Shown here: in pieces, positions 1 through 45,962 of the stretch
Position numbering within the stretch: the stretch's first letter is position 1
How the letters are laid out: each line of letters starts with the position of its first letter
Origin: an uncultured Blautia sp.
GTDB taxonomy: Bacteria; Bacillota; Clostridia; Lachnospirales; Lachnospiraceae
Assembly (NCBI GenBank): GCA_934364795.1
Contig: CAKRMK010000025.1
Span: forward strand, 1-45,962
DNA length: 45,962 bases
Reading direction: 5' to 3'
Notes under the pieces: model-generated
Told to the model about the DNA's origin: nothing
Databases searched by the model: none
Seen by the model: only the letters and a program-made list of their open reading frames with translations
Made by a program: the position numbers and the translations under genes

Positions 1-295
1 CCGGATTTTCAATATTTTTTTATTCCTCATCAGCCCTAAAATTTGTTTAGGGGAGATTTTTTCGGAAGTTCACATTTATACACCCAGCCCGCTGCTAAAA
101 AAAACAGTGGCATATGAAAAGAATACAGCCAATTAAAAACAGTTCGATTAGAATAGATATGCCCTATCGCAACAAGAATAATACCTATACCTTTTAATAT
201 ATCAAGCCATGATAAACACTCTGCTCTGCTCTGCTCTGCTCTGCTCTGCTCTGCTCTGCTCTGCTCTGCTCTGCTCTGCTCTGCTCTGCTCTCAA
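1..295 (-). pseudogene. Acyltransferase-3 family protein, N-terminal part, out of frame (partial)
   Basis: Reading leftward from about 218, the frame gives [12 protein letters not shown] followed by LVAIGH and FHMPLFFLAAGWVYK. This is the first two membrane segments of acyltransferase-3 (OatA/WecH-like) sugar O-acetylases. The family is about 330 residues with roughly ten membrane helices and acetylates cell-surface glycans. The frame enters from a CTGCT repeat (219-292). With the present repeat number it has no start codon, because a TAA lies at 302-300. It is broken again at a TAG near position 16. One extra base around the A6 run (plus-strand T6, 57-62) would instead join it to a frame reading SPKQILGLMRNKKILKIR, which runs off the window. 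A TTG at 295-293 could start the gene if the repeat had 13 or 16 units. The gene is therefore doubly out of frame and incomplete. The family call is fairly firm; activity is not expected in this form. Confidence 0.72.
219..292. repeat. CTGCT pentanucleotide tandem repeat, about 14.8 units
   Basis: Fourteen perfect CTGCT units occupy 221-290, with partial units on both sides. On the minus strand this is AGCAG, which reads as a repeating R-A-E-Q-S pentapeptide at the head of the acyltransferase frame. Five is not a multiple of three, so each gained or lost unit shifts the frame. Of the three phases, one has an upstream stop and no start (present state), one meets TGA at once, and one begins at a TTG at 295. 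Confidence 0.97.
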
Positions 296-296
296 G

Positions 297-326
297 ATTT
301 TATCCCTTTCTCTTACTAATTGTCAA
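297..326 (-). promoter_or_regulatory. Putative promoter upstream of the pentanucleotide repeat
   Basis: TTGACA (326-321), an 18-base spacer, then TAAAAT (302-297) on the minus strand. Transcription would begin at or just inside the repeat. The same stretch holds the purine-rich AGAAAGGG that could act as ribosome binding site for the TTG at 295, so promoter and ribosome-site readings compete. Confidence 0.4.
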
Positions 327-343
327 ATCGCCTTATAATAATC

Positions 344-505
344 TTACTTTGAGCACACATAATTTGATTTTACTAGATAATCAATTATGCAATTATATAT
401 TCTCATAGCTCCATTATCATTTGGATGCACCCATACTTCATCACCATATTTATTACGTTCATGTAATAGATTATCTCTATAATTCCCACTATTGATTCCT
501 ACCAT
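344..505 (-). pseudogene. C-terminal fragment of an SGNH/GDSL-type hydrolase
   Basis: A 53-residue frame ends in [19 protein letters not shown] followed by DYL. This resembles the end of SGNH hydrolases, where an Asp/His-Pro-Asn block is followed by a glycine and a final helix. No upstream catalytic GDS block exists: the frame is closed by TAG just upstream. I read it as a scar of a lost hydrolase gene, perhaps a polysaccharide esterase. The match rests on one short motif. Confidence 0.4.
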
Positions 506-592
506 AGCCAGCCATAAGACCGTTGCCTACTGCTCACCACGAAGAGGTGTGCGATGTTTCGAGCAGCGTAGGGAGCTTCCGTTCCCAGTAAA

Positions 593-1495
593 TCATAGAT
601 CACTGAATAGGTCAGCCTTATACACGCCATCCGCAAACATTTTTTTGAAGCTGTCTTTCACTGCTGCGACATCTTCATGGTAGGTCATACCATACCAGGT
701 GTCGTTGGTCTTCAGAACCTTCACAGACATCTTGCCTTCAGTCAGCAGCTCACCGATGAAGATAGGAATCAGATACTCTGCTTTCTGAGGATTACCCGGT
801 ACTTCTTTCTCGAAAAACTCCTTGAAACCATTTTCCAGCACATTCAGAAAATCAGGAGTCAAGCCCCACATATTCATGGAAACCAGGGAATTCACATCAA
901 CAACCACACCGTCTGCCTCTGCTCCATCTGCAGTTTTCACGATGTTCTTGGTCTCCACAACCTCTGTCAAGTTCCCATTCTCGTCCATCTTGCAGATGCC
1001 ACGAGTCACGCCGCCATTATCGGACAGCGTGTTCTTCAGCACAAAACCTGCCATACAGGACTTGCCACCATTCACCAGATAATCATGGACAGCCTTAAAG
1101 CCTTCCTTGCCATAGTAATCATCTGCATTGATCACAATGAACGGGGTATCAATCACATTTTTCGCAGCAAGCACAGCCTGTCCAGTTCCCCACGGCTTTG
1201 TACGGCCTGCCGGAAGTTCTCCCGGAATATCGTTGATATCCTGGAATGCATAGTCCACAGTTACATTATGACTGGAGCAAATGGAAGCAATACGATCACC
1301 GATGACCTCTTTGAACTCCTTCTCGATATCCTTACGGATGATAAATACTACATGATTGAAGCCAGCCTCAATCGCATCGTGGATTGAGTAGTCCATGATG
1401 ATGTGATTAGCATCATCGACCGGCTCCAACTGTTTTATTCCTGTTCCAAATCGGCTGCCGATTCCGGCTGCCATGATAAGTAATGTTGTATTCAT
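593..1495 (-). CDS. Sugar-phosphate/choline-type nucleotidyltransferase
   Basis: This 300-residue protein opens with LLIMAAGIGSRFGTGIKQL, the nucleotide-binding signature of the NTP_transferase fold (G-x-G-x-R followed by a lysine). It carries FIVINADDYYG near residue 120, whose aspartates would hold the metal ion. Family members load a sugar-1-phosphate or phosphocholine onto a nucleotide, giving activated donors for glycan assembly in the cytoplasm. An AAGGAG site lies just before the ATG. It sits at the downstream end of the polysaccharide cluster and probably supplies or modifies a precursor. The substrate cannot be told from the sequence; glucose-1-phosphate and choline phosphate are both possible. 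Confidence 0.85.
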   Translation of the reverse strand: MNTTLLIMAAGIGSRFGTGIKQLEPVDDANHIIMDYSIHDAIEAGFNHVVFIIRKDIEKEFKEVIGDRIASICSSHNVTVDYAFQDINDIPGELPAGRTKPWGTGQAVLAAKNVIDTPFIVINADDYYGKEGFKAVHDYLVNGGKSCMAGFVLKNTLSDNGGVTRGICKMDENGNLTEVVETKNIVKTADGAEADGVVVDVNSLVSMNMWGLTPDFLNVLENGFKEFFEKEVPGNPQKAEYLIPIFIGELLTEGKMSVKVLKTNDTWYGMTYHEDVAAVKDSFKKMFADGVYKADLFSDL

Positions 1496-1503
1496 ATCTC
1501 TCC

Positions 1504-1620
1504 TTACTGTGCCCGTGCTGCTTTGATTGGATATACCTTAATGCACTGGTAGCAACGAACACATGCACACTTGTTTTCATCAATCTGCGGATACTCAAAA
1601 CCTTCTTCATCCTCTAGCAG
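1504..1620 (-). pseudogene. Remnant of a ferredoxin-type [4Fe-4S] domain
   Basis: A 38-residue frame reads EDEEGFEYPQIDENKCACV and then RCYQCIKVYP. This resembles the GF-YP-ID-KC lead-in and cysteine cluster of Fe-S domains in F420-hydrogenase-beta-like proteins of glycan clusters. It has no start codon and follows an in-frame TAA (1623-1621). It is in the same frame that the neighbouring gene would enter if its poly-G tract had nine bases. It is probably a fragment left by a recombination between related genes. Confidence 0.4.
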
Positions 1621-1658
1621 TTAAAGTTTTTTATATGTCATATCATACATATCAATTT

Positions 1659-2762
1659 TTACTGCTGCCCCCCCCGAATGATTTTTGCTTTATGAAGAAG
1701 ATATTTCAATCGGCGGATATAATACATTTTCGGGTGACAACGTGAGATCGCATGATAAAATCCCTTATCTATGTTTTTGAAAAATATCTTTCTCTCTGTT
1801 GGCATTTTTGACGGGTGGCTTAACTGATGATTAGCCTCTACAGCTTTATTTAAATCCACATCTCTTAATTCAATTTTCGTATTATTTAATAATTCTTTTC
1901 CTTTTTCTGTTTGACAAAGAATTAATGAGATTCCCTTTTTTTGCTCCTCTGCCTCTAGCTCACTTCCCCATGAATCTCCCAATGTAATATCTGAAACTCT
2001 GTCCAAAGTTGCATACCGACATGAATAACAATTTTCAGTATAATCAAGCGATGTCAGAAATGCAAAAGTATACAAATCCGACTCACCATCAAATGATATT
2101 CTTTTATATCCAGACTGTAGTCCAAATCCTTCCTTATTTCGGAATTTTAATTCACTGATTGATTGAATATCCACATTATTTTCATGTAAAAAGCCGTTCA
2201 AAATTTGCGGTGACGGAGATCCATGACAAATAAGATCTACAGTATAGAGGTTATCACACTTTTTGATATAGTTTTTTACAGCAGCGACTTGGCAGGGCAA
2301 GCCAATAAACATAACTTTATTTCCCGCTTTAATCTTTTCAGACACTTTTTTATAGATATTTTGTGGGTTACTTTTAACATACTTTGAACCCGCAAACTTT
2401 TTTGCATGATTCAAGTCATTTGTAATATCAAAAACAAATTCACCATTTTTGAAAAGGCAAGCCGCAACATATCCACCATTTCGAATAAATGATTCCATCA
2501 ATCCTGCCGCAACACCTCCAGAAGAGGATGTTTGTCTTGTTGCATCCACCCAACCTTGATACCATTCCTGTGGGCGTTTCATTTTTAATGCACCATTATT
2601 GGGGCATACTTTTTCACATGCCCCACAATTGACACACAAGTTCTCATTAATGCTTGCATTCATCGCAGATAAAGAGTCCACAATAGAAATAGCATCCTTT
2701 TTACATATATCCAAGCATGCTTTACAACCAGCGCATTGATTGAGTTTACAAACTGTTTTCAT
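1659..2762 (-). CDS. F420-hydrogenase/dehydrogenase beta-like Fe-S protein of a glycan cluster
   Basis: The protein is about 368 residues. The N-terminus has two [4Fe-4S] ferredoxin motifs, CAGCKACLDIC and CVNCGACEKVC. These are followed by the F420H2-dehydrogenase beta-type region, with SSSGG near residue 80, GLPCQVAA near 160 and DLICHGSPS near 185. Such proteins often sit beside polysaccharide pyruvyl transferases in Firmicutes glycan clusters, as here two genes upstream; their exact redox role is not settled. The ATG at 2762 matches the usual family start; a GTG at 2771 is an alternative. The last codons contain a run of eight G (1668-1675). With eight the protein ends RGGQQ. With nine it would gain about a dozen residues, and with seven it would end differently, so tract length sets the tail. 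Confidence 0.82.
   Translation of the reverse strand: MKTVCKLNQCAGCKACLDICKKDAISIVDSLSAMNASINENLCVNCGACEKVCPNNGALKMKRPQEWYQGWVDATRQTSSSGGVAAGLMESFIRNGGYVAACLFKNGEFVFDITNDLNHAKKFAGSKYVKSNPQNIYKKVSEKIKAGNKVMFIGLPCQVAAVKNYIKKCDNLYTVDLICHGSPSPQILNGFLHENNVDIQSISELKFRNKEGFGLQSGYKRISFDGESDLYTFAFLTSLDYTENCYSCRYATLDRVSDITLGDSWGSELEAEEQKKGISLILCQTEKGKELLNNTKIELRDVDLNKAVEANHQLSHPSKMPTERKIFFKNIDKGFYHAISRCHPKMYYIRRLKYLLHKAKIIRGGQQ
1668..1675. repeat. Poly-C/G homopolymer, 8 bases, at the 3' end of the Fe-S gene
   Basis: Eight consecutive C on plus, G on the coding strand, six codons before the stop. Each length gives a different C-terminus: RGGSSKN with 7, RGGQQ with 8, and RGGAAVKIDMYDMTYKKL with 9. Which one is native cannot be decided from this sequence. 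Confidence 0.95.
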
Positions 2763-2862
2763 TCCTTCCACACCATCTTTCTGTCAGTTAAGTTCATTTT
2801 TCTTTACAACAAGCGCCCATTTAAAATGATATTCTCAAGATAATTGACCACACTTATTTTCT

Positions 2863-4392
2863 CTATTTATTTTTTAGATGAAACATTCTTTTCACCAAGG
2901 AAACTGCTCCTGCAAATTCATCCATCTTGAAAAATAACAGAAGCATTATCACACTAGATATTATAACGCAAACAAGCGCTTTTAAAATCAATCCAATCCA
3001 TCCATCTACAGATATCAAATTCACAGCATTATAAGACAGAAAAGAGGCTACAACTGCCGAAAACGCATAATAGCAAAGTTTAGAAACATATTTAATTGGA
3101 TTTCTTTTAAATATTAATTTAAAGATGTTTGTAGTTATCCATGGAGCACTAACAATTGCCATACTGACAATTGTGGATAGCACGATTCCATATAGTCCAA
3201 TAAACTTAACCGTAAATAAATTGAAGCCAAGGTTAAGTACTCCAGAAATAAGTGGTCTAAATCGGTCTTGATGCCAAATTCCACCTGCATCTTTATATAC
3301 ACTAGCCATCATAATGTACTCATATATCCAGAAATATACGCATAATAAAACAACCAATGAAAATGGCAAGAGAAGATTTTCGCCCATCCAAAGTTTCATA
3401 AATGGTTGATACAATCCCATAAAGCAGGCACAGCAAATTCCACTCACAAAAGAAACTAATAAAGTAAAAACGCGAAATTCTTCATAATTTTGATCAATGG
3501 ATTTCGTTAGCATGCTGTTACCAACTCCAGCCGTAATAGATGCGTAAATAATAGACATAAATCCAATAATCGAACTCATTATATAATAATAGTTTTGATA
3601 TTGTGCCAGAACTGTCAATCCCAAAAATGCTGATATGACGATTGTATCTGCCGAACTTACAATCGTATACCCTAATTTTGAAGTAAATAGATCTCGGATT
3701 TTTCCATTAATTTGTCTAATTTCTTCTTTTGGAAGTCTTCCTTCAGGATTATATTGTGGAAACATTCTTTTCGCTGCAACCGCAATAAACAAATTATTCA
3801 GAATCTGCGTAAATAAGAGAACAATAACAAAATAATAGTAGTTATGAAATAAAACCAATGCAGCAATCTGCAAAATATACTTTACGGTTTCTGTTCCTAA
3901 TGTAACCTTGCTTGCCACGTCGTTTCTCTGATGGGCTTGCAAAATACTATTCCTATATGCAAAAAGCCAATAAGTCAAAACTGTGGCAAATAAATTTAAC
4001 AGATATAGTATATAAACATTCATATCCGCTGGGATATTCCCTGATATAAGCTTTGGTATAAATGGTGTTAATCCCAGACCAATGATAAGAATTATGCCAC
4101 CAATAACGCGGTAATAAATCTTATACAACTTCATTAATGCGCAGATAGTAAGTGAGTCATCTTCTGCAATTGGTTTATACATACTAAAAACCATGGCACT
4201 TCCAACACCAAGTTCTGCCAAATTCAGCACTTGAAGTACAGATGTAAATAGGCTATTTAAGCCAAGGTACTCAACACCAATCGTATACATCATAACAGTG
4301 CGCATGATGAATGGTAATAAAATCTGATATATTTTTAGTAAAACCCCAAATATAATATTACGTGACGCATTTTTTGTCTTTTCGATTTTCAT
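2863..4392 (-). CDS. wzx: Wzx-like oligosaccharide flippase
   Basis: This 509-residue polytopic membrane protein belongs to the MOP/PST superfamily. It opens with NIIFGVLLKIYQILLPFIMR and MMYTIGVEYLGLNSLF, the typical first two helices of polysaccharide exporters, and about twelve to fourteen hydrophobic segments follow. It would flip undecaprenyl-linked repeat units across the membrane for the Wzy polymerase encoded nearby. Its ATG overlaps the upstream pyruvyl transferase stop by four bases (ATGA), so the two are translationally coupled. The length is normal for the family and no frame disruption is seen. The flippase fold is clear; the transported glycan is unknown. Confidence 0.9.
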   Translation of the reverse strand: MKIEKTKNASRNIIFGVLLKIYQILLPFIMRTVMMYTIGVEYLGLNSLFTSVLQVLNLAELGVGSAMVFSMYKPIAEDDSLTICALMKLYKIYYRVIGGIILIIGLGLTPFIPKLISGNIPADMNVYILYLLNLFATVLTYWLFAYRNSILQAHQRNDVASKVTLGTETVKYILQIAALVLFHNYYYFVIVLLFTQILNNLFIAVAAKRMFPQYNPEGRLPKEEIRQINGKIRDLFTSKLGYTIVSSADTIVISAFLGLTVLAQYQNYYYIMSSIIGFMSIIYASITAGVGNSMLTKSIDQNYEEFRVFTLLVSFVSGICCACFMGLYQPFMKLWMGENLLLPFSLVVLLCVYFWIYEYIMMASVYKDAGGIWHQDRFRPLISGVLNLGFNLFTVKFIGLYGIVLSTIVSMAIVSAPWITTNIFKLIFKRNPIKYVSKLCYYAFSAVVASFLSYNAVNLISVDGWIGLILKALVCVIISSVIMLLLFFKMDEFAGAVSLVKRMFHLKNK

Positions 4393-5522
4393 GATTTTCT
4401 TTCACCTTCGATTGCTTGATATAAGACCTCAATACACTCACTTGCCTTTGCATGTTTCTTTTCATTAACACGAACATAGTCAATCGGTTTAGTTAAATCA
4501 AAGTCTGATATTTCACCAAGTTTTATATACCTATTCTTCAAGCCAACCAACTCTAAAATATTAACTAATCTTTCATCATTTGTCCGCTTACTCACACAAA
4601 CAAAAGGCCGCTCAAAAATCAAGGAAAAAGCAGTTCCATGAAAAGATTCTGTAACAACGTAAGACGCATACCTAAAAAAGTTCAGAAAATCCGAAGGTGA
4701 AGTTTTTACTTTTTCAACTAGTATTCCGTTCTTTTTAAGAAGCTTTATTTCTTTTATATTAGAAGCAGTCATAATTGTGTAGACTGGCATATGTAATTTC
4801 TCAGAAATATACTTTGCTGCCTGAATTCCAGCTTCGCTAGTCCAAACATTATATAAGAAAATATAGTTTTCTCTAACAATCCTATCAGCAATTAAACTTT
4901 TGTAATCTTCTTTATCGCATAAAAGTGTCGGATCTAATAATGTGTACACATTTTTTTTATTAAAAATATAATTTTGTAGTTTTTTAGATCCCGACTTTTC
5001 TCTTACAGAAATGAGATCAAAATTACATATCTGCTTTCTTAATTCATCTGAGCATCTTTCTTCTGTATAATTCGTATCGTTAATGCTACATGCATATGAC
5101 ACTTTTCTTCCTGCAAAAGAAAATGGCAGAAAAAACACCGGATCACAATCTTTTGCTCGCAAGTTCCAAACTTGGTCACTACCCACAACAATTACATCAT
5201 AAAGATTTCCTGTTTTATCTGCGTTTGTACTGTTATATTCTATTTGGCTTAGCGGCAGTTGTTTTTCTCTAAACTTTTCAAATAAATAAACCTGATTTTT
5301 TATCTCCTTTCTTAACGGAATTCTTTTTAAATTGTATTTGATATTATTCATCGTATTCCACGGTCTATAAAGCCCGTAAAGATAATCATATTTATCCGGC
5401 TTGTAATCAATCACTTCAACACTATATTTCTTGGATATTGTCTTTGTAAGGGCCCATGCTTGTAAAACCGAACCATAATTAATTGACTTATGAAATGTTA
5501 ATAGTCCTATGTCGTTTCGCAT
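4389..5522 (-). CDS. Polysaccharide pyruvyl transferase family protein
   Basis: The protein is about 377 residues from the ATG at 5522, beginning MRNDIGLLTFHKSINYGSVL. This is the usual start of the CsaB/WcaK family, where a conserved asparagine-tyrosine-glycine follows. Further signatures are VVGSDQVWN near residue 110 and YVVTESFHGTAFS near residue 290, the His-Gly segment of the donor-binding domain. The family adds a pyruvate ketal to sugars of surface polysaccharides, giving a negative charge. A TTG at 5552 overlapping the upstream stop is a possible coupled start. A run of eight A on the coding strand (plus T8, 4951-4958) is in frame. Its partner is probably the Fe-S protein encoded two genes downstream. 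Confidence 0.87.
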   Translation of the reverse strand: MRNDIGLLTFHKSINYGSVLQAWALTKTISKKYSVEVIDYKPDKYDYLYGLYRPWNTMNNIKYNLKRIPLRKEIKNQVYLFEKFREKQLPLSQIEYNSTNADKTGNLYDVIVVGSDQVWNLRAKDCDPVFFLPFSFAGRKVSYACSINDTNYTEERCSDELRKQICNFDLISVREKSGSKKLQNYIFNKKNVYTLLDPTLLCDKEDYKSLIADRIVRENYIFLYNVWTSEAGIQAAKYISEKLHMPVYTIMTASNIKEIKLLKKNGILVEKVKTSPSDFLNFFRYASYVVTESFHGTAFSLIFERPFVCVSKRTNDERLVNILELVGLKNRYIKLGEISDFDLTKPIDYVRVNEKKHAKASECIEVLYQAIEGERKS

Positions 5523-5548
5523 ATTTTCTAAATATTCCTCTTCTAGCT

Positions 5549-6544
5549 TCAATCTTTTAGTTTATTCTTGTGTATCCTATATAGAATACCATAAAGTTCT
5601 GGCATTTTGAGAACAAGCAGCGTATCTGCTTTTGCTTTAACAGACGAATTATAATAAAGATAACACTGCTTATTGGCTTGAATAACCTGTTGCAAAAACT
5701 TCACTATCTTCTTATCAACTATGTTTTGGCTGCTTACCTCTTTAAATCGTTCAATTGCATGTTGCACCATTCTCGCTTTGGAAGACGTGTCAAGAGTTGT
5801 ACTACGCTTAGCAAGCAGCTCGTTGATTTCCTTCCACGCTTGAAACTCTGTTAACCTCCGTGCATTATATGAGCCATGCGAAATTGAGTTATCGTATATA
5901 AAGTAATAATAAAGTTTTTGTGAAACATATGAAATGCTCTCACATTTCATGAGTGCATTAGCAAAGAATAATGAATCCTCTCCCACCAGAATACTCGTGT
6001 CAAATTTTATATCTTGTAATAAGCTGCTATGAAATAATGCCCCCCAAACAGTCGCATGAGACCAAGATTCCATAAAATTGTAGTCCTCAACTTTTATGAG
6101 ACGCGGGCTTATTTCAGATTGAATTGGCAACTCGTTATTTTCATCGTTATCTGCACTACAATACAATGCTTCACATGTTGAAATCTTTGTATTAGTAATT
6201 AATGCCGTATACAGTAGCACTTCTATATATAACTCAGAAACCATGTCATCTGCATCAACAAAAGCCACATATTCCCCTCTTACCAGCTCAAGTCCACGAT
6301 TTCTTGCCGCCGAAGCACCAGCATTCTCCTGATGTAATACTTCAACCCTTGAATCTTTTTGTACATATTTGTCACATACAGATGGAGAGTCATCTTTTGA
6401 TCCATCATCAATCAAAATCAATTGAAGATTCTTATAAGTTTGTCTAAGCAGACTATCAATTGATCTGCACAGCTTATCTCCACAGTTATAAACCGGCATG
6501 ATAATACTAACCAAACTTTTTTGGCTCTTCATATACTTTTGCAC
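5549..6544 (-). CDS. GT2 family glycosyltransferase
   Basis: This 331-residue protein has a GT-A fold domain at the N-terminus: VSIIMPVYNCGDKL, then LILIDDGSKDDS, then the metal-binding VAFVDADDMVS near residue 95. The C-terminal part is variable and holds acceptor determinants. It would transfer a sugar from a nucleotide donor to the growing lipid-linked repeat unit at the inner membrane face. The start shown is a GTG; an ATG at 6532 (MKSQKSLV) is also plausible. A six-G run (6040-6045) lies in frame in VWGALFH and is the next-longest G tract I noticed in the cluster. The donor sugar is not predictable. Confidence 0.88.
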   Translation of the reverse strand: MQKYMKSQKSLVSIIMPVYNCGDKLCRSIDSLLRQTYKNLQLILIDDGSKDDSPSVCDKYVQKDSRVEVLHQENAGASAARNRGLELVRGEYVAFVDADDMVSELYIEVLLYTALITNTKISTCEALYCSADNDENNELPIQSEISPRLIKVEDYNFMESWSHATVWGALFHSSLLQDIKFDTSILVGEDSLFFANALMKCESISYVSQKLYYYFIYDNSISHGSYNARRLTEFQAWKEINELLAKRSTTLDTSSKARMVQHAIERFKEVSSQNIVDKKIVKFLQQVIQANKQCYLYYNSSVKAKADTLLVLKMPELYGILYRIHKNKLKD

Positions 6545-6578
6545 CTAATCATCACCTCATCCATCTATATTTTATATG

Positions 6579-7553
6579 TCACTTATGACCCATAATCTTT
6601 TCCTTTACAAGTAGATACGGATTGTAGAGATGTAAAAGAATCATTATAGCTATCTTCTTCTCTTTTGATGGGGTCTGATCATCATTAAAGAAATAACTCT
6701 TATTTTTTCGGAACTCGTTCATTAGATGATCGTACTCTTGTGTTTTCTTTGTTCCATTACATTTAATATACTTATTCAATAACGCATAAATGTTCATTGT
6801 TTTATAGCGATAAAAACTTGGCATACAACTTGGATACGCTTTATCAAGAAATTTTTCTATTGAATTCAGATTTTTCTCGATGATTTTTCTGGCATCTGTA
6901 CTATATTTCAATTTTGTAATACTGCCTGGACGACTCCGATAAAAATATTCCGTTGTACCGGTATGTGCTACTCTGCCAGCCAAGTCTACTATTTTATAGA
7001 AAACTGCAATGTCTTCATTATTTTCACCAACTGGAAAACGTATTTCTTCAAATAGATTACGAGCATAAATTTTATCCCAAGCAGCAACATCCATCGACTT
7101 TCCTAAGAGTATTTCATTCAATGCTTCTTCAGCTGAGTATGCTCTTGCTGGGCCATTAAATGTGACTGCTCTAGTTGAATGACCATCTGTAATAAATCTT
7201 GCACAAGTCGCCATTTCAACATTGTATTTTTTACATGCCACGAGCAAATGCTCTACCATTGTGTTTTCAATCCAGTCATCACTATCAACAAAAACGATAT
7301 AGTCTCCATGTGCGGTATCAATACCAACATTTCTTGCATCCGATAATCCACCATTCTTTTTGTGGATCACCTTTATTCTCGCATCCTTTTTTTCGAATGC
7401 GTCGCATATGTCTGGACATTTATCTGGACTGCCATCATCAACCAAAATAATTTCTAGATTTTTATATGTTTGATTAATAATAGAATCTATACATTTACTT
7501 AAATATTCTTCAACGCCATATATTGGCACAATAACACTTATTAAGTCACTCAT
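6579..7553 (-). CDS. GT2 family glycosyltransferase
   Basis: This 324-residue protein begins SDLISVIVPIYGVEEYLSKC, with IILVDDGSPDKCPDICD near residue 40 and the DxD-type IVFVDSDDW near residue 90, so it has a complete GT-A catalytic domain. AGGAG precedes the ATG by seven bases. The gene start overlaps the end of the full-length (nine-G) form of the upstream polymerase gene by eight bases. In the present eight-G form, ribosomes on the polymerase mRNA would stop about 50 bases earlier, which may lower coupled translation of this enzyme. It is similar in layout to the GT2 encoded at 9950 and may be an old duplicate. Confidence 0.88.
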   Translation of the reverse strand: MSDLISVIVPIYGVEEYLSKCIDSIINQTYKNLEIILVDDGSPDKCPDICDAFEKKDARIKVIHKKNGGLSDARNVGIDTAHGDYIVFVDSDDWIENTMVEHLLVACKKYNVEMATCARFITDGHSTRAVTFNGPARAYSAEEALNEILLGKSMDVAAWDKIYARNLFEEIRFPVGENNEDIAVFYKIVDLAGRVAHTGTTEYFYRSRPGSITKLKYSTDARKIIEKNLNSIEKFLDKAYPSCMPSFYRYKTMNIYALLNKYIKCNGTKKTQEYDHLMNEFRKNKSYFFNDDQTPSKEKKIAIMILLHLYNPYLLVKEKIMGHK

Positions 7554-8801
7554 ATATATCTCCTCTGCTTAACCTCTTTTCCCATCCGCATGCACAATAA
7601 AAAGCTAATAAGATAAAGAAGGTGCCACCATAAGTAATCTCAACTGTTGCCGAAAGAATAAAGGCATATATTGCATATAGAAAGGCTGCTGATTGTGAGC
7701 CTTTGCTTTGCCCCCCCCGGCTTTACAGCAGTAGAATGTCATGAGTAGCATAAGGAACGTCCCCAAAATGCCAGTATAAATCATTACCTGTGCCAATCCA
7801 TTTTGAGCATTAGGTCCAAAATATCTTGAAACAATAGCGGATCCATATCCATATCCTATCCACGGCCTTCTTTCAATAATTTCTGCCAGATTTTTATAAA
7901 TCAAAGTTCTTGAAAGAATATTTCCTGTTTTACCAATCGAGGCCAAATATGCTCCAATTGTTGGTATATTCATGATTGCTTCAAGAATTATCGCTACCAC
8001 CCCCGAAGCCACCACCGATATAGTCACTACAAGCGGCTTTCCAATAAAATTCAAAAATCCGCTCCATTTTTTAGCAATTCTAAACTGAAGACATCTGGAC
8101 AATATCGCAAGAATTAATATAAACAGGATCATGAAGAGACCTGTATATGCTTTCATATAGTAATCTATAAATATAATTATCGCATAGAATAAGAATACTC
8201 TAATTTTCTTGCTACTAATCTTCAAAACAAGACCATGACTGTGATTTTCCTTTTTTTCATTATTTAAAAACAGTAGCAAACACAGCATTACAACATTTAA
8301 ATATGCTACATTAAATTTATTTCCTATAAAATAAACATTGTTTGCATTGTCTATAACATTTCGTCCTTGAACAAAAACTGTAATAATTGATGGAACCCAA
8401 TAAAGCATCAAGCAATTCCATGATGCTTGAACAATTCTCTTACTTCCTTTTTTCCTGATAGCAATCCATGGAACAGCAAAATAAATAAAAACTTTACAGG
8501 AGAAAATAAAACCTGTATATGTTGTTAGTCTTCCATTATATGATCTATTAAGCAAGGAAGAAAGCAAATATGCAGCTGCTAACAGCATTACCAGTAGTAA
8601 AGCATTTTTTCTAAGATATTTGAGATTAGTAAAAGTATATGTCAAACATAATATAATGCCTACTAATTCTACTACTAACCAAATATTCTGATTGATTATC
8701 GTAATTCTCATTAACAATGAAAGCCACATTATCTGAATAATTGCCAGATTTTTATCAATCTTTGTACTTATCACCGACTTCCACTTCCTTTCCTGTATCA
8801 C
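7546..8801 (-). CDS. Wzy/O-antigen ligase-like polymerase, frame broken at a poly-G tract
   Basis: A hydrophobic protein with about ten membrane segments and the large loop and RPWIGYGYGSAIV block seen in Wzy-type polymerases and O-antigen ligases. In the sequence as given the frame leaves its path at a run of eight G (7711-7718). It then ends at 7605 as a 398-residue product with a non-hydrophobic tail (NQQPFYMQYMPLFFRQQ). With nine G the frame reads SAAFLYAIYAFILSATVE, then GGTFFILLAFYC, a normal final membrane segment. It then ends at a TGA (7548-7546) that overlaps the next gene's start by eight bases, for a total of 418 residues. The nine-G form is clearly the native one. The start may be the GTG at 8801 or another at 8774. 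The role would be joining repeat units outside the membrane. Confidence 0.85.
7711..7718. repeat. Poly-C/G homopolymer, 8 bases, inside the polymerase gene
   Basis: Eight C on plus, G on the coding strand, between the codons for AG and the last membrane helix. Eight bases put the gene out of frame; nine (or six) restore it. It is a candidate slipped-strand switch. Confidence 0.95.
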
Positions 8802-8842
8802 ATACTATGCAGTTATTGCCAGCTTCCCACTGAACCATTTTA

Positions 8843-9946
8843 TTAAAACTCATTAAAAAAGAATATATAATTTCTTGCTGGTGACTTTGCATTTGCTACA
8901 TAAATTAAAAAGAGTAACAAAATAACTCCAAATCTTAAAATTTGTCTATATTTAGGTTTTACCACGGTTATTGCATCAGGGAGAAATAACAGCAAAAAAG
9001 ATCTATAAAAATAGGCAACTCGTGAAAACATTGTAATTGATAATCCCATTAATTCTAATGATAAATACAGTACCGTAAAGCTTGAAAGTTTAAATGAATC
9101 TTCTGTCGGAAATCTTCTATTATATAAATAGAGAATCAAGCAAAGTTCTATCACCCAAAGAATAGAACTACCGCCAATAGAATTTGCCCAGTAGTTTGTC
9201 GCAAAATACCCTGCATAACGAGGCAGAAATTTTAAGATAATTCCTGATGCTGCATTTATACTTAATGGTAAGGCAATTGCTCCTATTAACATATATTTAA
9301 AGAATCTCTTCTCATTCTTTTCTTGAAGCAACATTATCGGAACCATCAAAAGACAAATAACCGAAGTATTGTGAATTAAAAAAGCCAAAATCAATATCAC
9401 AGCACTTTTTGTATATTGCTTTTTCTTTAAGCACTTAAACGCCTGAAGTGCAATCGAGATTGCTAATAATTGTCTAACACAATTAAATGCGAACATATAA
9501 ATTGCTTCACATAAAAAAATCCATGTTGCAAATACAACGTGTTCTGTATTCTCAAAAATAAATTTAGCATATAAAGCACATGTTATCGCTGCAATCACAA
9601 ACAGGAACACATGTGCATCTGTCGTAAATAACCCTATTATTTTACACAATCCAAGATATGCTGATTCTGCTGTGTCCTGATACCCATAACTATATGTATA
9701 AAAAGTAGTTCTTCCCCAAATATTCGATATTATATCCTTCCAATTGACTGATTGAGCTTTGTTAAAGACCCCCATATACATTGATGTATCTTCACCAACT
9801 GATGACGCTCTTAAACTAAGAACAAGTACCATGGCAGAAAAAGAAAGGAAGAGAAAGACTTTCCGCGATCGAATACTATTATGTTTACTATATGGATACA
9901 ACGAAAATAAGGCTATTAATAAGGCCAATATAATATATACTGTCAT
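8843..9946 (-). CDS. EpsG-like membrane protein
   Basis: This 367-residue protein has about ten membrane segments. It begins MTVYIILALLIALFSLYPY and then has LVLSLRASSVGEDTSMYM. The pattern R-x-x-x-x-G-x-D-T-x-x-Y near residues 46-57 is the mark of EpsG-family proteins, which act as polymerases or related assembly factors for exopolysaccharide. A second polymerase-type gene lies next to it at 7546. The ATG follows the upstream GT2 stop by three bases with a GAGGTAAG ribosome site. The family is clear; whether it or its neighbour performs polymerisation is open. Confidence 0.85.
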   Translation of the reverse strand: MTVYIILALLIALFSLYPYSKHNSIRSRKVFLFLSFSAMVLVLSLRASSVGEDTSMYMGVFNKAQSVNWKDIISNIWGRTTFYTYSYGYQDTAESAYLGLCKIIGLFTTDAHVFLFVIAAITCALYAKFIFENTEHVVFATWIFLCEAIYMFAFNCVRQLLAISIALQAFKCLKKKQYTKSAVILILAFLIHNTSVICLLMVPIMLLQEKNEKRFFKYMLIGAIALPLSINAASGIILKFLPRYAGYFATNYWANSIGGSSILWVIELCLILYLYNRRFPTEDSFKLSSFTVLYLSLELMGLSITMFSRVAYFYRSFLLLFLPDAITVVKPKYRQILRFGVILLLFLIYVANAKSPARNYIFFFNEF

Positions 9947-9949
9947 ATC

Positions 9950-10891
9950 TTACCTCACGTATGTACAGTAAACTCCTGGAAGAATTCCAAAGAAGAGTAC
10001 CTTAAATCTTTCCCTAGAGTTTAATGCATTTCTAAAACAGAAAGAAAAATCCAGTCCATTAATCACGAACCCTTTTATCCCTCTTACTTTGCAGTTACTA
10101 ATATAATATTTGATTAAAACTCCATACAAATATCTCTGAAGTTCTGTATCATTAATCTTCTTGAAAAGACTAAACCACTGCTCATAAATGCTAATCGAAT
10201 CCCTTACCCTAGCAGCATCTTTCTTCCCGGATGTCATAATCGAATTATCACGAACAATATAATGATAGAACGTTCCATTCATGCATCTAATGGTATTGGC
10301 CGCCAGAAATACCCTTGGCAACATTTGAACATCTTCAAAATAGATTCCCTTTTCAAAAAATAGGTCATTTTCAAGAAGGAAATCTTTTCTGTACATATTA
10401 AGCCAAGCAGGTGCATACCATTGATTTGCCTTTATAGCTTGTTCTACAAATTCCTTTGATGTATATGTTATTCCTTCTTGTATTTCCGAATGATTTATCA
10501 GCTCATTCCCGTCTTTTTTTTCCATAACTGCATTTCCGACAATAATATCAACATTCTCATTGTTTCTTGCTTCCATAAATCGTTCGCAAGAATCGATATC
10601 AATATAGTCATCAGAATCCACATAAAGAACATACTCTCCTGATGCAACTTTAAGTCCAGCATTTCTTGCATCAGAAAGTCCACCATTTCTTTTATGAACA
10701 ATTTTCACTCGATTGTCCTGACGAGCAAATTCATCACACATTTCAGGACAGCAATCTGGACTTCCGTCATCAACAAGGATAACTTCTATATTTCCATACG
10801 TTTGTCTCAATAAACTTTGTACGCATCTATTTAATTCACGTTCCACTTTATAAACAGGAACAATTATACTAATTTTTATTTCAAATTCCAT
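9950..10891 (-). CDS. GT2 family glycosyltransferase
   Basis: About 313 residues starting MEFEIKISIIVPVYKVEREL, with VILVDDGSPDCCPEMCDEFA and LYVDSDDYIDIDS near residues 35 and 90, so it has a full GT-A domain. The ATG at 10891 has GAGG nine bases upstream, inside the end of the preceding fucosyltransferase gene, which points to translational coupling. A TTG at 10906 is less likely. It is close in motif spelling to the GT2 encoded at 6579, including the NGGLSDARN segment in both, which suggests a common ancestor within the cluster. The substrate is unknown. Confidence 0.88.
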   Translation of the reverse strand: MEFEIKISIIVPVYKVERELNRCVQSLLRQTYGNIEVILVDDGSPDCCPEMCDEFARQDNRVKIVHKRNGGLSDARNAGLKVASGEYVLYVDSDDYIDIDSCERFMEARNNENVDIIVGNAVMEKKDGNELINHSEIQEGITYTSKEFVEQAIKANQWYAPAWLNMYRKDFLLENDLFFEKGIYFEDVQMLPRVFLAANTIRCMNGTFYHYIVRDNSIMTSGKKDAARVRDSISIYEQWFSLFKKINDTELQRYLYGVLIKYYISNCKVRGIKGFVINGLDFSFCFRNALNSRERFKVLFFGILPGVYCTYVR

Positions 10892-10895
10892 CCTC

Positions 10896-11828
10896 TCAAA
10901 CCTCAATCTTTATCCATTTCTCATCTATCAGGGGCGATTTGTAGTCATTGTTAAACCACCTGCTTGGTGAAACCACGATTTTATCCTCATTTCTAGACAA
11001 GTACTGCACCCACCAGCTAAAAGTGCTATTTGATATAATAAAATGTTTACATGCACTCATTAATCTTAATTTTTCCCAAACGGGATCCGTTCCGTCTTCA
11101 TAATAAGTCAAACATCCCGTATTTACGTTTTCTCTTACCCACTGAATGTCATCAGAGAACATAAAAAACACAGGATTTTCAACTATACATTTTATTTTCT
11201 CAATTGCTGTCATGAAATAATCTTTAGTGCATAGACTATGAAGACTCTTGAATGTACTATTAGATTCAAAATCTCCTCGTCTCACGCTAATACAGATTGA
11301 ATTTGTACTAGTAATTTGATTTAACAGGTCAATATTTTTTTCTATAATAGGATGCTTAGGGGTAAACTCTTTAACAATCGTTTCTCGCACATCATCAAAG
11401 TAGATTGGATCTTCAAAATTTCCCGAAAGGAATTTGTCTTTCTGTGATGACTTAGAAAGTTTCCACCCACCTCTTCGAAACCAATAGACACCATATTTAT
11501 TAAGCAACTTTTCCCATTGTTGTTCATACTTTACCTGTTCATTCATCTGTTCAGGCTTAATTTTTTTCATTCCAACAAGATAAGGAAAACAAATCAACTT
11601 CTGAGATAGACTAGTGTGGTGAGCTAGAACAGATCCGGCGCTATCTTCCTCAAAATCTTGAACATTATAATCTCTCAGCATATTATAAAATGAAGAATCA
11701 CCATTGACCTTTTGCTGGTAATTGATTACTATTTTTTCATCTGGATAACATTTAATTTGTAGTGCCCTTGCTGCAGCATATCTAAAAAATTGATTGCCCA
11801 ATCTTCCACTCATTTGCAAATATATCAT
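10896..11828 (-). CDS. GT11 family (alpha-1,2-fucosyltransferase-like) glycosyltransferase
   Basis: This 310-residue protein opens MIYLQMSGRLGNQFFRYAAA, the N-terminal G-R-L-G-N-Q-x-F motif of GT11. It carries CISVRRGDFES near residue 185 (GDP-fucose-binding HxRRxD-like block; here VRRGDF), MFSDDIQW near 235 and FIISNSTFSWW near 275. These four blocks define alpha-1,2-fucosyltransferases, which add fucose to galactose-type acceptors from GDP-fucose. A GGAG site lies about ten bases before the ATG. A fucosylated glycan on a probable gut bacterium could resemble host blood-group H structures, but this is inference. No GDP-fucose synthesis gene is in the window, so the donor must come from elsewhere. 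Confidence 0.87.
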   Translation of the reverse strand: MIYLQMSGRLGNQFFRYAAARALQIKCYPDEKIVINYQQKVNGDSSFYNMLRDYNVQDFEEDSAGSVLAHHTSLSQKLICFPYLVGMKKIKPEQMNEQVKYEQQWEKLLNKYGVYWFRRGGWKLSKSSQKDKFLSGNFEDPIYFDDVRETIVKEFTPKHPIIEKNIDLLNQITSTNSICISVRRGDFESNSTFKSLHSLCTKDYFMTAIEKIKCIVENPVFFMFSDDIQWVRENVNTGCLTYYEDGTDPVWEKLRLMSACKHFIISNSTFSWWVQYLSRNEDKIVVSPSRWFNNDYKSPLIDEKWIKIEV

Positions 11829-11853
11829 ATTCTATAACTCCATCATATCTACC

Positions 11854-13221
11854 TTAATTCAATAACTTTTTGTACAATACATTCAACTCATCTGAATGTT
11901 CTTTCATTGTTTTTACCTTAAAGTTCTCTTCAATATATACATTCATATCATCTATAATGCTTGGATGCCTAATAAGGTCACCAATTTGGGATTTCAATAT
12001 TTCAACCGAACTAGCAACCACGAAACCATTTTTCCCCTCAAGAATCAAATCTTTTGCTCCAACCTTTTCACTCACAATCACTGGAATTCCATAGCTCAAC
12101 GCCTCTAGTACAGTGAATCCAAATGTTTCTTCCCATTCACTAGGAGTGACCAAAACATCAAATTGATCCATAACATTAGGAAGTTCTTGGTAAGAATATG
12201 GCTTGTGACATATCATATATGGCGGTGGATTATTAATTTCAACAAAAATGTGGGTTTCAAAATTATGTTCTCCACTTTGCCACAATGCATCGCATGCATT
12301 CTTAAACAAGTTATATCCCTTATGGGTAGTAAGCGGTCCTAAATAGCCAAATCTAACCAGTGAACCTACTTTTCGTATTCTTTTATGATCTGCAATTGCT
12401 CCATTGGATATTGATATTACTTTCGCATTGTTTCCAGCGTATCCTCGCTTCTTATAATTACAAAGCGTATTAGTGCTATTGGAATGAACAACATCCATTT
12501 TTTCAAGCAACTCTATATTACGGTCGCGTAAATTCTGATATCCCTTTTGCTTCTTTGCATCAATAATTTCTGATTCAATCACCTGCTCTGTTGCATCGTA
12601 CATTTTCCTATTGTGTCTAGCACGAAGCATCTTGATAACAAAACTTTCCTTAACACTTTTATATAATTCCGACTGAAAAAGTCTCATTTTATTAAATGAC
12701 AAACCATATTGATTACAGCTTACACAATCGGAACATTTTTTGTCATCCTGACAATCTTTTCCAGAATGGAATAAATTGCAACGTGGGCATATCGGAAAAT
12801 AATCATGAGTAGTAAATACGGTTTTCACTCCCACTTCATGCGCCGCTTCTACTAGTTCAGAAGGAAGTCCCATAAACGTATGAATATGAAGCACCTGAAA
12901 TGTGTGTTTCTGAAAGAATTCGGTATATACCTTTTTTTCTTTCTTAACCAGGTACATCGCAGGGTCTTGAATTCCATCCATTAATGGTATCGGCAATGGA
13001 TTTAACAATTCATAACTTGTACAATACAATTCATTCTGTAGCTTATATTTTTGTTTTTGATTTACTTTCGACTTTGGAGTAAGATCATATAGTCTACCTG
13101 GCCATAAAAGTCCAACCTGATGCCCGACTTTAGCCTGTTCAATCATCAAATCCAAGCAATACTGTGTCATTCCTCCTCGACGGAACGGCGGGAAGCCAAG
13201 TGAATAATGTAATATGTTCAT
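11854..13221 (-). CDS. GT4 family glycosyltransferase with a cysteine-rich insert
   Basis: This 455-residue protein opens NILHYSLGFPPFRRGGMTQY, the acceptor-side start of a GT-B enzyme. The C-terminal donor domain has VRFGYLGPLTTHKGYN near residue 285 and SEWEETFGFTVLEALSYGIP near residue 360, the E-x7-E motif of GT4. After HDYFPICPRC the protein has an insert with about seven cysteines (CPRC, C, CSDC, C), a probable zinc-binding element seen in a subset of GT4 enzymes, followed by a helical stretch. It would add an alpha-linked sugar to the repeat unit. The start has only a modest ribosome site (GAGAAAAG). Confidence 0.87.
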   Translation of the reverse strand: MNILHYSLGFPPFRRGGMTQYCLDLMIEQAKVGHQVGLLWPGRLYDLTPKSKVNQKQKYKLQNELYCTSYELLNPLPIPLMDGIQDPAMYLVKKEKKVYTEFFQKHTFQVLHIHTFMGLPSELVEAAHEVGVKTVFTTHDYFPICPRCNLFHSGKDCQDDKKCSDCVSCNQYGLSFNKMRLFQSELYKSVKESFVIKMLRARHNRKMYDATEQVIESEIIDAKKQKGYQNLRDRNIELLEKMDVVHSNSTNTLCNYKKRGYAGNNAKVISISNGAIADHKRIRKVGSLVRFGYLGPLTTHKGYNLFKNACDALWQSGEHNFETHIFVEINNPPPYMICHKPYSYQELPNVMDQFDVLVTPSEWEETFGFTVLEALSYGIPVIVSEKVGAKDLILEGKNGFVVASSVEILKSQIGDLIRHPSIIDDMNVYIEENFKVKTMKEHSDELNVLYKKLLN

Positions 13222-13230
13222 CGTCTTTTC

Positions 13231-14388
13231 TCAATTCAGCATTTCAAAATAGATGTCTTGCATCGCTTTTTTAGAACGTTCAACATCAAATGGTTCTGCT
13301 GCTTTCTCACAATTTTCAATCATAGATTTACGCAGATTTTCGTCAGCCAGCTTACTAATAGCTTTTGCAAATGCATTTTCATCAAAGGGGTCGCACAAAT
13401 AGCCATCAACGCCATCCGTAACATAGTCCACAATACCATGCACATTAGATGCTATCACGGGAAGACCTGCAGCCAGCATTTCAATACCAGAAAGACCAAG
13501 TCCTTCTCTCGTTGATGGCATAACACCGATATCTGCACATTTACAAATCTGCGGAATATCATCGCGAAGTCCCATAAGCCTCAAATCAATACCAACTTCT
13601 TTGGCAAGTTGTTCTAATTCTTCTTTTGTATTTGCACTTGTCATAGCATTGCCGCAAATCATAAAAACCGCATCCGGTATTTGAGCCTTAGCAAGTGCCT
13701 TAACAACAATCTGATGATTTTTTCTGTGGGAGAGTTCGCCCACAGCCAGTACTAACAGCTGATTGTCTCTAAAGCCCAGCATCTTTCTATACGCCGAACG
13801 ATCTATATCTACATCACGAAAACGCTTTATATCCACACCAACTCCTGGAATATAAAAAACTTTTCTACAATGTAATTTCTTTGCATTTTCGTAATCTTCT
13901 CTGTTAATGGTAATGATGGCATCACAATATCTTGACATCATGTCTTCAATGGTGTGAAAAACCATCCAGGTTTTCCTGCTAGAGTGCTTATGGAAATAGA
14001 ATCCATGTGTGGTGTATATCACAACACTTCCTGTTTTTCGCTGCTTTCTTCCTGCGAATCGAGCAATTGCACCTGCAATCGGAGTATGGCAATGAACCAA
14101 ATCAAAGTGTTCTTTTTTGAACAATTCCGTCATCTGTTTATACGACTTCAAGGTTTCAAATGATATCGGTTTGCTAGACGAAAAATTGATTTGATGAAAA
14201 ACAACATTCAGGTCTTCAAAATACGCCGGCATACATTCGGCCCCAGCATGATGAATATTTGCAGCACAGTGTACTTCATATCCCATTTTCTGAAGCGCAA
14301 TAATATCGTTCGTTAAAAAACTTTTTGTAAAGCGAGCCAGCGCAGTCACAATTAATGCTCTTTTCATTTTTTTACAATCATTCGTCAC
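13231..14388 (-). CDS. GT4 family glycosyltransferase
   Basis: This 385-residue GT-B protein has LIVTALARFTKSFLTNDI at the N-terminus, FDLVHCHTPIAGAIARFA near residue 95, YTTHGFYFHKH near 130, VLAVGELSHRKNH near 215, and the donor motif STREGLGLSGIEMLAAGLP near 290. The architecture matches EpsF/EpsD-like GT4 enzymes of exopolysaccharide clusters. A GAGGAG site lies eight bases before the GTG start. The gene ends just before the next GT4, 9 bases away. The donor sugar is not predictable. Confidence 0.88.
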   Translation of the reverse strand: MTNDCKKMKRALIVTALARFTKSFLTNDIIALQKMGYEVHCAANIHHAGAECMPAYFEDLNVVFHQINFSSSKPISFETLKSYKQMTELFKKEHFDLVHCHTPIAGAIARFAGRKQRKTGSVVIYTTHGFYFHKHSSRKTWMVFHTIEDMMSRYCDAIITINREDYENAKKLHCRKVFYIPGVGVDIKRFRDVDIDRSAYRKMLGFRDNQLLVLAVGELSHRKNHQIVVKALAKAQIPDAVFMICGNAMTSANTKEELEQLAKEVGIDLRLMGLRDDIPQICKCADIGVMPSTREGLGLSGIEMLAAGLPVIASNVHGIVDYVTDGVDGYLCDPFDENAFAKAISKLADENLRKSMIENCEKAAEPFDVERSKKAMQDIYFEMLN

Positions 14389-14405
14389 CGTTTTTTCTCC
14401 TCACA

Positions 14406-15019
14406 TCATTTCATATTTAAAAATCCCACATAATCATAGTCATCAATCCATCGTCTACCTGTGAATTTGCTCTTATATTTGCACAAGTCCATCACATCTC
14501 CATTCGGTTGTTCTGACCCAGAAATATAATGTGAACATTTGATTTCCGGCATCGAATGTGCCGTAAGTGCCAACTTATGCTTATAAGGTAGCTCATCAAA
14601 CTTCTTTAGAAGTTCTTCTGTACAACCATTCTGTTGAACTAAAATAACATAGAGATTATCTCTATTGATTCTCGCGGTTCTTTTTTCCCAGATTGTTTTA
14701 GCTTCATCAAAAGATGGATAATGCATGAAATAAATAGTTATATCACCCAGCTTAGCGACCGGATAATCCTTGTCACTTTGAACTTCTACTAACGTCTGAC
14801 TCAAATAATAATCAAGTTTTTCCAAAAACTTGATGTAGTCCTCTGCACCAAAAAACAAGTTAACTGTTGGAGAATTAAAGCGTTCCCCCAACTCGTGAAG
14901 GATCACCCCCCCACACAGTTATTGCATAGTATCGTGAAATTCCTATTGAAAAGTCGCTTTCTATTTTCAGAATTCAATGCCGTTCTCAAAAGAGCTCTAT
15001 AATATTTCGAGATTTTCAT
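14406..15019 (-). CDS. DUF1919 exopolysaccharide protein, frame broken at a poly-G tract
   Basis: The native gene starts at ATG 15019 (AGGTAGGA ribosome site) and reads MKISKYYRALL through NFTILCNNCVGG, the conserved N-terminal N-N-C-x-G-G of DUF1919. In the sequence as given, a run of seven G (14906-14912) sends the frame into an immediate TGA (14905-14903), so only about 36 residues are made. With eight G it continues VILHELGERFNSPTVNLFF and ends at 14406, a 204-residue protein of normal family length. The downstream part alone could start at a GTG at 14906 and give 166 residues without the conserved N-terminus. DUF1919 proteins occur in exopolysaccharide clusters; their reaction is unknown. 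The rest of the frame is undamaged, which argues for a recent or reversible change. Confidence 0.88.
14906..14912. repeat. Poly-C/G homopolymer, 7 bases, inside the DUF1919 gene
   Basis: Seven C on plus, G on the coding strand, encoding the Gly-Gly of the family signature. Seven bases place a TGA directly after the tract; eight restore the 204-residue frame. Confidence 0.95.
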
Positions 15020-15037
15020 ATATATTTCCTACCTCGT

Positions 15038-16270
15038 TTATTTTGTAAACACATCTGCGTACTGCCCACAGATCTTATCCCATGTGTACTCTTCTGCCAC
15101 TCGCTTCTTAGCTCTTCGACCCATCTCAGCGATTTCGTTCGCACTCATCTGATCAGCCTTATCAATAAGCTTTGCCAGACTATCAGACTTCCGGCTCCAG
15201 TACAAAGCGCAATCTTCTGCGACTTCTTTATTAAAACCAACATCAACCAGCAGGTTCAAATCCGTGCTACCAAGAGCTTCAATCAGAGACGGATTCGTAC
15301 CGCCAACCGTATGACCGTGGAAATATGCATATGCATTCTCTCGAATCTTCTTCAGCAGTTCCTGGTCATAAACAGTGCCAACGAACTTAATTCTCTTATC
15401 GCTCTTGAAATGAAGTTTTTCTTCTAGCTCATTCAGGAACTTCTCATTCACATTTGTGATAATGGCAAAGTTCTTTTTGCTCTTGCTCTTCATGAACTCT
15501 CGAATCATAACTTCAAAAGAGTTCTCCGGTACAAAACGACCGACGACAAGGTAGTAGTCCTTTTTCGTCAGTCCTTTTTCTTTATACCAGTTCACCAGCT
15601 TCTCATCGTCATCAGCCAACTTACTGAGGGTCAAATCTGCGCCATACGCAATAAACGTGGTCTTCGGATTTCGACCCTTGATACCTTTACCGTCATAGCA
15701 CTCGTGAATATACTTTTCGATATTCACTGAGTCACAGATAGCAAGGTCACAGTATTTGACCATCATCTGCTCAGAAATCTTCCAGTATTTCCGAATCGGC
15801 GCAGACCACTTAGCTCTCATCCATTCATGTCCGTCCGGATTCAGGTACACAGTACCACCTAGCTTATGGATTTCTTTATAGAAATGACCAGCAAAAGGTC
15901 CGATGCGGCAAGCCATGATATAAACGATTGGATGCTTAATCTGATGTTCCTTTATGTACTTGCAGCAAGCCTTCAATGCCGCAACATCATAATAAATTGC
16001 CTGCGCTGGTCCAATCTGAGGAATATCTATTTTGAAACAATGTGCATTGTGGAATTCAAACTCATGATCATTGATTCCGGTCACACCATCTACTTTTGTT
16101 TCATCCATGCAGCCGTCACCGTTAGCTTTACACGCCACATGATATTTAATATTTTTCTTATTCTGGTGATACTCTGTGAGCTTATAAACAAAAGTCTCGT
16201 ATCCACCATATGCACCTAAGCTCTTAGCTCCTACCAGAAATACGTGTTGTATTCCGTTTTCCCGCTGCAT
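15038..16270 (-). CDS. DUF1972 glycosyltransferase (rhamnosyltransferase-like, GT4 fold)
   Basis: This 410-residue protein begins with HVFLVGAKSLGAYGGYETFV, the G-x-x-G-G-x-E block of the DUF1972/GT4 enzymes related to Cps2T/WchF. It continues with IYYDVAALKA, VYLNPDGHEWMRAKWS near residue 145, YYLVVGRFVPENSFE near 240 and GTNPSLIEALG near 325. Relatives transfer rhamnose or a similar sugar early in repeat-unit assembly. A strong GGGGGAGGAAG ribosome site precedes the ATG. It is the first intact gene of the cluster, directly after a decayed rmlC remnant. Since rmlC makes the dTDP-rhamnose precursor, this context favours a rhamnose donor but does not prove it. Confidence 0.82.
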   Translation of the reverse strand: MQRENGIQHVFLVGAKSLGAYGGYETFVYKLTEYHQNKKNIKYHVACKANGDGCMDETKVDGVTGINDHEFEFHNAHCFKIDIPQIGPAQAIYYDVAALKACCKYIKEHQIKHPIVYIMACRIGPFAGHFYKEIHKLGGTVYLNPDGHEWMRAKWSAPIRKYWKISEQMMVKYCDLAICDSVNIEKYIHECYDGKGIKGRNPKTTFIAYGADLTLSKLADDDEKLVNWYKEKGLTKKDYYLVVGRFVPENSFEVMIREFMKSKSKKNFAIITNVNEKFLNELEEKLHFKSDKRIKFVGTVYDQELLKKIRENAYAYFHGHTVGGTNPSLIEALGSTDLNLLVDVGFNKEVAEDCALYWSRKSDSLAKLIDKADQMSANEIAEMGRRAKKRVAEEYTWDKICGQYADVFTK

Positions 16271-16288
16271 TCTTCCTCCCCCTGTATT

Positions 16289-16500
16289 CTAAAAATTTAA
16301 AAGTATCTTTTAATCCCAGCCATTTCTGGTCCTTATCACTCAGATTCAGCGTCGTATCATCGTAATGTGTTTAACCCTCTGCACTTGCGTTACCCTTATG
16401 CTCAACCTCAGTTAAAGTCACTCGATATCAATTTTCGGTTCGTCCCAAGCTATGCCACCTCGTCATTCAGATGCCAAAAGTTATTAATCTTGTTGCTTTT
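16289..16500 (-). pseudogene. Decayed C-terminal end of rmlC (dTDP-4-dehydrorhamnose 3,5-epimerase)
   Basis: Pieces in different frames line up with the last part of Lachnospiraceae-type RmlC: INNFWHLNDEVA, AWDEPKIDIEW, then YDDTTLNLSDKDQKW followed by LGLKDTFKF. Single-base changes separate the pieces, and the normal stop after KDTFKF is lost because a T4 appears as T5. The N-terminal catalytic part is absent. It shows that rhamnose synthesis genes once stood upstream of this cluster and were lost or moved. The match is from memory of the family. Confidence 0.6.
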
Positions 16501-16713
16501 TAATTCATTCCGCAATTTCATCCTTATTCTCCATGTTTTTGTCCTAATACTAAAAAACACCAAACCAAATTCAGAATATTCACTTTAAATCGGAAATTTC
16601 ATTATAATATATAACTTATCTAAAATATATCATTCGTACTGACTTTCCTATTCCTCGTCAGCGTTTCCAATTCCTACATTTTCCGCCAAAATTCACCAGT
16701 TACACTTTAACAA

Positions 16714-16742
16714 AAGATACCACCCTACTCCAGAACTGTCAA
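16714..16742 (-). promoter_or_regulatory. Probable promoter of the polysaccharide cluster
   Basis: TTGACA (16742-16737), a 17-base spacer and TATCTT (16719-16714) on the minus strand. It would give a leader of about 440 bases before the first intact gene, crossing the rmlC remnant and a small CTGAC/GTCAG hairpin (16639-16661). The rest of 16501-16921 is pyrimidine-rich on plus and shows no convincing gene. Confidence 0.5.
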
Positions 16743-16921
16743 CCCCATCCCCCGTTTTTCTTACCTTTTCTTCTCCAATTTCGTTACTTTTCCCACTTTT
16801 TCTTGTTTTTCACCAATTTTTTCTACTACTTTTTTCTTCCTATATACCAGCCTGTAGAAGCAGTTTTCCAACTATCTTTTTAGCTACGACAACTTAAATT
16901 CTGGTAAACTATGTTGCAAAA

Positions 16922-16964
16922 TAGAGCGTGCAGATTACAAAAATGATTTTGGGAGCACGCTCTA
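16922..16964 (-). terminator. Intrinsic terminator after the AarF-like kinase
   Basis: TAGAGCGTGC (16922-16931) pairs with GCACGCTCTA (16955-16964), a perfect ten-base stem, followed on the minus strand by TTTTGC. It lies 33 bases after the kinase stop and separates it from the polysaccharide cluster. Confidence 0.75.
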
Positions 16965-16996
16965 AAACTACTTCTACATTTTCTCTCTCCCAGTCC

Positions 16997-18616
16997 TTAC
17001 TTCTTCATAAAATGCTTCACAAACAAATACATCAATATCACCAACGCCCCAAAGTATCCCATAACTCCCAACGCCGGTATCCCGAACATTTTCGGTGTCA
17101 TATCCGTAGTGCAGATAATACTGGAGCTGATCAGAAGTGCCATCACCCAAAGTCCCAGCACAATATTGCGGATCAGCCTTCTCATCAGCCATGCAAGGTC
17201 GTCTGACGCATGAAGATCCAGATTGATTTTTGTCTGGCCTTTCATGCAGCCCTGGAGGAAATCAGCTGCCAGGGCGGGGATGTCTACGGCACGGAGCATG
17301 GAGCGATACAGCTTTTTGCCGGTGCCTTTCATCTGTTTTTTCCAGTTGCCTTCTTCCAGAAGATTACCCTTCAAACGGGCGGCGGCAATCTGGACCATGT
17401 TGATTTCCGGGCTGATATTGGCTAGAACGCCCTCCATATGAGTCAGTCCCCGGGCGAGCATGGTAAGACCGTGAGGCATGACGATTTTGTTTTCTTTCAT
17501 TACCTCCATCAGGTCTGTGAGAATTTCCACGATATCGATTTCGCCAAAATCGGCGGTTCCGTATTTCGCCATAAGGTCGCGGATGTCTGTATAAAGACGA
17601 CTCTGGTCTGGTTTTCCTTTAAATTCTCCAAGAGCAAGAACCGCATCCTGGATTTTTCCAATGTCATTTAAAGCCACGCCTTCAATAGCCTGGCCGATCA
17701 GTTCACGGTCGCGGTCGTTCAGACGGCCCATCATTCCCATATCGATCCACACGATTTTGCCGCCCTGGATCAATACATTTCCGGGATGAGGGTCTGCATG
17801 GAAAAATCCATCATCCATCACCTGTTTGATAAAGTTATCTACAAATTTGCTTCCAATTTCATCCAGATCGTAGCCGTCTGCCAGAAGCTTTTCTTTATCA
17901 TCAATGGGAATTCCATCAATATATTCCATAACCAGCACATTTGCTGTAGTATACTCCCTGTAAAGAATGGGGGTTTTTACAAAAGCTACATTTTTATTTT
18001 TTCTGGAAAATTCTTCCATATTGGCTGCTTCTGTAAGGAAATTCATCTCCTCTTGCGTCACACGCCACAGCTCTTCCAGTACCAGATTCAGATCCACAGC
18101 CTCTTTAATGCTTACCGGAGGAAGAAGCTTTACCGCTTTTTTCATAAGTCCAATATCCCGGGCCATAACTTCATAGATTCCCTTTCGCTGAACCTTCACC
18201 ACTACTTCTTCCCCTGTTTTCAAAACAGCCCAATGTACCTGGGCGATGGAGGCGGAGCCAAGTGGCGTCTCTTTGATTTCCTGAAATTCTTCCTGCCAGG
18301 GGCATCCAAAGGCCTCCTGCAAAACTTCTTCCACTTCAGAAAATGGCATGGAATCTACATCGGAGCAAAGTTTCATCAGCTCGTCGCAGTATCGTTTGGG
18401 CAAAATATCGGAGCGCATGGACATGATCTGACCAAGTTTGATAAAGGTTGGACCAAGATCTGTGAGAATGAGACGTAGTTTTTCCGGGGAAACGCCTCTC
18501 GTTATAGCATGCTTATGAAGAACGGCTGTAATTTCTTTCAGACGTTCTTTGTAACCGTTAGAATTTTTGTCTGGTCCATTTGCTGAATCTGTCTTTTTCG
18601 CTTCTGTCATGCCCAT
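16997..18616 (-). CDS. AarF/UbiB (ABC1) family atypical kinase
   Basis: This 539-residue protein has the ABC1 hallmarks in order. The KxGQ motif is in TFIKLGQIMSMRSDILP (about 55-72). The small-residue nucleotide loop follows in PLGSASIAQVH (about 123), then the lysine of VVVKVQRKG, the catalytic HADPHPGNVL near residue 275, and the metal-binding WIDMGMMG. Two C-terminal membrane helices end in LVILMYLFVKHFMKK. The family binds ATP and affects quinone or lipid metabolism; in anaerobic Firmicutes without ubiquinone its target is unknown. The neighbouring phasin-like gene is a frequent companion and probably a functional partner. The start is the ATG with AGGTAAACAG upstream. Confidence 0.9.
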   Translation of the reverse strand: MGMTEAKKTDSANGPDKNSNGYKERLKEITAVLHKHAITRGVSPEKLRLILTDLGPTFIKLGQIMSMRSDILPKRYCDELMKLCSDVDSMPFSEVEEVLQEAFGCPWQEEFQEIKETPLGSASIAQVHWAVLKTGEEVVVKVQRKGIYEVMARDIGLMKKAVKLLPPVSIKEAVDLNLVLEELWRVTQEEMNFLTEAANMEEFSRKNKNVAFVKTPILYREYTTANVLVMEYIDGIPIDDKEKLLADGYDLDEIGSKFVDNFIKQVMDDGFFHADPHPGNVLIQGGKIVWIDMGMMGRLNDRDRELIGQAIEGVALNDIGKIQDAVLALGEFKGKPDQSRLYTDIRDLMAKYGTADFGEIDIVEILTDLMEVMKENKIVMPHGLTMLARGLTHMEGVLANISPEINMVQIAAARLKGNLLEEGNWKKQMKGTGKKLYRSMLRAVDIPALAADFLQGCMKGQTKINLDLHASDDLAWLMRRLIRNIVLGLWVMALLISSSIICTTDMTPKMFGIPALGVMGYFGALVILMYLFVKHFMKK

Positions 18617-18793
18617 ATCTGTTTACCTGCCATAAAGGCAGGATTCGGTCATAATTACCCCTCGTCCTGCCTTTCATGAATCCTTTACTTATTTTCTGAT
18701 TCTGTTATTTTTTTACGCGCTCCATGCAATTAGAAAAATTTTGTATCGTTAATGTTTCCTACTTGCCGTTACAAACAAAGTAAACTGTGATAC

Positions 18794-19237
18794 TTATTCC
18801 TGTGGATCTGCCTCATACTCTTCTTTCGCCTCTTCGGCTTCTTTTGCTTCTGCGGTTTCTTCCTCTTTCGCTTCTTCAGATTTCTCTGCTTCCTCATCAG
18901 CCTTTGCTTCTGGGGCTTCCTTTACTTCTGCGTCCACATCTTTTTCCTGCATTTTGGTAATCTGTTCTTTCAATGCAGCAAGCTGATCAGGAGTCATTTT
19001 TCCCAGGACATCTTTCAGTTCATCAGGGTTTGATGGCTTCAGGGTTACATTCACATTTTTCTTAACGCTCTCTTTGATATTGTGTTTCAATTCCTGATTC
19101 AGGACTTTGCCCTGCTCAACAGTGAGCTCACCTTTTTTTACCAGTTCGTCCAGAACCTCTTTGGACTTCTCTGCTGTCACTGCTGCTGTGCCGATTCCTG
19201 CAAGTAAAATTTTTTTGATGCCTTCTCCAAGTTCCAT
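18794..19237 (-). CDS. Phasin-like coiled-coil protein with acidic tail
   Basis: This 147-residue protein starts MELGEGIKKILLAGIGTAAV and continues with a heptad-rich helical region, KSKEVLDELVKKGELTVEQG, typical of the phasin/PhaF-like family in Firmicutes. From about residue 95 it is made almost only of Glu, Ala and Lys (KSEEAKEEETAEAKE). It has no enzymatic motif. Many clostridial genomes place such a gene next to an AarF-type kinase, so it may act as its membrane or lipid-associated partner. AAAGGAG precedes the ATG. The role is inferred from context; polyhydroxyalkanoate granules need not exist here. Confidence 0.75.
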   Translation of the reverse strand: MELGEGIKKILLAGIGTAAVTAEKSKEVLDELVKKGELTVEQGKVLNQELKHNIKESVKKNVNVTLKPSNPDELKDVLGKMTPDQLAALKEQITKMQEKDVDAEVKEAPEAKADEEAEKSEEAKEEETAEAKEAEEAKEEYEADPQE

Positions 19238-19292
19238 AGTATGTGCTCCTTTCTGTTCTTTAGATTCATAACAATATTAACTATTTTTTCGT

Positions 19293-19394
19293 TTTTTATT
19301 ATAAAAAGCTCTATTATATAAGCATAAATGATTTTTCACTTTTTATTGTAAAAATCTCTACTACACAAACATAAATGATTTTTCATTTTTTATT
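19293..19394. repeat. Imperfect 47-bp tandem repeat, about 2.2 copies
   Basis: Two copies start with TTTTTATT at 19293 and 19340 and share CATAAATGATTTTTCA near the end. A third copy begins at 19387 and breaks off after TTTTTATT. It fills much of the gap upstream of the phasin-like gene and has no coding potential that I can see. Confidence 0.8.
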
Positions 19395-19431
19395 CTCGGC
19401 TGTGTCTGAAAAAGGATTTATACAAAACAGT

Positions 19432-19465
19432 GCGTGCCAATTGTAAGAATAGTTTTTTAACACGC
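19432..19465 (-). terminator. Weak hairpin downstream of the lipid kinase
   Basis: GCGTG (19432-19436) can pair with CACGC (19461-19465). The loop resembles that of the 16922-16964 terminator (AATTGTAAGAATAGTTTT against GATTACAAAAATGATTTT), so both may derive from one dispersed element. Confidence 0.35.
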
Positions 19466-19467
19466 TT

Positions 19468-19499
19468 TGATATCATATAATTCTGATATCATATAATTC
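19468..19499. repeat. Perfect 16-bp tandem duplication over the dgkA stop codon
   Basis: TGATATCATATAATTC occurs twice back to back (19468-19483 and 19484-19499). The second copy contains the last codons and stop of the lipid kinase gene. The protein is unchanged; it looks like a recent slippage duplication. Confidence 0.9.
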
Positions 19500-19869
19500 C
19501 AAGAAATACCAATCCCTTCGGTACGAAAATAATAAGACCGGCAATTGCAGCCATGATTGCCGCAATAAGAACTGCCCCGGCAGCTGTGTCCTTGGCAATC
19601 TTCGCCAGTGGCTTATACTCGCTGGTCACAAGATCCACCACAGCTTCCACCGCTGTATTCACCAATTCCAAAGCCATCACCAGTCCAAAAAGTCCCAGGC
19701 AGATGCACCATTCTACAGGTGAAAGTTTCAGAATGATTCCGGCGATCACAACAAGGACAGCCACAACACAGTGTATTTTCATATTCCGTTCTTTGCGGAT
19801 GCAGGTAAAAATTCCCTCAAATGCATAGCCGAAGCTTTTGGTTATGGGTGGTTTCTTTGGTTCTGGCAT
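19489..19869 (-). CDS. dgkA: DgkA-type diacylglycerol/undecaprenol kinase
   Basis: A 126-residue protein from the ATG at 19869 (SD GACAGGAAG), with SFGYAFEGIFTCIRKERNMKIH near residue 10. It then has three membrane helices and the active-site ALELVNTAVEAVVDLV, where Glu and Asn bind lipid and metal. Gram-positive members phosphorylate undecaprenol, recycling the carrier used for peptidoglycan and surface glycans. The length is normal. A GTG ten codons upstream is a less likely start. It stands alone between the phasin-like gene and the Rpn nuclease. Confidence 0.92.
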   Translation of the reverse strand: MPEPKKPPITKSFGYAFEGIFTCIRKERNMKIHCVVAVLVVIAGIILKLSPVEWCICLGLFGLVMALELVNTAVEAVVDLVTSEYKPLAKIAKDTAAGAVLIAAIMAAIAGLIIFVPKGLVFLGII

Positions 19870-19999
19870 TTCGTACACTTCCTGTCTTTTGCTTTGCACA
19901 AGTATAGCACATTTTGTGATAAATTACTATATTTTTTATTATTTTCTGTATTATAAATTGTATTTTTCATACTATTTATAATAAATATCAAATATACAA

Positions 20000-20049
20000 A
20001 AATATCCTGTCAAGTTCAACATTTTTTAACATTGACTTACAGGATATTT
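20000..20049 (-). terminator. Intrinsic terminator after the Rpn nuclease gene
   Basis: AATATCCTGT and ACAGGATATT form a stem of ten or more bases (20000-20010 with 20039-20049). Smaller pairings occupy the loop (AAGTT/AACTT-like and AACA), and the minus-strand 3' side runs into TTTTTG. Confidence 0.7.
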
Positions 20050-20096
20050 CTGTTAATTTCTTTTATCTTTGATTGTTTCTGATTCATCAGATTCGT

Positions 20097-21092
20097 TTAG
20101 CAGGTTTTGTTTTCTCTTTGAATTTCTTCAAGTTTTCGTTTCAACTGCTCAATTTCTTGCTGCATCTGCTCTTTTTCCTTTTCTGCTCGGTCTGCACGCT
20201 CTCTTTCTCTTTGTGTATTCCGTCTTTCAGCCTGAATGTCCATTTTTTCCATATTTTCAAATAAAAATCCCATTCCACGACCTCCAATCTCACCCATTAA
20301 TTCTCTTGCTTCTTCACTGGGCACATTCATTTTCATTAGTAAAGACCACAAAATATCTTTGTATATCACCTTTATCTCATCCGGAGCATTTCCATAAATA
20401 GAATTTATTAATTCATCAGACAATTTTCTGAACTCTTCATAGTCCTCCGGAGTCTGTATTTTATTAATTAACATAATCAGTGACATTTCGTCATGTTTTC
20501 TGCTAAGTTCCTCATTTGTGTATTGATTAACACCTATTATCTGATATTCAAAATCTGGTATGTATTTCTCCATTTGTTCTGAAAATTCTATGCGGTCTCT
20601 AAGATGAATATCTGCAGTCCATTTCTTTGTTCCTTCATAATATACAATTGGCACAATCAAAGGATAACGGAAATCTTTTCGTTTACTGATATTTTTAATC
20701 TCTTTTTCCCGATTTTTCTTATATTCCTGCCAAATTGCAGTCATGTATCTAATAAGCTGCATCGATACATCATAGTCTACATTGCTCTTATGCTCTATCA
20801 AAGAAATCACATAGACTTCTCGCTCCAGTGTTCCATCTTTTTTGCGAATATATACCTTTTTTATAGTATCAGACTCATACTCAACACCTAGAAATGCTCT
20901 ATACTTTGAAGATACATCCTCAATATCTTCTGGATTTACATTTGCAAACAGAGGAATGTTGGTATAATTTTTCAAAAATTGACTAGCTAATTGAGAATTT
21001 TTGAAAATTTCCCTGCTATTTACATCTTTCGTATGCATTTCCGGATAATAAGAAGTGTCTCTTTTTCTTTTGCTCTGTATAGCTTTTCTCAT
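20097..21092 (-). CDS. Rpn family (PD-(D/E)XK) recombination-promoting nuclease-like protein
   Basis: This 331-residue protein carries the Rpn/transposase_31-type core. It includes FLGVEYESDTIKKVYIRKKD, then VISLIEHKSNVDYDVSMQLI near residue 100, where the E-x-K is the catalytic PD-(D/E)XK half. YPLIVPIVYYEGTKKW near residue 145 follows, a highly typical block. The C-terminus from about residue 275 is a charged coiled coil rich in Arg, Glu and Gln. Family members promote RecA-independent recombination and occur in many copies per genome in Lachnospiraceae. A different frame beginning at the last codons stays open for 19 more codons (NLLNESDESETIKDKRN). The stop at 20097 could therefore reflect a one-base change, though the protein is already complete. 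Confidence 0.85.
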   Translation of the reverse strand: MRKAIQSKRKRDTSYYPEMHTKDVNSREIFKNSQLASQFLKNYTNIPLFANVNPEDIEDVSSKYRAFLGVEYESDTIKKVYIRKKDGTLEREVYVISLIEHKSNVDYDVSMQLIRYMTAIWQEYKKNREKEIKNISKRKDFRYPLIVPIVYYEGTKKWTADIHLRDRIEFSEQMEKYIPDFEYQIIGVNQYTNEELSRKHDEMSLIMLINKIQTPEDYEEFRKLSDELINSIYGNAPDEIKVIYKDILWSLLMKMNVPSEEARELMGEIGGRGMGFLFENMEKMDIQAERRNTQRERERADRAEKEKEQMQQEIEQLKRKLEEIQRENKTC

Positions 21093-21184
21093 TGTTCCTC
21101 CTTAATTCAGAAACAATCTACAGATCAAAAGATATTTACATCTTTATATTATCATGTGACAATTCATAATACAAGAAATAAAAT

Positions 21185-22813
21185 CTACAACTGCTCTCTT
21201 TGTCTTTCCCGCAGCTTCTCCATCACCGTAGGATACCGCTCAAAATCCGTATGGGGCAGTGCCTGTGCAGCTACCATCAGTTCCAGGAAATCCTCCACTT
21301 CTGCGAACTGAATGTAAACCATTTCTTCCAGAATCTTATCAATATCTGTCAGCAGATTTCGATGAAGAAGAAGTTTCTGCGCCCCTTCCAGGGAAGAGTT
21401 TCCGGCATTGATAATTTTATCACGATCCATGTCCGGATACATTCCTATGGCAATAGCAGATTCTTTGGACACATGTTTTCCAAAAGCTCCGGCCACATAG
21501 AAACGGTCAGCCTGGTTCAGTTCCAGTCCGGATTCCCTGAGCATGATTTCTACCATAGTATGTGCTGCGGATTTTGTACGGATAAATTCGTCAATATCCT
21601 TCTGGTAAAAATAAAGTCCAGGCGCATATTCCACGCAAAGCTGGTTATCACACTTCTGAATAAGCGGGCTTTTTTCAGGGGAAAATTTACCGCGGATATC
21701 AATCCAGCCTTCCAGAAAAAGCTCTGCGATCAGGTCAATAATTCCGGAACCGCAGATTCCCTGCGCCTTTCTTTTTATATCCGTACTACAGTTCTCGGTA
21801 TCACTGTTTTCGACACTTGCATCCCGTTTTTTCCCATCAATAACCTGAAATTTCCCTGCAGGCTCACCAATCACGTGCACATAAATATTCCCATCTTTTA
21901 TTTTCACTTCATCCACAGCGCCTGTATCAGCCCGCATTCCGGTACGTACAACGCCGCCCTCCAATGCGGGACCTGCTGCCCCTGCGCCGCAAAGAAGAAA
22001 CTCATGATTTCCAATTACCAGCTCGCCATTGGTTCCAATGTCAAAGAAAACACTGATCTCTTCTTTTTTATACAATTCTGTATCAATCATTCCGCTGATA
22101 ATATCACCGCCAAGATAATTCGACTTGGCTGGATAACAATAAACATATCCTTTTACCGAAATATCCAGATCTTTTGCCAGCTGGAAGCCAGGGCGGTCTG
22201 CGTGAACAGCATGAGGGGTATAAAATACACAAAAAGCATCCATTCCAAGAAGAAAGTGAATCATGGTGGTATTTCCGGCAACTACCATTGTAAGGCACCT
22301 GCGGGAAACATTTTTCTGATTTACCATTGCCTCATCCAGCTTGTCCATGCACTCCACAATGGATTCCACAGTGGCCCGGCGCACTTCTTCCAGTTTTTCC
22401 ACATTATCTTTACAATAAAAAATTCTGGACAGAATATCGGTACCCCACTGGATCTGCTTATTAAAACTGCTAACTTCCTTTATGGTCTCACCTGTGTTGC
22501 AATCCACAAGTCTTGCCACTACTGTGGTACTTCCAAGATCCACTGCAAGCCCGTAATGCCAGGCGGTAGTATCTCCATCCTCTATGTCCACCATTTCCCA
22601 GTTTTCCCCATTCCAGACAAGGGATACCGTAACTTTCCACTTTGTCCGATCAAGTAGGGGGTATAACTTACGCATAATGTGGACCGGGATGTGTATTTTT
22701 TCTTCCACTCCCTGTGCTTTTAGTCCATCCTGGAGGCGTTGCTGGTCAGAGCGTGAATCCTCTTCAGTTGGAGTGGGTAATTCAAGATATATTTTTTTAC
22801 TTAGGCCTTCCAT
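21185..22813 (-). CDS. ASKHA-type corrinoid activator-like protein lacking the ferredoxin domain
   Basis: This 542-residue protein has the ASKHA ATPase fold, with YGLAVDLGSTTVVARLVD near residue 88, VVAGNTTMIHFL near 178, SVFFDIGTNGELVIGN near 255, and GICGSGIIDLIAELF near 355. It matches the C-terminal part of RACE/RamA-like proteins (DUF4445), which reactivate corrinoid methyltransferases by ATP-driven reduction. Those proteins usually carry an N-terminal 2Fe-2S ferredoxin domain of about 90 residues. Here the gene opens directly in the linker (MEGLSKKIYLELPTPTEEDS) behind a good AAGGTG site, so the short form is genuine. No methyltransferase or corrinoid protein gene is next to it. An electron donor must come in trans. 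Confidence 0.78.
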   Translation of the reverse strand: MEGLSKKIYLELPTPTEEDSRSDQQRLQDGLKAQGVEEKIHIPVHIMRKLYPLLDRTKWKVTVSLVWNGENWEMVDIEDGDTTAWHYGLAVDLGSTTVVARLVDCNTGETIKEVSSFNKQIQWGTDILSRIFYCKDNVEKLEEVRRATVESIVECMDKLDEAMVNQKNVSRRCLTMVVAGNTTMIHFLLGMDAFCVFYTPHAVHADRPGFQLAKDLDISVKGYVYCYPAKSNYLGGDIISGMIDTELYKKEEISVFFDIGTNGELVIGNHEFLLCGAGAAGPALEGGVVRTGMRADTGAVDEVKIKDGNIYVHVIGEPAGKFQVIDGKKRDASVENSDTENCSTDIKRKAQGICGSGIIDLIAELFLEGWIDIRGKFSPEKSPLIQKCDNQLCVEYAPGLYFYQKDIDEFIRTKSAAHTMVEIMLRESGLELNQADRFYVAGAFGKHVSKESAIAIGMYPDMDRDKIINAGNSSLEGAQKLLLHRNLLTDIDKILEEMVYIQFAEVEDFLELMVAAQALPHTDFERYPTVMEKLRERQREQL

Positions 22814-22871
22814 GGTGGCACCTTTCTTCTTTTATTATTTTCTTTTATATATTTTGCTGAGCATTTCATTA

Positions 22872-22900
22872 TTGACTATATAATTTATTTTATATATAAT
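22872..22900 (+). promoter_or_regulatory. Promoter of the holin-like toxin
   Basis: TTGACT (22872-22877), a 17-base spacer and TATAAT (22895-22900). It starts a leader of about 97 bases that can form hairpins: GAGCA/TGCTC, and AAATCTTT/AAAGATTT just before the ribosome site. Confidence 0.7.
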
Positions 22901-23003
22901 AAATATATAAAATAAATTATATTTTCCCGAGCAGTTGGAGGACGTGCTCGCACCCATTCTGGTTTTAAATCTTTAAAAGATTTAGAGGAAAGGGGGGATT
23001 CTT

Positions 23004-23090
23004 ATGTCAACATATGAGGAATTCATGGTAATTCTTACCGCAGGCATTCTACTTGTTGCAATTCTTGATCTTGTAGTACATAAGAAATAG
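23004..23090 (+). CDS. Holin-like small membrane toxin of a type I toxin-antitoxin pair
   Basis: A 28-residue peptide, MSTYEEFMVILTAG followed by LLVAILDLVVHKK. A short polar start, one hydrophobic helix and a basic tail match the Hol_Tox family (putative holin-like toxins). Ribosome site GAGGAAAGGGGGG lies six to ten bases before the ATG. The mRNA has a near-consensus promoter and a structured leader that could hide the ribosome site. A convergent minus-strand promoter (23196-23224) drives an antisense RNA that crosses the 3' end of the gene, as in par/fst and txpA/ratA systems. Overproduction would be expected to depolarise the membrane. The peptide is too short for a firm family call by eye, but peptide, promoters and antisense unit agree. 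Confidence 0.75.
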   Translation: MSTYEEFMVILTAGILLVAILDLVVHKK

Positions 23091-23189
23091 CCGTCCTGAC
23101 CCTAGCAAAGTTACGGAACGGCTATCTCTATAGTCTATACCTAATTTAACAAGATCGGGTAGAGCTATCTACCTTTCAACTGTTCTGGT
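23085..23189 (-). ncRNA. Probable antisense antitoxin RNA
   Basis: It is transcribed from the minus-strand promoter at 23196-23224. It would begin near 23189 and end just after a stem made by 23118-23125 (ATAGCCGT on the RNA) and 23087-23094 (ACGGCTAT), which is followed by TTCTT. It is about 105 bases and is complementary to the last codons and 3' UTR of the toxin mRNA. A small internal hairpin (GGTAGATAGCTCTACC) may present a kissing loop. Confidence 0.65.
23087..23125. terminator. Shared hairpin between toxin and antisense RNA
   Basis: ATAGCCGT (23087-23094) pairs with ACGGCTAT (23118-23125), eight perfect pairs. On the minus strand it is followed by TTCTT and would end the antisense RNA. 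On plus it lies at the toxin stop codon and may protect or end its mRNA. Confidence 0.65.
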
Positions 23190-23195
23190 AAATAT

Positions 23196-23224
23196 ATTAT
23201 ATCTATAATATACGATTTTGTCAA
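23196..23224 (-). promoter_or_regulatory. Promoter of the antisense RNA
   Basis: TTGACA (23224-23219), a 17-base spacer and TATAAT (23201-23196) on the minus strand, a perfect consensus pair. It fires toward the toxin gene. leuS is closed off from it by its own terminator at 23248-23269. Confidence 0.8.
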
Positions 23225-23247
23225 TCAATATTATCAGAAGCAGAAAA

Positions 23248-23269
23248 TCCCCACCAAACCTGATGGGGA
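23248..23269 (-). terminator. Intrinsic terminator after leuS
   Basis: TCCCCA (23248-23253) pairs with TGGGGA (23264-23269); on the minus strand it is followed by TTTTCTGC. It lies about 35 bases after the leuS stop. Confidence 0.75.
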
Positions 23270-23302
23270 CCTTCTCTATATCGCACTCTTTACCGCATAT
23301 CT

Positions 23303-25705
23303 TTATTTTGCAACAAAGTTTACAATCTTATTCGGTACATAAATCTCTTTTACAAGAGTTTTTCCTTCCAGGAAGGAAGCTACTCTTTCATCTTTCTTGG
23401 CAATCTCAAGAGCTTCTTCTTTCGCACAGCCGTTAGGAATTACAATAGTTCCACGAACTTTACCGTTGACCTGCACACCGATTTCTACGGAAGCCTCTAC
23501 TGTCTTGCTCTCCTCATATTCCGGCCACTGGGACAGAGAAAGTAATCCTTCTCCTCCGATGCTCTCCCAGATTTCCTCGCAAAGGTGAGGTGCAAATGGG
23601 CAAAGAAGTTTGATAAAGATTACAAGGTCATCTTTGCTGATCTTGCCAACTGCATAAATTTCATTGATAAGAGTCATCAGGCAGGCAATTGCAGTGTTAA
23701 ACTTCATAGCCTCAATATCAGCAGATACTTTCTTGATTGCCTTATGGATCTTAACTTCCATATCCTTGGAAGCCGGCTCATCTGTCATAATATCGGTAAG
23801 GCCTGCAACTCTCTCAAGGAAACGTTTGCATCCTCTTACAGAGCTGTCATTCCACGGAGCAGCAGCACCGTAATCACCCATGAACAGTACATAGGTACGA
23901 AGTGCATCTGCACCATACTCATTTACAATATCCAGAGGGTCTACTACGTTACCCTTGGATTTACTCATCTTATCACCATCTGAGCCAAGGATCATACCCT
24001 GTGCAGAACGTTTTGCGTATGGCTCCGGAGTATTGACAATTCCCATGTCATACAGGAAATGATGCCAGAATCTGGAGTAGATCATATGTCTGGTTACATG
24101 CTCCATACCGCCGTTATACCAGTCTACCGGCATCCAGTATTCCATTTTCTTGCGGTCAGCAAGAGCTTCAGTATTGTGCGGATCCACATAACGAAGGAAA
24201 TACCAGGAAGATCCTGCCCACTGTGGCATGGTATCTGTCTCTCTCTTGGCATCGCCGCCGCATTTCGGGCATTTGCAGTTTACGAAAGAATCAATTTTTG
24301 CAAGTGGTGACTGTCCGTCCTCACCTGGCTGGAAATCATCAATCTTCGGCAGACGAAGGGGAAGTTCCTCATATGGAACAGCTACATCACCGCATTTCGG
24401 GCAATGAATGATCGGGATTGGCTCGCCCCAGTATCTCTGACGGTTAAATGCCCAGTCTTTCATCTTGTACTGAACACCGGCTTTACCAATGCCCTTCTTC
24501 TCAAGTTCCTCAAGCATACGCTTGATGGAATCTTTCTTATTAGTATATCCGTTAAGGAAGTCAGAATTGATCATCTCACCGTCACCAGTGTAAGCTTCTT
24601 TCTCAATATCGCCGCCTTTGATAACCTGGATAATGTCAATACCGAACTTCTTAGCGAAATCATAGTCTCTCTGATCATGTGCAGGTACAGCCATAATCGC
24701 ACCTGTACCATATCCCATCATTACATAGTCTGCAATGTAGATCGGGATCTTCTTTCCGTTTACAGGGTTTACGCCCTCAAGGCCCTGGATGCATACACCT
24801 GTTTTATCTTTTACAAGCTGCGTTCTCTCAAACTCTGTTTTCTTCGCACATTCCTCACGGTAAGCTTTGATCTCATCCATGTTTGTAATGCGGTCAGCGT
24901 ATTTGTCAATTAACGGATGCTCCGGTGCAATAACCATAAATGTAACACCAAACAGGGTATCCGGTCTTGTGGTATAAATCTGCAGTGTCTCATCAATTCC
25001 ATCTACAGTGAAGTTTACAAAAGCACCTGTAGATTTACCGATCCAGTTTACCTGCTGCTGTTTGATATTTGCCGGATAGTCAACATCATTCAGACCCTCA
25101 AGAAGCTTGTCTGCATACTGGGTAATACGCAGATACCATACATCTTTGGACTTCTGGATAACATCGCTGTGGCAGATATCACATTTACCACCCTGGCTGT
25201 CCTCATTGGAAAGGACTACCTTACAGGACGGGCAGTAGTTAACCAGTGTCTTGTCACGGAAAACAAGTCCGTTTTCAAACATTTTCAGGAAAATCCACTG
25301 TGTCCATTTGTAGAAATCCTCCTGTGTGGTATCGATCACACGGCTCCAGTCAAAGGAGAATCCAACGCTCTTCAGCTGGTTGGTGAATTTCTCAATATTC
25401 TGGTCTGTAATTACACGTGGATGTGTATTTGTCTTAATTGCATAGTTCTCAGTAGGAAGTCCGAATGCATCAAATCCGATTGGGAACAGTACATTGTATC
25501 CCTGCATTCTTCTCTTTCTGGAAAGTACTTCAATACTGGAGTATGCTTTAATGTGGCCTACGTGCATTCCGGCACCACTTGGGTATGGAAACTCTACAAG
25601 ACCGTAAAATTTCGGTTTATCACTTCCATCGACAGCTTTAAATGCCTGCTGCTCTTCCCATTTTTTCTGCCACTTGGGCTCGATTTTCTTAAAATTGTGT
25701 TTCAT
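23303..25705 (-). CDS. leuS: Leucyl-tRNA synthetase
   Basis: This 800-residue class I synthetase attaches leucine to tRNA-Leu. The HIGH-type motif is PYPSGAGMHVGHIKAYS (about 40-56), with YNVLFPIGFDAFGLP following. The CP1 editing domain contains TTRPDTLFG near residue 235. The zinc element shows CPSC/CDIC-type cysteines near 160, and a second set (CPKC) lies near 430. The KMSKS motif is DKMSKSKGNV near 570, and the anticodon-binding and C-terminal domains complete the protein. The start has GGAGGAAC upstream. No T-box is visible in its 110-base leader, unlike the trp operon. It is a normal full-length housekeeping gene. Confidence 0.98.
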   Translation of the reverse strand: MKHNFKKIEPKWQKKWEEQQAFKAVDGSDKPKFYGLVEFPYPSGAGMHVGHIKAYSSIEVLSRKRRMQGYNVLFPIGFDAFGLPTENYAIKTNTHPRVITDQNIEKFTNQLKSVGFSFDWSRVIDTTQEDFYKWTQWIFLKMFENGLVFRDKTLVNYCPSCKVVLSNEDSQGGKCDICHSDVIQKSKDVWYLRITQYADKLLEGLNDVDYPANIKQQQVNWIGKSTGAFVNFTVDGIDETLQIYTTRPDTLFGVTFMVIAPEHPLIDKYADRITNMDEIKAYREECAKKTEFERTQLVKDKTGVCIQGLEGVNPVNGKKIPIYIADYVMMGYGTGAIMAVPAHDQRDYDFAKKFGIDIIQVIKGGDIEKEAYTGDGEMINSDFLNGYTNKKDSIKRMLEELEKKGIGKAGVQYKMKDWAFNRQRYWGEPIPIIHCPKCGDVAVPYEELPLRLPKIDDFQPGEDGQSPLAKIDSFVNCKCPKCGGDAKRETDTMPQWAGSSWYFLRYVDPHNTEALADRKKMEYWMPVDWYNGGMEHVTRHMIYSRFWHHFLYDMGIVNTPEPYAKRSAQGMILGSDGDKMSKSKGNVVDPLDIVNEYGADALRTYVLFMGDYGAAAPWNDSSVRGCKRFLERVAGLTDIMTDEPASKDMEVKIHKAIKKVSADIEAMKFNTAIACLMTLINEIYAVGKISKDDLVIFIKLLCPFAPHLCEEIWESIGGEGLLSLSQWPEYEESKTVEASVEIGVQVNGKVRGTIVIPNGCAKEEALEIAKKDERVASFLEGKTLVKEIYVPNKIVNFVAK

Positions 25706-25815
25706 TTATGGTTCCTCCACATTTATTGTGCCTGTCAAGAAAAAATCCTGCTTTTTGCAAAAATCCTTTTACCATTCTAATCCAACATAGTAGTTTTGTC
25801 AACGAGAAACCGCCT

Positions 25816-27078
25816 CTATTCCGCTTCCGTCGCTGTTTCTGCTACTGTTTCTGTTACCGTTTCCGTTACCATTTCTGTTACTGCATCTGTTCCCTCTTCT
25901 GTCACCACTTTCACAGCCGCCTGAAGCTGGTTATCTTCCTCATGGCTGATCTGGGTTTTATTTAAAAGGCTGTTGTCTAGCTTTACTTCCACATCCGGAG
26001 TAATTCCTACCTTATGGATATTATTGCCTTTTGGAGTAAAATATTTGGCTGTGGTCAGCTTCACTGCACTTCCGTCAGAAAGCTGGCGGATGCTCTGGAC
26101 AATTCCTTTTCCATAAGTTGTAGTTCCAACGATGGTTCCGATTTCATAATCTTTCACTGCTCCTGCAAAAATTTCAGATGCACTTGCACTGTTTTCATTT
26201 ACCAGCACAGCAAGAGGAATATCAATAGGCGTATCTCCATCACAGTTCATTTCCTGTTTTTCCCCATATTTGTCCTCTGTATACACAATCAGCCCTTCTG
26301 GCAAAATCTGGCGCAGCACATCACATACAGAAGAAAGTACACCACCTGGATTATCCCTAAGATCTACGATCAGCCCTTCCATGCCTTTTTCCTGAAGATC
26401 TTTATAGGCATTTTCAAACTGCTGTGGTGTCACCATTGTAAATTCCGTGATCCGTAAGTACCCAACGGAATCCTCCAGCATTTCATAAGAAACAGTAGGC
26501 AGTTCCACATCACTTACCGTAACGGTAATCTCCTCCGGCTCATCCTGCTCCTGATGATAGACTGTCAGCACAGAAACTCCATCTTCTTTCTCCCGTATCA
26601 TTGTGGAAACTTCAGATGGAGTCATTTCTGTAACATCTGTCCCGTTTACTGCTGTGATCACATCATTTATCTTCACCCCTGCAAGGTCTGCCGGACCGCC
26701 TTCGTAGCAGTCTACTACAAGAATCCCTCCCTCTGTGTTTTGAGTAATGCTCACTCCGATACCGGCATAAGATCCTTCTGTATCCTTCATTTCTTCTTCG
26801 TACTCTTCTTCTGTATAATATCTGGAATAAGGATCCCCAAGTCCATAAAGAAGTCCTGTGTACATCCCTTCTTTCAGGGAATCCTCATCAATATCATCCA
26901 GATAATTTGCATCAATAAGATTTTCCAGATATTTGATTTTCTGGGTTACTGCCACATCAGACAGCACATTGCTTCCTGCCCGGCCTGCTTTTTGTATTCC
27001 CACATAACCGCCCCCAAGTACCAGTGATGCACACAAAACACCTGTGACCGCACCTTTCCAAAACTGTTTATCTGCCAT
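25816..27078 (-). CDS. S41 family C-terminal processing protease
   Basis: A 420-residue protein from the ATG at 27078 (AAGGAG site). One membrane anchor lies at residues 8-26. A PDZ domain spans about 105-180, with DCYEGGPADLAGVKINDVI. The S41 domain follows, with GLIVDLRDNPGG near 236, Ser301 in SASASEIFAGA and Lys324 in YGKGIVQS, the Ser-Lys dyad. It would cleave or trim cell-envelope proteins outside the membrane. The C-terminus after about 395 is a low-complexity Thr-Glu-Val tail (TEMVTETVTETVAETATEAE), unusual for a CtpA enzyme. It probably belongs with the upstream ftsEX unit in envelope maintenance, although a terminator lies between. Confidence 0.93.
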   Translation of the reverse strand: MADKQFWKGAVTGVLCASLVLGGGYVGIQKAGRAGSNVLSDVAVTQKIKYLENLIDANYLDDIDEDSLKEGMYTGLLYGLGDPYSRYYTEEEYEEEMKDTEGSYAGIGVSITQNTEGGILVVDCYEGGPADLAGVKINDVITAVNGTDVTEMTPSEVSTMIREKEDGVSVLTVYHQEQDEPEEITVTVSDVELPTVSYEMLEDSVGYLRITEFTMVTPQQFENAYKDLQEKGMEGLIVDLRDNPGGVLSSVCDVLRQILPEGLIVYTEDKYGEKQEMNCDGDTPIDIPLAVLVNENSASASEIFAGAVKDYEIGTIVGTTTYGKGIVQSIRQLSDGSAVKLTTAKYFTPKGNNIHKVGITPDVEVKLDNSLLNKTQISHEEDNQLQAAVKVVTEEGTDAVTEMVTETVTETVAETATEAE

Positions 27079-27101
27079 TTCACTCTCCTTGTTATAGAAA
27101 A

Positions 27102-27127
27102 GGACTACCGGAAGTTTCCGGCAGTCC
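27102..27127 (-). terminator. Intrinsic terminator or attenuator between ftsX and the S41 protease
   Basis: GGACT-A-CCGGAA and TTCCGG-C-AGTCC form an eleven-base stem with a two-base loop, followed on the minus strand by TTTTCT. The protease ribosome site lies only about ten bases further, so it may end ftsEX transcripts or restrict read-through into the protease. Confidence 0.7.
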
Positions 27128-27173
27128 CTAAAATCGGATTCCAAATAACCTTTTTTATTGTAAAACAAATTTT

Positions 27174-28082
27174 TCACACCTTCAAGTGTTTTCTTGTGGT
27201 GATAAAACTTCCTACAAGACCGATTCCAAGTCCCAGTGCCAGTGCTACCGGAACCAGTGTCTGATAAATCTGTCCAACCGGAATGAAATCTACTACTCCC
27301 ATCAGCACACTGAATTTGGTGTACACATAGGAAACCACGCTGTTGTAACAAAAATACAGAACGATCAGCGGAATAGCAGCTCCGATCAGTCCCAGCACCA
27401 TACCTTCCAGAAGGAACGGCGCGCGGACAAATCCGTCTGTAGCTCCAATATATTTCATAATTCCGATCTCATCCTTACGGACAGAAATTCCAACGGAAAT
27501 CGTATTGCTGATCAGGAAAATAGCAATGAGAAGCAAAATAACGATCACTGCCATTGATACATAAGAAACAATCCTGTTGATGGAGCCAAGAGTCTTGGCT
27601 GCCTGCTCGGACTGGTTGACCTCACGGACATTATCCAGTGTTTTAATATAAGCAACCAGCTCGGACTGTTTCTCAATGTTGTTCATGTATACCCGGTAGT
27701 TAGAGGAATTTACAAGAGGATTGTCGTCTTTAAATCCATCTGCTGCCTCTGCATCATCTCCGAAGTATTCTTTCTTCATTTTCTCCCAGGCTTCATCTGC
27801 TGATTCAAATTCTACCTTGGAAACTTCCGGACGTTGCTTGATCAGCTCGCCTACTGCATCCATATCTTCCTGGGATGTTCCTTCATTAAAAAGCACCGTG
27901 ATAGGAACTTCTTCCTCTACCTTGTGTGCCAGAGTATTTACATTATTTACAATGGAATAAAAAATTCCAAAGAGAAAAATACACGCTGCCATAGTGATGA
28001 TCGAAGCAATGGAAAACATGAAATTCCTCTTGATGTTCTTGATACCCTGTTTCAGAGTATACCAGATCGTACTAGGCCTCAT
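27174..28082 (-). CDS. ftsX: Cell division ABC transporter subunit FtsX
   Basis: A 302-residue membrane protein from MRPSTIWYTLKQGIKNIKRN at 28082. The order is a first membrane helix (residues about 22-44), a large outer domain of about 120 residues, and then three C-terminal helices. ISVGISVRKDEIGIMKYIGA, the typical cytoplasmic signature, lies near residue 205. It pairs with FtsE to control peptidoglycan hydrolases at the septum or side wall. The start overlaps the ftsE end by 11 bases, so both are co-translated. An upstream in-frame extension to 28121 lies inside ftsE and is not used here. Confidence 0.95.
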   Translation of the reverse strand: MRPSTIWYTLKQGIKNIKRNFMFSIASIITMAACIFLFGIFYSIVNNVNTLAHKVEEEVPITVLFNEGTSQEDMDAVGELIKQRPEVSKVEFESADEAWEKMKKEYFGDDAEAADGFKDDNPLVNSSNYRVYMNNIEKQSELVAYIKTLDNVREVNQSEQAAKTLGSINRIVSYVSMAVIVILLLIAIFLISNTISVGISVRKDEIGIMKYIGATDGFVRAPFLLEGMVLGLIGAAIPLIVLYFCYNSVVSYVYTKFSVLMGVVDFIPVGQIYQTLVPVALALGLGIGLVGSFITTRKHLKV

Positions 28083-28755
28083 AATATTCTCCCTCTTTCT
28101 CGTCACTGACAATGACTCCATTATGCATGGTCAGTACACGCTTCTTCATAGCATTCACAATTTCTTTGTTATGGGTAACAACAAGAACTGTGGTTCCACG
28201 CTCATTGATTTCCTCCAGAAGCTTCATAATTTCCTCTGAGGTCTTGGGATCCAGGTTGCCGGTAGGCTCGTCTGCAAGGAGGATGTCCGGACGGTTTACA
28301 ATCGCTCTTGCAAGTGCTACTCTCTGCTGCTCTCCACCGGAAAGCTCATCAGGATATGCCTTATATTTCCCAGCAAGGCCAACTTCCTGAAGGACTTCCG
28401 GAACACGCTTGCGGATTACTCTGGTAGGACGGTTCACAACGCGCTGTGCAAACGCCACATTTTCGTAAACATCCCTGTCTTTCAAAAGACGGAAATCTTG
28501 GAACACAACGCCCAGCTTACGACGATACTTGGCTACACGGCGGTGCTTCATGCCCTCAAGCTTCTCACCGCTTACAATAATAGTTCCTGATGTGGAATCC
28601 AGTTCTTTCAAAAGAAGCTTGATCAAAGTGGATTTACCGGAACCACTGCTTCCTACTATAAATACGAATTCACCTTTATCTACATGGAGATTGGCGTGAT
28701 TCACTGCAGGCAGTCCCTGACCATAGGACTTGCTTACATCTATCAGATCGATCAT
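28072..28755 (-). CDS. ftsE: Cell division ATP-binding protein FtsE
   Basis: This 227-residue ABC ATPase has Walker A in VGSSGSGKSTLIK (about 35-47), the Q-loop VVFQDFRLL, signature LSGGEQQRVALARA near 138, Walker B ILLADEPTGNLD near 160, and the H-loop TTVLVVTHNKE. The leading MIDLIDVSKSYGQGL and total length fit FtsE rather than a general transporter, and ftsX follows directly. GGAGG precedes the ATG. Its promoter is at 28812-28840. It powers FtsX in the regulation of wall hydrolases. Confidence 0.96.
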   Translation of the reverse strand: MIDLIDVSKSYGQGLPAVNHANLHVDKGEFVFIVGSSGSGKSTLIKLLLKELDSTSGTIIVSGEKLEGMKHRRVAKYRRKLGVVFQDFRLLKDRDVYENVAFAQRVVNRPTRVIRKRVPEVLQEVGLAGKYKAYPDELSGGEQQRVALARAIVNRPDILLADEPTGNLDPKTSEEIMKLLEEINERGTTVLVVTHNKEIVNAMKKRVLTMHNGVIVSDEKEGEYYEA

Positions 28756-28811
28756 GATATCCTCCTTAACTGATATTTACGAGTTGTTTCGCTTAACTTT
28801 TATGTAACATT

Positions 28812-28840
28812 ATTGTAATATATGTCATATAAAATTGCAA
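28812..28840 (-). promoter_or_regulatory. Promoter of ftsEX
   Basis: TTGCAA (28840-28835), a 17-base spacer and TACAAT (28817-28812) on the minus strand, about 55 bases before the ftsE ATG. Apart from this and the terminator at 28987, the 318-base gap 28756-29073 shows nothing convincing. Confidence 0.55.
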
Positions 28841-28986
28841 CTGCTTTCTGCAAGATGTTTGTTTCTTTATCATCATCCGTTGCAGTATCCTTTATTATAA
28901 CAAAGAAACGAAAGAACGCAAGAGATTTCACAAATGAAACACAAAGTACGCCCGGTAAGATAGGAATTGCATTGCATAAAAAACAT

Positions 28987-29009
28987 GCCTGCCGCAAAAA
29001 ACGGCAGGC
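28987..29009 (-). terminator. Intrinsic terminator after the PucR/CdaR-type regulator
   Basis: GCCTGCCG and CGGCAGGC form an eight-base GC stem with a seven-base loop. On the minus strand, ATGTTTTTTATG follows. It lies 64 bases after the regulator stop. Confidence 0.85.
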
Positions 29010-29073
29010 ACAAATTTCCGACAGGCAATCTTAAAACATTCTTAAAATTCTCAAATTCAGTCAATATTCCCAA

Positions 29074-30162
29074 CTAATATTCCAGAGTCTCCATATACTT
29101 CATATATCTTACAACCATCAGCGCAATCTTAAATGTGATGGCATCTTCAAATACACGAAGATCAAGTCCGGTACTCTTCTGCAGCTTATCCAGACGATAT
29201 ACCAGAGTATTACGATGAATATAAAGCTGTCTGGATGTCTCGGATACATTCAGACTGTTCTCAAAGAACTTGTCAATGGTAACCAGAGTCTCCTCATCGA
29301 AATCATCCGGAGACTTGCCACCAAAGATTTCTTTAATAAACATCTTGCACAGAGGAATAGGAAGCTGATAGATCAGACGGCCAATTCCAAGAGAGCTGTA
29401 TGCAATGACGTCCTTCTCCGGTGAGAAGATCTTGCCAACATCAAGTGCCATTCTGGCTTCCTTATAGGAACGGGAAACCTCCTTCAGCTCACTTACGATA
29501 GTTCCATATGCAATATGAGTATCTCTCTCCTTGTCAAGGCCAAGAGTATCAAGAATAGTCTGGGCAAGTTTATCCATCTCTTCGTAGCCCTCATTCTCCT
29601 CAAGTTCCTTCACAATAATAATGCTCTTCTCATCAACAGCTGTGATAAAGTCCTTGCTCTTGCCGCTGAAAAGACTCTTCACACTCTCCATAGAGCTGTG
29701 CTCTCTCTCCTGCTCAAGCTCCAGGATCATAACTACACGGCGTACGTCAGCTTCTATATGAAGCTTCTTCGCACGGTTATAAATATCTACCAGAAGCAGG
29801 TTATCAAGAAGCAGGTTCTTAATGAAGCTGTCCTTGTCAAAACGCTCCTTATATGCCACGATCAGGCTCTGGATCTGGAAAGCGGCAAGCTTTCCTACCA
29901 TATAAGTATCCTCATCTTCTCCATGTGCAACCAGAATATATTCTAACTGATAATCATCACAGACCTTGAAATACTGGTAACCTTTCACAAGCTGGCTGGC
30001 AGCCTGGGATTCCACAAATGCCTGAACATCCTGCGGCTGAATCTCAAATTCACTGTAGGTGGACGCCAGCGTCTTGCCATCTGTGTCAATTATGCAAAAC
30101 TCCGTCCTGGATATCTCCTTGAGCCCCTCAAGTGTATTTTGCAGTACCTGATTCGATATCAT
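29074..30162 (-). CDS. PucR/CdaR-type helix-turn-helix regulator
   Basis: A 362-residue protein from the ATG at 30162 (GGAAGGG site). The N-terminal half is a sensor-like region (FCIIDTDGKTLASTY), followed by a GGDEF-like/PucR middle section. The C-terminus has the HTH_30 domain, FENSLNVSETSRQLYIHRNT followed by LVYRLDKLQKSTGLDLR (about residues 305-345), which is the DNA-binding signature of the family. Such regulators respond to small carboxylates or sugar acids, but no target operon is adjacent: it is a single-gene unit with its own terminator. The effector cannot be named. Confidence 0.85.
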   Translation of the reverse strand: MISNQVLQNTLEGLKEISRTEFCIIDTDGKTLASTYSEFEIQPQDVQAFVESQAASQLVKGYQYFKVCDDYQLEYILVAHGEDEDTYMVGKLAAFQIQSLIVAYKERFDKDSFIKNLLLDNLLLVDIYNRAKKLHIEADVRRVVMILELEQEREHSSMESVKSLFSGKSKDFITAVDEKSIIIVKELEENEGYEEMDKLAQTILDTLGLDKERDTHIAYGTIVSELKEVSRSYKEARMALDVGKIFSPEKDVIAYSSLGIGRLIYQLPIPLCKMFIKEIFGGKSPDDFDEETLVTIDKFFENSLNVSETSRQLYIHRNTLVYRLDKLQKSTGLDLRVFEDAITFKIALMVVRYMKYMETLEY

Positions 30163-30262
30163 TACCCTTCCATCCCTTCTTGTAAAATATATGTGCGTAT
30201 GTACCAAAATCATACGAAATAACAATTGATGGATTTATTTTAATACAAAATTACCAAAAAAG

Positions 30263-30331
30263 GAAGAGGAAAGCAGAAAAAATTTACAAATTTTTTGTTA
30301 ATTTTTTTATGTTTTTCTATATTTCCTCTTC
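30263..30331 (-). terminator. Long hairpin terminator after the YitT gene
   Basis: GAAGAGGAAA (30263-30272) pairs with TTTCCTCTTC (30322-30331). An inner AAAATTT/AAATTTT pairing lies in the loop, and on the minus strand the stem is followed by CTTTTTTGG. Confidence 0.55.
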
Positions 30332-30360
30332 TGTAACCTGTTTAAATAAGATTTCCGGCC

Positions 30361-31230
30361 TTATTTTCTTTCAATAAAGCCTTCTCCCAGCACTTCTCGT
30401 ACATCAGATACAATTACGAAAGCATCTGGGTCAATTTCATCCACAAGTTCCTTTAAAGACACAATTTCCTTACGTCCTACCACGCAGTAAAGCAGAAGCT
30501 TGTCCTGTCTGGAGTACATTCCTTTTCCATTGATTCCGGTAACGCCTCTGTCCAGTTTTTCCATAATTTCTTTTGAAATTTCTTCTGGCTTGCTGGTAAT
30601 GATATACGCCTGCTTGGAAAATTTCAGACCTTCTATCATACTGTCAGATACCTTTGTTACCAGAAAAACTGCAATAATGGCATACAAAGCTTTCTGCACA
30701 CCAAATACATACATACCAATCAGAACAATAGCCCCGTCAATAAACTGCATGATCTGTGCAATGGAATAGTGCCGAAGCTTCAGCTGGAGAAGGGCAGCCA
30801 TCATATCCGTTCCACCTGTGGTACCTCTTCCAAGAAAAACCAGTCCGATTCCAATGCCCTGGATCACACCACCATAAACAGCAGCCAGCAAAAGGTCGCT
30901 TCCTGCAATGTCAAAAGCCGGTAATACCGCCAGCCAGAAAGACAGACAGACCTCCCCCACCAGCGCTTTTTTTACAAAATTAAATCCACCGATTTTCATT
31001 CCGATAAGGAACAGCGGAATATTCAGTCCCATATTGGTAATCCACAAAGGCATACCTCCCGGGATTATTCCTTCTGTCCATTGTTTTACCAAAATCGCAA
31101 TTCCAGAAAAACCTCCGGTAACCATTCCGGACATATCGAAAACACTGTTAATTGCAACGGACATAAGCGCCGTACCCACAATGATCATCAGATAGTCCAG
31201 ATACCACATTTTTTTTCTACTCTGAAGCAT
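30361..31230 (-). CDS. YitT family membrane protein (DUF161/DUF2179)
   Basis: A 289-residue protein with about five membrane helices (LMIIVGTALMSVAINSVF, SGIAILVK, GGVIQGIGIGLVFLGRGTTG). It is followed by a soluble DUF2179 domain starting near residue 205 (QAYIITSKPEEISKEIMEKL, then GVTGINGKGMYSRQ). The order and length are standard for the YitT family of Firmicutes, whose transport or sensing function is unknown. AAAGGAGGG precedes the ATG. It is an independent unit between the VWA protein and the regulator. Confidence 0.93.
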   Translation of the reverse strand: MLQSRKKMWYLDYLMIIVGTALMSVAINSVFDMSGMVTGGFSGIAILVKQWTEGIIPGGMPLWITNMGLNIPLFLIGMKIGGFNFVKKALVGEVCLSFWLAVLPAFDIAGSDLLLAAVYGGVIQGIGIGLVFLGRGTTGGTDMMAALLQLKLRHYSIAQIMQFIDGAIVLIGMYVFGVQKALYAIIAVFLVTKVSDSMIEGLKFSKQAYIITSKPEEISKEIMEKLDRGVTGINGKGMYSRQDKLLLYCVVGRKEIVSLKELVDEIDPDAFVIVSDVREVLGEGFIERK

Positions 31231-31324
31231 ATTTTCCCTCCTTTTATGTTTCGTATTCTGCTTTTTCTTTTACATCATACTTATCTGAAGCCGCAAAAGC
31301 GCCTTTGCCGCAAAGCAAATCCCT

Positions 31325-33265
31325 TTATTCATCACCTTCCAGCTGCTTTGTAAGATATCTTCCTACAATTTTTGAAAATCCGGTAATGTTCCTGATATAT
31401 GCAAAATCTTTTCCAAAAATCTTCTTTTCCGTTGCCAGGTCTTTTTCTTCTCCTGCAAAAACTCCCAGCACACTTACTCCCTGGCTTCGCAGTTTCCGGA
31501 TCTGGGCAGCTGTATCTGTAATTGCATATTTTCCATGATAGGGTGCAGGATTTTTGGCATTAGGACGGTTTACAATCACATCGTAAGGACGGCCGTCACT
31601 TAAAATAATAAGAATTTTTTTCTCTTCCTCTCTCATTAAAAGTCCATATCCTGCTGCCCGGATGGCAAGCCCGTCCCGGTTATTGGACGATGTTACATAG
31701 TTAAATATATTTTCATTTGCACTTCTCGGATCATCATATTCACGGAAACGGTGAAGAATCGTGTAATCCCAAAACGTGCAGTAACTCATTACACGGTGCG
31801 GAAGTCCTGCATTACTTAGTGCCTCACTGATGATATAGGCCTGTAGTGCCACTTCTCCCTGTCGGCTCATCTGGGAACCGCTGGCATCAATAAGAACATC
31901 CACAACAAAATCTGAAGAATCCCCTTTTAACTCCCTTTTAAAAACATTTGCCTCACTGCTTCTTCCAAGTCTCCATAGCCTGGATGGGACAATTGTCCCC
32001 CTGTCTGAAAGGATCTCCTGGGTTTCACTTTTTATCACCAGTGATTTTTTCAGCATTTCTGTAAGAAGTGCCACATTTCGTTTTACAATGCGGTGCTTGT
32101 CATGATAAAGCCATATGTTTTTATTTTTCAGTCTTTTGGCATATTCATACTGATAATTGCGCTTCACCGGATTTTTCAGAATTCCCTCTGTAAAATACAG
32201 ACTGCAGTCACTGTGGATATCCCGGCACATCAGCTGATTCATCCGCTTTTCTTCTGTCTCATTCAGATACGTTTTTCCAAAATTAAGTTCCACATAAGTA
32301 TGGGCTTTTTCCAGTGCCTCCGGCGGAAGAATGGTAATCTTCTGTTTCGTCTGGCGTTCTTCTTCCATCTCTTTGGTAACGCTGCTGTCCTCCATGCCGG
32401 ACACATTGGAGGTCAGCTGTTCCATATAGCTTTCCAGGGCATCCTCATACATTTCTTCTGAAAGATAATCATGCCAGTCAAACTCTGTGAGATCCTCCAT
32501 GGTAACTGCAAGAACCTGCTCCAGAGTTACTTTTTTTCCGAAATCAGGATCTGCAACTTCATTGTAGACGGTATCGATAATTCGAATCAAAGACATTGTA
32601 TCCGTCACTTCTGATGTTTTCGAAATCAAATCAATATAGTGATAGATTCCGTTTTTATTTTCCTTTTTATTCGATATATCTGATATTTTTGTTATTGTTT
32701 TTTCAGTTTCCGCTATTGTTTTTTCTTTTTCACCGGATTTATTTCCACTGTCAATTCGCCTGCGAAGCATGTTTACCCGAAGATATCCCAGCTTATCCCA
32801 TGTGGGAGGCAGCGTCTCATATTCCTGATCCAGAATATCCTCACAGGCTTTTCTTTGCATTTCCCAGATTCCCGGACGCTGATGGCAGATCTTATCTCCG
32901 ATTGCCTCTTCAATACAAAGCTGTGATACAAAAGTAAGAGAGGCTTCATCTGCTCCCATGAAGATTTTTTTTACCAGATACATTCCAAGAAAATCCTTGT
33001 CAAAAAACTTTGCCAATGCCCCTTGCTTGATGCCATCGTAAAGAGCTATATTCTTTGAACGAAGAAACAGGGATACATCCGGTTTCATCTGCTGTGTATA
33101 GTCTCCACTGACGGTCCACAGAAGATTGCGGATCCTGTTCTCAAGTTCCAGCTGGTAATCCTGAATCTGAAGTTCTTCACTTGTTATGTCAGAAAGTTTT
33201 CCTGAATTTTTATTTTCTATAAATTCAGATCTTTTTTCTACACTTTTCCTTGTATCATCTCTCAT
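31325..33265 (-). CDS. VWA-domain protein, MoxR partner (CobT/NorD-like)
   Basis: About 646 residues from the ATG at 33265. The N-terminal two-thirds are helical and charged. The C-terminal von Willebrand A domain begins with VVDVLIDASGSQMSRQGEVA near residue 430, the MIDAS metal site (D-x-S-G-S), and includes ILIILSDGRPYDV near 555. It overlaps the MoxR-type ATPase gene by 11 bases, so the two form a coupled MoxR-VWA chaperone pair. Such pairs insert metals or remodel partner enzymes, as in NorQ/NorD and CobS/CobT. No client enzyme is adjacent, so the target is unknown. Confidence 0.88.
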   Translation of the reverse strand: MRDDTRKSVEKRSEFIENKNSGKLSDITSEELQIQDYQLELENRIRNLLWTVSGDYTQQMKPDVSLFLRSKNIALYDGIKQGALAKFFDKDFLGMYLVKKIFMGADEASLTFVSQLCIEEAIGDKICHQRPGIWEMQRKACEDILDQEYETLPPTWDKLGYLRVNMLRRRIDSGNKSGEKEKTIAETEKTITKISDISNKKENKNGIYHYIDLISKTSEVTDTMSLIRIIDTVYNEVADPDFGKKVTLEQVLAVTMEDLTEFDWHDYLSEEMYEDALESYMEQLTSNVSGMEDSSVTKEMEEERQTKQKITILPPEALEKAHTYVELNFGKTYLNETEEKRMNQLMCRDIHSDCSLYFTEGILKNPVKRNYQYEYAKRLKNKNIWLYHDKHRIVKRNVALLTEMLKKSLVIKSETQEILSDRGTIVPSRLWRLGRSSEANVFKRELKGDSSDFVVDVLIDASGSQMSRQGEVALQAYIISEALSNAGLPHRVMSYCTFWDYTILHRFREYDDPRSANENIFNYVTSSNNRDGLAIRAAGYGLLMREEEKKILIILSDGRPYDVIVNRPNAKNPAPYHGKYAITDTAAQIRKLRSQGVSVLGVFAGEEKDLATEKKIFGKDFAYIRNITGFSKIVGRYLTKQLEGDE

Positions 33266-34175
33266 AAACATCTTCCCGAGTCCAGCTCTGTGGGATTCTG
33301 GTTCGCACTACATCCTCCACGATTTCCTTTTCAAACACATCAAAGGTTTTGTTTACAATTCCCATCTGTACCGCCTGCCAGGGAGAAAGTCCGGTCCGCA
33401 CAATTTTCATTGCAGCCAGAAGTCCTCGAAGATCCAATGGCTTAGTTGAGATTTCGCTGTTCATGGATTTTTTCTGAAGATCCATAAATACGCCGATAAA
33501 CTGCTCCACAGCTTCTTTCTTCGCATCCGGAAACATTCTGTTAAAAATAAAACCAAGAGTTTCCTCATTCTGGGGCGGCATATCAATTACCAGAAAACGG
33601 GATACCAGAGCCTCATTTAACTCCTTTGTTCCTGCATAACCATAGTTCATAGTTCCAATAAATCTGGCTGCAGGATGAAGGTCAATCTTATCATATCCCG
33701 GCACATCAATAGATCGTCTGTAATCCAAAGTAGCATGAAGCACGGAAACTGCATCGTTTTTCGCCATATTAATCTCATCCAGAATCCCAAATCCGCCCTC
33801 CTGGGCGCACTGGTAAATACTTCCCTTACGCAGCTTCACCTGATTATCCACAAAAGTATCTGTACCGATCAGATCCCCGCTGTTAGTATTCACATGAAAA
33901 GATACATTATATACCGGCCTTCCGAAAATATACGCCAGATTCTCAGCCAGCACATTTTTTCCTGTAGCCTTCGGACCTGCCAGAAGCAGATTCTCTCCTT
34001 CCAGTATGGCTGCCATAGCCATTTCCAGGGTTTCTTTTCCATAAAAAGGAAGGGAAGGCGTAAGAAGTCTGTGCTTCGCTTCATCTGAAACACCATACTT
34101 TTCCCTGTATTCTCCTGCAGCCTTAATCAATCCGGGATTCACGCCCTGTTCCTCTAAAAAATCAAATTCATTCAT
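33255..34175 (-). CDS. MoxR-type AAA+ ATPase
   Basis: A 306-residue AAA+ protein with Walker A LLAGPKATGKNVLAENLAY near residue 63, Walker B GGFGILDEINMAKNDAVSVL near 130, sensor-1 ARFIGTMNYGYAGTKELN near 170, and arginine-finger region NEALVSRFLVIDMPP. It works with the VWA protein encoded immediately downstream, with a short gene overlap. AAAGGAG lies 14 bases before the ATG, a rather long spacing. The pair is likely transcribed from a promoter near 34190, just after the glutamine synthetase terminator region. Confidence 0.9.
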   Translation of the reverse strand: MNEFDFLEEQGVNPGLIKAAGEYREKYGVSDEAKHRLLTPSLPFYGKETLEMAMAAILEGENLLLAGPKATGKNVLAENLAYIFGRPVYNVSFHVNTNSGDLIGTDTFVDNQVKLRKGSIYQCAQEGGFGILDEINMAKNDAVSVLHATLDYRRSIDVPGYDKIDLHPAARFIGTMNYGYAGTKELNEALVSRFLVIDMPPQNEETLGFIFNRMFPDAKKEAVEQFIGVFMDLQKKSMNSEISTKPLDLRGLLAAMKIVRTGLSPWQAVQMGIVNKTFDVFEKEIVEDVVRTRIPQSWTREDVYER

Positions 34176-34205
34176 CTAATTTCACTTTACTCCTTTAATA
34201 GAAAA

Positions 34206-34227
34206 GAGGACTGCTGGTACAGTCCTC
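34206..34227 (-). terminator. Intrinsic terminator after glutamine synthetase
   Basis: GAGGACTG (34206-34213) and CAGTCCTC (34220-34227) form a perfect eight-base stem followed on minus by TTTTCT. It lies ten bases after the glutamine synthetase stop. Confidence 0.85.
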
Positions 34228-34236
34228 CTCATATTA

Positions 34237-36351
34237 TTACGGCTCAAAAACCAGATCTCCATAAGATGGCATTGGCCACATTTCTTTATCAACCAGCATT
34301 TCCAGTTCATCAACCGGTTCTCTTAATTTCTCCATTGCAGGTACCAGCTTCTCCCTGCAGAACACCGCTCTGTCTCTTCCTTCCTCATGCTCTTCTGCCT
34401 GTGAAACCAGCTTGCTCAGCTTGTTCATGGCACTGTTCACTTCTTTAAGAAGCTTGCTTGCTTTTTTCAGAAGATCTGTCTGAACGCTTACATCAATAGG
34501 TCCTACTGCTTTCACCTGATTAATGGAAGCAGCAAGAACTGTGGTATATTTGATAACAGCAGGAATGATCTGCTTGGTAGCCATATCAATCATGGTTTTT
34601 GCCTCAATGTTGATTGCTTTTCCATAAATCTCATACTGGATCTCAGCTCTGGATTCCAGCTCTGTCCTGGTAAAGACTCCGAACTCACCAAAAAGCTGAA
34701 CTGCTTTTTCTGTGGTAAGAGCAGGAATGGCATCTACCATAGATGGTAAAACAGGTAGTCCACGGCGGCGGGCTTCTTTCTCCCACTCTGGTGCATATCC
34801 ATTTCCGTTAAATACGATTCTCTGATGCTCTGTTGCATATTTCTTGATGAGATCGTGTACTGCCAGTTCAAAATCCTCTGCCTGCTCCAGAATGTCACAT
34901 GCTTCCTTAAAGGCTTCTGCTGTAATAGTGTTGAGTACTACGTTGCATGCTGAAATGGAATCCTTGGAACCAACCATACGGAATTCGAATTTATTTCCGG
35001 TAAAGGCAAAAGGTGAAGTACGGTTACGGTCTGTGGCATCCTTCATAAAGTCCGGAAGTGTTTTTACTCCTGTATCCAGCTTCTCTCCTGTCTTACTTCT
35101 GGTAGCAGTTCCTGTACTGATCAGCTGCTCCAGCACATCCTCAAGCTGTTCACCTAAGAATACAGAAATAACTGCTGGCGGAGCTTCATTACCGCCAAGA
35201 CGCTGATCATTTCCAACGTCTGCTGCAGACTCACGAAGAAGATCTGCATGTTTATCTACTGCCTTCAGAATACAGGTAAGAACCAGAAGGAACTGAATGT
35301 TCTCATGTGGTGTTTTGCCTGGCTCAAGAAGGTTGATTCCGTCATCTGTAGTAAGGGACCAGTTATTATGTTTACCGGATCCGTTCAGACCTGCAAATGG
35401 TTTCTCATGAAGAAGGCAGCGCATTCCATGACGGCTTGCCACTTTCTTCAGAATTCTCATCATGATCTGGTTATGGTCTGCGGCAATATTCACCGGCGCG
35501 TAAATAGGTGCCAGCTCATGCTGTGCAGGTGCCACTTCGTTATGCTGTGTCTTGGCTGTTACCCCAAGTTTCCAGCACTCTTCATTTACTTCTTTCATGT
35601 ATGCGGAAACTCTCTGGCGGATGGTTCCAAAATAATGGTCATCCATCTCCTGTCCCTTGGGAGGCATTGCCCCGAAAAGAGTACGTCCGGTATATACCAG
35701 ATCCTTCCTCTGCATATATTTCTCTTTATCAATCAGGAAATATTCCTGCTCTGCACCAACAGATGGTGTTACACGCTTGGATGTATTATTTCCCAAAAGT
35801 CTAAGGAGTCTTAATGCCTGTGTATTGATGGCTTCCATAGAACGAAGAAGAGGTGTTTTCTGATCCAGTGCCTCTCCTGTGTAGGAACAAAATGCAGTAG
35901 GAATACATAAGGTTCCACCTGCAGCATCATGTCTTACAAATGCCGGTGAGGTGCAATCCCATGTTGTATATCCTCTTGCTTCAAAAGTAGCACGAAGGCC
36001 GCCTGACGGGAAAGAAGATGCATCCGGTTCACCTTTTATCAGCTCTTTTCCGGAAAAGCTCATAAGAACCTTGCCATTGTCCATCGGTGCGGTGATAAAT
36101 GCGTCATGTTTTTCTGCAGTCACGCCTGTAAGTGGCTGGAACCAGTGGCTGTAATGGGTAGCTCCCTTCTCAATGGCCCATTCCTTCATTTCATGGGCAA
36201 CTACATCCGCAATCTCCATGGAAAGCTCTTTGCCTTCCTCAATAGTTTTCTTCAGTTCCTTGTAAACTTTCTTCGGCAGACGTTCCTGCATGACGGAATC
36301 ATTGAATACGTCGCATCCGAATAATTCCTTCACATTAACATAATCTCCCAT
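34237..36351 (-). CDS. glnN: Glutamine synthetase type III
   Basis: A 704-residue enzyme from [21 protein letters not shown] at 36351, which follows a GAGGAGAGG site; this length is typical of GSIII, much longer than type I. Landmarks are FHAWKEWAI-like helices near residue 60, [19 protein letters not shown] near 120, [10 protein letters not shown] near 205, [18 protein letters not shown] near 275, [14 protein letters not shown] near 320 and [11 protein letters not shown] near 450. It makes glutamine from glutamate, ammonia and ATP and forms large ring assemblies. An eight-codon upstream extension to 36375 is unlikely. It is probably nitrogen-regulated, though no operator was seen. Confidence 0.97.
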
Positions 36352-36414
36352 TGTTCCTCTCCTCTCGTTCTTCACACATTGCTGGTTTTATCTGTAAACT
36401 CCACAAAGACATTT

Positions 36415-37314
36415 TTATATTTCACTTTTCAGATACAGGTTCAGTGCACGGTGCAGATTCTCAATTTCCACATTTTTAGGATTTCCACCATATTCTCCAT
36501 CCAGAGTCCATGCAACATCCTCATCAGACTCAATAGAAAGCATTTTTGCTTTAAAAGAATAGATCAGGTCTGTATTGTCCTCCATGCTAAGCAGATTGCG
36601 GACAATCTCCTGCATTTCCAGTGGATTCTTTGGATTTACAATCAGGGTCACTTCAAAAAGCCCGTCATTCATATCCACATTCTTGGTCAGATTTTTGAAT
36701 CCTCCTACAGATCTGGAGTTGGTAATCATACCGTAAATAAAATCATCTTCAATGACTCCACTTTCAGTTGTCACCTTCATATGGTAGGATTTGATATCAA
36801 GAAGTCTTTTTGCGCCTTCCAGAACATAGGCAAGATGTCCCAGGATATTCTTCAGATCCTGGCTTGTCTCATAAGACACATCTGTAAACAGACCAAAAGC
36901 TGCAACATAGGCAAATGTCAGCTTGTTAAATCTGCCTATATCGCAGTGATAAAGCTGTTCTTCCATGATCATTGATGCTGCATCCAGCATGTTCTTGGGC
37001 ATAAAAAGACTGTTTGCAAAATCATTGGTGCTTCCTGCCGGGATATAACCGATGGGAGTCTGGCTTCCCACTTCTGTTACTCCTGTTACAACTTCATCCA
37101 GCGTACCGTCACCGCCGCTGCAAACAATAAGATCTACTTTATCCGCGTATTTTTTCACCTGTTCATAGGCATCTCTTGGAGCCTGTGTTGCACGAATGAT
37201 TACTTCATATCCGCCCTTGTTAAAGATATCTACAATATCCATCAGAGATGTCTTGATTTTTCCTTTGCCCGCTTTGGGGTTAAAAATAAATACCAGTTTT
37301 TTCTCCAACTTCAT
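36415..37314 (-). CDS. Diacylglycerol kinase catalytic-domain (DagK/YegS-like) lipid kinase
   Basis: A 299-residue protein opening LVFIFNPKAGKGKIKTSLMD, with the nucleotide-binding VDLIVCSGGDGTLDEVVTGV near residue 55 (G-G-D-G-T) and PIGYIPAGSTNDFANSL near 90. The C-terminal domain has DDFIYGMITNSRSVGG near 195 and DVAWTLDGEYGG near 275. It phosphorylates diacylglycerol or a related lipid in the membrane, a different family from the small DgkA at 19489. Two lipid kinases in one window cover phosphatidic acid and lipid-carrier recycling. It lies between the trp terminator and glnN as a single gene. Confidence 0.92.
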   Translation of the reverse strand: MKLEKKLVFIFNPKAGKGKIKTSLMDIVDIFNKGGYEVIIRATQAPRDAYEQVKKYADKVDLIVCSGGDGTLDEVVTGVTEVGSQTPIGYIPAGSTNDFANSLFMPKNMLDAASMIMEEQLYHCDIGRFNKLTFAYVAAFGLFTDVSYETSQDLKNILGHLAYVLEGAKRLLDIKSYHMKVTTESGVIEDDFIYGMITNSRSVGGFKNLTKNVDMNDGLFEVTLIVNPKNPLEMQEIVRNLLSMEDNTDLIYSFKAKMLSIESDEDVAWTLDGEYGGNPKNVEIENLHRALNLYLKSEI

Positions 37315-37372
37315 TCCTCTTTTTCATAAATCTTACACATAAAATTAATTCACATTAAATACTATAAAAAAA

Positions 37373-37403
37373 AGAGGGCAAATTGTCAACGTTTTTGCCC
37401 TCT
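37373..37403 (-). terminator. Strong terminator of the trp operon
   Basis: AGAGGGCAAA (37373-37382) pairs with TTTGCCCTCT (37394-37403), ten perfect pairs. On the minus strand it is followed by TTTTTTTATAG; it also has T's on the plus side, so it can work in both directions. Confidence 0.92.
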
Positions 37404-37416
37404 TTTATGTGCTTTT

Positions 37417-38187
37417 TTAGATAGCGTCCTTCATAGCTTTCACATACTCCTTCACGTAGGGAACGCATTTCTCCCCATGTGCAGCACACAGTTTCACAAT
37501 AGCGGAGCCAACAATGGCGCCATCCGACTGTGCAGCCATTTTTTTTGCCTGTTCCGGGGTTGAAATTCCAAATCCCACCGCACACGGAATATCTTTTGCA
37601 GCTTTTACCAGTTTTACCATTGCTCCAATATCTGTAGTGATCTGGGTTCTGGTTCCGGTTACACCAAGGGATGAGACACAATATACAAAGCCCTGTGCTT
37701 CCTTTGCAATCTGGGTAATACGCTCATGAGAAGTAGGTGCGATCAAAGAGATCAGATCCAGTCCGTATTTCTGGCATACGCTGTCAAATTCTTCTTTTTC
37801 CTCAAATGGTACATCTGGAAGGATCAGGCCATCCATGCCAACTTCTGCTGCTTTCTTTATGAAGCGTTCTGTTCCATAGGAAAAAACAACATTTGCATAA
37901 GTCATAAATACCATTGGGATCTTTGTTTTTTCACGGATTTTCACTACCATATCAAATACTTTATCTGTGGTCACGCCGCCTTTTAAGGCACGTACATTGG
38001 CTTCCTGAATCACAGGACCTTCTGCTGTGGGATCAGAAAACGGGATTCCAAGCTCAATCAGATCTGCTCCAGCTTCTTCCATTGCGTAAACCAGCTGCTC
38101 TGTAATCTCAAGAGACGGATCTCCACAGGTAATAAACGGGATAAACGCTTTTCCTTTTGCAAATGCTTCTGTAATATGATTATTCAT
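37417..38187 (-). CDS. trpA: Tryptophan synthase alpha chain
   Basis: A 256-residue TIM-barrel enzyme that splits indole-3-glycerol phosphate into indole and glyceraldehyde-3-phosphate and passes indole to TrpB. Catalytic acids are in [14 protein letters not shown] (Glu near 50) and [13 protein letters not shown] (Asp near 130); the phosphate site is [10 protein letters not shown] near 205. It starts at ATG 38187 (GGGGAGGATATCC), overlapping trpB by eight bases, so alpha and beta are made together. It is the last gene of the trp operon, followed by the terminator. Confidence 0.97.
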
Positions 38188-39364
38188 GGATATCCTCCCC
38201 TCTGTATCTTGCGATTGCCACGCAGTCTTTATCACCACGGCCGGAAATGGTAATTACCACACTCTGGTCTTTTCTCATCTGTGGAACGATTTTTCTTGCA
38301 TACGCCACTGCATGTGCGCTTTCAATTGCCGGAATAATTCCTTCTGTTCTGGAAAGATATTCAAAAGCTTCAACTGCTTCTTCGTCTGTAACCGGCACAT
38401 ACTGGGCACGTCCTGTATCATAAAGGTGTGCATGCTCTGGTCCGATTCCCGGATAATCAAGACCTGCTGAAATTGAATAAACCGGTGCGATCTGTCCATA
38501 CTCATCCTGGCAGAAATAGGATTTCATACCGTGGAAAATACCAAGCTTTCCGGTTGCTATGGTTGCTGCTGTCTCTGCTGTATTTACGCCTCTTCCTGCT
38601 GCCTCACAGCCGATGAGCTGAACCTCTTTATCTTCAATAAAATGGTAGAAAGTTCCGATTGCATTGGAGCCGCCGCCTACGCAGGCAAGAACTGCATCTG
38701 GAAGCTTTCCTTCTTTTTCCAGCATCTGTTCCTTGATTTCTTTTGAGATCACTGCCTGGAAATCACGGACAATTGTAGGGAAAGGATGCGGTCCCATAAC
38801 AGAGCCAAGTACATAATGGGTATCTGCAATACGGTTTGTCCACTCGCGCATTGTCTCGGATACAGCATCTTTTAAGGTTGCGGTTCCTGAGGTTACAGGG
38901 TGAACCTTTGCTCCAAGAAGACGCATTTTGTAAACGTTTAAGGCCTGGCGCTCTGTGTCTTCTTTTCCCATGAACACTTCACATTCCATTCCCATAAGGG
39001 CTGCAGCAGTGGCAGTTGCAACACCGTGCTGGCCTGCTCCTGTCTCTGCGATGACTCGGGTTTTTCCCATTTTCTTTGCAAGAAGTACCTGACCGAGAAC
39101 ATTGTTGATCTTGTGAGCTCCTGTATGATTCAGGTCCTCTCTTTTTAAGTAAACTTTTGCTCCGCCAAGATCCTCTGTCATATGTGCGGCATAATAAAGC
39201 CGTGACGGTCTGCCTGCATATTCATTTAAAAGTTCTGTCAGTTCCCGGTTAAATTCCGGATCATTTTTATAATGGTTATATGCCTCTTCCAGTTCGATCA
39301 CTGCGTTCATCAGTGTTTCCGGAATATACTGGCCTCCATGAATTCCAAATCTTCCTTTTGACAT
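38180..39364 (-). CDS. trpB: Tryptophan synthase beta chain
   Basis: A 394-residue PLP enzyme that joins indole to serine, giving tryptophan. The PLP lysine is in [15 protein letters not shown] near residue 86; the substrate loop [17 protein letters not shown] lies near 108. [11 protein letters not shown] near 230 binds the PLP phosphate, and [14 protein letters not shown] lies near 298. It is the standard TrpB1 form that partners TrpA. The start has AAAGGAAT upstream of the ATG, and the gap to trpF is 106 bases of T-rich spacer. Confidence 0.98.
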
Positions 39365-39470
39365 GGTGTAATTCCTTTCGTTTGTTTTTTTGGCTTTCTG
39401 CCACTTTTCTTCTTACTTTTTCTTTTATCTTAACTCTTGTTTTTCTTTAATTTTGACTCTTTTTTATATT

Positions 39471-40115
39471 TTATTTAGCTTCCCGTTCTTTTCTATAGTT
39501 TTCCAGCGTATTGATCTGTTTTAACATTCTGGCAATCTGACGGATTTTCTCCGGGTCTTTTTTACCATCTGTTTCCAGGCTGCTGCTCATATCTACCGCC
39601 CAGGGATGAAGGGTTGCAATAGCGCTTCGGATATTTTCTGCTCCGATTCCTCCTGCCAGGAAAAATGGCCTTTTCACAGGCGGCACCAGCTCCCAGTCAA
39701 AGGCTGTGCCGGTGCCTCCGCCTCCCTGGTCCAGAAGGATATAATCTGCCGGGCTTCTAAGAGCTCTTTGCACATCCTGTGGTGTTTTTATGGAAAAAGC
39801 CTTGATCACAGGCTTTCCTGTCATATTCTGGATTTTTTCAATGTACTCCTCATCCTCATTTCCGTGAAGCTGGGCCGCCCACAGAGTTCCATCTCTTAAC
39901 AGGGAAATGGGAAGCTCTGGCGGTGCATCTACGAAAACACCAACCGGCAGGATTTCATCGTCAAGTCCCTTAACAAGGACTTTCACCTGTTCCGCTGTAA
40001 TGCTTCTTTTTCTTCCCGGAACTTCTATTACAAAACCTGCAAAATCAGGTTTTACTTCATTTACTGCTGTAATATCTGCTTCTCTGGTAAGACCGCAGAT
40101 TTTCAATTTTGCCAT
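39471..40115 (-). CDS. trpF: Phosphoribosylanthranilate isomerase
   Basis: A 214-residue TIM barrel catalysing the third committed tryptophan step, isomerising phosphoribosylanthranilate. It opens [20 protein letters not shown], with the catalytic Cys of KICG at the end of strand 1, and has [18 protein letters not shown] near residue 125, where the Asp is the general acid. [12 protein letters not shown] follows near 155. It overlaps trpC by 13 bases (TGGAGGAAT site inside trpC), so TrpC and TrpF are separate proteins here. Confidence 0.97.
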
Positions 40116-40897
40116 ATTAATTCCTCCAGTGCAGCTTTCTTATCATTACTACGCATAAGTGTTTCCCCAATCAGCACCGCATCTACTTTATTTTCCTGTA
40201 AAATACGAATATCTTCTGCTGTTTTGATTCCACTTTCTGATACAAATACAGTGTCAGCAGGTGCCATACTGCGAAGCCGGATACTGTTTCCCATATCCAC
40301 TGTAAAATCGTGGAGATTCCGGTTATTGACTCCAATAATTTTTGCTTCCAGATTCAGTGCTCTGTCTGCTTCCCATTCATCATGTGCTTCCACAAGGGCA
40401 TCCAGCCCCAGCTCCTTTGTCAGCTCCAGGTAAGCTTTCAGCTGTGCGTTATCCAAAATAGCACAGATCAGAAGCACTGCGGATGCCCCAAATGCTTTTG
40501 CCTGATAGATCATGTATTCATCGACTGTGAAATCCTTACGAAGTACCGGAATGTTTACAGCTTCTGTAATTTCTTTTAAGTATCTGTCCTGGCCCTGAAA
40601 GTAAAAAGGTTCTGTCAGACAGGAGATTGCAGAAGCCCCTGCCTGCTCGTATTCCTTCGCAATATCCAGATAAGGAAAATCAGGAGCAATCAGCCCTTTT
40701 GAAGGAGATGCTTTTTTTACTTCGCAAATGTAGGACATTCCAGGCTTTTTCAGCGCATCCAGAAAACGAATCTTCTGTTCGGCCTTCTTTGCCAGATCAG
40801 AATTTTGTTGTGCTATCAGTACCCTTAATGGGACTTTAAATTTTTCTTCCTGAATACGCTCTTTTGTACGAGCCGCTATTTCATTTAAAATACTCAT
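40103..40897 (-). CDS. trpC: Indole-3-glycerol-phosphate synthase
   Basis: This 264-residue TIM barrel closes the indole ring. The key blocks are [20 protein letters not shown] near residue 55 (catalytic Lys), [13 protein letters not shown] near 92, [13 protein letters not shown] near 115, [15 protein letters not shown] near 165, [15 protein letters not shown] near 185 and [10 protein letters not shown] near 215. The N-terminal helix is complete. AGGAAATC precedes the ATG. It lies between trpD and trpF with a purine-rich spacer on the trpD side. Confidence 0.98.
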
Positions 40898-40918
40898 GAT
40901 TCAGATTTCCTCATTTGA

Positions 40919-41022
40919 TTTATATTTCTTCAATCAATTTCTTTTCTTCAACCGATTTCTTTTCTTCAACTATTTTCTATTTTTTCACTTAATTTTTTTC
41001 AATTGCTTTCTATTTTTTTCAT
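40919..41022. repeat. Degenerate TTTCTTTTCTTCAA-type repeats between trpC and trpD
   Basis: The intergenic stretch contains ATTTCTTTTCTTCAA-like units several times with drift. On the mRNA it is a run of GAAGAAAAGAAAT, nearly free of pyrimidines except T. It has no stem structure that I can see. Confidence 0.6.
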
Positions 41023-42039
41023 TTAATTCTCTTCATTGCTTTTTTCAATAAACTCTCCCAGTTTCTTTAAGGCTGCGCCGCTGTCAATCAGCTGTTCTGC
41101 CAGTTTTACACCAGCTTCTATGTTCTCTGCTTTTCCAGCAATATAAAGTGCTGCTCCTGCATTCAGGCATACTGCATGGCGTTTTGCACCTTTTTCTTTT
41201 CCTTCCAGAATTGCTTTTGTAATTTCGGCGTTTTCCTGAGGTGTTCCTCCCTGGAGCTCTTCCTTGGTACAACGCTCATACCCAAACTGCTCCGGGGTAA
41301 GAACATAGGATGTAAAGGTTCCATCTTTGATCTCGCATACAGAAGTTGGAGCACTCATAGAAATTTCATCCAGACTGTCCTGTCCAAATACTACCATTCC
41401 TCTTGTCACGCCAAGGTTTGCCATAACCTGTGCCAGCGGTTTTACAAGTGCTTCATCGTACACGCCCATAAGTTCCATATTTGCACCTGCCGGGTTGCTA
41501 AGAGGTCCAAGAATATTAAATACCGTGCGGATTCCCAGCTCCTTGCGGATAGGTGCTACATATTTCATGGCAATGTGATAGTTCTGTGCAAATAAGAAAC
41601 AGATTCCGATTTTTTCCAGAAGCTCCTGGCTTTTTTCCGGTGGAATGGTAATCTTCACGCCCAAAGCTTCCAGAACGTCTGCTGCTCCTGATTTAGAAGA
41701 AGCAGCCCTGTTTCCATGTTTTGCAACCGGTACGCCTCCAGCTGCAATTACCAGGGAAGCAGTTGTGGAAATGTTAAAGGAATTGGAACCGTCACCACCT
41801 GTACCAACAATTTCCAGTACATCCATATCATGCAAAAGTTTGATACAATGAGCTCTCATTCCAGCTGCAGATGCAGTGATCTCATCAATGTTTTCTCCTT
41901 TTAATGACAACGCAGTCAGGTAAGCGGACATCTGCACCGGTGTGGCCTTTCCGCTCATAATCTCATCCATAACTTCTTCGGCTTCCTGATATGTTAAATC
42001 CTGCTTTTTGGATAATTTAATAATGCTTTCTCTAATCAT
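41023..42039 (-). CDS. trpD: Anthranilate phosphoribosyltransferase
   Basis: This 338-residue enzyme transfers phosphoribose from PRPP to anthranilate. The PRPP-binding glycine loop is [17 protein letters not shown] near residue 77, followed by [20 protein letters not shown] near 103 and [16 protein letters not shown] near 165. The N-terminal helical domain starts [20 protein letters not shown]. It is not fused to trpG in this organism. AAAGGAG precedes the ATG by eight bases. Confidence 0.98.
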
Positions 42040-42108
42040 TTTACTTGCTCCTTTCTGCTGCTTCGTCTGTAAATATTAAGTACTGATCATATTGACTTGT
42101 CTGATTTT

Positions 42109-42675
42109 TCATTTTTCCAGAAAATTCTCTATCATTTTTCTACCATCTGGTGTCATGACTGACTCTGGATGAAACTGTACTCCATATACCGGATATTCTT
42201 CATGTTCCACTGCCATGATTTCCCCGTCCTCTGACTTCGCTGTTATTATTAACTCTGGTGGAAGTGTTTCTTCTTTTGCTGACAGAGAATGATATCTTGC
42301 TGCCGGAAATTTTTCCGGCAGTCCATTTAACAGGACACTGTCGCAGGTTCGGATCATTTCATCCTGTTTTCCATGCTTCAGTTCTTTCGCATAGGAAACC
42401 ACACCTCCAAAAGCTTCGCAAATACTCTGATGTCCCAGGCACACACCCAGAATAGGAATTTTTCCGGCAAACTCTTTAATCACTGGAATACAGATTCCTG
42501 CATCTGCAGGTTTTCCAGGTCCAGGAGATAAAACAATGGCTTCAGGTTGCATTTTTTCAATATCAGCTAATGTAATTTCATCATTTCGCACCACCTGAAT
42601 GTCCGGATTAACGGACCCGATCAGCTGGTAAAGGTTATAGGAAAAACTGTCGTAATTATCAATCAGTAAAATCAT
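42109..42675 (-). CDS. trpG: Anthranilate synthase glutamine amidotransferase subunit
   Basis: A 188-residue class I amidotransferase delivering ammonia from glutamine to TrpE. The triad is visible as Cys in LGVCLGHQSICEAFGG near residue 79 and His/Glu in VQFHPESVMTPDG near 170; the oxyanion segment is LSPGPGKPADAG near 50. It overlaps trpE by four bases (ATGA), the standard coupling for equal production of both subunits. It may also serve folate synthesis as PabA; no second copy is seen here. Confidence 0.97.
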   Translation of the reverse strand: MILLIDNYDSFSYNLYQLIGSVNPDIQVVRNDEITLADIEKMQPEAIVLSPGPGKPADAGICIPVIKEFAGKIPILGVCLGHQSICEAFGGVVSYAKELKHGKQDEMIRTCDSVLLNGLPEKFPAARYHSLSAKEETLPPELIITAKSEDGEIMAVEHEEYPVYGVQFHPESVMTPDGRKMIENFLEK

Positions 42676-44180
42676 TCTAATCCCTCCTGGGCCTGGCTGA
42701 TGGCTCTTACCACTGCTCTTGCTTTATTCTGGCATTCTTCAAATTCTTTTTCCGGTACACTGTCTGCTACAATTCCTGCACCGGATCTGATACAGATTTC
42801 ATCCTTCTTTTTATAAACCAGGCGGATTGCAATGCAGACATCCAGATTTCCTGTAAAATCCACATATCCAATAGCACCGCCATAAATACCACGTTTACTT
42901 TTTTCCAGTTCCTGAATGATCTGGCATGCACGGAATTTCGGAGCTCCTGAAAGGGTTCCTGCAGGTAAAATGGCATCCACTGCGTCAATAGCATCTTTTC
43001 CTTTCTTAATAGTTCCTGTTACAGTAGAACCAAGATGCATGACACAGGAGTATCTTTCTACAGTCAGGTATTTTTCTACTTTCACACTGCCAAGCTCACT
43101 GATTTTTCCAATATCATTTCTTCCCAGATCCACCAGCATATTGTGCTCTGCAAGTTCTTTTTCATCCTGTAAAAGATCTGCTTCCAGTGCTTTATCTTCT
43201 TCTGGAGTTTTTCCTCTTGGTCTTGTACCGGCAAGTGGAAATGTACTTAATTTTCCATGTTCCAGTTTTACCAGTGTCTCTGGAGAAGCACCTGCAATTT
43301 CGATGTCATCACTGGAAAAATAAAACATATAAGGAGATGGATTAGTAGCCCTTAACACCCTGTAGGTGTCAAAAAGACTTCCTTCTGCCTTTGCACGCAT
43401 TGGATTGGAAAGAACTACCTGGAAAATATCACCTTCATGAATATAATGTTTTGCTTTTTCTACCATGCTGCAATATTTTTCTTTTGGAAACTGTGGCTGG
43501 ATTTCTGATTTCAGCTGTATTGGAGGAAATTCCTTTTTTTCTCCCCGTTTGATCAGCTCTGTCATTTTTTCAAGTTTTTCAAAGGCCTTTTTATAGGACA
43601 GTTCCAGTTTTTCCTTATCTTCACAATCTTCTATGAGAACTCCTGTGATCAGCAGTACTTTCTGTCTGTAGTGATCAAATGCGATTACCTCATTAAACAG
43701 CATTAAATCCAGATCCCGAAAATCCTGCTGTTCCTCATCTTTTAGTTCCAGTTTCGGTTCACTGTATTTGATGTAATCATAGGAAAAATATCCCACCAGA
43801 CCACCTGTAAAGGCTGGCATATTTTCCATAACCGGGGTTTTATACTGCTGGATGATTTCTCTGATAGCATCACCAGGATGTGCTACATGACGTATCTCCT
43901 CTGCCTCTTCTTCATCATTTACAGATGTTTTCCGAATTTTCAGAATTCCATCCGTACAGGTAATTTCCATTGATGGATCATATCCCAGGAAAGAATACCT
44001 GCCCCACACTTCATTCTGGCTTGCACTTTCCAGCAGATAGCAATGATGACTGGCTTTCTGAAGGATTCTCATCATTTCGACTGGTGTATAACTGTCTGCA
44101 TACAATTCTTTGCAGACCGGAATTCTTTTATAGTTTCCTGCTGCTGCCATTTCTCTGACTTTCTCAACTGATGGATACAT
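42672..44180 (-). CDS. trpE: Anthranilate synthase component I
   Basis: A 502-residue enzyme converting chorismate to anthranilate with ammonia from TrpG. The N-terminal domain has LLESASQNEVWGRYSFLG, whose L-L-E-S block is the tryptophan feedback site. The chorismate-binding domain has FQVVLSNPMRAKA, YMFYFSSDDIEIAGASPETL, PLAGTRPRGKTPEED, LVDLGRNDIGKI and GTLSGAPKFRACQII. It is full length and intact. A GAGGTG site precedes the ATG. It is the first gene behind the T-box leader. Confidence 0.98.
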   Translation of the reverse strand: MYPSVEKVREMAAAGNYKRIPVCKELYADSYTPVEMMRILQKASHHCYLLESASQNEVWGRYSFLGYDPSMEITCTDGILKIRKTSVNDEEEAEEIRHVAHPGDAIREIIQQYKTPVMENMPAFTGGLVGYFSYDYIKYSEPKLELKDEEQQDFRDLDLMLFNEVIAFDHYRQKVLLITGVLIEDCEDKEKLELSYKKAFEKLEKMTELIKRGEKKEFPPIQLKSEIQPQFPKEKYCSMVEKAKHYIHEGDIFQVVLSNPMRAKAEGSLFDTYRVLRATNPSPYMFYFSSDDIEIAGASPETLVKLEHGKLSTFPLAGTRPRGKTPEEDKALEADLLQDEKELAEHNMLVDLGRNDIGKISELGSVKVEKYLTVERYSCVMHLGSTVTGTIKKGKDAIDAVDAILPAGTLSGAPKFRACQIIQELEKSKRGIYGGAIGYVDFTGNLDVCIAIRLVYKKKDEICIRSGAGIVADSVPEKEFEECQNKARAVVRAISQAQEGLE

Positions 44181-44315
44181 AAAACACCTCCGATTCTTAC
44201 TTGTGAACCTTATTTTACTTGCAGAATTTCATTTTTCATAAGCTGATACCAAAAAGAATGCTGTCTGACAGTTTTTTTATAATAACAGGTTCCTGTAGAA
44301 TCTACTGTTGTATAC

Positions 44316-44600
44316 AAAAAGACCCGTCCAAGACAGAACTTCTAATATCTGTCAAGGACGGGTCCTGAATTTACTCACCCGCGGTGCCACCTTGATTCAC
44401 GATCGAAATAAATCGTGCGCTTAACGGAATACCATCATATTCCTGACAACTTACGTGTGTCTCACGTCGCATAATACTTGATAACTCCTTATCTTTCCAT
44501 GCGCCCTCTGCGGTCCATTTAACAAACTGCTTTACCATCCGGCTCTCAGCTTCCCGGACTCTCTGTGGGTGCACGATTGTTTTTATCTCCGCTTCAACGG
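44316..44600 (-). promoter_or_regulatory. Tryptophan T-box leader riboswitch
   Basis: The conserved T-box bulge sequence AAGGTGGCACCGCGGG is at 44393-44378 on the minus strand. Stem I lies upstream, with a specifier-region TGG in TTAAATGGACCGCAG. Downstream is a terminator with the stem GACCCGTCC/GGACGGGTC (44321-44329 with 44356-44364) followed by T5. Uncharged tRNA-Trp would pair with the specifier TGG and with the T-box bulge and prevent termination, switching on trpEGDCFBA. The Trp specificity is assigned from the TGG and from the genes controlled. Confidence 0.95.
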
Positions 44601-44628
44601 TTTAGTCTGTTAAATTAAATTTTTATAT

Positions 44629-44657
44629 AAAATAGCACATTGAAAATATGTTGTCAA
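44629..44657 (-). promoter_or_regulatory. Promoter of the trp operon
   Basis: TTGACA (44657-44652), a 17-base spacer and TATTTT (44634-44629) on the minus strand. Transcription would start about 20-30 bases before the T-box stem I, 40 bases after the rhaD stop. Confidence 0.65.
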
Positions 44658-44696
44658 GTATTTTCTGAAAAAACTTTATTACAGTAATGTGTCAAG

Positions 44697-45527
44697 TTAT
44701 TCTTTTTCATAAAGAAATTCTTCCGGCAATGTAACATGGAAGTCTTTTGCTACTGCGCGGAAATTATCTGGTGTGATTGTCTGAAGCTTACGTGGTGCCA
44801 TAGACATTACTTTTACAAGAATCTCTGCTGATTTCTCCACAGTGTGAAGCAGGCCGAATGTCAGGTCAAAATCTTCTCCAGAACAGAACATTCCATGATG
44901 TGCCCAGATAACAACGTCATATTTTTTCATAAGTTCTGCTGTTTTTACAGCAATTTCTCTGCCGCCTGGCACCATCCAGCCAACTACGCCCACACCGTCT
45001 GGAAATACTACCGGACACTCTGTGGCAGATTCCCAGAGCTCTCTTGTAAATATCTTATCCTCCAGAGGAAGGACAAAAGTAAGGGCAATGGTATTGGTAG
45101 TATGTGCATGATAAATAACACGATGTCTGCCATTGGTAAGCTTTTTCTTTACTTCGTGATTCATCAGATGGGTTGGAAGCTCACTGGTAGGACGGCCGCC
45201 TTCCACAAGTCCCCAGCGGATTCTATAATTAACACCTTTATCATCCAGTTCAATGATTGCAAGGCATGCTTCAGGGTCAACTGCAATATTTCGGAAATAT
45301 TTGCCACTTCCTGTTACAAGGAAGAACTCTCCTGCAAGCCCTGGAACCTCTGTACCAATAGGCTGCCACTCTCCTGGCGCATTTAAACGTGGACGAATCA
45401 TTTCTACTTCTTCATTTTTCAGACGATAGCTTAAATTTCCACCATTTCTTTCATGCCATCCCTGCTGGAAACCATCATCTGCCATTTTAATAAAACCCTT
45501 CATAAATTTGGAATCTAAAATTTTCAT
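44697..45527 (-). CDS. rhaD: Rhamnulose-1-phosphate aldolase
   Basis: A 276-residue class II (zinc) aldolase that cleaves rhamnulose-1-phosphate into dihydroxyacetone phosphate and lactaldehyde, the last step of rhamnose catabolism. It starts MKILDSKFMKGFIKMADDGF. It has GWHERNGGNLSYRL near residue 23, GEFFLVTGSGKYFRNI near 66, the zinc histidines of VIYHAHTTNTIAL near 140 and WAHHGMFCSGEDFDLTFGL near 210. AGGAGAAGAAGG precedes the ATG. The other rhamnose genes (rhaA, rhaB) are not in the window. It is transcribed away from the tRNA. Confidence 0.95.
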   Translation of the reverse strand: MKILDSKFMKGFIKMADDGFQQGWHERNGGNLSYRLKNEEVEMIRPRLNAPGEWQPIGTEVPGLAGEFFLVTGSGKYFRNIAVDPEACLAIIELDDKGVNYRIRWGLVEGGRPTSELPTHLMNHEVKKKLTNGRHRVIYHAHTTNTIALTFVLPLEDKIFTRELWESATECPVVFPDGVGVVGWMVPGGREIAVKTAELMKKYDVVIWAHHGMFCSGEDFDLTFGLLHTVEKSAEILVKVMSMAPRKLQTITPDNFRAVAKDFHVTLPEEFLYEKE

Positions 45528-45812
45528 ACCTTCTTCTCCTTTTCTCGTATCGCCGGTAATTCTGTTGCCGGACGCAATTATGATCCTTTGTGTAATGGAT
45601 CATACAGATACACAGCATTTTTTGTTCTTAGTCGCTCTGGTATCTGGTATGTTTTTATTGACTTCTTTTTGTTTACAGGTTCAGTATACCATTTCTGAAT
45701 TATTTTAAAAGAACCTGACTTGCTTTCTTTTTGCTTCTTTTTTGCAAATAAGGACCCAAATACATGTAAAAATCTCCGGCAAAATATTTTTTAAATTTTT
45801 TCAAAAAAGTTG
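45528..45812. other. Intergenic region upstream of rhaD
   Basis: No coding frame stands out. GATCC/GGATC (near 45581 and 45596) and GCCGG/CCGGA-like pairs could form small hairpins or a regulator site for rhaD. A TATACT at about 45680 on the minus strand may be its -10 box, without a clear -35. Confidence 0.3.
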
Positions 45813-45842
45813 TTGACAATTTGCGACAGTTGATAGTATAAT
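45813..45842 (+). promoter_or_regulatory. Promoter of the tRNA-Val gene
   Basis: TTGACA (45813-45818), an 18-base spacer and TATAAT (45837-45842). It is 47 bases before the mature tRNA 5' end. Confidence 0.85.
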
Positions 45843-45889
45843 AGCAAAGCGAGCTGCGGAAGAGAAATAAATCTTCACAGTTTGGATAT

Positions 45890-45962
45890 GGGGTCTTAGC
45901 TCAGCTGGGAGAGCATCTGCCTTACAAGCAGAGGGTCACAGGTTCGAGCCCTGTAGGCCCCA
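45890..45962 (+). tRNA. tRNA-Val (anticodon UAC)
   Basis: A 73-base cloverleaf. The acceptor GGGGTCT pairs with AGGCCCC (one T-G pair), the D-arm contains TAGCTCAGCTGGGAGAGC, the anticodon loop is CTTACAA with TAC, and the T-arm is CACAGGTTCGAGCCCTGTA; discriminator A is the last base of the window. Whether CCA is encoded cannot be seen. A tRNA cluster may continue beyond the edge. Confidence 0.97.

Follow-up and report, generated by a model that had tools for sequence, protein, structure and literature searches.

Tracts of G in the LOS and capsule genes of Campylobacter, Neisseria and Haemophilus are slipped-strand contingency loci. In pneumococci of serotypes 15B/15C, a single capsule O-acetyltransferase gene, wciZ, is switched by a TA repeat. 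For gut Firmicutes, DNA inversion, as with invertible promoters, is the usual theme when phase variation is discussed. For comparison we drew on C. jejuni cgtB (PMC6437147) and on S. suis modS, a phase-variable Type III methyltransferase gene with a GAGCA(n) repeat (PMC6265453; PMC8125046) that is described as switching by frame (PMC8125046).

In the window, that is, the whole 45,962-nt stretch of DNA analyzed here, a Blautia-related Lachnospiraceae very probably has an operon for a surface polysaccharide that contains four slipped-strand contingency sites. The features, all on the minus strand, are as follows:

1-218, minus: acyltransferase gene (Acyl_transf_3), 5' part only, the window ending inside it (PF01757, 33.4 bits, cut-off 31)
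219-292, minus: (AGAGC)14.8 array, 5' end of the acyltransferase gene (repeat scan, 100% matches; CTCTG on the plus strand)
297-326, minus: predicted sigma-70-like promoter, TTGACA-18-TAAAAT (11/12 consensus match)
497-567, minus: candidate HDV-like ribozyme, RF02682, HDV-F-prausnitzii (68.5 bits, gathering cut-off 44)
593-1495, minus: sugar nucleotidyltransferase, final gene ahead of the ribozyme (PF00483)
1659-2771, minus: Fe-S FrhB/FdhB-type protein (PF04432 and Fer4 families)
1668-1675, minus: G8 tract, C-terminal tail of the Fe-S gene (run scan, frames)
2863-4392, minus: polysaccharide flippase, Wzx-like (PF01943)
4389-5552, minus: polysaccharide pyruvyl transferase family protein (PF04230)
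5549-6544, minus: GT2 glycosyltransferase (PF00535)
6579-7553, minus: GT2 glycosyltransferase (PF00535)
7605-8801, minus: O-antigen ligase/polymerase-like membrane protein (Wzy_C 24.7 bits, under the cut-off of 31.7; in-register relatives)
7711-7718, minus: G8 tract, polymerase-like gene (run scan, frames, relatives)
8843-9946, minus: EpsG-family protein (PF14897)
9950-10906, minus: GT2 glycosyltransferase (PF00535)
10896-11828, minus: GT11 glycosyltransferase (PF01531)
11854-13221, minus: GT4-type glycosyltransferase (PF00534)
13231-14388, minus: GT4-type glycosyltransferase (PF00534)
14406-14906, minus: DUF1919 gene, downstream part (PF08942 positions 34-196 of 196; 204-aa relatives)
14906-14912, minus: G7 tract in DUF1919 (run scan, frames, relatives)
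15038-16270, minus: DUF1972/GT4 glycosyltransferase, with which the cluster starts (PF09314)

The locus resembles those of Campylobacter, Neisseria and Haemophilus in its poly-G tracts within glycan genes, in the natural ON and OFF registers and in the presence of several loci per cluster, but differs in its Lachnospiraceae host, its HDV-like ribozyme end and the putative switching of an Fe-S FrhB-type tail and of DUF1919. With wciZ it shares a capsule acetyltransferase and a short repeat in a Firmicute, although the repeat there is TA and a single gene is affected. The sequence-only reading had considered such a system noteworthy. None of the titles and abstracts listed from the open-licence literature without preprints describes slipped-strand glycan switching in Lachnospiraceae. 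Switching by the AGAGC pentamer is already known from S. suis modS, and the claim of novelty is toned down here. If slipped-strand switching of several glycan genes were common in Lachnospiraceae, standard assembly, by recording a single tract length and labelling the gene broken, would miss part of the surface variation in the gut.

We posit that a change in G number during replication would shift the frame of DUF1919, with loss of its first ~38 residues, would replace the C-terminal membrane end of the polymerase-like protein, and would deprive the Fe-S protein of its short tail. A change in the number of AGAGC units would shift the frame of the acyltransferase or alter its leader. Glycan assembly and decoration would then occur in many combinations within a cell population. 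We infer the slippage, the mixtures within populations, the effect on the glycan and any selective benefit. The tract positions, the broken frames, the natural alleles in other registers and the recurrence in relatives are direct observations.

A full scan of the 45,962 bases found G/C runs of at least 7 only at 1668-1675 (C8), 7711-7718 (C8) and 14906-14912 (C7), each of them G on the coding minus strand (G8, G8, G7). This agrees with the earlier claim that the only such runs of the window lie within the cluster, the remaining 29 kb having been assessed at the level of open reading frames. The four simple-sequence tracts were likewise recovered, every one at an open-frame break. The number of runs does not stand out against base composition alone (1.58 expected and P of three or more 0.21 in 300 simulations of a first-order Markov model of the window). 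In the 14 glycan ORFs, 0.086 runs were expected from a synonymous-codon shuffle and 2 were observed, a count reached in 0.25% of 2000 shuffles; the third run falls at the broken start of DUF1919 and not within the counted ORFs. Tract position is stronger evidence than tract number, because an open-frame break coincides with each of the three G tracts and with the AGAGC array, whereas 18 A/T runs of 7-8 in the window lie >30 nt within ORFs that are uninterrupted.

The A/T runs in intact ORFs also argue against a general homopolymer error, in which deletions from an indel-prone (e.g. long-read) assembly would have broken normal genes. All four sites are OFF together, with the three G tracts shifted in one direction, as deletion-prone sequencing would also produce, and the acyltransferase break lies at the contig end. 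Yet a 14.8-unit AGAGC array is not a homopolymer error, similar breaks are present in the named isolate B. schinkii MSK.6.26 (cov_141.833 in the contig title), and a 166-aa DUF1919 protein (P0004), found on 5 contigs of other assemblies and belonging to a cluster of 88 members, starts where that of the window starts. We consider sequencing or assembly error improbable.

Slipped-strand switching is further supported by the alleles of relatives. In the window the DUF1919 start lies in another register, by which profile positions 1-33 are lost. Among 105 DUF1919 homologs, a rule places 39 in register across the tract and has 16 start at it; 6 more, by eye, read into it from the wrong frame. These 22 breaking forms share about 72% to 95% identity with the window in their aligned parts. 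In-register and out-of-register alleles coexist at 92-95% identity, and in genome G458 the homolog has G5 and an intact frame. In the Fe-S gene, the tract ends two codons ahead of the stop and changes only a C-terminal tail of ~15 residues, which is absent in the sequenced register and present in the G458 homolog; tailed and tail-less relatives occur at similar identity (e.g. P0172/P0171, P0173/P0174 and P0176/P0177, by eye). A ferredoxin-like leftover was seen by eye near 1507-1620 on the minus strand. In the polymerase-like protein, the final ~34 residues are out of register, while the nearest relative (P0106, 93%) is in register. Only 2 of its 55 listed relatives (P0133 and P0137) are out of register at this site, and in most of the 55 the tract is interrupted, so that it is not an old conserved switch. 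ON and OFF registers among close relatives are thus present at the protein level for DUF1919 and the Fe-S tail, and weaker for the polymerase. Where the sequence-only reading had proposed a comparison of tract lengths across strains of the species, the comparison across relatives returned DUF1919 alleles in several registers and both forms of the Fe-S tail. The statement of that reading that at least three target genes are OFF agrees with the frames, which are broken at all four sites, but needs correction for the Fe-S protein, where the change is small.

The coexistence of DUF1919 alleles at 92-95% identity also speaks against a degenerating cluster whose frameshifts merely happen to fall at tracts. 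Decay would fit four genes OFF together, an acyltransferase with two breaks and the ferredoxin-like leftover, but the remaining eleven glycan ORFs have uninterrupted frames and match their Pfam families, the breaks are located at repeats and the tracts recur in other operons, so that decay appears very improbable. Least probable of all, in our view, is control of the cluster by an invertible promoter or recombinase instead, even though inversion is the usual report in gut Firmicutes and a weak inverted pair (16 nt, 88%; 14864-14879 with 17619-17634) flanks the region before the first gene. The scan of positions 1-19000 for arms of at least 16 nt up to 3 kb apart yielded 12 inverted pairs, all imperfect (72-94%) and with every arm inside a gene, and found no good inverted repeats flanking a promoter; Pfam detected no recombinase among the 14 ORFs scanned.

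The acyltransferase fragment is out of register with the AGAGC array. By our reading a further frame break lies close to the contig end, and the gene may be doubly interrupted or affected by an end-of-contig error. The array shares with modS its pentamer (GAGCA being AGAGC) and the position near the 5' end of a gene. It differs in that the gene encodes a membrane acyltransferase (Acyl_transf_3) in a glycan locus rather than a Type III mod methyltransferase. In the window a promoter-like box abuts the array. This box, TTGACA-18-TAAAAT, ends 4 nt before the array and is the best minus-strand match among those listed for 1-17500, in a scan that found 80 promoter-like matches against 69.0 expected in shuffles. 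The sole candidate start codon upstream of the array is a TTG directly adjacent to it, beside the box.

Because of the promoter-like box, we keep open a leader role of AGAGC arrays besides that of coding repeats. That the array is mainly a transcribed 5' leader, whose length would tune promoter output or the mRNA rather than the frame, seems doubtful to us. Beyond the window, a few Lachnospiraceae and phage contigs carry AGAGC arrays, which often begin ~33 nt after a TTGACA box. Consistent with a leader, the window array and 6 of the 7 others from Lachnospiraceae have such a box (at least 5/6 matches) 32-35 nt ahead of the first unit, as well as a -10-like hexamer that precedes this unit by 1-5 nt. 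At the loci L206 and L207, ORFs with starts of their own begin 48 and 172 nt after the array, respectively. In the window, L208 and L212, by contrast, the gene frame enters the array with no nearby start of its own, some arrays of phage-contig genes sit inside coding sequence, and modS, which has the same unit, switches by frame according to PMC8125046.

Across 40 upstream families, the TTGACA box (5/6) is absent in 22, of which 14 have 5-6 units; longer arrays without the box occur in L210, L225, L235, L244, L248, L270 and L293. Two of the 18 boxed families came from a search that itself required the box, and the family count dropped arrays of fewer than 4 units (three loci excepted), short upstreams and those with N, similar upstreams being merged. 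A phylum-wide search found AGAGC arrays in 2 of 398 genomes, and the reversed pattern in 1 of 398. The two are G565, which lacks a box with at least 5 matches, and G322, which was already in the family sample. Relatives of three array loci among phage records numbered 2, 4 and 1, all distant. As a repeat unit, AGAGC is thus common to S. suis modS, to DNA-modification genes of phages and to a glycan gene of a commensal.

The candidate ribozyme starts 25 nt past the last gene of the operon and matches model positions 1-74 of RF02682. It aligns with its relatives in P1, P3 and P4, and differs in a weakened P2, in which 3 of 5 pairs are kept (by eye). In an alignment of 14 of 21 copies (13 distinct), with a structure hand-written from the Rfam line and our own P2, 95.7% of cells pair and 3 pairs change on both sides, which 12 of 500 shuffles reach. 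The gap between last gene and ribozyme is 25-84 nt in 19 of the 21 copies. The ribozyme would most likely separate the long operon transcript from the sequence downstream. None of the titles and abstracts listed from the open-licence literature without preprints describes RF02682 beside glycan operons. Such operons could be found simply by way of the ribozyme, and the link places a bacterial HDV-like ribozyme in a setting where it can be tested.

RF02682 was above cut-off in 11 of 397 Lachnospiraceae genomes under stricter filters, by which weak matches are lost. Within 18 kb upstream of 14 copies in ten other genomes there are 13 G tracts of at least 8 (hand-counted), against 0.29 expected with rounded genome sizes; 9 of 21 ribozyme entries lack a G run of at least 7 in the sequence retrieved, which for four of the nine covers ~5 kb or less upstream. 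In relatives, ten loci that end in the ribozyme hold 20 G tracts of at least 7, 10 in frame and 10 splitting by a mechanical test (both splits of L320 lie at gene ends). Together with the DUF1919 alleles, the Fe-S tails and the in-register polymerase relative, these loci lend support to slipped-strand switching as originally read. The 16 of 20 tract ORFs run against Pfam are glycosyltransferases, acyltransferases, hexapeptide transferases, Fe-S FrhB proteins and a GDSL lipase. On the B. schinkii contig, G9 tracts split an acyltransferase and a TupA ATP-grasp gene, whose Pfam matches begin only at profile positions 78 and 31, respectively, and a G8 lies near the end of an Fe-S gene. A broader proposal, which we advance tentatively and would not favor as it stands, is that a distinct class of switchable Lachnospiraceae glycan operons joins several G-tract contingency genes in one long transcript, ended by an HDV-like ribozyme soon after the last gene and followed directly by interchangeable cargo, with (AGAGC)n as a second switch that arises or is retained at sigma-A-like transcription starts in hosts and phages, initiation perhaps driving the instability of the arrays.

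The operon is also present in genome G458, at 93% identity for window positions 12015-16260 and 69% for 1711-8570, in contrast to 23 matches of 64-84% over 16300-36000. This difference suggests that part of the glycan module has probably moved between species; a comparison of the window with plasmid records gave no match. Of five Blautia-like genomes, two match the cluster DNA at 4389-16270, over 281 and 67 bases, and 5 of 64 genomes from the genus of G001 hold a close relative (at least 77%) of the anchor gene. The N-terminus of the nucleotidyltransferase at 593-1495 is near-identical to that of the gene just before a B. schinkii ribozyme (L309).

Within the window (45,962 bases, 39.7% G+C, no N), 14 ORFs of a leftward glycan cluster span positions 593-16270, and a pentamer array is followed by a membrane acyltransferase gene (Acyl_transf_3, 33.4 bits, Pfam) that the window end truncates. 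The relevant features are listed below.

219-292: CTCTG array (AGAGC on the coding strand), 14.8 perfect units, acyltransferase gene
497-567, minus strand: HDV-F-prausnitzii ribozyme (Rfam, 68.5 bits against a threshold of 44)
1668-1675: C8 on the plus strand, G8 on the coding strand, Fe-S gene
7711-7718: C8 on the plus strand, G8 on the coding strand, polymerase-like gene
14906-14912: C7 on the plus strand, G7 on the coding strand, DUF1919 gene
Cluster genes 1-5 in transcription order: DUF1972/GT4, DUF1919, two GT4-type transferases, GT11
Cluster genes 6-8: GT2, EpsG-family protein, O-antigen ligase/polymerase-like protein (below the Pfam cut-off)
Cluster genes 9-12: two GT2, pyruvyl transferase family protein, flippase
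Cluster genes 13-14: Fe-S FrhB-type protein, sugar nucleotidyltransferase

The sequence-only reading had placed four tracts in the reading frames of this cluster, and these proved to be real: the only three G/C runs of at least 7 in the window and the pentamer array all belong to it, and the three runs are all G on its coding strand. Under a Markov model of base composition, 1.58 such runs are expected in the window (P of three or more, 0.21), and the run count by itself is therefore no evidence. When codons of the 14 glycan ORFs were shuffled synonymously, 0.086 runs were expected, and two were reached in 0.25% of 2000 shuffles. The telling evidence is the position of the tracts and not their number, as every G/C tract coincides with a frame break; 18 A/T runs of 7-8 lie well within intact ORFs.

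In keeping with that reading, tract registers differ among relatives. The DUF1919 ORF as sequenced covers only profile positions 34-196 of 196 (Pfam). When the N-termini of 105 homologs were sorted by rule, 39 were in register through the tract, 16 started at it, nine had another N-terminus, and 41, including distant and partial proteins, were without the junction motif. By eye, the nine comprise six that enter the tract from the wrong frame, one in-register form carrying a variant residue and two unrelated proteins. Homologs 92-95% identical to the window include both in- and out-of-register forms; the latter recur in lineages near 72-77% (proteins P0035, P0038, P0041, P0045, P0047 and P0052). 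As the homologs bear the source labels 'lgn' and 'ena', a single faulty assembly is unlikely to be the cause. For the polymerase-like gene, inspection by eye of 55 relatives showed the nearest (P0106, 93%) in register through the tract with a C-terminus differing from that of the window, two out of register at the tract (P0133, P0137) and one slightly later (P0158); the tract is interrupted in most others. The Fe-S protein had 2,575 matches, and 39 C-termini (P0161-P0199) were compared among the 120 matches listed. Relatives of similar identity comprise tailed forms (like IDMYDMTYK or IEYKISF) and tail-less forms, which part from the tailed ones at the glycine run. In locus L310 (genome G287), a G9 lies between an FrhB-type protein and a tail of the Fe-S kind. 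Between the Fe-S and nucleotidyltransferase genes of the window (~1507-1620, minus strand), a different frame holds a ferredoxin-like CxxC stretch, perhaps a gene remnant (by eye).

Genome G458 carries a 93%-identical copy of the DUF1919 end of the cluster, in which a short G5 is in frame, and the tail of its Fe-S gene is likewise in frame. One end of the glycan module (12015-16260) matches this genome (locus L204) at 93% nucleotide identity, and the non-glycan part of the window matches it at only 64-84%; from these alignments, recent transfer of the shared module end is probable. By the gene at 16997-18616, the closest relative is a MAG labelled Clostridia bacterium SUG1437 (80% nucleotide identity over 16998-19254), and Blautia species stand at ~74%.

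A search of G001-G005 and G020, which include B. schinkii, B. luti and B. massiliensis, found G runs of at least 8 in five of the six genomes and none in G005. On one B. schinkii contig (C22), G9 tracts split the frames of an acyltransferase and a TupA ATP-grasp gene and an Fe-S gene has a G8 close to its end; elsewhere in the genome, an acyltransferase has an in-frame G9. Outside glycan genes, B. schinkii runs lie at the ends or just 5' of the starts of regulator- or kinase-like genes (by eye), and those of other genomes near a GerA gene and a macro-domain gene. Natural alleles in several registers, together with tracts that split frames in other operons, support the slipped-strand phase variation initially proposed. 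Replication slippage would underlie the changes in tract length, giving mixed populations with an altered glycan that may be of benefit against phages or immunity. The claim that such a system is noteworthy stands in part: repeat-based phase variation is of a known kind, but its extent in Lachnospiraceae glycan operons appears to be new, as do the ribozyme at the operon boundary and the linkage of pentamer arrays to promoters.

The ribozyme of the window begins 25 nt after the nucleotidyltransferase gene. An Rfam scan of 16 loci found one additional copy (77.1 bits), on the tract-bearing contig of B. schinkii, and genomes G020 and G001 each contained one more (three of 13 genomes positive in that search). 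Among 397 sampled Lachnospiraceae genomes, 16 had a match, 11 of them above the cut-off, with 18 copies above it. In relatives, copies of this family (RF02682) frequently have glycan genes with G tracts upstream of them. Surroundings of up to 20 kb were retrieved, and 12 of 21 ribozyme entries, including the window, had at least one G/C run of at least 7. All 26 runs are G on the ribozyme sense strand and upstream, of which only the strand is informative, since the downstream part spans only ~2 kb. The link was first noticed in G002, G020 and the window, and enrichment was counted in ten further genomes: 13 of their 77 runs of at least 8 share the strand of one of 14 ribozymes and are no more than 18 kb upstream of it, against 0.29 expected (Poisson; runs counted by hand). 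A mechanical test of 20 tracts in ten ribozyme loci found ten frame-keeping and ten frame-splitting. Pfam matched sixteen of the tract ORFs to GT2, GT4, Acyl_transf_3 (one below the cut-off), hexapeptide, FrhB and GDSL lipase families; the tract ORF of L307, which has its tract in common with L132, had no Pfam family.

The gene preceding the ribozyme is VanZ-family in both tested loci (L305, L307), with proteins near-identical to that of L305 in L304, L306, L310, L311 and L312 (by eye). It is the same nucleotidyltransferase as in the window in L309, a GlmS-like protein in L213 (by eye) and a GDSL lipase in L320. The following gene varies between loci. The simplest reading is that a long glycan transcript would be processed at the ribozyme, which would mark its boundary. 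Across 14 of the 21 copies aligned, 95.7% of expected pairs are kept and three pairs have both sides changed. The window copy keeps 3/5 pairs of stem P2, and its activity is therefore uncertain; the weakened P2 may be a recombination scar at the downstream edge.

AGAGC arrays of at least five units were found in seven of 397 Lachnospiraceae genomes (backwards pattern, none) and in two of 398 genomes of a phylum-wide sample (backwards pattern, one). In the window and six of the seven further Lachnospiraceae arrays, the first unit is preceded at 32-35 nt by a TTGACA-like box (five or more matches) and at 1-5 nt by a -10-like hexamer. In IMG/VR, TTGAC-N24..31-(AGAGC)3 occurred in 17 loci, against one with the -35 letters reversed and none with the unit reversed. 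The box was present in 18 of 40 distinct upstream families, versus 8% of random places; a search with the box as a requirement had yielded two of these 18. Arrays starting ~33 nt past a TTGACA box occur with unrelated genes in Lachnospiraceae and phage contigs, even within coding sequence (L206-L212, with a weaker box in L210, L230, L233, L234, L237, L245, L246, L249, L250, L254, L256, L257, L262, L263, L265 and L274-L276). For the acyltransferase of the window, the array may work through frame, leader length, or both.

Some array genes contain the array within their coding sequence. By Pfam, genes bearing or following arrays encode an acyltransferase (L208), an AMP-binding enzyme (L212), a Big_2 protein (L245), C5 methyltransferases (L233, L275; by eye also L230, L234, L237, L246, L256 and L265) and PAPS-reductase-like proteins (L250, L257, L235); those of L206 and L207 had no Pfam family. 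Flanking sequences are shared by three IMG/VR loci whose arrays differ in length (L249, 10.8 units; L254, 9.8; L262, 24.8), as expected of an unstable array. The presence of arrays in DNA-modification-type genes of phage contigs suggests phase-variable phage modification genes. Two reports on S. suis describe frame switching of modS by a GAGCA unit (PMC8125046, PMC6265453), the pentamer that the window acyltransferase shares in another phase. In B. schinkii, a (TTGC)9 array (L212, at 3488), possibly a further contingency repeat, lies ~170 nt from the AGAGC array, and in a phage-contig gene (L244, ~1374-1423) a GCCA-type repeat almost abuts one. At the other end of the window, Rfam placed a T-box leader (44351-44606, minus strand), followed by genes resembling trp genes by eye, and a tRNA at 45890-45962 (plus strand).
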